50,968 bases of DNA from Cyanobacteria bacterium RM1_2_2 (GTDB lineage: Bacteria; Cyanobacteriota; Cyanobacteriia; Elainellales; Elainellaceae). This document shows, in pieces, positions 1 through 50,968 of the stretch. Position 1 is the first letter of the stretch. Each line of letters opens with the position of its first letter. The notes under the pieces are model-generated. The model was not told the DNA's origin and ran no database searches. It saw only the letters and a list, made by a program, of their open reading frames with translations. Made by a program: the position numbers and the translations under genes. The stretch lies in the NCBI GenBank assembly GCA_012033495.1, contig JAAUQT010000012.1, positions 1 to 50,968 on the forward strand, given 5' to 3'.

Positions 1-44
1 GCTAGAGCCAAACAGTTGAAGTTATTTCCTCTCTTCTAGATACC

Positions 45-60
45 CCGCAGCTTGCTGCGG
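45..60. repeat. Short perfect palindrome upstream of asnS
   Basis: CCGCAGC-TT-GCTGCGG forms a 7-bp perfect stem with a 2-base loop. GC-rich palindromes of this kind are common interspersed units in cyanobacterial intergenic DNA. It lies about 150 bases before asnS. No U-run follows it, so I do not call it a terminator. The rest of the first 209 bases shows no gene. Confidence 0.5.
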
Positions 61-209
61 TTGGGTTATTCATTTGCACTGAGGTTGCCCCTGAACTGAG
101 ATGATGAGCAAAATTTCACGAGAAAATGGGGAATAGCCGTTACCTTGGTAGAAGGTACACTGCTGTCAGCAGGTTAATTTGCGCAAGTTTGAAGAGTTGA
201 TCGAATCCC

Positions 210-1664
<1,455 letters not shown>

Positions 1665-1672
1665 ACCCGCCC

Positions 1673-3619
1673 CTACCCGTTCCGTTGCCCCAAATCTTGC
1701 AAAATCGCGGCAATTTCTGTCCAATAAACGCGCTTGAAGGGTTCCTCTTCGCCGAGCGTGTATTGCTCTACCAAACCTTCCCGCCGTACAGAAATGGTGT
1801 CGCCTTCTTTGATTACAATTGGCGCATCGTCGATGACATCGCGGGTTAGGGTCAGTTCTATTTCAGTCGGGGCATCCAAAATCACAATATTACTAGCGTC
1901 GTAGAACAGCCCCTCTTGCTCAATCACCGATTCTCGATATTCGGCAATTAGCAAGTCCAGCTTAGGATGGCGCAGGAGGCTTTGCACTTTGGTGTTGTAA
2001 TCTCCTGCCATATTTTTCTTGGAGCGATTGATAAAAACGGCATCTCGGCAAATGCCTCCAATCACCCAGTTAGGATGATTCAGCAAAATTTGATCGACCA
2101 ATTCTTGCAATTCCCGCACGGGCAAATAGTTGAACGTCAGGATGGGAATGCGGGCATCAGTCCCTGACTCAAAAAAGGTTTCTAAAATTGGCAGCGTTAC
2201 ATCTACACAATCACCCACGGCAGGTTTGAGGTGCATATAAACGCCCGGAGCCGCGTTGATTTCAACGATGCCAAATTTGCCGTTTCGCCAAGATTGAGCA
2301 ATGTCGGGCGTTAAAATGTCGATTCCCAAACACACCAACTGAAAGTGTTGGGCAATATCCTGCGCCAAGATCACATTATCGGGGTGGATATTCGCCGTCG
2401 CATTAATGCTGACACCGCCAGCCGACAAGTTCGCCACCTTACGGAGAGCTACTCTGCGCTCAGCTTCTAGGACACTATCCAACGTCAAGCCTTGCTCTTG
2501 CAAATAGCGCTTCATGGACTCGTCTAGCACAATTTTACCCATCGGTGAGGTGGGCGTATCGAGGCGCTCTGGCTTCCGGTTTTCCTGTTGAATTAATTCT
2601 TCAATCGTAGAATATCCGTCTCCAGTGACCGCAGCCGGACGGCGCTCCATCGCCGCTACAAACTTGCCGTCTACACACAGCAGCCGGTAGTCGGAACCCG
2701 GAATGCTCTGTTCCACGATCACCGCAATCGATTGATGATCGGCATGGGCGCTGACGGCTCGCTCGAAGGCAAATTCCAACTCCTGATCGTCTCTCACTTC
2801 TGCCGTTACGCCAATCCCTTTATGTCCAACTACAGGCTTGACTGCCACTGGATAGCCCACCCGATCGGCGGCAAGCACAGCTTCATCCAGCGTTGCCACA
2901 ATGTCGCCTTTGGGAACTGGAAAGCCCAGCGTTGCCAAAAAGGTTTTGCAGTCGTCTTTGCGGGTGGTGAACTCCGAGTCGAGGTGGCTATCTCGGTCAA
3001 ATGTGGTGGCCACACCGCGCACCAGCTTGCGCCCATAGCCATACTGCATCAACCCTTCGTCGGGGAGGTAAAAAGCTGGAATGCCTAACTTATTGGCGGT
3101 TCGCAGCAAAGCGTAGATTGTTGGGCCACCATAGACCGATCGGCGGAATCGACGCTGTAGCCGCTCAATTTGCGTTTCCAGCCCATAGTGTTGGTCTTGG
3201 GTCATGGCTTCAAACCAATCCCACACGACATAGGCCACCTGATAGCTAGTGGATTCATGAATTGCCTCCACTGCCACGCGGTCAAACTTACTGCTCGATT
3301 GGTAGCTGAAGTGCTCAAAGTGCAGATCCATGTCCAGTCGCCCCACTTCTACCAAGGTGCGGGCAAACAGGTGGGTGTAGCAGTCATAATTGATGTCTGC
3401 AAGGTGCGGATAGCGCTTGCTCACTATTGCCCGATACTCTTCTAGGGGCAATACGTCGGCATGACCTGTTAGAGCGAAATTAAAGACCAGCGCACCGCGA
3501 TTGAGATAGGGATTCGGCCCAGCATAAAACTTAAAGTTAAAAACGTCAAAAGCGTCGGTTCTTCGAGCATTGACGGGTTCGGGATTAATCGGCTGGTTTG
3601 AAGTCATGTTTGAAATCAT
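1673..3619 (-). CDS. cphA2: Cyanophycin synthetase-like ATP-grasp ligase, CphA2 type
   Basis: Resembles cyanophycin synthetase (the Asp/Arg storage polymer enzyme) but has only 648 residues against about 870-900 for CphA1. The order is an N-terminal CphA domain (about 20-200), an ATP-grasp domain (about 215-480, with VAVKPVVGHKGIGVT and GIVEINAAPGVYMH), then a shortened Mur-ligase-like tail. In the tail the ATP-binding P-loop (GTNGKT type) is absent, while GDYNTKVQSLLRHPKLDLLI keeps the Mur-like shape. This is the architecture described for CphA2, which polymerises beta-Asp-Arg dipeptide and occurs in many nitrogen-fixing cyanobacteria. A second Met (MTSNQP) four codons in could be the start. 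No cphA1 or cyanophycinase is adjacent. Assignment to CphA2 rather than another CphA-like ligase is an inference from architecture. Confidence 0.75.
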   Translation of the reverse strand: MISNMTSNQPINPEPVNARRTDAFDVFNFKFYAGPNPYLNRGALVFNFALTGHADVLPLEEYRAIVSKRYPHLADINYDCYTHLFARTLVEVGRLDMDLHFEHFSYQSSSKFDRVAVEAIHESTSYQVAYVVWDWFEAMTQDQHYGLETQIERLQRRFRRSVYGGPTIYALLRTANKLGIPAFYLPDEGLMQYGYGRKLVRGVATTFDRDSHLDSEFTTRKDDCKTFLATLGFPVPKGDIVATLDEAVLAADRVGYPVAVKPVVGHKGIGVTAEVRDDQELEFAFERAVSAHADHQSIAVIVEQSIPGSDYRLLCVDGKFVAAMERRPAAVTGDGYSTIEELIQQENRKPERLDTPTSPMGKIVLDESMKRYLQEQGLTLDSVLEAERRVALRKVANLSAGGVSINATANIHPDNVILAQDIAQHFQLVCLGIDILTPDIAQSWRNGKFGIVEINAAPGVYMHLKPAVGDCVDVTLPILETFFESGTDARIPILTFNYLPVRELQELVDQILLNHPNWVIGGICRDAVFINRSKKNMAGDYNTKVQSLLRHPKLDLLIAEYRESVIEQEGLFYDASNIVILDAPTEIELTLTRDVIDDAPIVIKEGDTISVRREGLVEQYTLGEEEPFKRVYWTEIAAILQDLGQRNG

Positions 3620-3844
3620 AAATAGTTTGCTGACAAAGACCAGAATTTAGAAGGCAAAAAGACGACTCAGCCGCTTCCTTTCTCTTACCACGATCGAGAG
3701 GAAAGCAACATGAGCCTGAAGAGGGGTTTAAGGGTCTTCTAAAATTTGCGCTATGATTTGAAAGGTCAAAATTCGCTTCAGGATTTTGGCAAAAGTGGTA
3801 TCGTCATAGTTTAAGCATTAGAATTGAAGGCTGGATGGTTCTGT

Positions 3845-3868
3845 GGTATTGCCTAGGGCGGTAATGCC
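3845..3868 (+). other. Hairpin in the rpsP leader region
   Basis: GGTATTGCC and GGTAATGCC pair over nine positions (two G-U) around the loop TAGGGC, about 85 bases before the rpsP start. No U-run follows. It may be a 5' UTR structure controlling the operon or chance. The rest of the 334-base divergent gap between cphA2 and rpsP shows no gene. Confidence 0.3.
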
Positions 3869-3953
3869 CAGAGTTATTCGTTTCCAGTGCGACTTAACAG
3901 TAGATTGGTTGTAGTTTTCGTTTGTAATTGTCATAGGAGCAAGATTTTCAAGC

Positions 3954-4205
3954 ATGATCAAGCTGCGATTAAAGCGGTTCGGCAAAAAATTTGAGGCAAG
4001 CTATCGGATTGTGGCAACCAATAGCACCACACGCCGAGATGGTCGTCCGCTCGAAGAATTAGGGTTCTACAACCCCAGAACCGATGAAGTGAAGTTGAAT
4101 ACTGAAGCAGTCACCAAACGGCTTCAAGAAGGGGCACAGCCTACTAAAACGGTTCGCCGCCTTTTAGAGAAAGCCAATATTTTGGAACAACACGTTCGCG
4201 CCTAG
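3954..4205 (+). CDS. rpsP: 30S ribosomal protein S16
   Basis: A small-subunit ribosomal protein that helps fold the 5' domain of 16S rRNA. The 83-residue length is typical, and the N-terminus [20 protein letters not shown] and the segment LEELGFYNP are family signatures. A GGAG stands about ten bases before the ATG. It is followed 41 bases later by khpA and then phoH, a block often conserved in cyanobacteria. The ffh gene that frequently precedes rpsP in other genomes is not here; a divergent CphA-like gene is upstream instead. Confidence 0.97.
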
Positions 4206-4246
4206 ACTAGCTGAGTTGTGACCCTACCCCCGAATGCCTGACCCGA

Positions 4247-4639
4247 ATGTCTGATTTGAATCCCTCTTTATCTTCCCAATCTCCACCCGTTGCCCCACAG
4301 TACGATCGTCTCGTTCGATTTTTGGTGCAGCCTTTTTTAGAATCACCCGAATTGCTACGGGTCGATTGCGAGATCTCGGCTCGCACGATGCGGGTGTTGA
4401 TTCGGGTCGCTTTTGAAGGAGAGGATAAAGGGCGGGTGTTTGGGCGTGGAGGGCGCAATATTCAAGCCGTGCGCACGGTGGTTCAAGCGGTGGCTCAAAC
4501 TGCGGGGCATACCGCTCACCTCGAAGTTTTTGGCAGCCAAGGAAACGGCCCGACGGCGCATCGAGAACAGCAAGATGATCGCCCACCTTCTCGCTCTCAG
4601 CCACCTCGCCGCCCTTCTCGCTCTCAGTCACGGGCATAG
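4247..4639 (+). CDS. khpA: KH-domain RNA-binding protein (KhpA/YlqC family)
   Basis: A single KH domain RNA-binding protein, 130 residues. The GxxG loop is visible as GRGGRNIQAVRTVVQ (about residues 65-80). The N-terminal part LVRFLVQPFLESPELLRV is typical of the family. The C-terminus is a low-complexity Arg/Ser/Gln/Pro tail (SRSQPPRRPSRSQSRA), likely disordered and basic, which may add non-specific RNA contact. The position directly after rpsP is the classic neighbourhood of this gene and suggests a role tied to ribosome or translation function. The 319 bases downstream to phoH hold no gene or clear terminator that I can see. Confidence 0.92.
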   Translation: MSDLNPSLSSQSPPVAPQYDRLVRFLVQPFLESPELLRVDCEISARTMRVLIRVAFEGEDKGRVFGRGGRNIQAVRTVVQAVAQTAGHTAHLEVFGSQGNGPTAHREQQDDRPPSRSQPPRRPSRSQSRA

Positions 4640-4958
4640 AGGCTGAATGCCGAAGGGAAGCCTGGGTCAGGGTAGGATTAATCTCAAATAATTGGCTGAA
4701 GGCAAGAACTCTAGCAAAGTTTGTCTCACTCTAGCTTTTTTTCTGAGAATTTCTGCAAACGTTAGGATCTCAAGAACCTTAGAGCGTCAACGAAGGCTGG
4801 ATTAGGGTTGAGCTAGGCTGAAATGCCGCACAGGATAGTGAAGCTAAGTGGTAGTCAAGTAAACCCGCAGCTTTTGCACTCCATCCAGAGAGCAGCAAAA
4901 ATCAGGTTGAACAACGCACTCTAAACAATGCACCAAATTTCCCCTCACCTGGGGCTGC

Positions 4959-5915
4959 ATGACAACAGCAATTGTAATTGAATTACCGACTCCGGAAAGT
5001 GCGATTGCTCTCGCAGGCTTCCAGGAGGAAAACTTGAAGGTTTTGGCTCAGCAGACTGGGGCAACTTTTGTGCTGCGCGGGCAATCTCTCCACATTTCGG
5101 GTTTAGCAAAGCAGGTGGCTCTGAGTGCCGAGTTAGTTCGCTCGTTGGAACCTTACTGGAGCCAAGGTCAATCTGTCACCAGCGTTGATATTCTGACGGC
5201 TCGCCATGCGCTCAATACCGATCGGCAGGACGAATTGCAGGCAATTCAGCAAAACGTCTTGGTTCGGACTCGTCGCGGTGAAGAAATTCGCGCTAAAACG
5301 TTTCGACAACGGCAGTATGTGCAGGCAATCCAGTCTCACGATCTGACTTTCTGCATTGGCCCGGCCGGAACAGGAAAAACCTTCTTAGCCGCAGTGGTGG
5401 CGGTGCAGGCGTTGCTTGCCAATCGGTATGAGCGGTTGATCCTGACTCGCCCTGCTGTGGAAGCGGGGGAGAAACTGGGCTTTTTGCCAGGAGATTTGCA
5501 GCAAAAGGTGAACCCTTACTTGCGTCCGCTCTACGATGCGCTTTACGAAATGCTCGATCCCGAAAAAATTCCAAGCTTGATGGAACGTGGCGTGATCGAG
5601 GTTGCACCGCTCGCCTACATGCGTGGTCGCACGCTCAACAACGCCTTTGTCATCCTGGATGAAGCCCAAAACACTACGCCCGCTCAGATGAAAATGGTGC
5701 TGACTCGCCTGGGTTTCCGCTCGCGTATGGTGGTGACGGGCGACATTACCCAGACCGATTTGCCTGCCTATCAACAGTCGGGATTGTCAATGGCGCAAAA
5801 AATCCTGCACAACGTTGAAGGAATTGCCTTCTGCCAGCTTACAAAGTCTGATGTGGTGCGTCATCCCTTGGTGCAGCGCATTGTGGCTGCCTATGAGGAA
5901 CACGAAAAGGAGTGA
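4959..5915 (+). CDS. phoH: PhoH-like P-loop ATPase
   Basis: Cytoplasmic P-loop ATPase of the PhoH family, linked to RNA metabolism, often beside KH proteins or YbeY. Walker A is GPAGTGKT near residue 132 and Walker B is AFVILDEAQNT near 228, followed by the sensor-like VVTGDITQTDLP. Length 318 is normal. An N-terminal region with a KH-like or NTP-modulating fold precedes the ATPase core. The same strand and order rpsP-khpA-phoH suggest related function, but the 319-base gap before it suggests its own promoter. It ends convergent with the hydrolase-like gene, with a hairpin between them. Confidence 0.93.
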   Translation: MTTAIVIELPTPESAIALAGFQEENLKVLAQQTGATFVLRGQSLHISGLAKQVALSAELVRSLEPYWSQGQSVTSVDILTARHALNTDRQDELQAIQQNVLVRTRRGEEIRAKTFRQRQYVQAIQSHDLTFCIGPAGTGKTFLAAVVAVQALLANRYERLILTRPAVEAGEKLGFLPGDLQQKVNPYLRPLYDALYEMLDPEKIPSLMERGVIEVAPLAYMRGRTLNNAFVILDEAQNTTPAQMKMVLTRLGFRSRMVVTGDITQTDLPAYQQSGLSMAQKILHNVEGIAFCQLTKSDVVRHPLVQRIVAAYEEHEKE

Positions 5916-5918
5916 CGA

Positions 5919-5947
5919 AAACTGGTACTTCCAGGTACTTCCAGTTT
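5919..5947. terminator. Possible bidirectional terminator hairpin
   Basis: AAACTGG at 5919-5925 pairs with CCAGTTT at 5941-5947. The interior is a tandem duplication of the 10-mer GGTACTTCCA. It lies exactly between two convergent genes. There is no immediate U-run on the plus strand, so strength is doubtful. Confidence 0.4.
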
Positions 5948-5962
5948 GCGCCGTGAATTTTT

Positions 5963-6937
5963 CTACTTCTGCATCGATTGCTGAATCACTGAGCCGATTG
6001 TTTTGGCAACGACTTCATTGGCCCAATAGCTGCCGTGGGCTTCGCCGCCGCTCAGGAGTGGTAACAACCGCTGACGAGCAAACGGCAGGAGATTGCCTAA
6101 ATTAGCAGGGTTGCCTTTGCCGTTAATGATGTCTTCAATTTGAACGTATTTGTCGCTATCGCCTTGCTTCAGCAGTTGGGGCATGATGCCTTCTAGCGGG
6201 TAGGCGATTGGATCGCCCGGATGAGCAAAGTTACGCCAAGGCAACGGCTGACCATTCCGCTGCACATACAGGTTTTTGACCAACTCATTCAGTTTAGGAC
6301 TCAGATCGTTGGTACTTTCACCCGTCATCGTCAGTAAGGTGAAGAGTGCAATCGGTGATCCCATCGTATGAATACTGGCAAGAGGAATACCGCGGTCGGG
6401 AAGCGGTGGCAGCCCAAATAAGGCGTTGCGGATATTTTGGACAAGGGCGCGAATATTTTGGGTGCTGGTGTCATGGTCGAGGCGTTCATCTTCCCATCGA
6501 CTAGCAAACAGCATGTCAAACAGAATCACAGTGCCCCAGCTATGAGTTACAAAGTGCAGCCGATCGCCTTGATTCGGGTCGGCATTTTTGAGTCCCTCTT
6601 CGAGGACTTGCCGATGAAATTCTCGGACGATATTAGAACCAACATGACGGCTCAGATAAAGCGCTGCATCTCCTACAAACTCTAAAATTTGCTCAGTGCG
6701 AAAATCTCGAAACCAAAACTGTTTCCATTTCGCTTCTGATTGCTCAAATCCTTTCACTAGGTTCCTTTGAGCGTCTATGCCCTGGTTGCCCCAAAAGAAG
6801 AAAATTGGCTGCACCTGTCTGTTAAGGGTTTTAATTGATTGTTTAATTCCGTCTAATAAAAGAGTTGCGATTCGGCGAAATTCTTTTTCATCGTGGGTTT
6901 TAACGCCGTGCACAAATAAAATGTAATCGGTTGGCAT
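5963..6937 (-). CDS. Alpha/beta-hydrolase-like protein (putative lipase/esterase)
   Basis: 324 residues beginning MPTDYILFVHGVKTHDEKEF. The early FVHG is the usual oxyanion-loop element of alpha/beta hydrolases. A nucleophile elbow is seen near residue 134 in HFVTHSWGTVILFD (Ser within H-S-W-G-T). A later SPIALFTLL segment and a His-rich C-terminus (GGEAHGSYW) could supply the remaining catalytic residues. No signal peptide is evident. It may be an esterase acting on a lipid or small ester; the substrate cannot be told. It is convergent with phoH and has no obvious operon partner. The catalytic fold assignment is from motifs only. Confidence 0.65.
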   Translation of the reverse strand: MPTDYILFVHGVKTHDEKEFRRIATLLLDGIKQSIKTLNRQVQPIFFFWGNQGIDAQRNLVKGFEQSEAKWKQFWFRDFRTEQILEFVGDAALYLSRHVGSNIVREFHRQVLEEGLKNADPNQGDRLHFVTHSWGTVILFDMLFASRWEDERLDHDTSTQNIRALVQNIRNALFGLPPLPDRGIPLASIHTMGSPIALFTLLTMTGESTNDLSPKLNELVKNLYVQRNGQPLPWRNFAHPGDPIAYPLEGIMPQLLKQGDSDKYVQIEDIINGKGNPANLGNLLPFARQRLLPLLSGGEAHGSYWANEVVAKTIGSVIQQSMQK

Positions 6938-7152
6938 GGGGGGACTCCGAATGGGTTCACTGTCGGCTTCAGCAGATGCAGCGAAGAATCCGGATGCCGT
7001 TGCAGATGTTTACGATCCATATGGCTTCCAACGGAGCTTCCAACGGTGTGATGAGAACTGGTTTCAAATGATTCGTGAGCTTCGTCCCTTGGTGAAGAGT
7101 TCCATAATATTTCTTCTAAGGAATGGGAATTCTATCCGTTCGATCGTGGGAA

Positions 7153-7230
7153 GAGGCGGGTTTTGCAGTCAAATCCATTGCCGGATGACCATTAATCTGC
7201 TAAACCTAATCTGCTCAACCCGCCCGTCTA
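7153..7230. repeat. Dispersed repeat R1, degenerate copy 2
   Basis: Starts GAGGCGGGTTTTGC and ends CTCAACCCGCCCGTC, the same ends as the other R1 copies with a diverged middle. The 393-base gap from 6938 to 7330 otherwise holds nothing I can support. Confidence 0.6.
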
Positions 7231-7330
7231 GTTGACGGATTGATTCAATCCACGATCCTAAGATTCAAGACACCTGCTGCCCAACAAGCAGAATTAACGA
7301 CTATCGGTGGAGTTGACACTATCCTGCATT

Positions 7331-8043
7331 CTATTTCTGCTGAAAATCTGTTTCAAAGGTTTCATTCTGCTGAACTTGATGAGGCCTAACCACGACAGCC
7401 ACTCCGATTGCCCAAGCTAACGCCAGCATCCAGCCTGCCAAAATATCGCTTGGATAATGCACGCCCAAATACAATCTCGTCCAGCCGATGGCAACCACAA
7501 ACACGCTGCCTAGTCCCAACACCCAGTTCCACCAACGGCTGCCCCAAGCCACGACGCCCAGCGCCACCACAAACATCATACTTGCCATCGCATGACCGCT
7601 CGGAAAGGAGAAATCGGGTAAGGCTGGATAGTCCCATAGGCTAGGGCGGACTCGATGCAAAGTTGTTTTCGCCGCGAGATTAATCAAACGACAGCCTAGT
7701 GCAGTGATTAAAAAGTAGGTAAGCGATCGCCAACGGCTTTGATATAGCAAAATAAACAGACAGCTACGCTACCGGGAATCACGCCCCAACGAGTTCCAAG
7801 CTGAGTCAGCGTCGCCGCAATGACATCCAGTTGGGTTTGGGACGTTCCATGAATCGCAGTTAGAACTGACACATCCCAGGCTAAACCACCTTCTTGCTGC
7901 CAGATTTGAACTGCCAAAATTACAAAGATAGACAGTGGCAGATAAACTCCCAATATCAAACCCAGAAAAGATGTCCAGCGACGTTTCAGCCACTGTTCAA
8001 AAAACTGGAGAAACCTATTAAAGGGTGTGCAATTAAACTCCAT
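7331..8043 (-). CDS. PAP2-family phosphatase, frameshifted
   Basis: A membrane phosphatase of the PAP2 (phosphatidic acid phosphatase 2) family acting on lipid phosphates or pyrophosphates. The three family motifs are in the second half: KTTLHRVRP, FPSGHAM, and TRLYLGVHYPSD with the catalytic His. The first half (from MEFNCTPFNRFLQ) contains a transmembrane segment and the usual periplasmic helix. The two halves lie in different frames. The upstream frame runs to a stop at 7708. The downstream frame takes over near 7749-7752, where the sequence has a run of four A (T on the coding strand). One more T would restore ...AVCLFLLYQSRWRSLTYF. I read this as one gene with a single missing base. An alternative start lies 63 bases upstream. 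Confidence 0.8.
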
Positions 8044-8192
8044 TAAACCGTTCAACTTTCTAGCGTAGGTTGACTGAATGTAAATTGACCCAATGTAAAT
8101 CAACAATCAAATAGATTATACCGATTGCTCAATTGCAGGGCAGAAGGCGAAATAAGTTTCATCACCTCAAGCTTCTACTTTGCTATCTTTTC

Positions 8193-8285
8193 TAGCGTTA
8201 CGCATAAAGTTTAGGACAAGAGGGCGTGGGGCTTTGCACCCACACAGAAGTGAAGCCCGTACACACCGTCTTAACCATTCCTTAC
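8193..8285. repeat. Dispersed repeat R2, copy 1
   Basis: Begins TAGCGTTACGCATAAAGTTT and carries GTGGGGCTTTGCACCC. It is clearly homologous in the same orientation to 17204-17296. It lies in the gap between the PAP2 gene and the 3' end of cysA. Confidence 0.7.
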
Positions 8286-8320
8286 TGCTGTACCTCTTCT
8301 CTTCTTTAATCCTAACCAGG

Positions 8321-9331
8321 TTATGCTGCAAAGGATTTTGCTTCTTTGGGTTTCACGTAAACTTGTTGGTGCGGTTCGAGCTTCAGACAATCAAATTGTT
8401 CGCGGGAGAGGTGTATGGTAAAAGTCTGCCCATCTTCTAGCGTCACTTCAGCCTGAATTTCCCAGCCTAAATGAATAACACGAAATACGGTAGCAGGAAC
8501 GCTATCGAGATTAGGTTGAAGTTCGACAATCACATCATGGGGACGCAAAAACACATCAGAACCATTTCCGTTTGATGGATAGCCAATTTGCCGAAAAATA
8601 GGAGCCGTACTGCGTAATACGTTGACAGGCCCAATGAAGCTCATCACAAACGGTGAAGCTGGATTGTCATAAAGTTCTGCCGGACTGCCAACCTGTTCAA
8701 CGCGACCATGATTCATCACTACAATTTCGTCTGATACTTCCATTGCTTCTTCTTGGTCGTGGGTCACAAATACGGTCGTCACATGCACCGTGTCATGCAG
8801 TTTCCGCAGCCAGCTTCGCAAATCCTTCCGCACTTTGGCATCGAGTGCCCCGAAGGGTTCATCGAGTAGAAGCACCTGTGGTTCGAGGGCTAAGGCACGC
8901 GCCAAAGCTACCCGTTGCCGTTGTCCACCCGATAGCTGAGCCGGATAGCGATTGCCAAAACCTGATAACTGCACCAATTCCAGCAGTTCCTCAACTCGGT
9001 TTTTGATCCGCGCTTTTGGTTGCTTTTGAATCTCCAATCCAAAGCTGATGTTTTGCCGAACGGTCAGATGCTTGAACAGTGCATAGTGCTGAAAGACAAA
9101 GCCGATGCCGCGCTTTTGCACACTCTCGAAAGTTGCATCTCGCCCCGTTAGAAAAATTCGACCGCTATCGGGCTGTTCTAAACCTGCAATTAATCTCAGC
9201 AAGGTTGATTTTCCTGACCCTGACGGACCCAAAAGCGCAACGAGCGAGCCAGTTTCGATCTCAACGCTAACGTGATCGACCGCTTTGAAATCACCAAAAT
9301 ACTTAGAAACATGGTCTACCAGAATGCCCAT
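8321..9331 (-). CDS. cysA: Sulfate/thiosulfate ABC transporter ATP-binding protein
   Basis: ATPase that powers sulfate/thiosulfate import with CysT, CysW and SbpA at the cytoplasmic membrane. Walker A is GPSGSGKST near residue 35, the signature is [16 protein letters not shown] near 133, Walker B is [12 protein letters not shown] near 153, and the switch His is in [10 protein letters not shown]. The C-terminal 100 residues are the TOBE-like regulatory domain seen in the CysA/MalK group ([12 protein letters not shown]). Length 336 is typical. It is divergent from sbpA-cysT-cysW and separated from it by a 325-base control region with a long inverted repeat, so both arms are probably co-regulated by sulfur status. 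Confidence 0.93.
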
Positions 9332-9499
9332 ACTCCGATTCCTCCGACTTGCTGAATGCGATGTGGCAAATGATATGGCAAATCAAGCTTGTGGCAAAAT
9401 CATGCCTCAACGTAAAACTACAATAACTTGATCAAGATACTGGAGTTTTATCACATTTTGCTGTAAATTAATCCTGCATACCTCAGTAAGTTGATAGAT

Positions 9500-9591
9500 T
9501 TACCGGATTTATAAAGATTAGATGAACTTCTCTGACCGCGGACTGGCGCTTTCAGCCCTCCAATGTAGGATTACTCTAATAAATCCGGTAA
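9500..9591. promoter_or_regulatory. Long inverted repeat in the cysA/sbpA divergent control region
   Basis: TTACCGGATTTAT at 9500-9512 is the exact inverse of ATAAATCCGGTAA at 9579-9591, 66 bases apart. Flanking bases are also similar. TAACTTGATC follows the right arm at 9589 and recurs at 9423. The pair sits between the two divergent transport arms and is a good candidate for a paired operator of a sulfur-responsive LysR-type regulator (CysR class). That identity is inference. Confidence 0.5.
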
Positions 9592-9656
9592 CTTGATCGA
9601 TGTACCGATGTTTACGAAATTTCCATCTTTTATCACTTTTTCTTGAGGAAAGAAAT

Positions 9657-10748
9657 ATGGGCAGATTCAGAATCAACCGCCTCATGCGTTCAGTCTGGGG
9701 ATTTTTCTCGCTGTTTTTAGTCGGCTTAGGGCTGTGTATCATGCTGACCGCTTGCAGTCCCTCTCAATCAACTGCTGACAGCGGTTCCTCTGAGTCATCT
9801 CCTGCATCAGAGAGCACCATTAACCTTACGTTAGTTTCTTATGCTGTTACTCAGGCTGCTTATGAGCAAATCATTCCTCTGTTTGCAACGAAGTGGAGGG
9901 CAGACCACAATCAAGAAGTTGTCTTTGACCAAAGTTATGGCGGTTCTGGCTCGCAAACCCGTGCTGTGATTGACGGATTAGAAGCCGATGTTGTAGCTTT
10001 GGCGCTTGCCCTCGATACGCAGAAGATTGAAAAGGCAGGACTGATTGAATCTGGTTGGGAAAAGGAAGCTCCTAATAATTCGATTGTGCATAAATCAGTG
10101 GCAGCGTTAGTGACACGGGAAGGCAACCCCAAAGGCGTGAAAGGTTGGGCAGATTTGGCGAAGGATGATGTCAAGGTGATTACGGCTAACCCCAAAACTT
10201 CGGGCGGTGCTCGTTGGAATTTTATGGCGCTTTGGGGGGCAATAACAGAAACGGGCGGAGATGCGGACAAAGCGCTTGAGTACACGACGCAAGTATTTGA
10301 AAATGTGCCAGTTCTGCCGAAAGACGCGCGGGAGGCGACTGATGTGTTCTTTAAGCAGGGTCAGGGTGACGTATTGCTCAACTACGAAAATGAGGTCTTG
10401 CTGGCAAAACAAAAAGGCGAAAACTTACCCTATGTGATCCCAACCGATGTCAATATTTCAATTGATAACCCGGTTGCAGTCGTAGATGCCAATGTTGAGA
10501 AGCATGGCACTCGTGAGGTCGCAGAGGCATTTGTCGAGTTTCTGTTTACGCCCGCAGCACAGGAAGAATTCGCCAAGGTTGGATTCCGTCCGGTTGACCC
10601 CAGTGTGGCCGAAAAGTATGCTCAGCAGTTTCCTAAGGTGACGAAACTGTTTACAGTTCAGGATATGGGTGGCTGGGACAAAGTTCAGCAAGACTTTTTC
10701 GATGATGGTGCAGAGTTTGATCGAATTCAATCAAAGGTTAGTAGCTAA
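9657..10748 (+). CDS. sbpA: Sulfate-binding lipoprotein of the sulfate ABC transporter
   Basis: Periplasmic sulfate-binding protein that delivers sulfate to CysTW. I choose the ATG preceded by TTGAGGAAAG about six bases upstream, giving 363 residues; an in-frame upstream start lacks support. The N-terminus is a signal peptide with a lipobox (LTAC), so the protein is probably a lipoprotein. The family segment GGSGSQTRAVIDGLEADVVA is at about residue 95, and NPKTSGGARWNFMALWG is typical of sulfate binders. It is first in the sbpA-cysT-cysW arm, with 234 bases before cysT that hold no other gene. Confidence 0.94.
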   Translation: MGRFRINRLMRSVWGFFSLFLVGLGLCIMLTACSPSQSTADSGSSESSPASESTINLTLVSYAVTQAAYEQIIPLFATKWRADHNQEVVFDQSYGGSGSQTRAVIDGLEADVVALALALDTQKIEKAGLIESGWEKEAPNNSIVHKSVAALVTREGNPKGVKGWADLAKDDVKVITANPKTSGGARWNFMALWGAITETGGDADKALEYTTQVFENVPVLPKDAREATDVFFKQGQGDVLLNYENEVLLAKQKGENLPYVIPTDVNISIDNPVAVVDANVEKHGTREVAEAFVEFLFTPAAQEEFAKVGFRPVDPSVAEKYAQQFPKVTKLFTVQDMGGWDKVQQDFFDDGAEFDRIQSKVSS

Positions 10749-10982
10749 CTGAAACAACGCCCCGGCTTCTGCGGTGAAAACTTGACGATTACTGGATGAC
10801 ACAGGTTAAGAAGCTGGGGAGCTTCCAGATTCATACTCCTACTCAGCAACACTGGAAATTTAGGAGCCGAAACAGGAGAGCCGAAACAGGAGTAATCTCA
10901 CAAGCAGTTTTGTATAGACATTACTCAAACAGCAGACAACATTCAAAAATACTGCAAAAAGATCACACAACGCTTTTTGGAT

Positions 10983-11840
10983 ATGACCTCATCTTCATTC
11001 AAAAAAACGACCTCTCAATCTACAAATCAATCTGCAAAACTGGCTATTCCTTCTATTCCTTGGATTGTTACGTTTGGCTATTTAACAGTTATGCTAATCG
11101 TGCCAACGGCAGCGCTGATTTTAAGGGCAGTAACCTTAAGTCCATCAGAAATTTGGAAAATTGCAACGAGTCCAGTGGCGCTCTCAGCTTACAACGTTAC
11201 ATTTGGTACAGCCCTGGCCGCAGGATGGATCAATGGCGTGGCAGGGCTAATTATCGCGTGGGTGTTGGTGCGCTACGAGTTTCCCTTGAAGCGCATTGTT
11301 GATGCCCTCATCGACTTACCTTTTGCTTTGCCAACTGCTGTTGCGGGTTTAACGTTAGCAACTGTTTACAGTGAAAAGGGCTGGCTTGGCTCACTGCTTG
11401 TCCCTTTTGGAATCAAGATTGCGTTCACACGGATGGGGGTGTTTCTGGCGATGCTGTTCATTTCGCTGCCGTTTGTGGTGCGTACTGTGCAGCCTGTGTT
11501 GCAGGAAGCAGAACGAGAAGTCGAAGAAGCGGCTTGGAGTTTAGGAGCAGATCAGTGGCAGACGTTTCGACGGGTGGTGCTGCCGCCAATCATGCCAGCA
11601 GTTTTGACAGGCATAGCGCTAGGATTTGCTCGATCAGTCGGGGAATATGGTTCGGTAGTGATTGTTGCTGCCAACATTCCCTTTAAAGATCTCATTGCTC
11701 CAGTATTAATCTTCCAACGGCTTGAACAATATGATTACGCAGGTGCAACAGTAATTGGCACTGTAATGTTGGCAATCTCGTTAGTGATGCTATTGGCAAT
11801 TAATTTATTACAAGCATGGGAAAGACGTTATGACGATTAA
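10983..11840 (+). CDS. cysT: Sulfate ABC transporter permease CysT
   Basis: One of two membrane subunits of the sulfate importer. The protein starts MTSSSFKKTTSQSTN at an ATG; a TTG two codons upstream is less likely. Six or so transmembrane segments follow, with the BPD-type EAA loop that docks to CysA seen as VEEAAWSLGADQWQTFRRV and the family motif SVGEYGSVVIVAANIPFKD after it. About 285 residues, normal. Its last bases overlap the start of cysW, so the two are translationally coupled. Confidence 0.93.
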   Translation: MTSSSFKKTTSQSTNQSAKLAIPSIPWIVTFGYLTVMLIVPTAALILRAVTLSPSEIWKIATSPVALSAYNVTFGTALAAGWINGVAGLIIAWVLVRYEFPLKRIVDALIDLPFALPTAVAGLTLATVYSEKGWLGSLLVPFGIKIAFTRMGVFLAMLFISLPFVVRTVQPVLQEAEREVEEAAWSLGADQWQTFRRVVLPPIMPAVLTGIALGFARSVGEYGSVVIVAANIPFKDLIAPVLIFQRLEQYDYAGATVIGTVMLAISLVMLLAINLLQAWERRYDD

Positions 11841-12717
11841 TCCTTCTCAATCAAATTCTGCTTCTCAATCGCCAGTAGCGCTAGGGCAACCTCAAACAGG
11901 CTGGCAGACACGACTTAAGCCAATCTTGATTACTTTTGTGCTGTTCTATTTAGGATTCGTGCTATTCATTCCAGCGTTGAATGTGTTTGTACAGGCGTTT
12001 AGCGGCGGAATGAGTGGATTTCTACACACCTTCACCCAACGGGCTTTTCTCAATGCAGTCAAGCTAACGTTATGGATGGCAATCATCACTGTACCGCTGA
12101 ATACGGTGTTTGGACTGTCTGCTGCTTGGGCAATTGGTCGCAACAAGCGTTTTCCTGGACGGGCTTTGTTGATTAGCATTATTGACCTGCCCTTCTCAAT
12201 TTCTCCAGTTGTTGCGGGTTTGATGGTCGTGCTGCTTTACGGTCGAAACGGCTGGTTTGGGTCGTTGTTGGATGCGAACAATATCAAAATTATTTTTGCA
12301 GTTCCAGGCATGGTGTTAGCAACAGCTTTTGTGTCGTTACCATTTGTGGCAAGAGAAGTGATTCCCGTTTTAGAAGAAATTGGCACCGAGCCAGAAGAGG
12401 CAGCAAAAACGCTAGGTGCAAGCAGTTGGCAAACGTTTTGGCGAGTAACGCTACCTTCAATTCAGTGGGGCTTATTGTATGGAGTGCTCTTAACCAATGC
12501 TAGAGCAATGGGCGAGTTTGGAGCAATTGCAGTTGTATCGGGCAACATCGCCGGAAAAACCCAGACATTACCATTGTTTGTTGAAGAAGCATACAAGCAA
12601 TACAACACTCAATCTGCTTATGCGGCGGCAGTACTGCTTGCTTGCTTGGCAATTGTAACGATGGTAGCGAAGGCACTCTTAGAACGCAAAATAGATGATA
12701 AGGGAAAAGCCGAGTGA
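11830..12717 (+). CDS. cysW: Sulfate ABC transporter permease CysW
   Basis: Second membrane subunit of the sulfate importer, 295 residues. The EAA docking loop is PEEAAKTLGASSWQTFWRV, and the downstream motif AMGEFGAIAVVSGNIAGKTQ is typical of CysW. It starts within the last codons of cysT and pairs with it in the membrane. The N-terminal 25 residues are Ser/Gln-rich and precede the first transmembrane segment. Nothing recognisable as a terminator follows in the 74 bases before the next, convergent gene. Confidence 0.93.
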   Translation: MTINPSQSNSASQSPVALGQPQTGWQTRLKPILITFVLFYLGFVLFIPALNVFVQAFSGGMSGFLHTFTQRAFLNAVKLTLWMAIITVPLNTVFGLSAAWAIGRNKRFPGRALLISIIDLPFSISPVVAGLMVVLLYGRNGWFGSLLDANNIKIIFAVPGMVLATAFVSLPFVAREVIPVLEEIGTEPEEAAKTLGASSWQTFWRVTLPSIQWGLLYGVLLTNARAMGEFGAIAVVSGNIAGKTQTLPLFVEEAYKQYNTQSAYAAAVLLACLAIVTMVAKALLERKIDDKGKAE

Positions 12718-12791
12718 TAAAAAGTCGGCGATGAGATCTGAACATATGCCTGAGAATGATTAATCTATGGCTTCATGACATCACTGAATGA

Positions 12792-13274
12792 TTAGAGCGC
12801 GATCGTAAACAATGCTGCTGCTGCTAGAGCTGCGATTGTCCGAACGTGATTCCAAATTGTCCAGGTGGTCAAGTACCTCGCCCACAGGTTTGCACCCTCA
12901 GCGCTGTCAGGTTTGACAATTGCCAAAGCGTCATTCAGCGGCACGTTGAAGGCGATCGTTACTCCAATCGTGCCAATGAAGTAAACCAGACTGCCCACCA
13001 GCAAGTAAACCGTACCGGGTTGATGCCACTTGAACAGTGAGGTAATCGCCAGAAAGAGGCAAGCGACCCCCGTTCCAAAGAGTGCAATCATGAACAACGG
13101 ATTGATCGCCGTGACATTGATCGATTGCATTGCAACAATGCCCTCCCTTGGCTGAAGGCGGGCAAGAGCAGTCATCACAAAGGTTGAGAAGGCGAAGAAA
13201 ACTCCGGCCACCAGTCCGCAACCCAGAGCCGAGAAAAGTTTCAATGCGAAAAGTGAGTGGTTCATGATTGCCAT
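12792..13274 (-). CDS. DUF1772 (anthrone oxygenase-like) membrane protein
   Basis: About 160 residues with four hydrophobic segments, opening with a helix that includes GCGLVAGVFFAFSTFVM, which is the DUF1772 hallmark. NPLFMIALFGTGVACLFLA, a third segment near GTIGVTIAFNVPLNDAL and a C-terminal helix complete the fold. Some relatives are anthrone oxygenases or noncatalytic membrane proteins; the function here is unknown. AGGAGG stands four bases before the chosen ATG. It is followed on the same strand by the SnoaL-like and azoreductase genes upstream, an accessory stress-type neighbourhood. Confidence 0.75.
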   Translation of the reverse strand: MAIMNHSLFALKLFSALGCGLVAGVFFAFSTFVMTALARLQPREGIVAMQSINVTAINPLFMIALFGTGVACLFLAITSLFKWHQPGTVYLLVGSLVYFIGTIGVTIAFNVPLNDALAIVKPDSAEGANLWARYLTTWTIWNHVRTIAALAAAALFTIAL

Positions 13275-13328
13275 CAAGCCTCCTGCGAAGCATACCGTTC
13301 AGCCACCAAGTTCACCAGATGCGATTGA

Positions 13329-13715
13329 TCACATCATAGAATTCCAAATTGTTTTTGTATCAGCGAACATTCGGAAACGGCACACTTTACTATCAACAAG
13401 ATCATAAACATGGGCGGCGGCGGCATGAAGTGACTTCTGCGTCTGTCGATTGCAACCAACATAAGCTCCAATGACAATGACAGAATCCCCTGCATCAAGA
13501 TATTGATCGATGTGAAATGAGAATTTCTCCCAACATTCATCATTCATCTTGAAGACTCTTTCGACCACTTCTGCTGCCCCTTGATAGGTTGCCCCTTGCG
13601 GAAAGCCGTCATTCTGAATCCATTCCAAGTCAGGGATACAAATATTCAGGAAAGCATCGTTATCCTTCTCGTGAAAAGCTCTGTATAACTCTTGGATAAT
13701 TTCAAGATTTGTCAT
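13329..13715 (-). CDS. SnoaL/NTF2-like domain protein
   Basis: 128 residues, a single cone-shaped NTF2-like (SnoaL) domain. It begins with the typical helix MTNLEIIQELYRAFHEKDND, then PDLEWIQNDGFPQGATYQGA and VIVIGAYVGCNRQTQKSL on the sheet. Such domains act as small isomerases, hydrolases or ligand-binding proteins. No catalytic residue set lets me name a reaction. It stands between DUF1772 and azoR on the same strand and may be part of that accessory group. Confidence 0.75.
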   Translation of the reverse strand: MTNLEIIQELYRAFHEKDNDAFLNICIPDLEWIQNDGFPQGATYQGAAEVVERVFKMNDECWEKFSFHIDQYLDAGDSVIVIGAYVGCNRQTQKSLHAAAAHVYDLVDSKVCRFRMFADTKTIWNSMM

Positions 13716-13895
13716 ATGTACCTGTTATAAGCAACATGGTCTGTCCTGATGAGAGTCAACATCGCTGTTGCCAGCTTGCTTGGAACACGATATCAAGTGG
13801 GGCTGCCCGCTCAGTCAGGGATGAAATCCCGGTGCTCCGTTCCTACTTCAAATGGGATCGCCATATCTCCTGCAATGGTTTGTTGAACAACCTAT

Positions 13896-14558
13896 CTAAG
13901 CAACAGCAGAAGTGATCAGACCGTCCCATGCAGCCACTAGCTCAGTGATTTTGACACGGGCTGCTGCAATCGATTCTGCCAACTTCTGCCCTCCATACTC
14001 ATCGTTTTCCACATGAACAAAGGTAATATCTGTGATGCCCATAAATCCGAAAACGGTGATTAGGTAAGGATCGTGGTAATTCATCTTCTCGTAGCGCCCA
14101 CCAGGTTGAAAGCCAGAATCGCCTCGTGCTTCGATGACAACCATTTTCTTACCCAAGACCAACGGCTTGAAAGCATTGCCAGCATTATTAGGTTCAAACG
14201 CAACCGTTCGGCCTACTCGCACAATCTGGTCAATGTATGCCTTGAATGTACTGGGAACGCTGAAATTGTACATGGGGACGCCAATAATGTAGATATCAGC
14301 GGCTAAGAATTCATCAACTAGCTGATCGCTAAGGCGAATCGCTTCGCGCAGTTCAGGGGTGTGTTGTTCAGGGGGAGTAAATGCAGCAGCAATCCAGGAT
14401 TCATCGACATGGGGAACAGGATGGTGTCCGATATCTCGATAGGTGACGGTATCGGTTGGATGAGCTTGCTGCCATTGTTCGACCAGTTCCTTGGTCAGGC
14501 GGCGAGAGTGCGATCGCTCCCCGCGTGGGCTTGCATCAATGTGTAATAGATGTGCCAT
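13896..14558 (-). CDS. azoR: FMN-dependent NADH-azoreductase
   Basis: A flavodoxin-fold oxidoreductase that reduces azo compounds and quinones with NADH, generally a protection against electrophilic stress. The FMN phosphate loop is LLHIDASPRGERSHSR at the N-terminus, and VPMYNFSVPSTFKAYID and a glycine-rich EARGDSGFQPGGRYE are family segments. 220 residues, slightly longer than E. coli AzoR. It is divergent from an AraC-family gene across 144 bases, a classic arrangement for a regulator and its target. A HIP1 site lies inside its N-terminal coding region. Confidence 0.92.
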   Translation of the reverse strand: MAHLLHIDASPRGERSHSRRLTKELVEQWQQAHPTDTVTYRDIGHHPVPHVDESWIAAAFTPPEQHTPELREAIRLSDQLVDEFLAADIYIIGVPMYNFSVPSTFKAYIDQIVRVGRTVAFEPNNAGNAFKPLVLGKKMVVIEARGDSGFQPGGRYEKMNYHDPYLITVFGFMGITDITFVHVENDEYGGQKLAESIAAARVKITELVAAWDGLITSAVA

Positions 14559-14702
14559 ACTTCCTCCAAACTAATGACCTTTTCAGCATAGGGAAACGCT
14601 TCAACTTCAACTATCTAATTCCTGTGGCATTATCAAAATCTTGCGATCGATTTTCAGGTGCCTCAGCAAGAGCGATCCAAAAGTGAATACAATCAGAGCT
14701 AG

Positions 14703-15593
14703 ATGAATTGGGTTTGCATCATGAAAACAACTGCTACCAACCCAACTGAACCGACCTGCTTGCCCTGCTTGTCTAGCAAAAGCCAGGGTTGGGAAAACAT
14801 TCTCGTTGAACAGTTTCAACATCCATCAGGAGAAGGAAAAACTCATTACAGCGAAGAACATACGATTTGCCTGTCGCTAGCATCCCGTCCGGTTCGCTTT
14901 TTACAGGTTAAAGGAGGCAAAACGCACACAAGCCTGTATGGAAAAGGTGATATTTCCATCACGCCTGCCGAGATGCCGTTTTTTGCCCGCTGGGAGGGGG
15001 ACGATCACTACTTGCAGATTCGGATTGCGTCTCGGTTTATCCAGCAGGTTGCCAGAGAAGCGTTGGCAATCAATCCCGATCACCTAGAATTACTGCCCGA
15101 ATTTCGGACACGCGATTCTCAAATTGAGGCGATCGGTCTAATGTTGCTAACTGAACTTCAACAGGGAAATTCAGGCAGCAGGCTCTATATCGAGTCATTA
15201 GCCAACGTGTTAGCAATACACTTAATCAGACAATATGCTGTCACCCATCCCCAGATTCCCATTTACGAAGGTGGGTTGCCTCAGCGTCAGCTTTTACAAG
15301 TGTTAACCTACATCAACGACAATTTAGAACAAGACGTGAAACTTGCCGATTTAGCAGCATTACTAGAGATGAGTCAATTTCATTTCAGCCATCTGTTCAA
15401 ACGATCTATCGGCATTGCCCCCTATCAATACCTACTTCAACAACGAATTGAACGGGCAAAGCAGTTATTGAAACACAGCGATCAATCGATCATGGAGATT
15501 GCGCTGATATGTGGGTTTAACAGTCACAGTCATTTGGGCAAACAGTTTCGGCAACTCACAGGCATGACCCCAAAAGCCTATAGAGAAAACTAA
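14703..15593 (+). CDS. AraC-family transcriptional regulator
   Basis: 296 residues with a C-terminal double helix-turn-helix: LADLAALLEMSQFHFSHLFK (first) and IMEIALICGFNSHSHLGKQF (second), ending with the family's GMTPKAYR. The N-terminal two thirds form a sensor domain. A second ATG (MKTTATNP) six codons in is an alternative start. Divergent to azoR, so azoR is a plausible target, and the inducer may be a quinone or similar compound. A second, related AraC gene follows about 330 bases downstream. That gap (15594-15922) holds nothing else I can name. Confidence 0.9.
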   Translation: MNWVCIMKTTATNPTEPTCLPCLSSKSQGWENILVEQFQHPSGEGKTHYSEEHTICLSLASRPVRFLQVKGGKTHTSLYGKGDISITPAEMPFFARWEGDDHYLQIRIASRFIQQVAREALAINPDHLELLPEFRTRDSQIEAIGLMLLTELQQGNSGSRLYIESLANVLAIHLIRQYAVTHPQIPIYEGGLPQRQLLQVLTYINDNLEQDVKLADLAALLEMSQFHFSHLFKRSIGIAPYQYLLQQRIERAKQLLKHSDQSIMEIALICGFNSHSHLGKQFRQLTGMTPKAYREN

Positions 15594-15922
15594 TAAGTGT
15601 ATGAAAATAAAAGTTGTCTCACCTCATCCCGTTTGGCACGAGAATTTGAGACACAGAACAAAGTAGGTTACACGAATCGCAAATTAAGTTGCTCGCCTTA
15701 GCTACAGCATCAAGGATGATTTGATCCAAGAAATGGATATTCAAGAGTAAACGCTTGCCAAAAGCTTTGCAGTGCTGTCATTCCGTCTGAGGTAAACTCA
15801 CAGCCACTGAACTGGTTGACACAATTGAACGGGCTGCGAGCAATTCCTTACCAGAGCCAAGTTAGAGCAGCAGCAGGAATTACCCAACGGAGGGTAATTG
15901 TGAGTCTGATTGCAAGGAGCAT

Positions 15923-16852
15923 ATGCCAACACAACCCACATCTGTGATTGATTACCGGAAAGCAAATGCGGCGAATCATCTCTTACCCAAGCCTTCTATT
16001 CTTTCCAGTTCTGGCTGGAGCGACCTTCATTTAGAATTGTTCCAGCAGCCAGAATTTGAGATCGCTGAGCATCAACACACCCTGCATGTGATGGCTTGTG
16101 GGCTGCCTAACCTCATTGAAGAATCAGGACAGAATCGTCAGGTTATCTCTGGTGAACGCTGGTTAGATGGCAAACTGAAGCAGGAAAGGAGAGGAACGGG
16201 TGACATTGCGATCATTCCTGCAACAATGTCTCATCGGTGTAACTGGAATACCACTGTGCAATTCATGGTGTTGGCAATTGAGCCTATACTGCTCCAGCAG
16301 GTAGGTCAAGATTTTTTGAATGGCGATCGCATCGAGCTTGTCCCTCATTTTATGAGTCAGCAAGATGGACTCATTCAAGGAATTATCTCAACTTTGAGAG
16401 ACGAGTTAGAGTTCGGTAAAGTGGGCGGTAATTTACTGATTGATAGCCTTAAAACCACCTTAGCCATTCATCTCTTACGCAACTATTGCACGACCCAACC
16501 GAAGCCTTCTAATTATGCTAATTGTGCTAATGGGTTATCTCAATTCACCTTGCAACAAGTAACAGAGTATATCCATGAGCATCTCCATCAAGATTTGAAA
16601 TTGATTGAATTAAGTGCAATTGCTCAACTCAGTCCCTATTACTTTCTGCGTCTGTTCAAGCAACGGCTAGGAATTACACCTCACCAATATATTCTGCAAT
16701 GCCGCATTGAGAAGGCAAAACATCTGTTGCAACAAACTCAGTTGAGCATTGCGGATATTGCTTTGCAAACGGGATTTTCCGATCAAAGCCACATGACAAG
16801 ATGTTTCAAACAAAAGTTGGGAATGACTCCAAAACAACTTCTGCAAGCTTAA
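15923..16852 (+). CDS. AraC-family transcriptional regulator (second paralogue)
   Basis: 309 residues, same architecture as the gene before it: an N-terminal sensor part and a C-terminal AraC DNA-binding domain with LIELSAIAQLSPYYFLRLFK and IADIALQTGFSDQSHMTRCF, ending GMTPKQL. AAGGAG five bases before the ATG fixes the start. The two regulators share the same layout, including DIAIIPATMSHRCNWN here and DISITPAEMPFFARWEG in the other, so they are duplicates that have diverged. Targets are unknown; the downstream dienelactone hydrolase is one candidate. Confidence 0.9.
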   Translation: MPTQPTSVIDYRKANAANHLLPKPSILSSSGWSDLHLELFQQPEFEIAEHQHTLHVMACGLPNLIEESGQNRQVISGERWLDGKLKQERRGTGDIAIIPATMSHRCNWNTTVQFMVLAIEPILLQQVGQDFLNGDRIELVPHFMSQQDGLIQGIISTLRDELEFGKVGGNLLIDSLKTTLAIHLLRNYCTTQPKPSNYANCANGLSQFTLQQVTEYIHEHLHQDLKLIELSAIAQLSPYYFLRLFKQRLGITPHQYILQCRIEKAKHLLQQTQLSIADIALQTGFSDQSHMTRCFKQKLGMTPKQLLQA

Positions 16853-16968
16853 ACTGCTGATAGCGGTGTTCCACAATTTGCGTTTAGCAACGCTACACGA
16901 TCGCAATAATATTCAAAAATTCTGCAACTTTTTTCTAGAAATCTGTATTGCTTATTTTTTAATCTATA

Positions 16969-17039
16969 GCAATCCTAGGTGAGCCATGAAACTTAGCCAT
17001 TTTGCCCCTCAGAATCTTCAAGATTTCGGGGATCTTGCG
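16969..17039. repeat. Dispersed repeat R3, copy 1
   Basis: Contains TGAAACTTAGCCATTTTG and AATCTTCAAGATTTCGGGGA. It aligns in the same orientation to 27599-27665. The centre is imperfectly self-complementary. Confidence 0.55.
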
Positions 17040-17072
17040 TTATGAATCATCTAGGGCTGCCATATCATATCA

Positions 17073-17157
17073 TTTTGGATTTTAGATTTTGGATTTTGGA
17101 TTGGCGTTCGCGCAGCGTTGCGCTAGCAACTTTTGGATTGGGGAAGCTTTGCGCAGC
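17073..17157. repeat. TTTTGGAT-rich tract with GCGTTCGCGCAGCGTTGCGC
   Basis: Several iterations of TTTTGGATT interrupted by a palindromic GC-rich core GCGTTCGCGCAGCGTTGCGC. Such tracts are common interspersed elements in filamentous cyanobacteria. No coding potential is evident. Confidence 0.5.
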
Positions 17158-17203
17158 CATGGTTTTAGTCTGCAAACTGCCGCGTCCTCTGTTTAAATCG
17201 GTA

Positions 17204-17296
17204 TAGCGTTACGCATTGAGCTTAGGACATAGGGGGTGTGGGGCTACGCCCCCAGCTAGGAGTTCCACCCTTACTTACACCCCGTCCTTACCTTAG
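17204..17296. repeat. Dispersed repeat R2, copy 2
   Basis: Begins TAGCGTTACGCATTGAGCTT and carries GTGTGGGGCTACGCCCCC, homologous to 8193-8285 in the same orientation. The inner GGGGCTACGCCCC forms a hairpin. It ends about 40 bases before the dienelactone hydrolase gene and may lie in its leader. Confidence 0.7.
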
Positions 17297-17337
17297 ACAG
17301 GACTGCCATATCAGTAGATTTTGATGGAGCAAGGAAG

Positions 17338-18060
17338 ATGCAAGTTGATCAAACTGAGGTGCTGATAGCTACATCTGCTGGACAGATGCCCGCTGTTTTG
17401 TTTGTCCCTTCTAAACCTGACTACAAACCTGCCGTGCTGCTGCTGATGGAGGCATTTGGTTTAACGTCCCACATCCGAGACGTAGCCTCTCGGATTGCCA
17501 ACGAGGGGTATGTGGTACTTGCCCCCGATCTCTATTACCGTGCCCTGCCCAACAACAAGTTTGGCTACAACGAGGTTGATCAGGCAATGGCAATGATGTG
17601 GCGGTTAGATTTTGGCAAACCCATTGAGGCAGACATTCAAGCCGCATTAACCTATTTGAAATCATGCTCGGACGTTGACCCAGCGCGGATTGGAGTTACT
17701 GGGTTTTGCTTGGGGGGTGGGTTAGCTTTTTTGACTGCTTGCAGATTCTCAGCCGAGATTGCGGCGGCGGCTCCCTTCTACGGTATGGTTCTAGATGAGT
17801 GGCTCGAAGCCGTGAAAGATATCACCGTACCCGTTTACTTGTTTTTTGGAAGCATTGATCCATTTATTCCGCGCGATCGCATTCAGCAAATTGACGCTCG
17901 GTTTCAGGAACTTGGAAAGGACTATACGCTGAAGGTTTATCCCAATGCAGGACACGGCTTTTTCTGTCACGAGCGAGCAGACCATAACCCATCGGCAGCA
18001 GCAGATGCTTGGTACGAACTGATCCAATTCCTAGATCAACATCTGCGGAAAGAAGCTTGA
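17338..18060 (+). CDS. Dienelactone hydrolase family protein
   Basis: 240 residues, an alpha/beta hydrolase of the dienelactone hydrolase family, which uses a Cys-Asp-His triad to open lactone rings; many cyanobacterial members have unknown substrates. The nucleophile elbow is GVTGFCLGGGLAF (Cys), the Asp is in FFGSIDPFIPRD and the His in YPNAGHGFFCH. AAGGAAG stands just before the ATG. A HIP1 site occurs in the coding sequence. Repeats R3 and R2 fill the 480 bases before it. The 383 bases after it (18061-18443) hold no gene that I can support. Confidence 0.88.
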   Translation: MQVDQTEVLIATSAGQMPAVLFVPSKPDYKPAVLLLMEAFGLTSHIRDVASRIANEGYVVLAPDLYYRALPNNKFGYNEVDQAMAMMWRLDFGKPIEADIQAALTYLKSCSDVDPARIGVTGFCLGGGLAFLTACRFSAEIAAAAPFYGMVLDEWLEAVKDITVPVYLFFGSIDPFIPRDRIQQIDARFQELGKDYTLKVYPNAGHGFFCHERADHNPSAAADAWYELIQFLDQHLRKEA

Positions 18061-18443
18061 ATACAGACCGTGATCAGTTCAGACGATTTGAAAACAATGG
18101 CGCTCTACAACAAGTGGTCAACGAGAAGCTTTTTAGCCATTGCGATGAATTGGGTGATGATCAGCTACAGCTAAATCGGGGAAGGCGAAAGCAGTGCTAA
18201 GACTGCTGCATCATCGACGTTTGTTAGCAGAAACGAAATGTTTTGGTTTCAAATTTCTATAGCAGGGGATAGGCGGAAGCGACAAAATCAAGCATAATAA
18301 AATTACTATGCTCATTCAGTTATTCATCAGTTTATATCTATGAAAAGTATAAGGGATTGGGCAGAGAGGGAGTAATTTGGCTTCCTTGAGATGCCGTGTG
18401 GCGAATGGGCCGTGTCCATTGAACTCGATTAGGGAAAAGACTT

Positions 18444-18779
18444 GTGTTAGAAGCCTTTGTATTTGCGACGATATTATGCGGGTTTTTCGGCATTCTTCTC
18501 AAAAAAAATCTGGTGATGAAAATCATCTCGATGGATGTGATGAGTACAGGCGTGGTTGCCTATTATGTGGTCATCGCAGCGCGGGAGGGATTGTTTACCC
18601 CGATTGCCTCAGAAGTCGAAAGAGTCGCCTATGCTGATCCGGTTCCTCAAGCAGTGATTCTGACGGCAATTGTGATCGGCTTGTCGATTCAGTCCCTGAT
18701 GTTAGTGGGCGTCATGAAGCTATCGCGGGACAATCCCACCTTGGAAAGCAACGAGATCGAGAAAAGCAATACACCATGA
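18444..18779 (+). CDS. mnhC: Na+/H+ antiporter subunit C (Mrp C, NuoK-like)
   Basis: First gene of an Mrp-type multisubunit cation/proton antiporter. 111 residues with three transmembrane helices and NuoK-like features: ILCGFFGILLKKNLVMKIIS and DPVPQAVILTAIVIGLSIQS, the latter being the MnhC/NuoK hallmark with DP-x-PQA-x-LTAIVI. Translation starts at a GTG with AGGGAAAAG about ten bases upstream. Its stop overlaps the ATG of mnhD (ATGA), so the two are coupled. Confidence 0.88.
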   Translation: MLEAFVFATILCGFFGILLKKNLVMKIISMDVMSTGVVAYYVVIAAREGLFTPIASEVERVAYADPVPQAVILTAIVIGLSIQSLMLVGVMKLSRDNPTLESNEIEKSNTP

Positions 18780-20214
18780 ATACCCTGACGTTAATGTGGA
18801 TTGCATTCCCATTTTTGGTGGGATTTGTCATTTACCTGTTTCCCAAGCTCGATCGGTCTCTTGCTCTGTGCGGGGCGCTGGTTTCGGGTGCTTACGCCGT
18901 GCAGCTTTTTGTGAGGCAAACCCCGCTCACGTTGAGATTGTTGGATCACTTCGGGGTGAGCTTGGTGCTCGATCCATTGGCTGGCTTTTTTATTTTGACC
19001 AATGCGCTCGTGACCGCGGCCGTTATCCTCTATTGCTGGGGCGGAGGGAAGACGACTTTTTTTTACGCTCAGACCTTAATTCTGCATGGCAGCGTGAATG
19101 CTGCCTTTGCCTGTTCAGATTTTGTGAGCTTATATGTCGCCTTAGAAGTGATTAGCATTGCCACGTTTTTGTTGATTGCCTATCCGCGCACCGATCGTTC
19201 TATTTGGGTTGGGTTGCGCTATTTGTTCGTCAGCAACGTTGCCATGCTGTTCTATCTGGTGGGGGCAGTGCTGGTCTATAAGGTTCATCACTCTTTTGAT
19301 TTCGCCGGATTGCGCGGCGCACCTCCCGAAGCCCTGGCGCTGATTTTTCTAGGGCTGTTGGTGAAGGGTGGCATTTTTGTGTCGGGCTTGTGGTTGCCGT
19401 TGACCCATTCCGAATCCGATTCGCCTGTGTCAGCGCTGATGTCGGGTATTGTCGTGAAAGCGGGCGTTTTGCCTTTGGCGCGGTGTGCTCTGTTTTTGGA
19501 AGAGGTTGATCCCATCGTCCGGTTTTTGGCGTCGGAACGGCATTGTTGGGCGTGTTCTATGCCATGTTTGAGAAAGATGCCAAACGAATGCTCGCCTTTC
19601 ACACGGTTTCGCAGTTGGGGTTTATCCTGGCGGCTCCAGAAGTTGGTGGCTTCTATGCCCTAACGCATGGCTTGGTCAAGTCAGCGCTGTTTCTGATTGT
19701 GGGCGTCTTGCCAAGCCGCAACCTGAAAGAATTGCAGCATCAGCCGATTCATACCCCGCTCTGGATTGCGCTCGTCATTGCCAGCTTCTCAATTTCAGGG
19801 TTTCCGCTGCTGTCTGGGTTTGGGGCCAAAGTGTTAACGATGAAAAATTTGCTGCCCTGGCAGGTGATTGGCATGAATCTGGCGGCGCTAGGAACTGCGA
19901 TTTCGTTTGCAAAGCTCATTTTCCTGCCCCACAAAAACCAGGGCACAACAGAGAAACCTCTCCAGCCTGGCTTCTGGGCGGCGCTTGTTGTGCTGCTGGG
20001 AGGTCTTTTTGCCGCCAATGCGGTGTACTACGAAGCGTATACAGTTGGGAATACGGTGAAACCTTTGCTCACCATTTTTGCGGGCTGGCTGGCATATTTT
20101 TTATTGATTCGCCGAGTCATTTTCAAACTGCCGCGTCTGTTTGAGCAATTTGAACATCTGATTGGAGTGATGAGCCTAAGTTTAATCTTATTGTTTTGGA
20201 TGGCGCTGACATGA
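18776..20214 (+). CDS. mnhD: Na+/H+ antiporter subunit D (Mrp D, NuoM/N-like), frameshifted
   Basis: Large proton-pumping-type membrane subunit of the Mrp complex, homologous to complex I NuoL/M/N. Read as one gene it is about 480 residues, the normal size. Conserved helices include SDFVSLYVALEVISIATFLL with the key Glu, VKGGIFVSGLWLPLTHSESD with the key Lys, and FEKDAKRMLAFHTVSQLGF. The frame breaks between 19519 and 19527. The first frame reads DPIVRFLASE; one added G at the GG pair (19521-19522) gives DPIVRVFGVGTALLGVFYAMF in the frame of the second half. The sign is a single missing base. It overlaps mnhE at an ATGA. Confidence 0.88.
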
Positions 20215-20639
20215 TTGGACATCTGATCTTACGACTGACGATCTGGTTCCTGCTCACGGCAAACTTCAGTGTGCCCAATATTATCATCGGCATTGCGATT
20301 GCTGTTTTGCTGCCGGGCGGCTCCACGTCACCGGAACGGCTGAAAGACTTGCTGCGAGCATTATTCAAAATCATTGTGGCCATTCCGAAAGCCTACCTGG
20401 AAGCGATTGAGCTAATTTTTCGTCCCCATACTCAGGAGAAAATTGTGATGGAACGGGTGCAGTCGCGGCGCTCGCCTGGGCTGGTTTTTTTAGATATTTT
20501 CCTGATTACTTTTACACCCAAAACAATCGTTCTAAAATATCACGAAGCAGGTTGGTACGAAGTTCATGAAGTGCGGCGCAGGAAACGTAGAAAAGAACGG
20601 CAAGATGAGATGGAAGAGAACGGCACTAAAGAAATTTAG
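20211..20639 (+). CDS. mnhE: Na+/H+ antiporter subunit E (Mrp E)
   Basis: 142 residues, MnhE family. The N-terminus MIGHLILRLTIWFLLT and the segment GIAIAVLLPG are typical, with two or three transmembrane helices and then a cytoplasmic part containing LRALFKIIVAIPKAYLEAIE and FLDIFLITFTPKTIVL. A charged C-terminal tail (RRRKRRKERQDEMEEN) is unusually basic, probably cytoplasmic. I start at the ATG overlapping the mnhD stop rather than 15 bases upstream. Confidence 0.88.
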   Translation: MIGHLILRLTIWFLLTANFSVPNIIIGIAIAVLLPGGSTSPERLKDLLRALFKIIVAIPKAYLEAIELIFRPHTQEKIVMERVQSRRSPGLVFLDIFLITFTPKTIVLKYHEAGWYEVHEVRRRKRRKERQDEMEENGTKEI

Positions 20640-20683
20640 GTCGAAACCGTGAGATAGGTCACAAAGCATGAGGTGGAATGGGG

Positions 20684-20935
20684 ATGAACTTGATACTAAT
20701 CGGCATGATTCTGGCGTTGCTGATCCCGCTCTATGAGGTGTGGAAGGACGATGATATTTGGCAAACCATGCTGGCGTTTTCCAGCGTTTCCACTAAAACG
20801 GCAGTGATGATTCTGTTCATTTCTGTGTTGCGAGATGATTGGATGATTGGAGTCGTTGGCGTCATTATTTTGAGCGTCGGCAATGCCGGATTTATGCTGC
20901 TTGCGCACATTCTCAAACGAATGGGGGATACATGA
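20684..20935 (+). CDS. mnhF: Na+/H+ antiporter subunit F (Mrp F)
   Basis: About 83 residues with three transmembrane helices, MnhF/PhaF family by size, position and pattern (VWKDDDIWQTMLAFSSVSTK is the inter-helix region with Asp residues). AGGTGG lies about six bases before the ATG chosen; the ATG two codons earlier sits too close to it. Its stop overlaps the mnhG start (ATGA). Confidence 0.82.
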   Translation: MNLILIGMILALLIPLYEVWKDDDIWQTMLAFSSVSTKTAVMILFISVLRDDWMIGVVGVIILSVGNAGFMLLAHILKRMGDT

Positions 20936-21252
20936 TTAACGTTCTAAGCTATCTCTGTATTGGGGTTGGGCTGATCTTCTGGTTCTGGGGAACCTCTTTT
21001 CTACTCGGTCAGCGATCGGTGCTCTTTAAGCTGCACAATCTTTCGGTATCTGATACACTCGGCTCGATTAGCATCATTTTTGGCTTGCTGCTGCAACGTC
21101 CCAGAGAAGTTCCTCTGCTGATTCTCGCCATTCTCTCGCTAGCACTCTGGAATACGATGTTGGGCTATGTGTTGGCCTATTGCTCTAGCAGTTCAGCTTC
21201 AAGTAGTATCACCCCTAGCAATACCCATTACGGGAGGCATGATGATAGATAG
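20932..21252 (+). CDS. mnhG: Na+/H+ antiporter subunit G (Mrp G)
   Basis: 106 residues, MnhG/PhaG family. The first helix is LCIGVGLIFWFWGTSFLLG, followed by the family-like FKLHNLSVSDTLGSISIIFG linking into the second helix and a third helix ALWNTMLGYVLAYCSSS. The start overlaps the mnhF stop. The 3' end overlaps the start of the next gene by 14 bases, again pointing to coupled translation. Confidence 0.8.
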   Translation: MINVLSYLCIGVGLIFWFWGTSFLLGQRSVLFKLHNLSVSDTLGSISIIFGLLLQRPREVPLLILAILSLALWNTMLGYVLAYCSSSSASSSITPSNTHYGRHDDR

Positions 21253-21877
21253 CTACGTTTATGTCATTACTGCGCTGCTGCCGCTCGTATCCTGTATGCT
21301 GATCTTTCAGGTCAATCCATATCATGCTTTGGTAATTCGGGGCATTTTGGGAGCCGTGACCGCATTGACGTATACGGTTTTGGGGGCAGCAGATGTGGCG
21401 CTCACCGAAGCTTTGGTGGGAACCCTGCTGGCAGTTGTCCTTTATACGGTGGCGGTGCGCTCCTCGATGGTGTTGCGTTTGGGTGTGCTGAAATCAGCAA
21501 TTGCCGGAGGTGAGGCAGGCGATCCTCAGCCCGTTTCTTTCAAGCAATTGACTACCGATTTGCAAACCGTTTTTAGCAACCACCATATGCGAGTTGAGTT
21601 GGTTCCTTACCCCAATCGAGAAGAGCTACACCAAGCCCTTGTAGACAAAGAGATCCACGCAACCTGTCACTCCTCAGAAACCTGCACCGATCATCAGCCA
21701 TATGACATCACCATTCGCCTGCCCCGTCTTTATGACATTCTGCGAGCAGAACTCGCGTCTTCTACAGCCCATCTGACCTATATGAGTTCATCTGATTCTG
21801 TATCTGCTCACTCGTCTATTCATCCATCCATTCATTCATCGGTTCATTCATCTGAGTCAGAGGAAGCACATCCATGA
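21239..21877 (+). CDS. MrpA C-terminal-type subunit with DUF4040 (MbhD-like)
   Basis: In most Mrp complexes this segment is the C-terminal part of the large MrpA; here it is a separate protein. 212 residues. Helices with the DUF4040 pattern are seen: HALVIRGILGAVTALTYTVL and ADVALTEALVGTLLAVVLYT (the conserved DVALTEA). About 100 soluble residues follow, with PVSFKQLTTDLQTVFSNHHM. A low-complexity Ser/His tail at the end is encoded by short CATTCAT iterations. GGGAGG precedes the ATG. Stop overlaps the next start (ATGA). Confidence 0.8.
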   Translation: MMIDSYVYVITALLPLVSCMLIFQVNPYHALVIRGILGAVTALTYTVLGAADVALTEALVGTLLAVVLYTVAVRSSMVLRLGVLKSAIAGGEAGDPQPVSFKQLTTDLQTVFSNHHMRVELVPYPNREELHQALVDKEIHATCHSSETCTDHQPYDITIRLPRLYDILRAELASSTAHLTYMSSSDSVSAHSSIHPSIHSSVHSSESEEAHP

Positions 21878-22095
21878 AATGGATTTATATTGCAGCCGGA
21901 ATTGCCTTTTATCTCAAAATGCTGCTGTTGTCTAGTCCAATGCAGGGCTTGCCTTTCCCAATCGTCGAAGCAGTGGTACAAGACAGCGGCATCCCCAACG
22001 CGGTTTCGGGCATCATTCTTCGCAACCGACTCTATGACACAATTTTTGAGGTCATTGTGTTTACCATCGCATTATGGGCGCTCAGTTTCTCTTAG
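21874..22095 (+). CDS. MrpA C-terminal-type small subunit (MbhE-like)
   Basis: 73 residues, two transmembrane helices. The segment IILRNRLYDTIFEVIVFTIA matches the region of MrpA/MbhE that reads DFRGFDTLFEI in other complexes, where the conserved Asp and Glu line the ion path. Thus the distal end of MrpA is split off twice in this operon. Overlaps the start of mnhB by 22 bases. A gene symbol is left blank because naming of these split pieces varies. Confidence 0.75.
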   Translation: MKWIYIAAGIAFYLKMLLLSSPMQGLPFPIVEAVVQDSGIPNAVSGIILRNRLYDTIFEVIVFTIALWALSFS

Positions 22096-22532
22096 CGAAT
22101 GAACGCCCATCGAGCAAAGTTCATCAGTTCACTGATCAATCCTCCATTCTGCTAGCCCGCATCGGTGCGACGATTTGCGCGTTAGTCGGCATTGAACTAG
22201 CCATTCGTGGGCATCTCAGTCCGGGCGGTGGGTTTGCAGCAGGTGTGGCAGGCGGAACGGCAATCGGACTGGTTGCAATGACTTCTTCTCCAGAGTGGAT
22301 GCAGAGAGTGTATCAGCGCTGGCGGGCCGCTATCTGGGAAAAGGTTTCAGTGCTGGTTTTCATTGTTTTGTCGGTCATAACGCTGGCAGGAGTAGAGCTA
22401 CCCCCTGGCGAGTTAGGCACATTGGTGAGCGGTGGTATGATTCCCATTCTCAACATCCTAGTCGCCATTAAAGTTGCATTGGGATCGTGGGCAGTTGTTT
22501 TAACTTTTATTCGCTATCGAGGCTTGCTGTAG
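22074..22532 (+). CDS. mnhB: Na+/H+ antiporter subunit B (Mrp B)
   Basis: 152 residues, MnhB/MrpB family. Hallmark HLSPGGGFAAGVAGGTAIGL is at about residue 47. Four transmembrane helices in all, ending with NILVAIKVALGSWAVVLTFI. Last gene of the operon C-D-E-F-G-A'-A''-B. The order with B last and A in two C-terminal pieces fits cyanobacterial-type mrp operons. No NuoL-type N-terminal half of MrpA is present in the window. Confidence 0.88.
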   Translation: MGAQFLLANERPSSKVHQFTDQSSILLARIGATICALVGIELAIRGHLSPGGGFAAGVAGGTAIGLVAMTSSPEWMQRVYQRWRAAIWEKVSVLVFIVLSVITLAGVELPPGELGTLVSGGMIPILNILVAIKVALGSWAVVLTFIRYRGLL

Positions 22533-22717
22533 GAGAAATTCTGAATGATATGGAACTGGTAGGGTTTGGCTATTGGGATGTTGACTTGCATCCTCAGCGT
22601 TTCAGTGACATGGGCAGGCAGACAAAATTTACCCTGACCCTGCATCCCAGTTTGCTGGCCGGCTTTTGCTTCAAGCCTCACCTACCTGATCCCCAAATTT
22701 CGTTCAGATTATCTGCG

Positions 22718-22888
22718 TTACTGATTCAGCGTCGGTGAGCGTTGAATTTTCCCCTCACTGTATCCTAAATCGTACAGGCTAGCAGCTTGAGGATCGCAGG
22801 GTGCTTGCTTAGGATGACCTGACCAGGCATCCTCCTTGCCCCGATTAAACCAATCTTCTGGAGTGATATAAACTTTATACTCTGTCAT
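22718..22888 (-). CDS. Small acidic protein of unknown function (56 aa)
   Basis: Starts MTEYKVYITPEDWFNRGKED; an upstream Met ten codons earlier is possible. It ends IQRSPTLNQ. The central part AWSGHPKQAPCDPQAASLYD followed by LGYSEGK vaguely recalls the G-xxx-G/Cys pattern of ribosome modulation factor-like small proteins. That is only a resemblance. Orientation is opposite to the mrp operon, and it ends 186 bases after mnhB. Confidence 0.5.
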   Translation of the reverse strand: MTEYKVYITPEDWFNRGKEDAWSGHPKQAPCDPQAASLYDLGYSEGKIQRSPTLNQ

Positions 22889-23279
22889 GATGCTCATGCC
22901 CTTCATTCCAGTGCTCACATGGTCAAATCAACCATAATCGCAACCTTCCTATTTCCAGCCTAGACGATTCAACCGAATGCAATTTCTAATATTTATATTG
23001 ATTTGGTTGGAGTACATACTCTAGCATTTATATCTAAAAAGAGGTTCAAGAAGTGGTTTGCTCTGACGTTGGGAATTTGTTGATCTTCCCTAGCCTTCTT
23101 AGAAAGGGGAAGCTGAACTTAAAATCCCTCTTCCTCTAGACGCAAAGCAGCTTCCCGCAGGGTAGGGAAATTTGGGGAAATCTAAGATTTTAAAACATCC
23201 TTTAGCACAAAGAGTTCATTAACTGATATTAAACTAGAGCTTACAATGGTAGAAGAAGTCAGTTGAAGGGCATCACTTC

Positions 23280-23307
23280 AATTGCCAAGATTTAATTGCC
23301 AAGATTT
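23280..23307. repeat. Tandem 14-mer duplication
   Basis: AATTGCCAAGATTT occurs twice in direct succession, about 95 bases before the first small membrane-protein gene. The 480-base stretch from 22919 to 23399 also holds a degenerate CTTCCC...GGGGAAG hairpin near 23083-23114 and no other recognisable gene. Confidence 0.55.
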
Positions 23308-23399
23308 TCAATCTGGCTTCTACGCGCTAATCACCTTGGCAGCAAGGTTTTTCTTACTCGGATTGCTTACGCTACACGCACTGAAGAGAGGTAAAACTC

Positions 23400-23552
23400 A
23401 TGAAACCTATGATCTGGCATCCAGAAGACAAAGATGCGAAGGTAAACCAGTATTTAGACCAAATGAATCACGCGCCCTATCAAGCCCTCATCCTGCTGGG
23501 ATTGGCTACATGTTGCATGTTGACATTCATAATCCTAGTAGGCATTTTTTAG
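23400..23552 (+). CDS. Small single-pass membrane protein (50 aa), unknown
   Basis: Starts MKPMIWHPEDKDAKVNQYLD and ends with one hydrophobic helix (ALILLGLATCCMLTFIILVG). GAGAGG stands about seven bases before the ATG. The charged N-terminus followed by a C-terminal helix gives a tail-anchored look. I do not recognise the family. It is followed 26 bases later by another very small membrane protein, each with its own good ribosome-binding site, which argues that both are real. Confidence 0.6.
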   Translation: MKPMIWHPEDKDAKVNQYLDQMNHAPYQALILLGLATCCMLTFIILVGIF

Positions 23553-23578
23553 GCGGCTTCATCAAGGAGGACAGAACG

Positions 23579-23713
23579 ATGAGCATCCCAACGACTTTCA
23601 AGATTTGGGGACAGAAGTTCCAACAGAATTCCTTAGTCTGGGGGCCACTTCTTCTATGGTTTTGCGGTGTGCTGATTTTGGTGGTGATTATGGTGTCCTT
23701 TGCGCGTAGCTAG
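23579..23713 (+). CDS. Small single-pass membrane protein (44 aa), unknown
   Basis: Starts MSIPTTFKIWGQKFQQ, then WGPLLLWFCGVLILVVIMVS as one transmembrane helix and ends FARS. An excellent AAGGAGG lies eight bases before the ATG, so I prefer this start to a longer reading in the same frame. Likely cotranscribed with the 50-aa gene before it. The size and topology would suit an accessory subunit of a membrane complex. No family recognised. Confidence 0.6.
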   Translation: MSIPTTFKIWGQKFQQNSLVWGPLLLWFCGVLILVVIMVSFARS

Positions 23714-23894
23714 GTCATCATCGAGATGAGAGCGAATTCTGGCAATCTTGTCTGCCCAACCTATCCTATGCAGCCCATTGCAATCGGGATTACCCTAAGA
23801 CAAATTCAGTGAGATACGCTGAGCAATCTCACATTTCGCATTTAGGACAATATCTCAAATTTCGCTAATCCGCCAACATCGTTACCAAATATCA

Positions 23895-23947
23895 GGGGCT
23901 GTGATCCATTCCAGCTAAAACCCTGGTAATGGCAAGGCGACAGCCCC
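23895..23947. ncRNA. Strong long hairpin, possible small RNA or terminator
   Basis: Outer stem GGGGCTGT/ACAGCCCC (8 bp perfect), inner stem CCATT/AATGG and CCAG/CTGG with a one-base bulge, and loop CTAAAACC. T5 begins seven bases after the outer stem on the plus strand. It could terminate the small-protein operon, or be a structured RNA. Strand is not certain and no known RNA family is recognised. Confidence 0.4.
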
Positions 23948-23950
23948 TAA

Positions 23951-24041
23951 CCTGTTTTTAGGAACGGGCGCGATCCGGCTGATGCGGCCAGCGTTTGACC
24001 ATGATTTGACCATGATTTGACCATAAATGGATGACGCGCTC
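23951..24041. repeat. Dispersed repeat R4, copy 1
   Basis: Reads CCTGTTTTTAGG, then GCGCGATCCGGCTGATGC, and ends AATGGATGACGCGC. It matches the reverse complement of 50708-50776. Its interior has expanded by three 11-mers (see the next entry). Confidence 0.7.
23994..24026. repeat. Tandem 11-mer (three units) inside R4
   Basis: TTTGACCATGA, TTTGACCATGA, TTTGACCATAA in direct succession. The other R4 copy has a single TTGACCATG at the matching place, so this is a local expansion. Confidence 0.7.
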
Positions 24042-24183
24042 TAGTCATTGGGGAATCGGTCTGCCAGACCTTCTCCCAATCTTCCCCACTTTCGCACGCC
24101 ATTCACTACATTTCAGCGTAGAAAATTAGCGCTGTGTAAGTACAGCATTCTATCAGCAGCAGGCTAGAAGCCAATCAGGAGAC

Positions 24184-24269
24184 GGAGAGGGGGGGATTCG
24201 AACCCCCGTTGACGTTGCCGCCAAACTTGATTTCGAGTCAAGCGCATTCAACCGCTCTGCCACCTCTCC
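24184..24269 (-). tRNA. tRNA-Ser (anticodon CGA)
   Basis: 86 bases. Acceptor stem GGAGAGG/CCTCTCC, anticodon stem CTTGA/TCAAG around the loop CTCGAAA giving anticodon CGA (reads UCG), a long variable arm as in class II tRNAs, and T-arm GGGGGTTCGAATCCCCC. CCA is not encoded. Identity and strand are clear from the stems. Confidence 0.96.
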
Positions 24270-24325
24270 AAGGGATGCATAGCCCATTGTAATGCGTGAA
24301 GGATCTAATTGCGATCGAAAATTTA

Positions 24326-24393
24326 GGTAGGGGCGGGTTTAGCCGATCTATTTTTTGTGATTGGAGGGAAGCATGGCAAAACCCGCCCCTACC
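24326..24393. repeat. Dispersed repeat R1, best copy (15-bp perfect inverted ends)
   Basis: GGTAGGGGCGGGTTT at the left is the exact inverse of AAACCCGCCCCTACC at the right. Total 68 bases, non-coding, a MITE-like or palindromic unit. Homologous to 1611-1678 (inverted) and 7153-7230. Confidence 0.8.
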
Positions 24394-24453
24394 GACCCAG
24401 GTTTAGCCGATCTATTTCTAGTGACTGAAGGGAATGGTAAAATCTGCTCACCC
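24394..24453. repeat. Dispersed repeat R1, degenerate tandem copy
   Basis: Follows directly and shares GGTTTAGCCGATCTATTT and then AGTGA...GAAGGGAA with the unit before it, but has lost one inverted end (ATCTGCTCACC instead of ACCCGCCCCTACC). Runs up to the 3' end of comEC. Confidence 0.6.
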
Positions 24454-24475
24454 AAGCCACCAGAGATTTGGCAGT

Positions 24476-26908
24476 CTAGCGATCTTCGAGGGAGCGAAGT
24501 CCTGTAAACCCTTGTTGGGCTGTCCACTGAATCGCGCCCTTTTCAGCAGTTGAATGAAATTTGATCTGATGCTGCTTTAACCAAGCTGTTGTTTGAGAAT
24601 TGCTAGAGGGCTTAAAAGCAACTGCGAGTTCGGGATTGAGGTGCTCTAGGAGCTTAAAGCTGAGGGCTTTACCCGACCAGCCTATTACGGCAGCAGGAGG
24701 CAGCGTGTTTGTGAGAATTGCTTGGTGTTTCCAATCTGGCAATTGGGAGAACATGAGCCAGATTTGCTCGCCGATCTGAAGCTGTAGTGCTTCCAGCGAC
24801 TCGGATTGTATCCATCTCAGGGTGACGGTTCCTTGCTGAATGTTTTGCTGGGCTGATAGGGGAATGGCAACGCCAGAAGTTGTTTTAATGTCTGCTAGTA
24901 AGGACTGGTAAGCTGGGCTGCCGGAATTCGTGGCGGATTGCTCAAGGCTGCTATAAAAAATTCTGATTGGTGCTGCTGCTGCAATTTGCTGCCAGCTTTC
25001 AACTGTAGGAGTTTTTAGGTTCGGAGCGATTGCCCAGTCTAGGTGATTGATGCCTTGTTGCCGCAGAAATGGTAAAACGCTGAACTGCACATCCTCAGCA
25101 CTACCGCTGTGAATTAGCCCCACTTTGCCGCCGTCTTGCACAACTAGCACAGGTTCTTGATCCGTTGCTAACACTGTGATTTGCGATAGGTTAGCCGCCC
25201 TGTATCCGATCGGAATCGCCACTAAACCAACGCTGAGTAAACCTGCCAGCCACCAGTATTTGTGCAGCCGTTGCCATCGCCAGATCACGCTAATCATTCC
25301 ATACAGCAGCACCACCTGCACCGCGCTGATAGTGCCCACCGCGAATGTATTTCCGGGTAGCTGACTGCCCATCTCCGCGATTTTGATCAACAAATGGGTG
25401 GGATAGTAAAGCAGAGATGCCAGAAGACTCCCAACTGCCGGATACAGCAACGCTGCGGCTGCGCTCACCATACCGCCAATGCTGATCACTGTAATCAACG
25501 GACTCACCACAACATTCACCAAAATGCTGTAGGGCGAAACAATTCCAAACACCGACAGCATCAGCGGCAATGTCCACAAGTAAGCAGCAATCGGGACGGC
25601 AAACAGCGGCACAACGGCACTGGGCATCCAGTCCAGCCATTTTGTCAGGATGGGAACGGTGACTAACAGCCCCAACGTTGCCAGAAAGCTGAGTTGAAAT
25701 CCTAGAAACCAAATCCAGAGCGGATTGATGATCAGCAGCAGGGTTGCCGTCAGCAAAAGGATACCCACTGGCTTCGTTTTTCGGTCGGCGATGAGGGCCA
25801 GAAGCGCCACAAACCCCATGATGCCTGCCCGCAACACTGAAGGTTCAAGTCCGGTCAGCCCCAGATAAAGAACTAAGGCTGCCGTTCCTAGCCCGAACCG
25901 CGCTTTGCCAGGGAGCCGCTGCGTGAATGCCAGAATCACGCCAATCAGCATCGAGACTTGGGTTCCCGACGCTGCCAACGCATGAGCCAAGCCGGTTTGT
26001 TTGAACTGATCTTGAATTTCGTAGGGAACATCAACGGCATCTTTGCCCATTACCATCGCGCTAACCAGTGCGGCTTCTGGCTGCGGTAAGCCAATCGCTT
26101 GAATTTGCTGAATCCGCTGGCGAATCGCCCAGAACAAGGGTGGAGCAGGCTTTTCACGAGACGGATACGCCAAGGTTTTGCCGTTGAATCCGGCGAAAAT
26201 TCCCTGCCGCGCTAGATACTTTTCAAAATCGAACCCACCCGGATTTGTGGCGGGCGGCGGCTGGTAGAGCGATCCGGTCATTCGTACCGTCAAACCTGGA
26301 TAAAGCTGCTCGCCGGACGATCGCGGGATGGTGACATACGCTTTTCCCGTGACAGGGTAAGGCGGCTGGTGAAGATGTTTTGGATCTGCAATCCCGCTGA
26401 CTTGCGTTGCTGCCAGTTCAAACTGAAGCCGATTGCTGCGGGTCAGCCGAGGTGGGGAAGCGACTTTGCCTGTGACTTCAACGGGGGTATCGCCGATTGG
26501 AATTGTGGGCTGGCATTTGTTCTGAGCCACTTTCTCAGTAACCGCCGGACTGACTTGTACGGGACTGGCTTGTACGGGACTGGTTTCTACCGGATTCGTT
26601 TTTGCTGGACTCGCAGGATCAACCGCAGGCTCAATCCAGATCGCATGACAAATATCGGTGGCACCAGGCTGCGGCAGTCGGATCTGAAAATAAAGCATCG
26701 CCGCGACTCCAATCAAGCCGGCTGCCAGCCAAACTTCCGGTTTGGGAGCGGTTCGCCAAATTCGCCGGATCGAAAAAGCGACCGGAACCGCCAGCAGCAG
26801 TAGCCCGATCGCCGCGAGTGGAATTCCGGCAAGGTTTCCTGGAATTCCAGTCAGCAATAAACCTAAAATGTACGCCCCGCAAAAAATAGCGGCAACAATG
26901 GCAATCAT
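24476..26908 (-). CDS. comEC: ComEC/Rec2-family competence membrane protein, degenerate nuclease domain
   Basis: DNA-uptake channel protein of natural transformation, 810 residues. An N-terminal DUF4131-type part has two or three helices and an OB-like region (TVRMTGSLYQPPPATNPGGF). It is followed by the Competence transmembrane core, with the conserved ALAASGTQVSMLIGVI and GLEPSVLRAGIMGFVALL. The C-terminal 260 residues occupy the place of the metallo-beta-lactamase domain, but the metal-binding HxHxDH is not there; the aligned stretch reads LDWAIAPNLKTPTVESW. A Pro/Val/Gln-rich run (near 100-125, VETSPVQASPVQVSP) interrupts the soluble N-terminal part. The nuclease is thus probably inactive while the channel may work. 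Confidence 0.88.
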   Translation of the reverse strand: MIAIVAAIFCGAYILGLLLTGIPGNLAGIPLAAIGLLLLAVPVAFSIRRIWRTAPKPEVWLAAGLIGVAAMLYFQIRLPQPGATDICHAIWIEPAVDPASPAKTNPVETSPVQASPVQVSPAVTEKVAQNKCQPTIPIGDTPVEVTGKVASPPRLTRSNRLQFELAATQVSGIADPKHLHQPPYPVTGKAYVTIPRSSGEQLYPGLTVRMTGSLYQPPPATNPGGFDFEKYLARQGIFAGFNGKTLAYPSREKPAPPLFWAIRQRIQQIQAIGLPQPEAALVSAMVMGKDAVDVPYEIQDQFKQTGLAHALAASGTQVSMLIGVILAFTQRLPGKARFGLGTAALVLYLGLTGLEPSVLRAGIMGFVALLALIADRKTKPVGILLLTATLLLIINPLWIWFLGFQLSFLATLGLLVTVPILTKWLDWMPSAVVPLFAVPIAAYLWTLPLMLSVFGIVSPYSILVNVVVSPLITVISIGGMVSAAAALLYPAVGSLLASLLYYPTHLLIKIAEMGSQLPGNTFAVGTISAVQVVLLYGMISVIWRWQRLHKYWWLAGLLSVGLVAIPIGYRAANLSQITVLATDQEPVLVVQDGGKVGLIHSGSAEDVQFSVLPFLRQQGINHLDWAIAPNLKTPTVESWQQIAAAAPIRIFYSSLEQSATNSGSPAYQSLLADIKTTSGVAIPLSAQQNIQQGTVTLRWIQSESLEALQLQIGEQIWLMFSQLPDWKHQAILTNTLPPAAVIGWSGKALSFKLLEHLNPELAVAFKPSSNSQTTAWLKQHQIKFHSTAEKGAIQWTAQQGFTGLRSLEDR

Positions 26909-27020
26909 GGCAGCACCCTAACTGACAGCGATCTTTTCAGCAATGCTGCTGTTTCGATCCGGTTGCGTTCAGTTGGGTTGATTTGGGGTTGATTAGCCAG
27001 CCCAATCAGTGAGATTGAAG

Positions 27021-27503
27021 TTAGATTGACAGCCCCAGCTTTAAGCCAAACACCGCATGGAGAAACAGCAGGCACAGCGCTGCACTTCCCAGATAGGCAT
27101 GGGTTGTCCGCAACGCAGCTTTATTTTTCCCGAAACTGCTGAACCCCAACACGCCATTCGTAACCAGTAACAAAACCGCAGCGCTGCCTGTCCAGAAATG
27201 GGGGCTTTCTAGAATCGGCTGTTGCTGCATCACCAGCGACAAAACGCCGCCCGTGTAGCCCAATACGATAAACAGCGTCATAAATGGCGCAATTTTTTTG
27301 TGAGCATCCCAACTTTTCGCTGCTTCTTTGCGATCCGCCAGTTCGCGCCCGCGCCATCCCGTCAGACCGACGACACTGCCCATCACAAACACCACAATCG
27401 CCATCATCAGCGGATGTCCCCAATGAACGATCGGCTCAGGAACATTCAGGCTGCGAAACCCGGCTGCAATCGGCTCCAACAACTGACTCAAACTTTCTGA
27501 CAT
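27021..27503 (-). CDS. DUF4079 membrane protein
   Basis: 160 residues from MSESLSQLLEPIAAGF, four helices. The pattern HWGHPLMMAIVVFVMGSVVG, then a central loop with WDAHKKIAPFMTLFIVLGYT and C-terminal THAYLGSAALCLLFLHAVFG, is the DUF4079 family, common in cyanobacteria. His residues in the helices suggest possible haem or quinone contact, but the role is unknown. The long reading from 27629 is less likely. It may follow the polysaccharide block by chance; a repeat (R3) lies between them. Confidence 0.8.
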   Translation of the reverse strand: MSESLSQLLEPIAAGFRSLNVPEPIVHWGHPLMMAIVVFVMGSVVGLTGWRGRELADRKEAAKSWDAHKKIAPFMTLFIVLGYTGGVLSLVMQQQPILESPHFWTGSAAVLLLVTNGVLGFSSFGKNKAALRTTHAYLGSAALCLLFLHAVFGLKLGLSI

Positions 27504-27598
27504 TGTGTTCTCTCTGTGTCTCTTAAGAAATATTAAGCATATTTTATGAGCATACCTGCTTCCCAGGCTGTGTGTCAGCCAACAAGTGTCAGTTCTAT

Positions 27599-27665
27599 GG
27601 CAATCATTTCTATGATGAAATTTAGCCATTCAGATCCCTGAGTCTTGAAGATTCTGGGGATCTAG
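27599..27665. repeat. Dispersed repeat R3, copy 2
   Basis: TGAAATTTAGCCATTCAG and GTCTTGAAGATTCTGGGGAT match copy 1 at 16969-17039. It lies in the 244-base gap before the DUF4079 gene. Confidence 0.55.
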
Positions 27666-27747
27666 CCCTCCTGAAATTCCAGCAAGGACGGGATCGAAGC
27701 CCGCCTCAACGGTGTCATATCCATTCGGAATTCGCACACGATTACAT

Positions 27748-29127
27748 TCAGTAGTCCACAGGGCGGTTTTGCAGTCGCCTGCTGCCGTGTATTTCGTGCC
27801 AGCGCAAGCCAATTAACACTGCCATAAACAGCATGTAGCCTGGTTCTTCCATTTGGCTAAAGATTAAGCCGTGAATGAAGATATTTAACATCAAAAACTT
27901 GGAGAAGTCATCAAGGCAAAATCGTCTCCAAATAATTGAACTTAAATACAGATAAGTTGCTAACCCAATCCAACCAATATCGCCCCAGATTCCTGCCCAG
28001 CCGTAGAGTGGCGAAAACATACTTGATCGCGGCCCTAATCGCGTACCCCAAACCATATCCCAGGTTTCTTGGCTGGCAGGATGAACCGTTGCCCCTAACG
28101 GTGCTAGTAAGTCTCCATACTTTTGCAACATCCAGCCGCCCAACCGCCCAACGGTGTGACCTGGACCTAACCCAAATAGCGCATTCAATGCAGATTCGTA
28201 ATGAGAAATAATGATGCGAATTGAAGATAGCTTCAAAACTGTGGCCTCTCCTTCCGGGCCATATAACTCCGGCTTTGCCCAGGAATTATAGTTGCGGAAA
28301 AATTCAATGTTTTGAGTAGCCCACCAGAAGGCATAGCCAACTAAAATCATTGCCACAGCATATTGAATCGTTGTTTTAATATTCTTGACGCTGACTAATA
28401 CCAGCAGCAGAAAAGCAGCCAAAGATACAAACATAACTTGCTTGGTTTCAGCAACTTGAATCTGGATAATTGATGCTGCTAAAATCCCGACTCTCAGCCA
28501 CATTGGAGAGGCTTTGGCGCTAATCAAGTAATAGATTCCATAGGCAATTGAAACTGAAGCGCCGACCACATGACCGCTGCCCGACAAATAGAAAACTCCC
28601 TGAATATTATCTTGTGGAAGTCCCAATCTACCGGGTTTCAAAATACCAGCTTCCAGCAAAACAAACTGAGCTAAAGCTAAACCGATATGAAAGCTAGCAA
28701 ATCCGAAAATCCACTTTTTAAATCGCTGCAAATTTTCGGGGGCAATCGGTGTCCAGACCAGCGCCAGCAGCAGCATAAAAGGTTCTGCTAGCAAAAGAAA
28801 GGACAGAATGACATTGATCACACCGGCACTATTCACAATTGCGCTAGCTGTTGCGACACCAATCAAGACAAACAGCCCGGTGAGGAGTATTTTTGAATTA
28901 AGGATGTGTTGGCGATCGTTAACAGGTGGCTGCAAAAGTATCCAGAAAAATGCCAGCGGAACGGTTGCAAAATGCAGGAAGTTAACCACAGATGGAAATC
29001 CAACTGTTTCCAACATGCGCGGAAAAAAGGCAGTCGCAAATGCTATTAGGATTAGCATTGAGTTGCGGATTTGCCCGTCTTGTTTGGGAGATGCTTCTGG
29101 TAGTTTCATATTGTGTTGGAGAGTCAC
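27748..29127 (-). CDS. O-antigen ligase/polymerase-like (Wzy-type) membrane protein
   Basis: 459 residues with about a dozen hydrophobic helices and a large periplasmic-type loop between residues 270 and 370 (from WAKPELYGPEGEATVLKL to the end of the GTRLGPRSS region), the layout of Wzy/WaaL polymerases and ligases. Within the loop FGLGPGHTVGR recalls the GxGPG element seen in O-antigen polymerase families. It likely joins repeat units on a lipid carrier at the outer face of the inner membrane. Last of the polysaccharide genes in transcription order. A Met six codons in (MKLPEAS) is an alternative start. Function is by topology and context, with no catalytic residue identified. Confidence 0.75.
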   Translation of the reverse strand: MTLQHNMKLPEASPKQDGQIRNSMLILIAFATAFFPRMLETVGFPSVVNFLHFATVPLAFFWILLQPPVNDRQHILNSKILLTGLFVLIGVATASAIVNSAGVINVILSFLLLAEPFMLLLALVWTPIAPENLQRFKKWIFGFASFHIGLALAQFVLLEAGILKPGRLGLPQDNIQGVFYLSGSGHVVGASVSIAYGIYYLISAKASPMWLRVGILAASIIQIQVAETKQVMFVSLAAFLLLVLVSVKNIKTTIQYAVAMILVGYAFWWATQNIEFFRNYNSWAKPELYGPEGEATVLKLSSIRIIISHYESALNALFGLGPGHTVGRLGGWMLQKYGDLLAPLGATVHPASQETWDMVWGTRLGPRSSMFSPLYGWAGIWGDIGWIGLATYLYLSSIIWRRFCLDDFSKFLMLNIFIHGLIFSQMEEPGYMLFMAVLIGLRWHEIHGSRRLQNRPVDY

Positions 29128-29205
29128 ATGATAGAGTCACATCATAAAGTCACGCCGAGTCACGCTATAAAAATCACACCAGAGAACAGAGTCATGTCAG
29201 AAAAA

Positions 29206-30369
29206 TCACATCAGAGAACGAACCTTATCGTAGATATCAATTAAATATTCGTAGTTGCGTTGGGCAGTATATTTTGCTTCAAATTCTGCTCTTGCCTCTT
29301 GCCGCATTTGCGTTAATTTATCCGAATGCGTCAGCATCCATTCTACTTGGGCGATCAAATCTGTAGACGAATTGGGATTATAAAGTAAGCCGGTTCGTCC
29401 TGAATCGATCAATTCTGCAATGGCTCCAATGTTGGCTGCAATCACGGGCGTTCCTTTAGCAAATGCCTCCACCGCCACTCGACCAAAGGTTTCATACCAG
29501 CGAGATGGAAACACCAAAAACTTGGCACTCCCCATCAGGTCATACACTTCTGTCATGGGACGGCGACCGAGCCACTCGATGCTAGAACGCCGTGCAGCTT
29601 GCTTCACCTGCTCCGACAAGGGCCCATCGCCAACAATTTTGAGCGGAATCCGGTTTCCTAGCTGTTGCCAAGCTTCCAGCAGCACATCCAAGCCTTTTTC
29701 GACGGAAAGCCTGCCCACAAACAGCGCATAGCCGCCACTGCCGTCGCCCACTCCCGGATCAAACGGCACGAAGTTGGGCTTGATCACGATTTTTTCAGCA
29801 GGCAGCCCTCCCTGAATAAACTTCTGGCGGGCAAACTGAGTCAGCGCGATGAATAAATCCACCTGGTTTGTCCAAGTTTGCATTGCCCGATGGGCCGTAA
29901 TCATCGTCGCAACCGCCGCACTCGCCACGCGGTTTTCTCGATAGCAACCGTGGATCACACCCGGATAAGGAATTGGCTTCCCCAGGCAGTCCTCACACAC
30001 GCGACCGTTGCGAAAAAAAAGCGCGTTGGGGCAAAGCAAGCGGTAGTTTCGCAAGGTTTGAATCACGGGCACGCCTTCTGCCTTCGCCGCATAGTGAACC
30101 GCCGGAGAAATCAGCGGAAAAAAGTTTTGTACATGCACTACATCGTAAGCTGCCTTTTTCAACATTTGCTGCACAACTTGACGAGAGGCTTCCGACCAAA
30201 TGGTTTTGACGGCGAGGTGAGCAGAAGACAGAGCGGCAATCCGATCATTATTTTCTTCGTAGGTTTCAACTTGATGCCCCATCTGGCGCAGCAAATTTTC
30301 TTCTGCGGCACGAGATTCATCTTCTCCGCCTCGAATCTGGTAGCGATTGTGAATGCTGAGAATACGCAT
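29206..30369 (-). CDS. Glycosyltransferase, GT4 family
   Basis: 387 residues from the ATG before RILSIHNRYQIRGGEDESRA; a 20-codon upstream extension is in the same frame but unlikely. GT-B fold: the N-terminal acceptor half has YDVVHVQNFFPLISPAVHYA, and the C-terminal nucleotide-sugar half has YALFVGRLSVEKGLDVLLEA and the E-x7-E element YETFGRVAVEAFAKGTPVIA. A Cys-containing stretch RNGRVCEDCLGKPIPYPGVI is a known insert of some exopolysaccharide GT4 enzymes. Sugar specificity unknown. Confidence 0.88.
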   Translation of the reverse strand: MRILSIHNRYQIRGGEDESRAAEENLLRQMGHQVETYEENNDRIAALSSAHLAVKTIWSEASRQVVQQMLKKAAYDVVHVQNFFPLISPAVHYAAKAEGVPVIQTLRNYRLLCPNALFFRNGRVCEDCLGKPIPYPGVIHGCYRENRVASAAVATMITAHRAMQTWTNQVDLFIALTQFARQKFIQGGLPAEKIVIKPNFVPFDPGVGDGSGGYALFVGRLSVEKGLDVLLEAWQQLGNRIPLKIVGDGPLSEQVKQAARRSSIEWLGRRPMTEVYDLMGSAKFLVFPSRWYETFGRVAVEAFAKGTPVIAANIGAIAELIDSGRTGLLYNPNSSTDLIAQVEWMLTHSDKLTQMRQEARAEFEAKYTAQRNYEYLIDIYDKVRSLM

Positions 30370-30450
30370 TGCAGTCCGGTTGCTCGATAGAAGGTTGGCA
30401 GCAGGCAGCAGGTTGGGCAGTCCTCCCACAGCTTCTTACAGCGGTTGCGG

Positions 30451-31575
30451 TTAGAGATCCAGAAGGTTTTGATAAACTTGGGCAACTTGTTCTGCTGTCT
30501 TTTCCCAAGAGAAGGCTTTCACTCTGGCAAAACCTCGCTCAATCAAGGCTTGACGGTCAGCGGAATCTTTGAGCAGCATACAAACAGCTTGCACAATCGC
30601 CGCAACATCTTCCGGATCAACCAGAATGCCGCCATTTCCGACCACTTCGGGCAAAGAAGTGACGTTTGACGTAATTACGGGTGTTCCGCAAGCCATAGCC
30701 TCTAGAATTGTGATGCCAAACCCTTCCGACAGCGATGGGGAGAGCAGCAGATCTGCCGCATTGTAAATTTGCACCAACGTTGCTTTATCAGGCTTACCCA
30801 AATAACGAATGGATTCAGCAAGCTGATGTTCCCTAATAAACGCCTGTTGCTCAGAATTGAAGGCGGCGCCTGCTTTGAGAAGCTGAACGGGCAGCCCTTG
30901 ATTTTTCAAAGCTGATAATGCTTTTAGAACAGTGAGGATATTTTTGCGCGGATGGTTTGAGCCAACATGCAGCAAACAAAACTGTTGAGGCGAAATTTGA
31001 TAGGACTGTCGGATAGTTTGAATCGCTTCAGCAGATAATATATCAAAATCTGAGTCGAAGCCATTAGGAACGGTGGTGAGATGGGATGACGGCACACCTA
31101 ATAAACGGGTGACATCTTTTGCGGTGTAGTCTGAAACCGTAATCACATGGTCTGCCTGACGTAGCCCTCGGACGGCATATTTCCAGACGGCAGTGCTAAT
31201 GGCGGGCAGTTTTGCCTGATCCTCAATGTTGCCGGGTTGGTAAAAGTTGATCAGATCATGACAGGTTGCCACAACCGGCTTCCCTGTTTTACGCAGCCAG
31301 TAAACCAGATGCCCGTCACTATGATCAATGACATGAAACAGATCGGCATCATGGCGCTTTGCGGTGTTGGGATAGTTCCAATAGCGCTGATAGTATTTAT
31401 TCAGCCCATTAATGTAAGCATTGCTGCTTGTACGCTTCAGGTTTAGCTGCGGTCGCAGTTCGGTGATTTGCCAGTCGGGTCTAACAGCCTTCAAACCTCG
31501 CACCAAACCATCTGCATAGACATCCATGCTGAAGGAAAACCCTGGTTCGCGCCGCAAGATTGTAATCTTCACCAC
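30451..31575 (-). CDS. Glycosyltransferase, GT4 family
   Basis: 374 residues. N-terminal acceptor domain with REPGFSFSMDVYADGLVRGL and a DLFHVIDHSDG segment, linker with VITVSDYTAKDVTRLLGVPS, and C-terminal donor domain with CLLHVGSNHPRKNILTVLKA and the E-x7-E element LSEGFGITILEAMACGTPVI. Adjoins the next GT4 upstream (31580) by four bases, so the two are coupled and likely act in the same glycan pathway. Sugar unknown. Confidence 0.88.
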   Translation of the reverse strand: MVKITILRREPGFSFSMDVYADGLVRGLKAVRPDWQITELRPQLNLKRTSSNAYINGLNKYYQRYWNYPNTAKRHDADLFHVIDHSDGHLVYWLRKTGKPVVATCHDLINFYQPGNIEDQAKLPAISTAVWKYAVRGLRQADHVITVSDYTAKDVTRLLGVPSSHLTTVPNGFDSDFDILSAEAIQTIRQSYQISPQQFCLLHVGSNHPRKNILTVLKALSALKNQGLPVQLLKAGAAFNSEQQAFIREHQLAESIRYLGKPDKATLVQIYNAADLLLSPSLSEGFGITILEAMACGTPVITSNVTSLPEVVGNGGILVDPEDVAAIVQAVCMLLKDSADRQALIERGFARVKAFSWEKTAEQVAQVYQNLLDL

Positions 31576-31579
31576 TTGC

Positions 31580-32797
31580 CTATTTCCTATGGTTGAGCAC
31601 TTCAGTCCAACGCTCTAGCAGTCGTTCCGCAATGCGTTTGTGCGTGTAATGATTTTGGACTCGATCAATTCCATGCTGGCTAACTGCTTCATACCAGTCG
31701 GGTTCCTGAATCATGCGTTCCAAAATATTTGCAAGCGTATTATCATCTTCTTCTGGAAACACCAAATCATCTCGACCAATTACATTCGGAATCTCCCCAG
31801 AAGTTGAGCCAATGACGGGTAATCCCATCGACATGGCTTCAATCAGCACATGACCAAACTGCTCTTTCCAGGTGGGCATGGTTCTAGAAGGCAGAACGAG
31901 CACATCAAATTGGTTCATTTCTAGCGGCACATCGGCATGGGGCACTTTGCCTTTCCAGGTGATCAGGTCTGCGACGCCTTCTTGCTCTGCCACTTGCCGC
32001 AGCATTGCTTCATCCTGCCCCGACCCACACAACACCACTCGAAACTGATGTCCCCGCTTGCGCAGTTGACGGGCTGCCTTAAACAATACATCAATCCCTT
32101 TATCGTTGACCAATCGCCCCATATAACCGATCAAAAATTCATGGGTGCTGCGTTGACGTGCGGTTGCATCAAACAGCGACATATCAACTCCCATTTGCGG
32201 CATTACTTCAATCGTGCCAGTGTAACCCCATTGGCGGAGAAGCTGCTCACCGTCTTGATTACCCGCAATCATCAGTGGCGCTGTATCCAACACGAAGCGA
32301 CGAATCCAGCGACGTAAAAAAGCGAGTTTGCGGTCTTGATTTTCCCAGCCGAATACAACCATCGGAATTTTTAGTAACCGCGATAGGATCGCAACCTGGA
32401 ATGTGGAGAGAGAAAATACTTCTTCTTCAACTTGTAATAGATTAGGCTTGAATTGGTGAATGGCGCGTAGTAAATCCCATGGTGAATAAAGATAGGCTCC
32501 GGTGCGTCCATTGAGAATGACTTTGGCAGGAAAATATTGAATCTGCTGATGAGGTTTTTCTAGATTGAAAATTTGTTTCCATCCTTTCGCTTTCCAGGGG
32601 CTTGGCACGAGTAACCCTACTGTAACCGCCTTGGTTGCGGATTCGGTTGCGGGTTCGGTTGTTGGCTTCGCTTTGGCAATGGCATCTAGCTTGCCCTGAT
32701 TGATGCCGACTACGTAAGTATGGCTGATAAAGAGAACGCGAAGATTGGGTTTGGCTTTCGTAGGAAGGGGCTGCTTGAGTTCTTGTGTGGCAATCAT
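31580..32797 (-). CDS. Glycosyltransferase, GT4 family
   Basis: 405 residues starting MIATQELKQPLPTKAKPN. AAGGAG lies seven to ten bases before this ATG and decides the start over a frame reaching further upstream. Donor half has LIGYMGRLVNDKGIDVLFKA and WKEQFGHVLIEAMSMGLPVI. A low-complexity insert rich in Thr/Ala/Glu (AKPTTEPATESATKAVT) sits after the first strand and looks like a short simple-sequence expansion. Starts 11 bases after the GT2 gene ends, so they are likely cotranscribed. Confidence 0.87.
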   Translation of the reverse strand: MIATQELKQPLPTKAKPNLRVLFISHTYVVGINQGKLDAIAKAKPTTEPATESATKAVTVGLLVPSPWKAKGWKQIFNLEKPHQQIQYFPAKVILNGRTGAYLYSPWDLLRAIHQFKPNLLQVEEEVFSLSTFQVAILSRLLKIPMVVFGWENQDRKLAFLRRWIRRFVLDTAPLMIAGNQDGEQLLRQWGYTGTIEVMPQMGVDMSLFDATARQRSTHEFLIGYMGRLVNDKGIDVLFKAARQLRKRGHQFRVVLCGSGQDEAMLRQVAEQEGVADLITWKGKVPHADVPLEMNQFDVLVLPSRTMPTWKEQFGHVLIEAMSMGLPVIGSTSGEIPNVIGRDDLVFPEEDDNTLANILERMIQEPDWYEAVSQHGIDRVQNHYTHKRIAERLLERWTEVLNHRK

Positions 32798-32808
32798 ATT
32801 AGTTCTCC

Positions 32809-33864
32809 TTAGCTCATGACGGAACGGTTTTTGCGGAATGTCCAGCCAAACAGTTTGGGTCGCAGGTTGGGAATGAAAAACCACGAGATTGCAGGTTTCG
32901 CGAGCGAAAGGGGAAGGAACCCAACCCACAGGAACCAGACACTCAGCGCCAGTTGCTTTTTCAACTTAAAGCCCGAATACTTCCAGAGCGCCCGAATGCC
33001 GAGATAGGTGATGGACATGACGCGATCGCTAGGAACAGGGTGCGCTTGGGGGTCTAACTTTAACGACGCGAGCCGTGACCAGAATCTGCCAACTAGCCGA
33101 GATTCCAAATCATCAGGAACCGCATATCCGAGTTCGTTTGCCTTCTCGATCAGCAGGGAAATTTTTTTCAAATCATGCTGAATGAAGCGGTGGAGTCGGC
33201 TGCTGCTGAGGGTCGAGAGGGCCCACTGGTTGTTGCCATGGATGCGGTATGCGCCCAGCGGTTCCTCAATTGCTAAAACTTCACCATAAAAGGGAATTAA
33301 AACCGACAGATAATCATCCGCCATGGTGGTGCAGTCATCAGGGACAGGAAGCACCTGCGCTAGAGCGTCTCTGCTGATGGCATTCCCGCTGGTTGGGACA
33401 CCCGGATAGGTCGAAACTTCTAGCAGCTTTTGCCACACCTGCCCGGTCGCCAACTGCCGATTTCCTTGCGGATAGGTAAACCCCCGCGATTTTCCTTGTT
33501 CGTCAACAACGCTCAGTCGGTAGTGAACTTTTGCAGTTTCAGGCTGCCAAATTTGCACGATTTGCTCAACCGCATTGGGAAACAGATAGTCATCAGAATC
33601 GAGAAAGATAACAATTTCGCCGTGACTGTGGCTGAAACCATTGTTGAATGCTTTGCCCTGCTTGCCGTTCTCTTGAAGGATCGCAATAATTCGCTCGCCA
33701 TACTGAGCGACGACGTTGCGTGAGTTGTCTGTGGAACCATCATCTACAACAATTACCTCGATGTTTGGGTAAGTTTGTGCCAAGGCGCTATCGATCGCTT
33801 CTGCCAAAAAGCGCTCGTAGTTGTAGTTGTTGACAATGATGCTGACCAGCGGCTGTGCGTTCAT
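32809..33864 (-). CDS. Glycosyltransferase, GT2 family
   Basis: 351 residues from MNAQPLVSIIVNNYNYERFL. GT-A fold with nucleotide-sugar binding VEVIVVDDGSTDNSRNVV-like segment (VIVVDDGSTDNS) and the DxD-type IFLDSDDYLF. A long C-terminal part with two or more hydrophobic segments (LALSVWFLWVGFLPLSL) suggests membrane attachment. An ATG seven codons upstream is a weaker start. Probably adds one sugar of the repeat unit; sugar unknown. Confidence 0.88.
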   Translation of the reverse strand: MNAQPLVSIIVNNYNYERFLAEAIDSALAQTYPNIEVIVVDDGSTDNSRNVVAQYGERIIAILQENGKQGKAFNNGFSHSHGEIVIFLDSDDYLFPNAVEQIVQIWQPETAKVHYRLSVVDEQGKSRGFTYPQGNRQLATGQVWQKLLEVSTYPGVPTSGNAISRDALAQVLPVPDDCTTMADDYLSVLIPFYGEVLAIEEPLGAYRIHGNNQWALSTLSSSRLHRFIQHDLKKISLLIEKANELGYAVPDDLESRLVGRFWSRLASLKLDPQAHPVPSDRVMSITYLGIRALWKYSGFKLKKQLALSVWFLWVGFLPLSLAKPAISWFFIPNLRPKLFGWTFRKNRSVMS

Positions 33865-33946
33865 AAGTTCACCCTTCCAGAGCACTTAAAATAGCAGGTT
33901 TCTTTCCACGTCTTTCTCCCAACTCAAGGCAATATCTCAGGAATCG

Positions 33947-34812
33947 CTAAGCTTTTTGACTAAGTCGCTTCAATTTCTTGACCAATACCCGCTGAATGTT
34001 TTGTGGTTCATCTAGGAAGTATTTGATGCGATTCCAATCTACTATTTGATAGAACTGATAGCCGATAGCGACAATCCAGCGTTGAGGTAAACCAAGCTGT
34101 TTTCGATAATGCTTCATGAGCCGATCAACGCGCATCGAGCTTGTACCATTTTCATATCTTCAAAGGTTTTAGTGCCTTCCAGTTGTAAATGATTACCCCA
34201 AACTTCATTCACATATTGGGTATGAGCAACTTGAACCGCTCGAAACAGAAAGTCAACATCTAAAGTATAGTGCTCCTCAATGCTATAAAGTCCAGCTAAT
34301 TTGTGAAGCGAAGCGTGATAGAAATAGGCTGCCGGATTCATTGGAAATGGGTTTACAGTATGTCCAAGCAATAGATCGGAAAGCTTTAATTTTCTGGGTT
34401 TATTAACAAATCGAATGCGATCTTCGTTGTTCCGGATATTACAATTACCAACGAGTAATGTCGGCTCTGGCAAGCTTTCAAACAGCTTCAGCACACGATC
34501 AAGGACGTTTTGCTCATAGTAATCATCCACATTCAGAAATCCTAAAATGTGACCTTTTGCCATCGCGATTCCTTTATTCATGGCATCCGACTGTCCTTGA
34601 TCTTTCTCTGAGATCCAGCGAATGTGGGAATAGTTTTCTGCATACTGCTTGATGATTTCAACCGTTTTATCAGTTGATCCACCATCTACAATGATGTGCT
34701 CAAGCTGTGAGCAGTTTTGGTCGATCACAACTTTGATGCACTTCTCGATGAAGCGTTCACCGTTATAAACAGGGGTAATAATGCTAAGCGTAGGTTTCTT
34801 TTCTAGTAGCAT
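33947..34812 (-). CDS. Glycosyltransferase, GT2 family, frameshifted near its C-terminus
   Basis: GT-A enzyme starting MLLEKKPTLSIITPVYNGER. Key motifs: IIVDGGSTDKTVEI and the acidic DxD-type VDDYYE in LGFLNVDDYYEQNVL. The first frame reads on to FEDMKMVQARCALIGS and stops at 34114. A second frame opening at 34135 (MRVDRLMKHYRKQLGL) continues with KHYRKQLGLPQRWIV, a typical GT2 end. One missing base in 34114-34140 (CTCGATGCGC) accounts for it. I therefore report one gene, about 288 residues, rather than two. Confidence 0.75.
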
Positions 34813-34933
34813 TCATTTTCCTCGTTATAAACTTCTTTTCCAACAATCAACATTTGACATCTATAACAGCACTGACAGTCAGCACATGGCTAGGGTAAAT
34901 TACACCTTTGATACAATGTAAAAGAGACACAAA

Positions 34934-35974
34934 CTAGGCAGATTTAACTGAAGTTTGAAGATACTTGATGGTTTTATTAAGCCCTTGCTGATGCAGCACT
35001 CTAGAAAAACGGAAAAGATTATACTTCCACTTTTGGTAGCCTCTAGGAGGAGAGAGAAAATATTGGAGTGGCAACACGTTCCATGTGTTAAAGCTGTACG
35101 GTTTATACTTTACAGTAATCTGCTTTAACTCCTCATATTGATATCCCATCCGATCAAGCAGCTCTGCTCCAAGCAACTCCACATAGTCATTCACGACTCG
35201 CCAAATTTGAGGATCTCTGAGATCAGAAATCCAACGATCTAAATTCTGAGCTTGGGGTAGTCCACTGAGATGTAAATCTTGTCGCTGCTCTTGGTAGCCA
35301 AATCCTTTCTTTTCAACATTTCCGTAATGTATCATCTGCTCAGAAAAAGGAATCTCTAAAAATTGGCAGATTTCTTCAACTTGCTTCTCTGGAGAAGTTA
35401 GTAGGTTTTCATAACTCACAACTAAGCAATTTTCGCTAGAAATTAATTGTGCTCCTTCCAAAAGCAATTGCGGAGCCTGAATTAAATCATGCTGGTATTT
35501 CCGAAGATGTGACCAACTTTCTTTGATCCAAGTGTTAATAATTGAGCAGAGTACAGCAACAGGATTGCGAATGAGGATAATAAACTTCGCCTTTGGAAAT
35601 ACTTGATAAAGCTCTGGAATAATATGATAGTATCTAGGCGTTTTATCTAGAAAATAGCGCTTCCCAGAATTCTCTAATAAAGCCTGATAAAGTTGAGCAT
35701 ATGTTTGTCTCAATGCTCGATAATACGTCTCCTTGCCTTCAGGTAAAAGCTGGATAAAGTCGTTAACCGCTAGCCTTGACCAAGCGGCATTGTACTCTGC
35801 ATTGTAACCATGCGCGCGTAAGGCATAAAGGGGATGTAGCATAATCCATGGTTCTGCTGCTGTATGAACTTCAGAATGATTCTCTAAAATTCTTTGCAAT
35901 AATGTTGAGCCTGCTCTAGGTTGGGAAATCAAGAAAATTAGGTTTTCCCCTTGCGAAGTTGAGTTTGTATTCAT
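34934..35974 (-). CDS. Sulfotransferase (ST-5), PAPS-dependent
   Basis: About 346 residues from MNTNSTSQGENLIFL; the ATG used avoids overlap with the next gene, an upstream start at 36061 does not. The 5' PAPS loop is FLISQPRAGSTLLQRILENH and the 3' phosphate-binding strand is KFIILIRNPVAVLCSIINTW. A C-terminal region with DRWISDLRDPQIWRVV is typical of the Sulfotransfer_1/3 class. It probably puts a sulfate ester on a sugar or lipid-linked acceptor. No signal peptide, so it should act in the cytoplasm where PAPS is made. Confidence 0.85.
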   Translation of the reverse strand: MNTNSTSQGENLIFLISQPRAGSTLLQRILENHSEVHTAAEPWIMLHPLYALRAHGYNAEYNAAWSRLAVNDFIQLLPEGKETYYRALRQTYAQLYQALLENSGKRYFLDKTPRYYHIIPELYQVFPKAKFIILIRNPVAVLCSIINTWIKESWSHLRKYQHDLIQAPQLLLEGAQLISSENCLVVSYENLLTSPEKQVEEICQFLEIPFSEQMIHYGNVEKKGFGYQEQRQDLHLSGLPQAQNLDRWISDLRDPQIWRVVNDYVELLGAELLDRMGYQYEELKQITVKYKPYSFNTWNVLPLQYFLSPPRGYQKWKYNLFRFSRVLHQQGLNKTIKYLQTSVKSA

Positions 35975-36032
35975 TTCATATTTTTTGAGTAATGTAGACA
36001 AATGTGCTCTGCCAGTTGCCCTGATAGGATGC

Positions 36033-36668
36033 CTAGCCAAACTGGTAGCCAAAAGACTCAATATCTTCTCGAAAATGATCGTAGATCATCTGCTTTGTTC
36101 GCTCTGTGTAGTAATCGGTGTAGGGCTTTCTGGCTCGCGTTTTGTTAAAGGCTGGCAAGGCAACATTCATTCCAACCTTGTCTGCAATGATTGAGAAATC
36201 TTCTCCTAATCGCTCAAATCTGCCGACATAATCGACGATCAAATTCCCGCTCTCATCGGTGACAAACTCTTTTTGCAGCGTTCTTTCTTGTGTTACTCTC
36301 CACTCTAAATATTGATCAAAATCGCTGAATGAGCGCATCAAATCATACTGAGGATGAGTTTTTGTTTGTTTTGCATATTCGTAGAGCGAAACTTGCCAAT
36401 CCCAAGGGTTACGAACGAAAGCAAACTTGAAATAATTGTCATATATTTTAGGATCAAGTTTAGCTTTGACCTCCTTTGCCTTGACATGAATGTGCATTGG
36501 AAAACTGGGCGAAAGATGGAACTTGCGTAGAACTTTTGTTAGCCCAGGTCGGATGGCGCTTGGCACATAAGCAGGATAGGTTTGATTTTCTAAAGCGTTG
36601 AGAACGCTCGTTCCAGCAACCTTATAGACATGAATGAAGATGAATTTGTGTTGGTGATTGATCAGCAT
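36033..36668 (-). CDS. Sulfotransferase (ST-4), Sulfotransfer_2 type
   Basis: 211 residues of the carbohydrate-sulfotransferase (Sulfotransfer_2) type. The short 5' PAPS loop is FIFIHVYKVAGTSVLNALEN, where family members usually read HIPKTGGTS. The 3' site is FKFAFVRNPWDWQVSLYEYA. The C-terminal part GRFERLGEDFSIIADKVGM, then a pair of Arg-rich stretches and DHFREDIESFGYQ end, is shared with ST-2. A cytoplasmic enzyme acting on glycan is likely. Confidence 0.82.
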   Translation of the reverse strand: MLINHQHKFIFIHVYKVAGTSVLNALENQTYPAYVPSAIRPGLTKVLRKFHLSPSFPMHIHVKAKEVKAKLDPKIYDNYFKFAFVRNPWDWQVSLYEYAKQTKTHPQYDLMRSFSDFDQYLEWRVTQERTLQKEFVTDESGNLIVDYVGRFERLGEDFSIIADKVGMNVALPAFNKTRARKPYTDYYTERTKQMIYDHFREDIESFGYQFG

Positions 36669-36757
36669 GGTAAGAAGAAATCTGAGAAACTAATGGTATG
36701 TTGCTACGGTCTAGCAGATTGGCTCAAAAACCACAGGGTGAGAGCAATTTCTATCAT

Positions 36758-37657
36758 CTATGGAATTAGCCAACTTGAAAGATCCTTTTGGATTAAATCC
36801 TGCAATTTCAAAACATCTTCTCGATAGATTTTGATCAGAGACTGTCGCGTTTCTGGGGAAAGTGAAGGCTTGTCAGCCATATTTAACTTTCGGATATTTC
36901 CGGCTACCTGCTGTCTCAACTGCTTCGGTAAAAGTGGTTTAATTGCCAACTTAATTGGGTTTCTATTGGACAAAAATAAGTTTAGAAGTTGATTTTTAGG
37001 CATTGCAGAAATGTTTTTGCGCGACAAGTCAGGTACAAATGCAGAATGAACACCCAAGAATTCAAAAATATCCTGACATACTGAGGTGGAATCAGTGTTC
37101 AATTCTTCTTGTAAGTAAACCCTGATTTGGCTAGGATCGAAAGTGTTGAAATACCGCTTTATTTGTGCATAGTAATAGCCACAGCTAGCATAGAGCCAAC
37201 CCGGTTGCCATCTTTGTTCTAATCGCTTCTGTTCATCTGCCAAAGCTTGCTCAAATGACATTAATTCATAGCCATCTCGCTTCTGAAAGCAGTAAGCTGA
37301 AAAGGCTCTCTCGGCTGGATCTCTGAGAATAGCAATGATTTTAGCCTCTGGAATCATCTGTTTGATCCGCGTCGGTGTCTGCTCAAAAAAGAGATAAGAA
37401 GGGGAGGCTTCGCCAATTGCAGTTTCTTGAGAAACATCATTAAATAAACTCGTATACTCTTCGAGAGGCATTGCTGCTTGCCGCTGAGCGCGCCCTCGTA
37501 GGATGCCATTTCGATGAGTTGTGTAAAACTCTGGAGCAAAAAACGTAGGCTCTTTCATCGCACTCATAAAGATTTCTGGGTGCTGGTTTAGATAATAGTG
37601 CAGCGAAGTTGTGCCTGCTTTAATTGCGCCGATGATGAAGAAATTGGGTAAAACCAT
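36758..37657 (-). CDS. Sulfotransferase (ST-3), Sulfotransfer_1 type
   Basis: 299 residues. 5' PAPS loop PNFFIIGAIKAGTTSLHYYL, MKEPTFFAPE, and 3' site AKIIAILRDPAERAFSAYCF, the pattern of heparan-type and Stf0/Sulfotransfer_1 glycan sulfotransferases. Clearly a paralogue of the gene at 41763 with matching blocks over the whole length, including LYASCGYYYAQIKRYFNTFD against HYRKAGYYYAQLKQYFDVFD. The pair presumably sulfates two different positions or sugars. Confidence 0.87.
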   Translation of the reverse strand: MVLPNFFIIGAIKAGTTSLHYYLNQHPEIFMSAMKEPTFFAPEFYTTHRNGILRGRAQRQAAMPLEEYTSLFNDVSQETAIGEASPSYLFFEQTPTRIKQMIPEAKIIAILRDPAERAFSAYCFQKRDGYELMSFEQALADEQKRLEQRWQPGWLYASCGYYYAQIKRYFNTFDPSQIRVYLQEELNTDSTSVCQDIFEFLGVHSAFVPDLSRKNISAMPKNQLLNLFLSNRNPIKLAIKPLLPKQLRQQVAGNIRKLNMADKPSLSPETRQSLIKIYREDVLKLQDLIQKDLSSWLIP

Positions 37658-37726
37658 AGTTGCTAGCGATGAATTTATTCCTTTGCATAGTTGCCTCCCT
37701 GAGTGGTTTGATTAATCTCTTACTGT

Positions 37727-38869
37727 CTACAATTCCTCTAATAGCTGTTTTACCACCTTGCCTGATGTATCCCAGTTCAAGCGCGATTGATATTCATGAA
37801 AGGCTGAAACAGCTAATTTCTTATAGTCTGAATAGTTAGTAAATAAGTTGCTAATGTAGCTACAGTATTGTTCAATTTCTGCATCAGGATTGAACAATTG
37901 ACCGTTGATATTATCTCGAATGGCAGATGGAATCCCGCCTACATTGGTGGCAATGGAAGGCACTCCAAAGGAGCTTGCTTCACTGAAAACAATGCCAAAA
38001 CATTCTGCTTGTGATGGCAAAATCAAAAAATGAGATTCAGCAAGCAGTTTGCTAAGTTTCTCCTGACCTTCTATCGTAGACTTACTTACAAAACCAAGGG
38101 GTTTAAGATAGTTAGGCAAAGGCTCATCTAATATAGGCTGACAGCCAACAATGGTCAGTTCTGTCTCTAATCCCGATAGGTTTAAAGCTTTGGCAACCTT
38201 AAAGGCAATATCACCACCCTTGCGAAACCAATCAACTCCCAGAAAAAGGAGTTTGCACTTATTCTGGGGTCTTGAGTCAACAAGTACCTTAATCTCATCG
38301 ACAGTGAGCTTGTTGTCAAGATTGGCTCCGAACGGCACTACCTTGATTTTAGAAGGATCGACATTATAATTTTCAATTGCAGTTTTAGCAGCCCATTCTG
38401 ATGCATAAATTCCTAAGCTACACTTTTGCAATATCAAATTTTCCATGTAATGACCATCATGAATAGTTGTAGAGCATAGATTATAGTATTGAGGATAAAA
38501 GTTTAATAAACCTGCAAAGCTGGCATCTGCCCAAAAGACAATCGGTTGGCGGCATTCAAGATAAGTCACAGGTCGATGAGTAACGCTGAGAACGATATCT
38601 ACCTGAGTCTGGTTAAGCTTTGTTTGAATTTGGTTAGCATAGCTTTTCAAGCGTAAGGGTTCTGGATCTTTTAGATATTTCTTCCGACCTAATGCATGAT
38701 AATACCGCTTTAGTTTACATACAGCTTTGATAGCTGATTGATCGACTAGCGGCCCGATGTGCTCCATAGGAACCATCTGGTTATGCAGAGATTGTCGAAT
38801 GTAGTAAGGTAATCCTGACCAAGGGCGGACATTTAGCGGATCACAGGCTGTAACATAAGCCAATTTCAT
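37727..38869 (-). CDS. Glycosyltransferase, GT4 family
   Basis: 380 residues starting MKLAYVTACDPLNVRPWSGL; a longer upstream frame lacks support. The donor half has NKCKLLFLGVDWFRKGGDIA and the E-x7-E element QAECFGIVFSEASSFGVPSI followed by NVGGIPSAI. The distinctive N-terminal WSGLPYYIRQSL is found in some exopolysaccharide GT4 enzymes. It lies between two sulfotransferases on the same strand. Confidence 0.86.
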   Translation of the reverse strand: MKLAYVTACDPLNVRPWSGLPYYIRQSLHNQMVPMEHIGPLVDQSAIKAVCKLKRYYHALGRKKYLKDPEPLRLKSYANQIQTKLNQTQVDIVLSVTHRPVTYLECRQPIVFWADASFAGLLNFYPQYYNLCSTTIHDGHYMENLILQKCSLGIYASEWAAKTAIENYNVDPSKIKVVPFGANLDNKLTVDEIKVLVDSRPQNKCKLLFLGVDWFRKGGDIAFKVAKALNLSGLETELTIVGCQPILDEPLPNYLKPLGFVSKSTIEGQEKLSKLLAESHFLILPSQAECFGIVFSEASSFGVPSIATNVGGIPSAIRDNINGQLFNPDAEIEQYCSYISNLFTNYSDYKKLAVSAFHEYQSRLNWDTSGKVVKQLLEEL

Positions 38870-38979
38870 AGTCTTCTCCGGCTTGAAAATTAGATAGGAA
38901 TCGATGCTGTAATGAGCTTTTACTTTCGCCAAACAAAACAATAAACTGTGCTTGTCAAGCTGCGGTTTCTCAAACCTAA

Positions 38980-39866
38980 CTACTCAAATTCATAAGCAAA
39001 GATTTCAATATCTTCTTTGTAACGTTGTCGAACTAAATCAATTAATTCAGGTGTATAGAACTGCTGATACTTTGGCAGACCATGAGGGAGTTTTCTTAAA
39101 TCCTGAGAGGAAAAATCTGCAAAGATTTGACTGCAACTAGAAGTCGAATCATATTTTGTTCTATTAAGTTTGGGCAACTCCAAGGGTAACTCCAGCTTTT
39201 CTTTGATGTAGTTGAGGTCGGAATTTAAAGTTTCCTGCTTGCCAATAAAATCATACTGAATACTGCCCAAAAAGAGGCTTTGAGGCGTGCAGTGCAAATT
39301 CAAATCCTCATCTTTTGTTGGGAGGATATAGTCAACTAGAAATTGTCTAAAGGTTATAGAATCTTTATGAGGTTCGTAATTTTCTGCTCCGTGAAATAAG
39401 CGCGTGAGTCTTTTTGAAAAGTCTGTTGGTTCACCATTGGGCAGCAGAGTAACGAAAAAATTAGCATAGGTTGACACTAACTTCTCCCAAGGATTACGAA
39501 CGATCACAAACTTGAAATAATCACTGTTAAGAAACTGTTTTGCTTCTGAATACGGGTAACTAGCTAAACTATAATTTAGCTCCATGTAAATGCGAATATT
39601 TAATCGCCCACCTTTTAGCAATTCTTCCTTTCGGCTAGAATTACTCAGTGCTAGAAGCGCTGCCATCATGCTGCTTGAAGCAACCTTATAGACTGGACAG
39701 TAATGAATCGATAGTCATGATTGACAATTAATCTCTTTTCTACCCAGTTATCTTTTTGCCAGTCATTCTTCACTTTGACCTTAATTCGCCTTAAAAGCGT
39801 AGAAGGTTCAACTAAAGGTAACAACTTAACCTTGTTGATAGTTTTATCGAGAAGTAAGCTTGACAT
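38980..39866 (-). CDS. Sulfotransferase (ST-2), Sulfotransfer_2 type, frameshifted
   Basis: Read as one gene, about 295 residues. The upstream frame (from MSSLLLDKTINKVK) ends RLIVNHDYRFITVQSIR; the downstream frame holds the rest. One added base near 39703-39709 joins them as DYRFHYCPVYKVASSSMMAA, which is the 5' PAPS loop, so the break falls exactly in the active-site loop. The 3' site is FKFVIVRNPWEKLVSTYANF. The C-terminus resembles ST-4 (RYKEDIEIFAYEFE against DHFREDIESFGYQ). TAGGAG is nine bases before the chosen ATG. As written the gene would be inactive; a missing base in the consensus is the simpler view. Confidence 0.75.
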
Positions 39867-39892
39867 TTGACTCATCTCCTATCTCAAAGCAA

Positions 39893-41723
39893 CTAAATAT
39901 TAGAGCGTGTCGCGCTATCTAAAACAACTTCTCGGTAACTGCCCGATTTAGCAATTCGTCCTTGCTCTAACATATAAACCCGGTCGCAATCTTCAACTGT
40001 TGAAAGACGATGAGCAATAATAATCAACGTCTTTGAGCCTGATAATGATTGAATTGCATCACTGACCAACTGCTCTGTTTCATTGTCTAAGGCTGCTGTC
40101 GCCTCATCTAATACCAACACTTCCCGTTCATGGTAAATGGCACGAGCAATCCCAATGCGCTGACGTTGTCCTCCTGAAAGCTTCACCCCTCGTTCGCCTA
40201 CTTTTGTTTTAATTCCTTCGGGCAACTGCTGAATCAATTCTGAAAGTTGAGCAACTTCAATTGCTTTTTGTAAGCGCTCTGGATTGATGAATTCATCGGG
40301 GACACCAAAAGCAATATTTCGTTCAACGGTGTCATCCGTCAGGAAGATAGATTGGGGAATATAGCCAACCAGGTTCTGCCAGGAGCGTAAATTCTCATAA
40401 ATTGAAATACCATCCACCTGAATATCTCCATGCTGTGGATCTAGAAGTCCTAGCAAAATATCTACTAACGTTGTCTTACCTGCTCCAGATTTGCCAATTA
40501 AAGCAATTGACTCTCCTTTCTGAATGGTTAGAGAAATGCCCTTAATTACATCAGTTGTTGCGTTGGGATAGTGGTATCTCACATTCATCAGTTGAATGCG
40601 TTTAGCAAAATCGAGTGTTGGAGTCGCCTCAGATTTTTGTCCAATAGAAGCTGGACTAATGGAATGAAGGGCGGTTATTTTTAGCAGTGTTAGTTTGAAT
40701 CAAGCCTTCCAATGTTTTGAGGTCGGCATAGATTGCATCCACACTGTAGCTAGAATTCCTGATAGAACTGGCTGCATTGATGAATTGGTTTGCTGATGGA
40801 ATAAGGCGCAGCGAGGCTGTCACAAACACTGCAAGAACAGCGCTCAGATCCTGAGATTCTTGCATGGCAGTAATGGATAAAGTGCAGACAAAACCAACGA
40901 CGACAATAATCAATCCATTTTGAATAATAACTGGAAAGATAATTTTTGAAGTGCGAAATAAAGTGACTGCCTTTTTCCACTTTTCTCCGTGATAGTCAAG
41001 CTGTTTCTCGAAGTACGATTCGCAGCCAATCACGCGAGTCTCCTTAAGCCCACCCATACTATGATTGATCACTTTGATCATTGCTTTATCAGACTCAGTT
41101 CTAATCCGTCCCCACTTCCTGATTCGCTTCCCAAACCCTTCAAAAACCACGATGGTCAGTAATAAGATACTGAGAATCATCACTAGGAGAAGTAAGCTCG
41201 TTTTCGCTAGCAATGATAGGATGAAAAGGATAATAATAGTGTTAACAGAAGCTGTTAGCAGAGGAATAAGATATTCTGTTGTAAAAGTGCTTGTTTCAAT
41301 GATGATATTCTGGGTAATGCTAGCGGAATTTCGCTCGAGGAAAAATGTGTAGGGAGTCCTCAGATATGCACTCATCATCCTGGAAACTAACTTCTTCTTC
41401 TGAGTAAAGCCGATTCTGAAGAGATAGGCATTCGTTAAAACGTATGCAACTGATTTGATTGCAAAGATGAAAACAATAGACAGCCCCAGAATTAGAACTA
41501 ATTGATTATTGGACTGTAGATCGAATTGAATGTAAATCCAGTTGAGAAAAGGAATCTCGCGGATTTGATCAGGGTTGGAAGATAAATTGAGGAATGGGCC
41601 AATTAAGCCGATTCCAAATGATTCTAGGATAGACGTTAGAATCGCCATCAAAAATAGTAGAAAGAGGCTCTGCTTTGTACCTGTGTAAATATACAGAAAC
41701 TTTGCAAGTCGCTTCATCTTCAT
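39893..41723 (-). CDS. ABC exporter, PglK-like lipid-linked oligosaccharide flippase, frameshifted
   Basis: Type IV ABC exporter (half-transporter). The membrane half starts MKMKRLAKFLYIYTGTKQSL with SILESFGIGLIGPFLNL, recalling the PglK flippase of lipid-linked oligosaccharide, and has six helices. The ATPase half has Walker A GKSGAGKTTLVDILL, signature [15 protein letters not shown], Walker B EVLVLDEATAALD and the switch IIIAHRLSTVEDCDRVY. The two halves are out of frame. The break lies in the linker near 40645-40680. The second frame reads SISPASIGQKSEATPTLD and then FAKRIQLMNVRYHYP, so the start Met seen at 40588 is internal to the ATPase domain. The sign here is one extra base or two missing ones. 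Confidence 0.78.
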
Positions 41724-41762
41724 CCAGTTCTTCTCCCTGTCAGACTTTACTCAAAAAACTGC

Positions 41763-42653
41763 CTACTTCAACCACTTCGATAAATCTCTTTGGATTAATT
41801 CCTCTAGTTTTAAGATATCGTCTCGATAAGCTTCAGTAAGCTGTGCTCGAATTTCGCTTGGTAAAGTTGGTTTGTCTTGTAGATTCCAAGCTTTAACTTT
41901 ACGAGCAATTTGCTTGCGTAAATCAGTTGGGAATAAAGGCTTTAACGCTGTTTTGATTGGATTACGTTTGAATAAATTATACAAAAGGCGATTCTTCGGA
42001 ACTCCTGATACATTCATACGAGTTAAATCAGGCTCAAACGTGTCATCCACTTCCAAAAAGCGGCAGATATTCTGAGTGATTGCTGTTGAATTAGAATTCA
42101 GATCTTCATACAGATAAACCCTAATTTGTTCAGGGTCAAAAACATCAAAATACTGCTTGAGTTGAGCGTAATAATAGCCCGCTTTTCGATAGTGCCATAG
42201 ATGTGCCCAATTATTCCGAATTCGCTCTTCTTCTGCTTGTAAACCCTCTACAAAAGAGAGCGGCTCATACCCTTCTCGAATCAGGTGAGTGTAGCAAGAA
42301 AAAGCTCGATCAACTGGATTACGCAAAACAGCAATTAATTTAGCTTGAGGAACATAGTGTTTGATGCGCTCAACTGCTTTTGGACTGTAAAGGTAGAGCG
42401 GCGAAGTTTCACCAATGGCAATTTCATCAGTTACGTTTTGAAAGAGTTTTTGATACGCTTCTAGTCTGGTAATCGAAGTACGGTTAATGTCTTGATCGGG
42501 ATTGCGGAAATTCAATGTCTCCCCTTCAAGTGCAAAGAACCTTGGTTCTTTTACTGAACTCATATAAACCTGAGGATGCTGACTCAAATAGTAATGAAGC
42601 GAAGTAGTTCCCGCTTTTGCTGCCCCAATAATTAGGAAGTTTGGCATTACCAT
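41763..42653 (-). CDS. Sulfotransferase (ST-1), Sulfotransfer_1 type
   Basis: 296 residues. 5' PAPS loop PNFLIIGAAKAGTTSLHYYL, then VKEPRFFALEG, and 3' site AKLIAVLRNPVDRAFSCYTH. A paralogue of ST-3. Ends ELIQRDLSKWLK, close to DLIQKDLSSWL in ST-3. It sits directly after cysC in transcription order, so PAPS made upstream could be used by it and the four other sulfotransferases. Cytoplasmic; acceptor unknown, most likely a carbohydrate. Confidence 0.88.
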   Translation of the reverse strand: MVMPNFLIIGAAKAGTTSLHYYLSQHPQVYMSSVKEPRFFALEGETLNFRNPDQDINRTSITRLEAYQKLFQNVTDEIAIGETSPLYLYSPKAVERIKHYVPQAKLIAVLRNPVDRAFSCYTHLIREGYEPLSFVEGLQAEEERIRNNWAHLWHYRKAGYYYAQLKQYFDVFDPEQIRVYLYEDLNSNSTAITQNICRFLEVDDTFEPDLTRMNVSGVPKNRLLYNLFKRNPIKTALKPLFPTDLRKQIARKVKAWNLQDKPTLPSEIRAQLTEAYRDDILKLEELIQRDLSKWLK

Positions 42654-42772
42654 TTTGTAATCTCCTTGCCACTAAGAATTCCCAGCTAATAACCCTGAAC
42701 ACAGTCTGAAAAGATGCGATGAGAGAGGCTTCTAGTATCTGCATTTCTGCTTCTGCTAGAAGCCTCTTTTAA

Positions 42773-43327
42773 CTAAGCAATCTCTGCCAATGAATTGGTT
42801 GGCAAATAGCCCAGTTCTTGCAAGGTTCTGAATACTTTGTCCACGCTTTCGTCTCGCGTCTCTAGATCCGTTCGACACTCTACCTCAGGGTTTGTTGGTG
42901 GTTCGTAGGGATCAGAAACGCCTGTGAAGTTTTTGATCTCACCAGTTCTTGCCTTTTTGTAGAGTCCTTTCACATCCCGCTCTTCGCAAACATTCAGGGG
43001 CGCGTTCACAAACACTTCCACAAAATTGCCGATTTTCTGTCGCACCTCTTCTCGAATCGCTCGATACGGAGAGATTGCCGAAACAAGGACAATGACACCA
43101 TTGCGGGTCAACAATTGAGAGACAAATCCAATACGTCTAATGTTCTCATCTCTGTCTTCTTTGCTAAAGCCTAGCCCTTTCGTCAGGTTCTCCCGAATAA
43201 TGTCCCCGTCTAAGATCTCAATTTTGCATCCTTGAGAACGGAGCTTCTCTTCAACAGCGCGAGTAATGGTTGTTTTACCTGCTCCGCTTAAACCCGTAAA
43301 CCAGACTGTTACACCACGTTGTTGCAT
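42773..43327 (-). CDS. cysC: Adenylyl-sulfate kinase (APS kinase)
   Basis: Phosphorylates APS to PAPS, the sulfate donor for sulfotransferases and for PAPS reductase. Walker A is GLSGAGKTT at residues 12-20; LDGDIIRENLTKGLGFSKED and SAISPYRAIREEVRQ and the family's VCEERDVKGLYKKARTGEIK follow. 184 residues, a normal CysC. Starts 89 bases downstream of sat's end on the same strand, followed by a sulfotransferase 119 bases later. Its position suggests a dedicated PAPS supply to the sulfated glycan genes, though it could also serve assimilation. Confidence 0.95.
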   Translation of the reverse strand: MQQRGVTVWFTGLSGAGKTTITRAVEEKLRSQGCKIEILDGDIIRENLTKGLGFSKEDRDENIRRIGFVSQLLTRNGVIVLVSAISPYRAIREEVRQKIGNFVEVFVNAPLNVCEERDVKGLYKKARTGEIKNFTGVSDPYEPPTNPEVECRTDLETRDESVDKVFRTLQELGYLPTNSLAEIA

Positions 43328-43416
43328 TGTTCCTCAGTTTTTACACTAATGTTTACACGAAGTTGAACGTTGAAATACCAAAAGGGTTGAATCTGCCAAT
43401 GGTTCTAATCGTCGCT

Positions 43417-44595
43417 CTAAACTCCAATCGGAATTTGCATCGCGCGTGCGAGTTCAGCCGCCACCTCAGGGCGAGAAAACTCCGGCGGCGGCAACTCGCC
43501 TCGCCGCAACATCTCCCGCACCTTCGTCCCCGACAAGTGCACCCGCTCCTCAGGCAAACTCGGACTCGTCTTCGTCGTCGCCATCTGCCCTGTCCGCTTG
43601 CAGTAAAACGCGTGCTCGAACATCAACGGCTCGATCCCTAACTCCCCAGGGGCAAAATCAGCAAAAATGTACTGCGCATCATACGTGCCGTAGTAGTCTC
43701 CCACTCCCGCATGGTCTCGCCCCACAATGAAGTGCGTGCAGCCATAGTTCTTGCGCAACAAGGCATGGAAAATCGCTTCCCTGGGGCCGGCATAGCGCAT
43801 CGCGGCGGGGTTAATCGCCAGAATCACTCGGTCTTGCGGGTAGTAGTGCTCCAGCAAGATCTCGTAGCAGCGCATCCGCACATCAGCCGGAATGTCATCG
43901 CTCTTGGTGGCGCCAACGAGGGGATGCAGAAACAGTCCGTCCACGGTTTCAAGCGCACACTTCTGGATGTATTCGTGAGCCCGGTGGATGGGGTTGCGAG
44001 TTTGGAAGCCCACGATTGTTTTCCAGCCTTTTTCGCGGAACAGGGCACGCGACTCGGCTGGGTCGATTTGGTAGGTGGGGAAAAGCGGGTGAGGGTGGCG
44101 TTGCAGCAGCCAGATGTCGCCGGCGAGGTTGATGTCCCCTTGGCTGTAGACGACCTTGACCCCAGGATGCTTTTCTTCGTTGGTGCGGTAGACGTGGAGG
44201 GCTTCGTGGAGCTTGTCGTAGGGATACTTTTCGCTCAGGTGGAGGACGGCGACAAAGCGACCGGTGGGGTCATCGAGGCGCACGAGTTGGTTGAGGGGGA
44301 GGGGGTCAGCGAGGTCGGCAGGGACGGAGAGGGTGACAGGAACCGCCCAGGGCAGACCGTTGGCGAGGTGCATGTGGTTGACGACGCCATCGTAGTCGGC
44401 TTTGCCGAGGAAGCCGGTGAGGGGACTAAAGCCACCGATGGCGATCAGTTCGAGGTCAGAGCAGGCGCGTTCATCCAGGGTGAGGCGCGGCAGGTGGGGG
44501 GCTTGATCAAGATATTCTGCCTGCTGTTGGGGGCTGCAAACGCGGTTGATCAATGTTCCGCCGTGGGGGGCAATGCTGTCTGGATGATGGCTCAT
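43417..44595 (-). CDS. sat: Sulfate adenylyltransferase (ATP sulfurylase)
   Basis: Makes APS from ATP and sulfate, first step of sulfate activation. 392 residues, homomeric Sat type. The nucleotide-binding [15 protein letters not shown] is near residue 197 and GRDHAGVG near 290; the C-terminal [20 protein letters not shown] is also conserved. The gene is markedly richer in G+C than what follows it: 41 of 60 bases in 44281-44340 against 18 of 60 in 41221-41280 inside the exporter. With cysC it supplies PAPS. It could be either a native, highly expressed gene joined by an AT-rich incoming block, or itself transferred. A large antisense frame in it is only a shadow of the high G+C. Confidence 0.95.
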
Positions 44596-44705
44596 AAGTG
44601 GATTAGTTTTTGTGTTTTTTCGCTTCGATCAAACAGCCTCATCCTACCAGAAGCCGTTTTATTTTACTGAAGCTGAATTGAGCCAAGCCAAAAAAACACG
44701 AAAAA

Positions 44706-45809
44706 TTAATCGGTTGTTAAATCGTTGGTTAAATCGCTGGTGACAGGATTGCGTTTTTGACTCTGGTTCTCGATAATGCCGCCGCCTAACAGCAAATCGC
44801 CGTGATACCAAACGGCGGCTTGTCCAGGCGTAATGCTGAACTGCGGCTCATCGAAAACAATCTTAACGCGATCGCTTCTAGCGGAATTACCGTTGCCCCA
44901 GTTGGCTGCGAACGATAGCGAATTTGCACCTCGACCGGAATGGGAGCCGCCGGAGCCGCGATCGAAACCCAATTCACCCGCTGCACCACAAATTCAGTGG
45001 TTTGTGCTGCTTCCCGGTCGCCAACAATCACCTGATTTTTGCCTGCGTCGATGCCAATTACGTAAAGCGGGCGATCGGCAGCGATGCCGATTCCTTTGCG
45101 TTGACCGATGGTGTAATTGTGGATGCCATCATGCTGTCCCAGAATCCGCCCCGTCGGATCGACAATATCGCCCTTTTGGGGAGCCAAATACTTTTCCAGG
45201 AAGCTGCGCATTGAGCCGTGCGCTTCAATCAGGCAAAGATCTTGGCTTTCAGGCTTTTCGGCAGTGTGTAGCCCGAATTCGGCCGCCATGCGTCGGGTTT
45301 CTGCTTTGGTTTGCTCACCCAACGGAAACACCGTATGCGCCAGGATATCTTGACTCAGATCGTATAGAAAATAAGTTTGATCTTTGCTAGGGTCAACAGC
45401 GCGGCGCAGTTCGTAGCGTCCGGTCGTTGGATTTTGACTAACGCGGGCATAGTGACCTGTGGCAATTCGCTCAACGCCCAACTCGGTGCGGGCATACTCC
45501 AGCATTGGGCCAAACTTCACGGCTTTGTTGCACTGCGAGCAAGGCAGCGGCGTAATGCCTGCCCCATAACCACTGACCAAATAATCAACAATATTTTTTT
45601 CAAACACTTCGCGGGTGTCTACAATGTGGTGCGGCACACCCAATTCTTCGCAAAGACGAGCGGCATCGAGCATCCCATCCGAGCAGCACTGCCCCTTCCC
45701 TTCATCAGCCAAGGGTAAGCCCAACCACTTCATAGCCCTGACGATGCAAGGCGGCGGCTGCCACTGAGCTATCAACTCCACCAGAAAGCCCGACGACGAC
45801 TTTGTTCAT
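44706..45809 (-). CDS. mnmA: tRNA 2-thiouridine(34) synthase MnmA, three frame breaks
   Basis: Thiolates U34 of tRNA-Lys, Glu and Gln. True N-terminus [20 protein letters not shown] (PP-loop SGGVDSS) from the ATG at 45809. Then the frame breaks twice within about 16 bases (T lost in the TT pair at 45696-45697, A lost in the AA pair at 45711-45712 on the plus strand); two added bases give [16 protein letters not shown]. The catalytic Cys (in GKGQCCSDG, and PLPCSQCN) and the second Cys region ([11 protein letters not shown]) are present. A third break near 44875 restores [20 protein letters not shown]. All three have the sign of one missing base. This conserved gene, hit three times, is the clearest sign of consensus error. 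Confidence 0.88.
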
Positions 45810-45981
45810 GTGCCTGAGGCCAAAACTTGCTTTACAAATTGCCTTTTCTAGGCTAGCACCTGAAGCGATGAATGGGGAAACCAGAAAAAATCATTTTCCT
45901 TCTTGAAGTTATGTGCTACTATTAGCGCCATTTGAATGAATTTTTCTCCTGATAACTCTATATGTAGCGGGACTAGGTGCA

Positions 45982-46857
45982 ATGAGCGAGCTGAATCTTC
46001 GATCAAATTTTCTACAGAGAAAGTTAATCTCCCATTCTCTGCGGCTAGGCTGGCTTCCCATATTTCTATGCAGTGGAATAGTAGGGAATGAGTTAGCTGC
46101 GGCAGCTTGGGCAAGACCCCTGCTGAACGACACCAGCCATTTCTTACTGGCGCAACAGGTCGTGGATGGGTTGCCGCCACCGCCACCCAATGCCTCCGGA
46201 CAGGACGCCCTAACCGGACAAAACGCGGCTCAGCAATATCTGGTGGTGGTCAATAGTGACAGCGAGACGCTGTTGGCGCAGGTGCAGCAAATCCAGCCGA
46301 GTGCTTCGTTACAGGAGTATAACGGTCAGCGATTTATTCAGGCCGGCATGTTTAGCGATTCAGCAATTGCTCAACAGCAGGTCAGCAGTTTGGCCGCTTC
46401 CGGCATTGGCGCACAGGTGGTTCCGGTGGTGAGTAGCCCTTCACTGGTGAGCCAAGCGCCAACCGAGATGCCAGGGTATGACGTGAATTCTGAGATGAAT
46501 ACCTTGCCGCCGCCCGAAATGCTGCCCAATACGGCTGTGCCAGCTTCCCCCATGGAAGTCGAGTTTGGTTCGCCGTCAGAGCCTAGCCCTGCCGTGATGC
46601 CGTCAGACCGCGAAGCTCCTGGCAACGCAGGCTCTTATTTTGTAGTGATTCCCGGCAAAGGCAGCGATATCAACGCGATTTCAACCCAAGTTGCTCGCCT
46701 CACCGATGGCATGGGCATTGACGGCATGGTGCAGCCTGGAACTTCGCGCGGCGCTCATGTGCGAGTCGGGCCGTTTAACAGCCGCAGTGCTGCCAACCGC
46801 TGGACGCGCTATTTTCGGGATTTTGGCATGGATGCCAGAGTCAGCTACGGTCGCTGA
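45982..46857 (+). CDS. Exported protein with SPOR-like C-terminal repeats
   Basis: 291 residues. The N-terminus RLGWLPIFLCSGIVGNELAA and the following AAAWAR look like a signal sequence. A Pro-rich linker (VVDGLPPPPPNASGQ) leads to two SPOR-type blocks: AAQQYLVVVNSDSETLLAQV with QRFIQAGMFSDSAIAQQQVS, and SYFVVIPGKGSDINAISTQV with HVRVGPFNSRSAANRWTRYF. SPOR domains bind denuded septal peptidoglycan, so a cell-wall or division role is possible. Divergent to mnmA across 172 bases. Confidence 0.72.
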   Translation: MSELNLRSNFLQRKLISHSLRLGWLPIFLCSGIVGNELAAAAWARPLLNDTSHFLLAQQVVDGLPPPPPNASGQDALTGQNAAQQYLVVVNSDSETLLAQVQQIQPSASLQEYNGQRFIQAGMFSDSAIAQQQVSSLAASGIGAQVVPVVSSPSLVSQAPTEMPGYDVNSEMNTLPPPEMLPNTAVPASPMEVEFGSPSEPSPAVMPSDREAPGNAGSYFVVIPGKGSDINAISTQVARLTDGMGIDGMVQPGTSRGAHVRVGPFNSRSAANRWTRYFRDFGMDARVSYGR

Positions 46858-46873
46858 GCAATGAGATGAACCA

Positions 46874-47686
46874 TTAAACCAGCGTTTGTTGAGCCGTCTG
46901 AGTCAGGCGTTGAATTGCCGCTAGATCGGGAGCAACTTGGTTTGCGTTCGTTTGCAACCACAGCAGGTATTCGATATTGCCCGCCGGGCCTACCAGAGGC
47001 GACCAAGTCAGTCCGCTGTAGTGCCAGCCGAGAGTTTGGGCGGTGGTCAAAACCTGCAAGATTGCCTCCGCCTGATCTTTGGGTTCCCGGACAACGCCTT
47101 TTTTGCCAACTTTGCCGCGCCCCACTTCAAACTGAGGTTTGACCAGCAGCACGACTTCCCGTGGCGGTTGCAGCAGTGTCCAGAGGGCAGGCAACACTTT
47201 TGTCAGTGAGATAAACGAAACATCAACCACGCCCAAATCAGGATACGGCTGATCGGCGGCGTACAGTTCCTCTGGCGTCAGGTGGCGAATATTCGTGCGT
47301 TCTCGCAAAACCACACGCGGATCTTGGCGCAAGCTCCAAGCGACTTGCCCATAGCCGACATCAATGCCATACACCAGCTTGGCTCCGGCTTGCAGCAAAC
47401 AGTCGGTGAAGCCACCCGTCGAGATGCCGCCATCTAAGCCAATTCGCCCCTTTACCTCAATTTGAAATTCTGTCAGCGCCTTCGCCAGCTTTTCACCGCC
47501 GCGTGAAACATAGGGCGACCGGGCTTTGATTTCAATTTCAGCAGCGATGTCCACATCCATGCCAGATTTATCGGCAACCTGCTGATTCACCTTCACTTCT
47601 CCAGCCTGAATCAGCCGCTGGGCCTGCTGACGAGAGTCACAGAGTCCGCGTTCGACGAGGAGGGTGTCAAGGCGTTGTTTAGGCAA
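46874..47686 (-). CDS. tlyA: TlyA-family rRNA 2'-O-methyltransferase
   Basis: A putative 2'-O-methyltransferase of 16S/23S rRNA. N-terminal S4 domain (RLDTLLVERGLCDSRQQAQR), then SRGGEKLAKALTEF and the FtsJ-type SAM motif LDGGISTGGFTDCLLQAG; DVSFISLTKVLPALW and KPQFEVGRGKVGKKG complete the family. A TTG start at 47686 gives 270 residues, the family length. Reading upstream in the same frame adds 140 residues that run antisense over the neighbour and are spurious. Opposite to rlmD with 69 bases between. Confidence 0.9.
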   Translation of the reverse strand: MPKQRLDTLLVERGLCDSRQQAQRLIQAGEVKVNQQVADKSGMDVDIAAEIEIKARSPYVSRGGEKLAKALTEFQIEVKGRIGLDGGISTGGFTDCLLQAGAKLVYGIDVGYGQVAWSLRQDPRVVLRERTNIRHLTPEELYAADQPYPDLGVVDVSFISLTKVLPALWTLLQPPREVVLLVKPQFEVGRGKVGKKGVVREPKDQAEAILQVLTTAQTLGWHYSGLTWSPLVGPAGNIEYLLWLQTNANQVAPDLAAIQRLTQTAQQTLV

Positions 47687-47755
47687 AATTTGGGAAAGTG
47701 GGGGGAGATAAGGGACGGAGGTTTGGACACCCGATACTGCTATGGTGATCCTACT

Positions 47756-49324
47756 ATGGTAGGGTTGGTTGTCGATCAAGGGCTTGAGATGGAGATAGAA
47801 CAGACAAGAGAGGCTGGAGAGGCTGAAAAGACGAGAGAGGAAAGCCAGTCGCAGTGGCAGCAGGGGGCGTTGCTGGAAGTTAGCATTACCGATCTTAACC
47901 ACAACGGCGAGGGAGTTGGGCGGTGGCAAGAACGGGTGGTGTTTGTGCCGGATGCGGTTCCGGGCGATCGGGTGCGGGTGCGGCTGGTGCGGGTGAAGCC
48001 GGGATATGCGCAGGGCAAGCTGCATGAACTGATTGCAGCCTCGCCGCATCGGGTGCGACCAAGCTGCATTGTGGCGGATAAGTGTGGCGGCTGTCAGTGG
48101 CAGCATGTGGACTACGGCTATCAGCTAGAAGTGAAGCGTAATCTAGTGATTCAAGATTTGGAGCGCATCGGTGGTTTTACTCAGCCTCCGGTTGACCCCG
48201 TTTTGGCGGTGGCTCCAGCGTTAGGGTATCGCAACAAGTCAACGTATCCGGTCAAGGCAGTGAGTCGCTCTGATATGAGTCGCTCTGATGTAGGGCACTC
48301 TCGTCCGGTGCTATCGCGCAACCCGTCGCGTCATCAGGCAGCGCTAGGGCTTAAACTCAAACCGCGAATTGTTAGTGCTCCTTCCACGCCAATGGTGCAA
48401 GTTCAGGCGGGCTATTACCAAAAGGGCAGCCATCAGCTTGTGAATTTGAATCAATGCCCGATTCAGGATGGGCGGCTGAATCCGTTTTTGGCACAGATCA
48501 AGCTGGATATTCAGCAGCGAGGTTGGAGCATCTATGATGAGCAATCTCACCAAGGCGAAATTCGGCATCTGAGTTTGCGGATTGGGCAACGCACGGGCGA
48601 AGTGCTGTTAACGCTGGTGGCTCGTAAGGGCGATCTCCCTGACCTAGCAGAGCAGGCGCAGTTCTGGTTACAGCATTATCCAGAGTTGGTTGGCGTTTGT
48701 CTTAACCTGAATCCTGACCGAACGAATGCGATCTTTGGCGACAAAACTCACTGTTTGGCAGGCAGACCTTATCTGCACGAAATCTCGGCGGGCTTAAGCT
48801 TTCAGATTCATCCCACTACTTTTTTTCAGGTCAATACGGAACAAGCAGAAGCACTGTTGCAAATCATTCAGGCGGAACTCAATTTACAAGGAACTGAACA
48901 CCTTGTAGACGCTTACTGTGGCGTTGGCACAATGACGCTACCGCTCGCCAAACAAACAAGACAGGTGATTGGAATTGAAGTTCAGCCAGAAGCGATTGAA
49001 CAAGCTAAACAGAACGCGCAGTTGAATGGTATTGACAACGCAGAATTCCAAATTGGCAAAGTAGAAACCCTCTTGCCAGAACTCTCGATGCAGCCAGATA
49101 TTGTGTTGCTTGATCCGCCGCGAAAAGGCTGTGAACCAAGCGTGATTGACACATTACTGAAGATAAATCCGCAACGCATTGTGTACGTAAGCTGTAATCC
49201 TGCAACCCTAGCGCGGGATCTGAAGTTGCTCAGTTCTGCCTATACGCTGAAACGAGTCCAGCCTGCCGATTTCTTTCCGCAAACAGCCCATGTGGAATGT
49301 GCGGCTTTTCTGGAAGCGAAGTAG
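47756..49324 (+). CDS. rlmD: 23S rRNA (uracil-5)-methyltransferase, RlmD/RumA type
   Basis: Methylates a uracil in 23S rRNA. A TRAM domain at about residues 30-95 (LLEVSITDLNHNGEGVGRW) is followed by the 4Fe-4S Cys cluster CIVADKCGGCQWQHV, SAM region VDAYCGVGTMTLPLAKQT, LLDPPRKGCEPS and the catalytic Cys in YVSCNPATLARD. I choose the ATG at 47756 (MVGLVVDQ); the next Met, at MEIEQ, is an option. A low-complexity insert of about 40 residues after YRNKSTYP starts with two 15-mer copies at 48261-48290 (TGAGTCGCTCTGATR) and is absent from the usual family. Confidence 0.9.
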   Translation: MVGLVVDQGLEMEIEQTREAGEAEKTREESQSQWQQGALLEVSITDLNHNGEGVGRWQERVVFVPDAVPGDRVRVRLVRVKPGYAQGKLHELIAASPHRVRPSCIVADKCGGCQWQHVDYGYQLEVKRNLVIQDLERIGGFTQPPVDPVLAVAPALGYRNKSTYPVKAVSRSDMSRSDVGHSRPVLSRNPSRHQAALGLKLKPRIVSAPSTPMVQVQAGYYQKGSHQLVNLNQCPIQDGRLNPFLAQIKLDIQQRGWSIYDEQSHQGEIRHLSLRIGQRTGEVLLTLVARKGDLPDLAEQAQFWLQHYPELVGVCLNLNPDRTNAIFGDKTHCLAGRPYLHEISAGLSFQIHPTTFFQVNTEQAEALLQIIQAELNLQGTEHLVDAYCGVGTMTLPLAKQTRQVIGIEVQPEAIEQAKQNAQLNGIDNAEFQIGKVETLLPELSMQPDIVLLDPPRKGCEPSVIDTLLKINPQRIVYVSCNPATLARDLKLLSSAYTLKRVQPADFFPQTAHVECAAFLEAK

Positions 49325-49562
49325 TAGAAACCAAGAATGAAGGAAGTTCCTGGGGTTGGGGCAGGTTTTGCCAAAGTCGGTAGTCTTAAAGATGGAAGGA
49401 TGGAAGAGACAACGTTACCGTAACTCGTTACAAATCGCGTCATTCTAAATTTGCCTCACCCGATCGCAGGATGAGCTTTCTACGGTAAAAGCATGGGGGT
49501 TTTCACACCAATGTTCTGCGAGTAAATCTGCAATGATATTTCTTGTAGAGAAGGGCAAATGA

Positions 49563-49826
49563 ATGAAAGTTTTGAGCAAGATCGTTCACAGCTTTGTACG
49601 CAGCAATATTCGCAATCCTAAGTTTCGTTGGTTCTTCATCGTCGCATCTCTTGCCTATCTTGTCAGCCCACTAGATATCTCACCTGATGTCTTTCCGGTT
49701 GTGGGGCTGCTTGATGACGGTGTGCTGATTACATTGGTTGCCAGTGAAGTGTCCCAGTTTTTGATCGATCGTCGTAAAGCTCGCAAAGCGTCGGAGAGCA
49801 CGATGGATACAGCTAAGTCTAGTTAG
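49563..49826 (+). CDS. DUF1232 (YkvA-like) small membrane protein
   Basis: 87 residues. The DUF1232 signature is seen in FFIVASLAYLVSPLDISPDV and FPVVGLLDDGVLITLVASEV, with the conserved SP-x-D-x-x-PD-x-x-P-x-x-G-x-x-DD. Some relatives are small membrane-associated proteins of unknown function. A basic N-terminus (KIVHSFVRSNIRNPKFRW) and a charged C-terminus flank it. The 238 bases upstream hold no other gene. Followed 57 bases later by a gene for a helical protein; possible operon. Confidence 0.82.
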   Translation: MKVLSKIVHSFVRSNIRNPKFRWFFIVASLAYLVSPLDISPDVFPVVGLLDDGVLITLVASEVSQFLIDRRKARKASESTMDTAKSS

Positions 49827-49883
49827 GCGTAAACTAAATTTTTACATTATTAAGGCATGATTGAGAATGGAGAGGAGAACACG

Positions 49884-50666
49884 ATGAATCCAATGAAAGA
49901 CCAAATTTCTGCTGATTTTGAGAAAGCAAAAAGCGCAGGTGGCGCTCGCGTCGGACGAATTCGCCAAATTTTTCAGGATGCTTTGACTCAAACCGTATCT
50001 GAGCTAAAGCAAGGCGCAGGTGAAATTGGCTCAATTGCCAAAGAATCCACCTCAACGCTCACTGAAAATTTGAAGAACGCGCAGAAAACCGCATCACAGA
50101 ACGAAGTTGTTCCGGTGCAAGTCGAAATTCATGATGAAGTGGAAGCCGCAAATCTGGTTGTTGTTTCGGTGGAACCTACGGCAACAGAGCCTTCCTTAGC
50201 CGACGTTCAGCCCTCTGAGCAATCTGTACAGCCTTCAGTGGTTGTGATGATAGAGGAACCAGCTTCAGGGCAACAAGAGCCAGCAACGGCTGAAAGCTTT
50301 GCAGATTCTCTGAAAGCTTTGATTGGACAGATGGTGCGTTCCTTTCAAGCAGGTGAGGCTTACGCAACGTTGCAGCAGCAGTTTGACAAGCTGAAAGCAC
50401 AAATGGCAATACTAGATGTCAAACTGACGGATCGTTATGGCGATCGTTATGGCAAATTTAAGCAAGAATTCAACCGAGATGTAGAGAATACCAAAGCTTG
50501 GTATGAAGGAATGAGGGTAGACGCAGATGCTCGCGGTATGAATGTGATCGAATACAAGCAGGCAGAACTCGTGATCAAAATGGGTGAAGCAGGCGTAACG
50601 ATTGCTCAGAAAGAAGCAAAAATCAAGCAACTCCTGAAAGAACTGTGGCAAACCGCTACCAAGTAG
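49884..50666 (+). CDS. Helical (coiled-coil-like) protein of unknown function
   Basis: 260 residues from MNPMKDQISADFEKAK; GGAGAGGAG stands about ten bases before this ATG, while the frame could start nine codons earlier. The N-terminal part (TVSELKQGAGEIGSIAKEST) and the C-terminal part (AYATLQQQFDKLKAQMAILD onwards) are strongly helical, with an acidic, Ser/Pro/Gln-rich linker between. No signal peptide, no known domain. Looks like a structural or membrane-shaping protein. Clearly a gene from start signal and length. Downstream to the window end only repeats are seen. Confidence 0.7.
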   Translation: MNPMKDQISADFEKAKSAGGARVGRIRQIFQDALTQTVSELKQGAGEIGSIAKESTSTLTENLKNAQKTASQNEVVPVQVEIHDEVEAANLVVVSVEPTATEPSLADVQPSEQSVQPSVVVMIEEPASGQQEPATAESFADSLKALIGQMVRSFQAGEAYATLQQQFDKLKAQMAILDVKLTDRYGDRYGKFKQEFNRDVENTKAWYEGMRVDADARGMNVIEYKQAELVIKMGEAGVTIAQKEAKIKQLLKELWQTATK

Positions 50667-50707
50667 TTCTAGTTTTGATGGGTAGGCTGTGAGTCAAGGC
50701 AGGCTTG

Positions 50708-50776
50708 GGGCGCGTCATCCATGCATGGTCAACCGTTGACGGCATCCGCCGGATCGTGTCCCTTCCCCAAAACAGG
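50708..50776. repeat. Dispersed repeat R4, copy 2 (inverted relative to copy 1)
   Basis: GCGCGTCATCCATGCATGG, then CCGGATCGTGTC and ...AACAGG. The reverse complement aligns with 23951-24041. The last 190 bases of the window continue with GATCCCCCTTAATCCCCC-type simple interspersed sequence and two GTGTACAC motifs at 50784 and 50922, but no gene. Confidence 0.65.
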
Positions 50777-50968
50777 CTCTACCGTGTACACAGATCTTGC
50801 ATTGGAAGTTAAAACCCTGCTTGATCCCCCTTAATCCCCCTATGTCCTTTGGACAGGCTACGCCAACAGAAGGTGACTTCAAGCCAGTTGTGGGTCGGTT
50901 CCCCCCCTTTTGTAACTACTGTGTACACACAAGTGGGGAGTGAACCAGTTGCCATCCGAGAAAGATGG

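Follow-up and report, generated by a model that had tools for sequence, protein, structure and literature searches.

The window analysed here is the 50,968-base stretch at positions 1-50,968 of contig JAAUQT010000012.1 from Cyanobacteria bacterium RM1_2_2 (Elainellaceae; GCA_012033495.1); C-numbers below denote contigs of this genome and G-numbers its relatives. Between positions 27748 and 44595, 16 open reading frames (ORFs) lie in a single orientation on the minus strand, encoding five sulfotransferases (STs), six glycosyltransferases (GTs), a split ABC exporter, CysC, Sat and a Wzy-like protein:

27748-29127, minus strand: Wzy/WaaL-like polymerase candidate, core of the system, no family match
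29206-30429, minus strand: GT4a glycosyltransferase, usually adjoining wzy (PF00534, 114.8 bits)
30451-31575, minus strand: GT4b glycosyltransferase (PF00534, 115.1 bits)
31580-32929, minus strand: HpsO-resembling GT4 glycosyltransferase (PF00534, 112.2 bits; NF038298, 265.3 bits, cut-off 575)
32809-33885, minus strand: GT2a glycosyltransferase (PF00535, 107.7 bits)
34114-42653, minus strand: low-GC cassette defined by GC3, holding GT2b, the five STs, GT4d and the ABC exporter
34114-34812, minus strand: GT2b glycosyltransferase, last in the reading order of the cassette (PF00535, 98.4 bits; GC3 0.40)
34934-36061, minus strand: ST1 (PF13469, 121.7 bits; NoeE model 85.2 bits, cut-off 500)
36033-36668, minus strand: ST2 (PF03567, 49 bits)
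36758-37657, minus strand: ST3 (PF13469, 58.8 bits; PF00685, 53.9 bits)
37727-38941, minus strand: GT4d glycosyltransferase (PF00534, 62.5 bits)
38980-39669, minus strand: ST4, whose start lies upstream in a different frame, reaching about 39875 (PF03567, 71.5 bits)
39893-40588, minus strand: ATPase half of the ABC exporter (PF00005, 113.7 bits)
40656-41723, minus strand: membrane half of the ABC exporter, PglK-type flippase candidate (PF00664, 41.7 bits)
41763-42653, minus strand: ST5, XssA-like and NDST-like (PF13469, 73.8 bits)
42773-43327, minus strand: cysC, APS kinase (NF002059, 316.4 bits, cut-off 244)
43417-44595, minus strand: sat, ATP sulfurylase, a collapsed two-copy repeat (NF003166, 586.5 bits, cut-off 387)

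The block is real as a gene set. When first described from the letters alone (hereafter the sequence-only reading), it was presented as a co-oriented locus of about 17 kb, and its gene content, coordinates and strand were confirmed; the 15 neighbouring pairs are spaced by -121 to 228 bases, 11 of them within 4-121. The calls of sat and cysC were borne out by Pfam ATP-sulfurylase and APS_kinase scores far over the cut-off, and Pfam likewise supports the five STs (PF13469/PF00685 at 34934, 36758 and 41763; PF03567 at 36033 and 38980) and the six GTs (four GT4, two GT2). The PglK-like exporter was upheld in its families, ABC_tran and ABC_membrane, with PglK among the nearest models, but it is encoded by two ORFs in different frames; the Wzy/WaaL-like membrane protein is present and conserved but lacks any Pfam or NCBIfam family. 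A promoter/terminator scan stayed at chance level (27 found against 27.6 expected; 14 against 18.2). The mean GC3 is 0.38 in the nine cassette ORFs and 0.50 in the five core ORFs (Mann-Whitney p = 0.001), so that a composition break between cassette and core is evident.

A homologue of the Wzy-like protein occurs in 18 of the 36 genomes of the GTDB family, the window's own genome counted in (the order-level search covers the same 36 genomes), and 80 named loci were retained from 167 relatives. The “GLGPGHT” region is conserved among these homologues. No Pfam or NCBIfam model matched the protein at E 0.001, its profile found nothing in the PDB up to E 1 and showed no similarity to the Wzy_C protein of C116 (probability 0.4%); its putative role as polymerase is suggested by context. 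A tblastn search of plasmids with Wzy gave no match. A GT4a-type ORF stands directly before wzy in 37 of 55 loci. The HpsO-resembling GT4 was rejected as a true HpsO by its score below the model's cut-off, and none of the GTs in the block reaches an Hps cut-off.

An orthologous block was found in the nearest relative, G023 (wzy 67% identical, GT4a 71%, GT4b 67%, the HpsO-resembling GT 64%, GT2a 67%, GT4d 61%, GT2b 70%, ST2 76%, ST5 71% and ST4 54%), while ST1 and ST3 have no orthologue there. In place of the ABC exporter, the G023 block carries Wzx (PF13440, 321 bits; NF007773, 297.3 bits over the cut-off of 273), and no ABC exporter was seen within the 60 kb examined. At the level of sequence, the candidate flippase differs between close relatives. 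Across 45 loci (the window included) with at least 18 kb of upstream sequence and the required three GTs, 12 have an exporter-type ABC, nine have Wzx and none has both (one-sided Fisher p = 0.044), a modest test, since its thresholds were chosen after the scores were known and the loci are not independent; the remaining loci include 20 with none of the transporter types looked for. The transporter and ST labels (ST13, ST2, WZX, ABC and others) were assigned with self-built profiles from sequences of the window, its own genome and relatives at self-set thresholds, and were checked with Pfam/NCBIfam on one Wzt-class and one HepA-class member. A quickly built Wzy tree, not bootstrapped, pairs the window with the G023 row as sisters (SH-aLRT 100) within a group of eight rows (SH-aLRT 94), of which six bear Wzx, one a HepA-type and one, the window, a PglK-type transporter; a minimum of five ABC/Wzx changes is required over 29 rows.

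Since G023 has Wzx instead, since the two never occur together in the 45 loci, and since the window nests among mostly Wzx-bearing rows, the ABC exporter is best read as the flippase. Its type had been thought unusual for a polymer; instead, G023, the 45 loci and the tree present it as a recurrent alternative to Wzx at the flippase place. This exchange with Wzx suggests that a PglK-type ABC would flip a lipid-linked glycan. PglK and Wzk are described as interchangeable, and Wzk substitutes for Wzx in E. coli (PMC2841628); a literature search on ABC flippases or Wzk in cyanobacteria found no publication.

The nearest NCBIfam models of the ATPase half are MsbA (242 bits), HepA (241 bits) and PglK (232.2 bits), and the best for the membrane half is PglK (79.5 bits). 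Intact homologues are single-chain TMD-NBD exporters similar to PglK over their full length, and the copy on C116 aligns with PglK (5c73, 6hrc) over residues 6-586 at 273 bits; the window copy is split. Assignment as a PglK equivalog was rejected, with 343.7 bits on NF050066 for the C116 copy and the above scores for the two window halves, against a cut-off of 1000. A Kps or Wzm-Wzt transporter was rejected as well, since the permease belongs to PF00664 and both ABC2_membrane and Wzt_C are absent from the 16 ORFs.

STs lie within 25 kb upstream of wzy on the same strand in 15 of 55 loci, the window counted in: 10 of 20 with an exporter-type ABC, 2 of 9 with Wzx, 0 of 11 with Wzt and 3 of 15 unassigned. 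Fisher's test gives p = 0.014 for ABC against Wzx and Wzt together and p = 0.23 for ABC against Wzx alone; after correction for the tree, which left five independent pairs when starred branches were used (median p = 0.5), a link between STs and flippase type was not established.

As the sequence-only reading had expected, genes for priming and outer-membrane export were found elsewhere in the genome. C96 carries Wza-Wzc-WecG adjoining a HAL2-type PAP phosphatase, C116 has another Wza/Wzc locus, accompanied by cysC and STs, and there are five PF02397 matches; with C96 and C116, the idea of a genome lacking export genes was rejected. Within the block, Pfam detected no OPX or PCP gene among the 16 ORFs. 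The Wza-Wzc-WecG-like genes of G023 are linked to a PAP phosphatase and to the beginning of a sat gene.

Taken as a whole, the block has the look of a Wzy-dependent locus for a sulfated polysaccharide, with no orthologues in xss, and very probably gives rise to a sulfated glycan at the cell surface. We consider it fairly likely that the product is a sulfated polysaccharide, bound to the cell surface or released, which is assembled in a Wzy-dependent manner with flipping by a PglK-type ABC in place of Wzx. In the pathway that we infer, from the polymer and its polymerase to the substrate, lipid carrier and order of steps, a priming transferase from outside the block would act with the six GTs to assemble the oligosaccharide repeat in the cytoplasm, attached to a lipid carrier, and up to five PAPS-dependent STs would sulfate this lipid-linked unit. 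The PglK-type ABC, replacing Wzx, would move the sulfated unit across the inner membrane, the Wzy-like protein would link the units outside, and Wzc/Wza from C96 (or C116) would export the chain. PAPS would come from CysC and one of two sat copies, and the HAL2-type PAP phosphatase of C96 would remove the by-product. The part with the STs and the ABC may be a separately acquired cassette beside a widespread core of wzy and four GTs.

A sulfated O-antigen would call for different roles, with the Wzy-like protein as a WaaL-type ligase and the PglK-type ABC as an O-unit flippase, like Wzk in Helicobacter pylori. Wzk, a characterised PglK homologue, indeed serves LPS (PMC2841628), and both the lack of an OPX or PCP gene in the block and the failure of the Wzy-like protein to fit any polymerase or ligase family are in keeping with such a product. 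Six GTs and five STs, however, suggest a long repeat, and the export genes linked to the PAP phosphatase and sat start in G023 tell against it too, as does the ST- and cysC-bearing Wza/Wzc locus of C116, so that we regard an O-antigen as unlikely.

The idea that a PAPS supply of its own makes the block self-sufficient is weakened: the genome has a further sat, at the C208 end, and a total of three cysC genes, and the placement of sat in the block is doubtful. The presence of cysC there is firm, its DNA being unique, whereas sat is reached through an exact repeat: the 127 bases at positions 43429-43555 within sat are identical to the end of C208, and such an exact overlap is the mark of a collapsed repeat and an assembler signature. 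GC3 is 0.73 in sat and 0.45 in the adjacent cysC. The order mnmA-sat-caspase-like occurs in G013 and G020, with the same caspase-like partner at a G010 contig end, and this downstream partner of sat is also on C208; cysC follows sat in another setting in G011, G012 and another G010 contig end. In G004 and G032, mnmA precedes sat and a different gene follows, and the sat of G029 has neither neighbour. Since mnmA-sat-caspase and sat-cysC are two distinct loci in relatives, a chimeric contig with its junction at sat is probable, and sat was probably linked to the genes upstream of it by the assembler. There is a small chance that mnmA-sat-cysC is the real order, with sat at the head of the block and C208 rearranged or a strain variant, as the contig does read through sat and no contig end offering an alternative upstream of sat was found, 40 of 301 first candidates having been scored in one search; the partner gene on C208, the separate setting of sat-cysC and the exact overlap all speak against it. 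The apparent operon sat-cysC-ST should thus be read with caution, as it spans a collapsed repeat.

The ABC gene is not the only one interrupted in the block. Of its 15 other homologues above 300 bits, 14 each consist of one ORF (593-686 aa), the fifteenth being cut at the end of the available sequence; ST4 is frameshifted relative to its G023 orthologue, and GT2b stops early, the last 57-66 residues of its relatives matching another frame of the following gap. An audit of matches with at least 40% identity found eight frameshift sites over the 57.1 kb of this genome that homologues cover and one over 130.5 kb in six relatives, counts that are lower bounds for the controls as well, since the GT2b site was missed. 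This excess and the three affected genes could mean that the block is decaying and yields no normal polymer. The frameshifts also strike two housekeeping genes, however, mnmA and (judged by eye) one on C139 that resembles ribose-5-phosphate isomerase (one query protein each), and the remaining block ORFs are without a detected frameshift; consensus errors are therefore the probable cause of the breaks in the ABC gene, ST4 and GT2b, and decay is improbable.

All five STs carry the R-[DN]-P-x5-S motif. ST5 matched 3rnl first in the PDB (254 bits), followed by the heparan sulfotransferases NDST1 and HS3ST, and XssA, at 93.6 bits for ST5, is the best match of ST3 and ST5 among the Xss proteins. 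It is very unlikely that the STs merely share the neighbourhood and act on a lipid, glycolipid, peptide or natural product, as might be suspected from ST1, which among solved structures is closest to polyketide-synthase sulfotransferases (4gox, 4gbm CurM) and tyrosylprotein sulfotransferases, and from ST2, which has no PDB match, given that ST2, ST4 and ST5 have orthologues inside the same GT block in G023, that ST5 resembles heparan sulfotransferases and both ST3 and ST5 match XssA, and that STs recur upstream of wzy.

Sulfated clusters in cyanobacteria, and PAPS genes within such clusters in proteobacteria, have been published already. Like xss, the synechan locus of Synechocystis PCC 6803 (pSYSM), the block unites several GTs, XssA/XssE-related STs and a putative Wzy-type assembly, with OPX elsewhere; unlike xss, it has no Wzx, PCP or priming enzyme, has an ABC flippase candidate instead, holds five STs rather than two and adds PAPS genes. 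Only its GTs and STs match Xss proteins, at 23-38% identity, and neither Wzy nor the ABC has a counterpart, so the block was rejected as a copy of xss and is, as first proposed, a different gene set. Synechan is lost in an xssA mutant (PMC8205485). Features by which cyanobacterial sulfated-EPS clusters are recognised are found here in the PAPS-dependent STs among polysaccharide GTs and in an inner-membrane transporter, the PglK-type ABC, frameshifted as assembled; where the Wzy polymerase would be expected stands the conserved protein without a family. In Vibrio sp. KMM 8419 and in Cobetia marina KMM 1449, the clusters for sulfated capsules also join STs to PAPS-making genes, that of Cobetia with cysQ and a sulfate permease in addition, but they are described with an ATP sulfurylase of the cysND(C) type and with a Kps-type ABC that exports the finished chain (PMC11641403, PMC11766843), whereas the block has sat/cysC and a Wzy-type core without cysND or a Kps transporter. 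Compared with PglK and Wzk, which the C116 copy resembles over its full length, the window ABC sits in a cyanobacterial ST-bearing locus. HepA of the heterocyst envelope polysaccharide is likewise an exporter-type ABC in a cyanobacterial polysaccharide locus, and the wzy locus of G029 has a HepA equivalog at the flippase place (951.5 bits over the cut-off of 725), but on the HepA model the window-type ABC, in its C116 copy, reaches 285.9 bits, under the cut-off. The tie to the hormogonium polysaccharide (hps) is the one GT4 nearest HpsO.

For the production of synechan in another host, sulfate uptake and PAPS supply were named as points to strengthen (PMC13125312), and the STs grouped with cysC/sat, together with the PAP phosphatase linked to export genes, offer a natural parts list. 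Tentatively, one widespread cyanobacterial Wzy core may have a swappable transporter slot (Wzx, PglK-type ABC, HepA or Wzt-type), and in this lineage a horizontally acquired low-GC cassette may have brought several STs along with an ATP-driven flippase in exchange for Wzx, perhaps because an ABC copes better with a lipid-linked unit that is heavily sulfated, with PAPS supply then moving alongside. A phylum-wide survey of cyanobacterial EPS genes sought Wzx and KpsM/Wzm and noted several cyanobacteria without an obvious candidate for one of the two, and the exporter-type membrane domain PF00664 is not among the domains in the examined part of its domain table (PMC4594306). Part of this gap could be filled by PglK- and HepA-type ABC genes that take the flippase position beside a common Wzy core.

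The ORF map and Pfam searches bore out the co-oriented block of sat, cysC, five sulfotransferases, six glycosyltransferases and an ABC transporter described in the sequence-only reading. Sixteen minus-strand ORFs make up the block, and Pfam supports sat, cysC, the sulfotransferases (ST1-ST5), the glycosyltransferases and both ABC halves; the Wzy-like protein gave no match in Pfam or NCBIfam.

27748-44595, minus strand: block, in reading direction sat, cysC, ST5, ABC membrane half, ABC ATPase half, ST4, GT4d, ST3, ST2, ST1, GT2b, GT2a, HpsO-like GT4, GT4b, GT4a, Wzy-like gene
44786-45781: mnmA, probably with a frameshift near 44850 relative to relatives (one query protein)
50705-50968: dispersed short repeat at the contig end
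23894-24009: dispersed short repeat
17065-17314: dispersed short repeat

In a pattern search, all five sulfotransferases were found to contain R-[DN]-P-x5-S, which we take to be the 3'-phosphate motif of these enzymes. The 5' motif was recovered by pattern search in three of the five; that of ST5 was recognised by eye, and that of ST4 lies just 5' of the called ORF, within an extension that has no start codon. A frameshift audit gave 8 sites in 57.1 kb of the window's genome (5.54 Mb in 335 contigs) versus 1 in 130.5 kb of six relatives, with four of the eight supported by a single query protein. Three of the eight fall in ST4 (at about 39.7 kb), the ABC transporter (about 40.65 kb) and mnmA of the window, and a more lenient comparison added one near the end of GT2b (about 34.15 kb). 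Since housekeeping genes were also affected, consensus errors would be a likelier cause of these frameshifts than decay. The contig-end repeat matches dozens of sites in its own genome at 75-99%.

Base composition divides the block into two modules. The mean third-position GC of the five core ORFs, from wzy to GT2a, is 0.50, versus 0.38 for the nine that span GT2b to ST5 (Mann-Whitney p 0.001); cysC has 0.45 and sat 0.73. No comparable dip was found in the block genes of G023, the MAG "Synechococcales cyanobacterium C42_A2020_086", which carries the nearest block to that of the window. The simplest reading of the composition is that the sulfation and transport cassette was acquired separately from the core.

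The G023 block also bears on the role of the ABC transporter. There, a Wzx (PF13440, 321 bits; NF007773 over its cut-off) sits among counterparts of the core genes and orthologues of ST2, ST4, ST5, GT4d and GT2b, and no ABC transporter was found within the 60 kb examined. ST1 and ST3 have no orthologue in that block, which has one additional sulfotransferase. Transporter types upstream of wzy were then scored with home-made profiles, for which 44 named loci were extended upstream. Co-oriented stretches reaching 5 kb or more upstream numbered 49; of these, 15 had an ABC transporter, 9 a Wzx, none both and 25 neither (two-sided Fisher 0.042). With stricter classes in 45 loci, exporter-type ABC transporters were present in 12 (8 PglK-type, 4 HepA-type) and Wzx in 9, again never together (one-sided Fisher 0.044); a Wzt-type ATPase alone was present in 4 and no listed transporter type in 20, and one of the nine Wzx loci also has a Wzt-type ATPase. 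The one HepA-class member checked is a HepA equivalog (951.5, cut-off 725), and the one Wzt-class member checked contains Wzt_C.

In a quick phylogeny of 55 Wzy proteins, G023 is the sister of the window (SH-aLRT 100), and both lie inside an eight-row clade (SH-aLRT 94) with Wzx in six rows and a HepA-type ABC in one. At minimum, five ABC/Wzx changes are needed over 29 rows of this tree. With Wzx in six of the eight clade rows, the more parsimonious history would be that the PglK-type ABC of the window took the place of Wzx as flippase. An intact homologue on C116, another contig of the same genome, aligns to PglK over its full length (273 bits), and a wzx mutant is rescued by Wzk, which is homologous to PglK (PMC2841628). 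The wzy locus of Elainella saxicola also has an intact PglK-type ABC. The best match to both the ABC membrane half (49%) and ST5 (71%) is in the relative G004 (record L233), where the ABC transporter adjoins the ST5 relative.

The block had further been called self-sufficient for PAPS, and the assembly secures half of this claim. In a comparison of 55 wzy loci, three of them with less than 18 kb of upstream sequence, the window alone had sat or cysC in the 20 kb of same-strand sequence ahead of wzy. The final 127 bases of contig C208 are identical to window positions 43429-43555, after which C208 enters a caspase-like gene. A sat match was obtained in 32 relatives, and the genes flanking it were inspected in 10 of them, in G021 for a divergent second sat only. 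The order mnmA-sat-caspase was found in G013 and G020, and PAP phosphatase-sat-cysC in G011 (Elainella saxicola E1) and G012 (Elainella sp. Prado103); G004 and G032 have mnmA ahead of sat with a different downstream gene, and sat of G029 has neither neighbour. Four contig ends of G010 lie within sat (mnmA-sat, another upstream, sat-cysC and sat-caspase), as do two of G023, one after mnmA and one after PAP phosphatase.

43417-44595, window, minus strand: sat
G010, contigs C86, C89, C9 and C64 (L112-L115): sat copies
G023, contig C35 (L116, L117): sat copies
8321-12717, window: sulfate ABC importer, with CysA (TIGR00968), Sbp (TIGR00971), CysT (TIGR02139) and CysW (TIGR02140), all over cut-off

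Given these separate contexts and the 127-base identity, sat most likely exists twice in the window's genome and was collapsed in the assembly, with the window contig fusing the upstream side of one copy to the downstream side of the other. Since cysC and ST5 are unique sequence, the adjacency of the sat 3' end to cysC and ST5 stands; the join of sat to its upstream side is probably chimeric. In three genomes sat is present in two copies whose flanks differ but whose sequences are so close that the assembly merged them or broke off within them. Identity between the G010 copies extends into the stop codon and stops there, and the pairs look like products of gene conversion or repeated sat duplication. 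A divergent second sat was also seen in G020 (C627, L118; 57% identity) and G021 (C238, L120), near cysC, a permease, a gene that looks CysH-like on inspection and a sulfotransferase-like protein (PF13469). These groupings may be a further unit for PAPS supply next to a sulfotransferase. The sulfate importer shares the contig with the block, at a distance of some 15 kb; none was found beside the block in the mapped stretches of G023 and G012.

Priming and outer-membrane export genes had been expected elsewhere, and indeed the window's genome has five priming-transferase matches outside the block, together with Wza and Wzc on C96 and C116; three Wzx-family matches over the cut-off also lie outside the block. 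Its PAP phosphatase adjoins WecG, Wzc and Wza on C96, with no sat match between it and the contig end (the G011 copy scores 330.7 for TIGR01330, cut-off 267). C116 probably carries a second sulfated-polysaccharide locus.

C116 (L032-L034), 5425-43886: Wzc, Wza, cysC, at least two clear sulfotransferases, intact PglK-type ABC transporter, Wzy_C protein

The Wzy-like homologue is present in 18 of 36 family genomes, the window's own included, and wzy is directly preceded by a GT4a-type ORF in 37 of 55 loci. Seven sulfotransferases accompany wzy in Leptolyngbya PCC 7375, and none was found in the 13 kb examined upstream of wzy in Elainella saxicola. Of 186 pattern matches in named genomes, 167 encode a Wzy-like relative; the best 80 of these were kept, 79 titled as cyanobacteria and one as Gracilibacteria. 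The latter record (L204, Candidatus Gracilibacteria) contains a cyanobacterial Wzy-like gene and is probably a mixed or mislabelled MAG. PF13469 sulfotransferases occur in 41 of 48 genomes searched. Fischerella and certain other heterocyst-forming genomes have 0-1, and several with marine names, such as Hyella, Symploca and Adonisia, have 20-35. This pattern agrees with a habitat remark by Maeda et al. (PMC8205485).

According to that paper, synechan is produced by a Wzx/Wzy cluster with two sulfotransferases, and sulfotransferase genes of other cyanobacteria lie mostly within Wzx/Wzy-type or ABC-type EPS clusters that are incomplete to varying degrees. The gene set had been proposed to differ from xss, the synechan locus, and the comparison agreed: similarity to Xss proteins is limited to glycosyltransferases and sulfotransferases, at 23-38% identity. 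As described in PMC11641403 and PMC11766843, PAPS genes lie within sulfated-capsule clusters of Vibrio and Cobetia, which contradicts the older cyanobacteria-only view of such polymers; PMC13390465 (2026) describes an Actinoplanes EPS cluster with two predicted sulfotransferases. Among the matches listed from open-licence PMC papers, none concerned this locus or an ABC flippase in place of Wzx in cyanobacteria. The product of the block is very probably a sulfated polysaccharide, at the surface or released. The locus is a variant of systems already known; its new elements are the cassette structure and the apparent exchange of flippase, which is supported by comparison with other loci.
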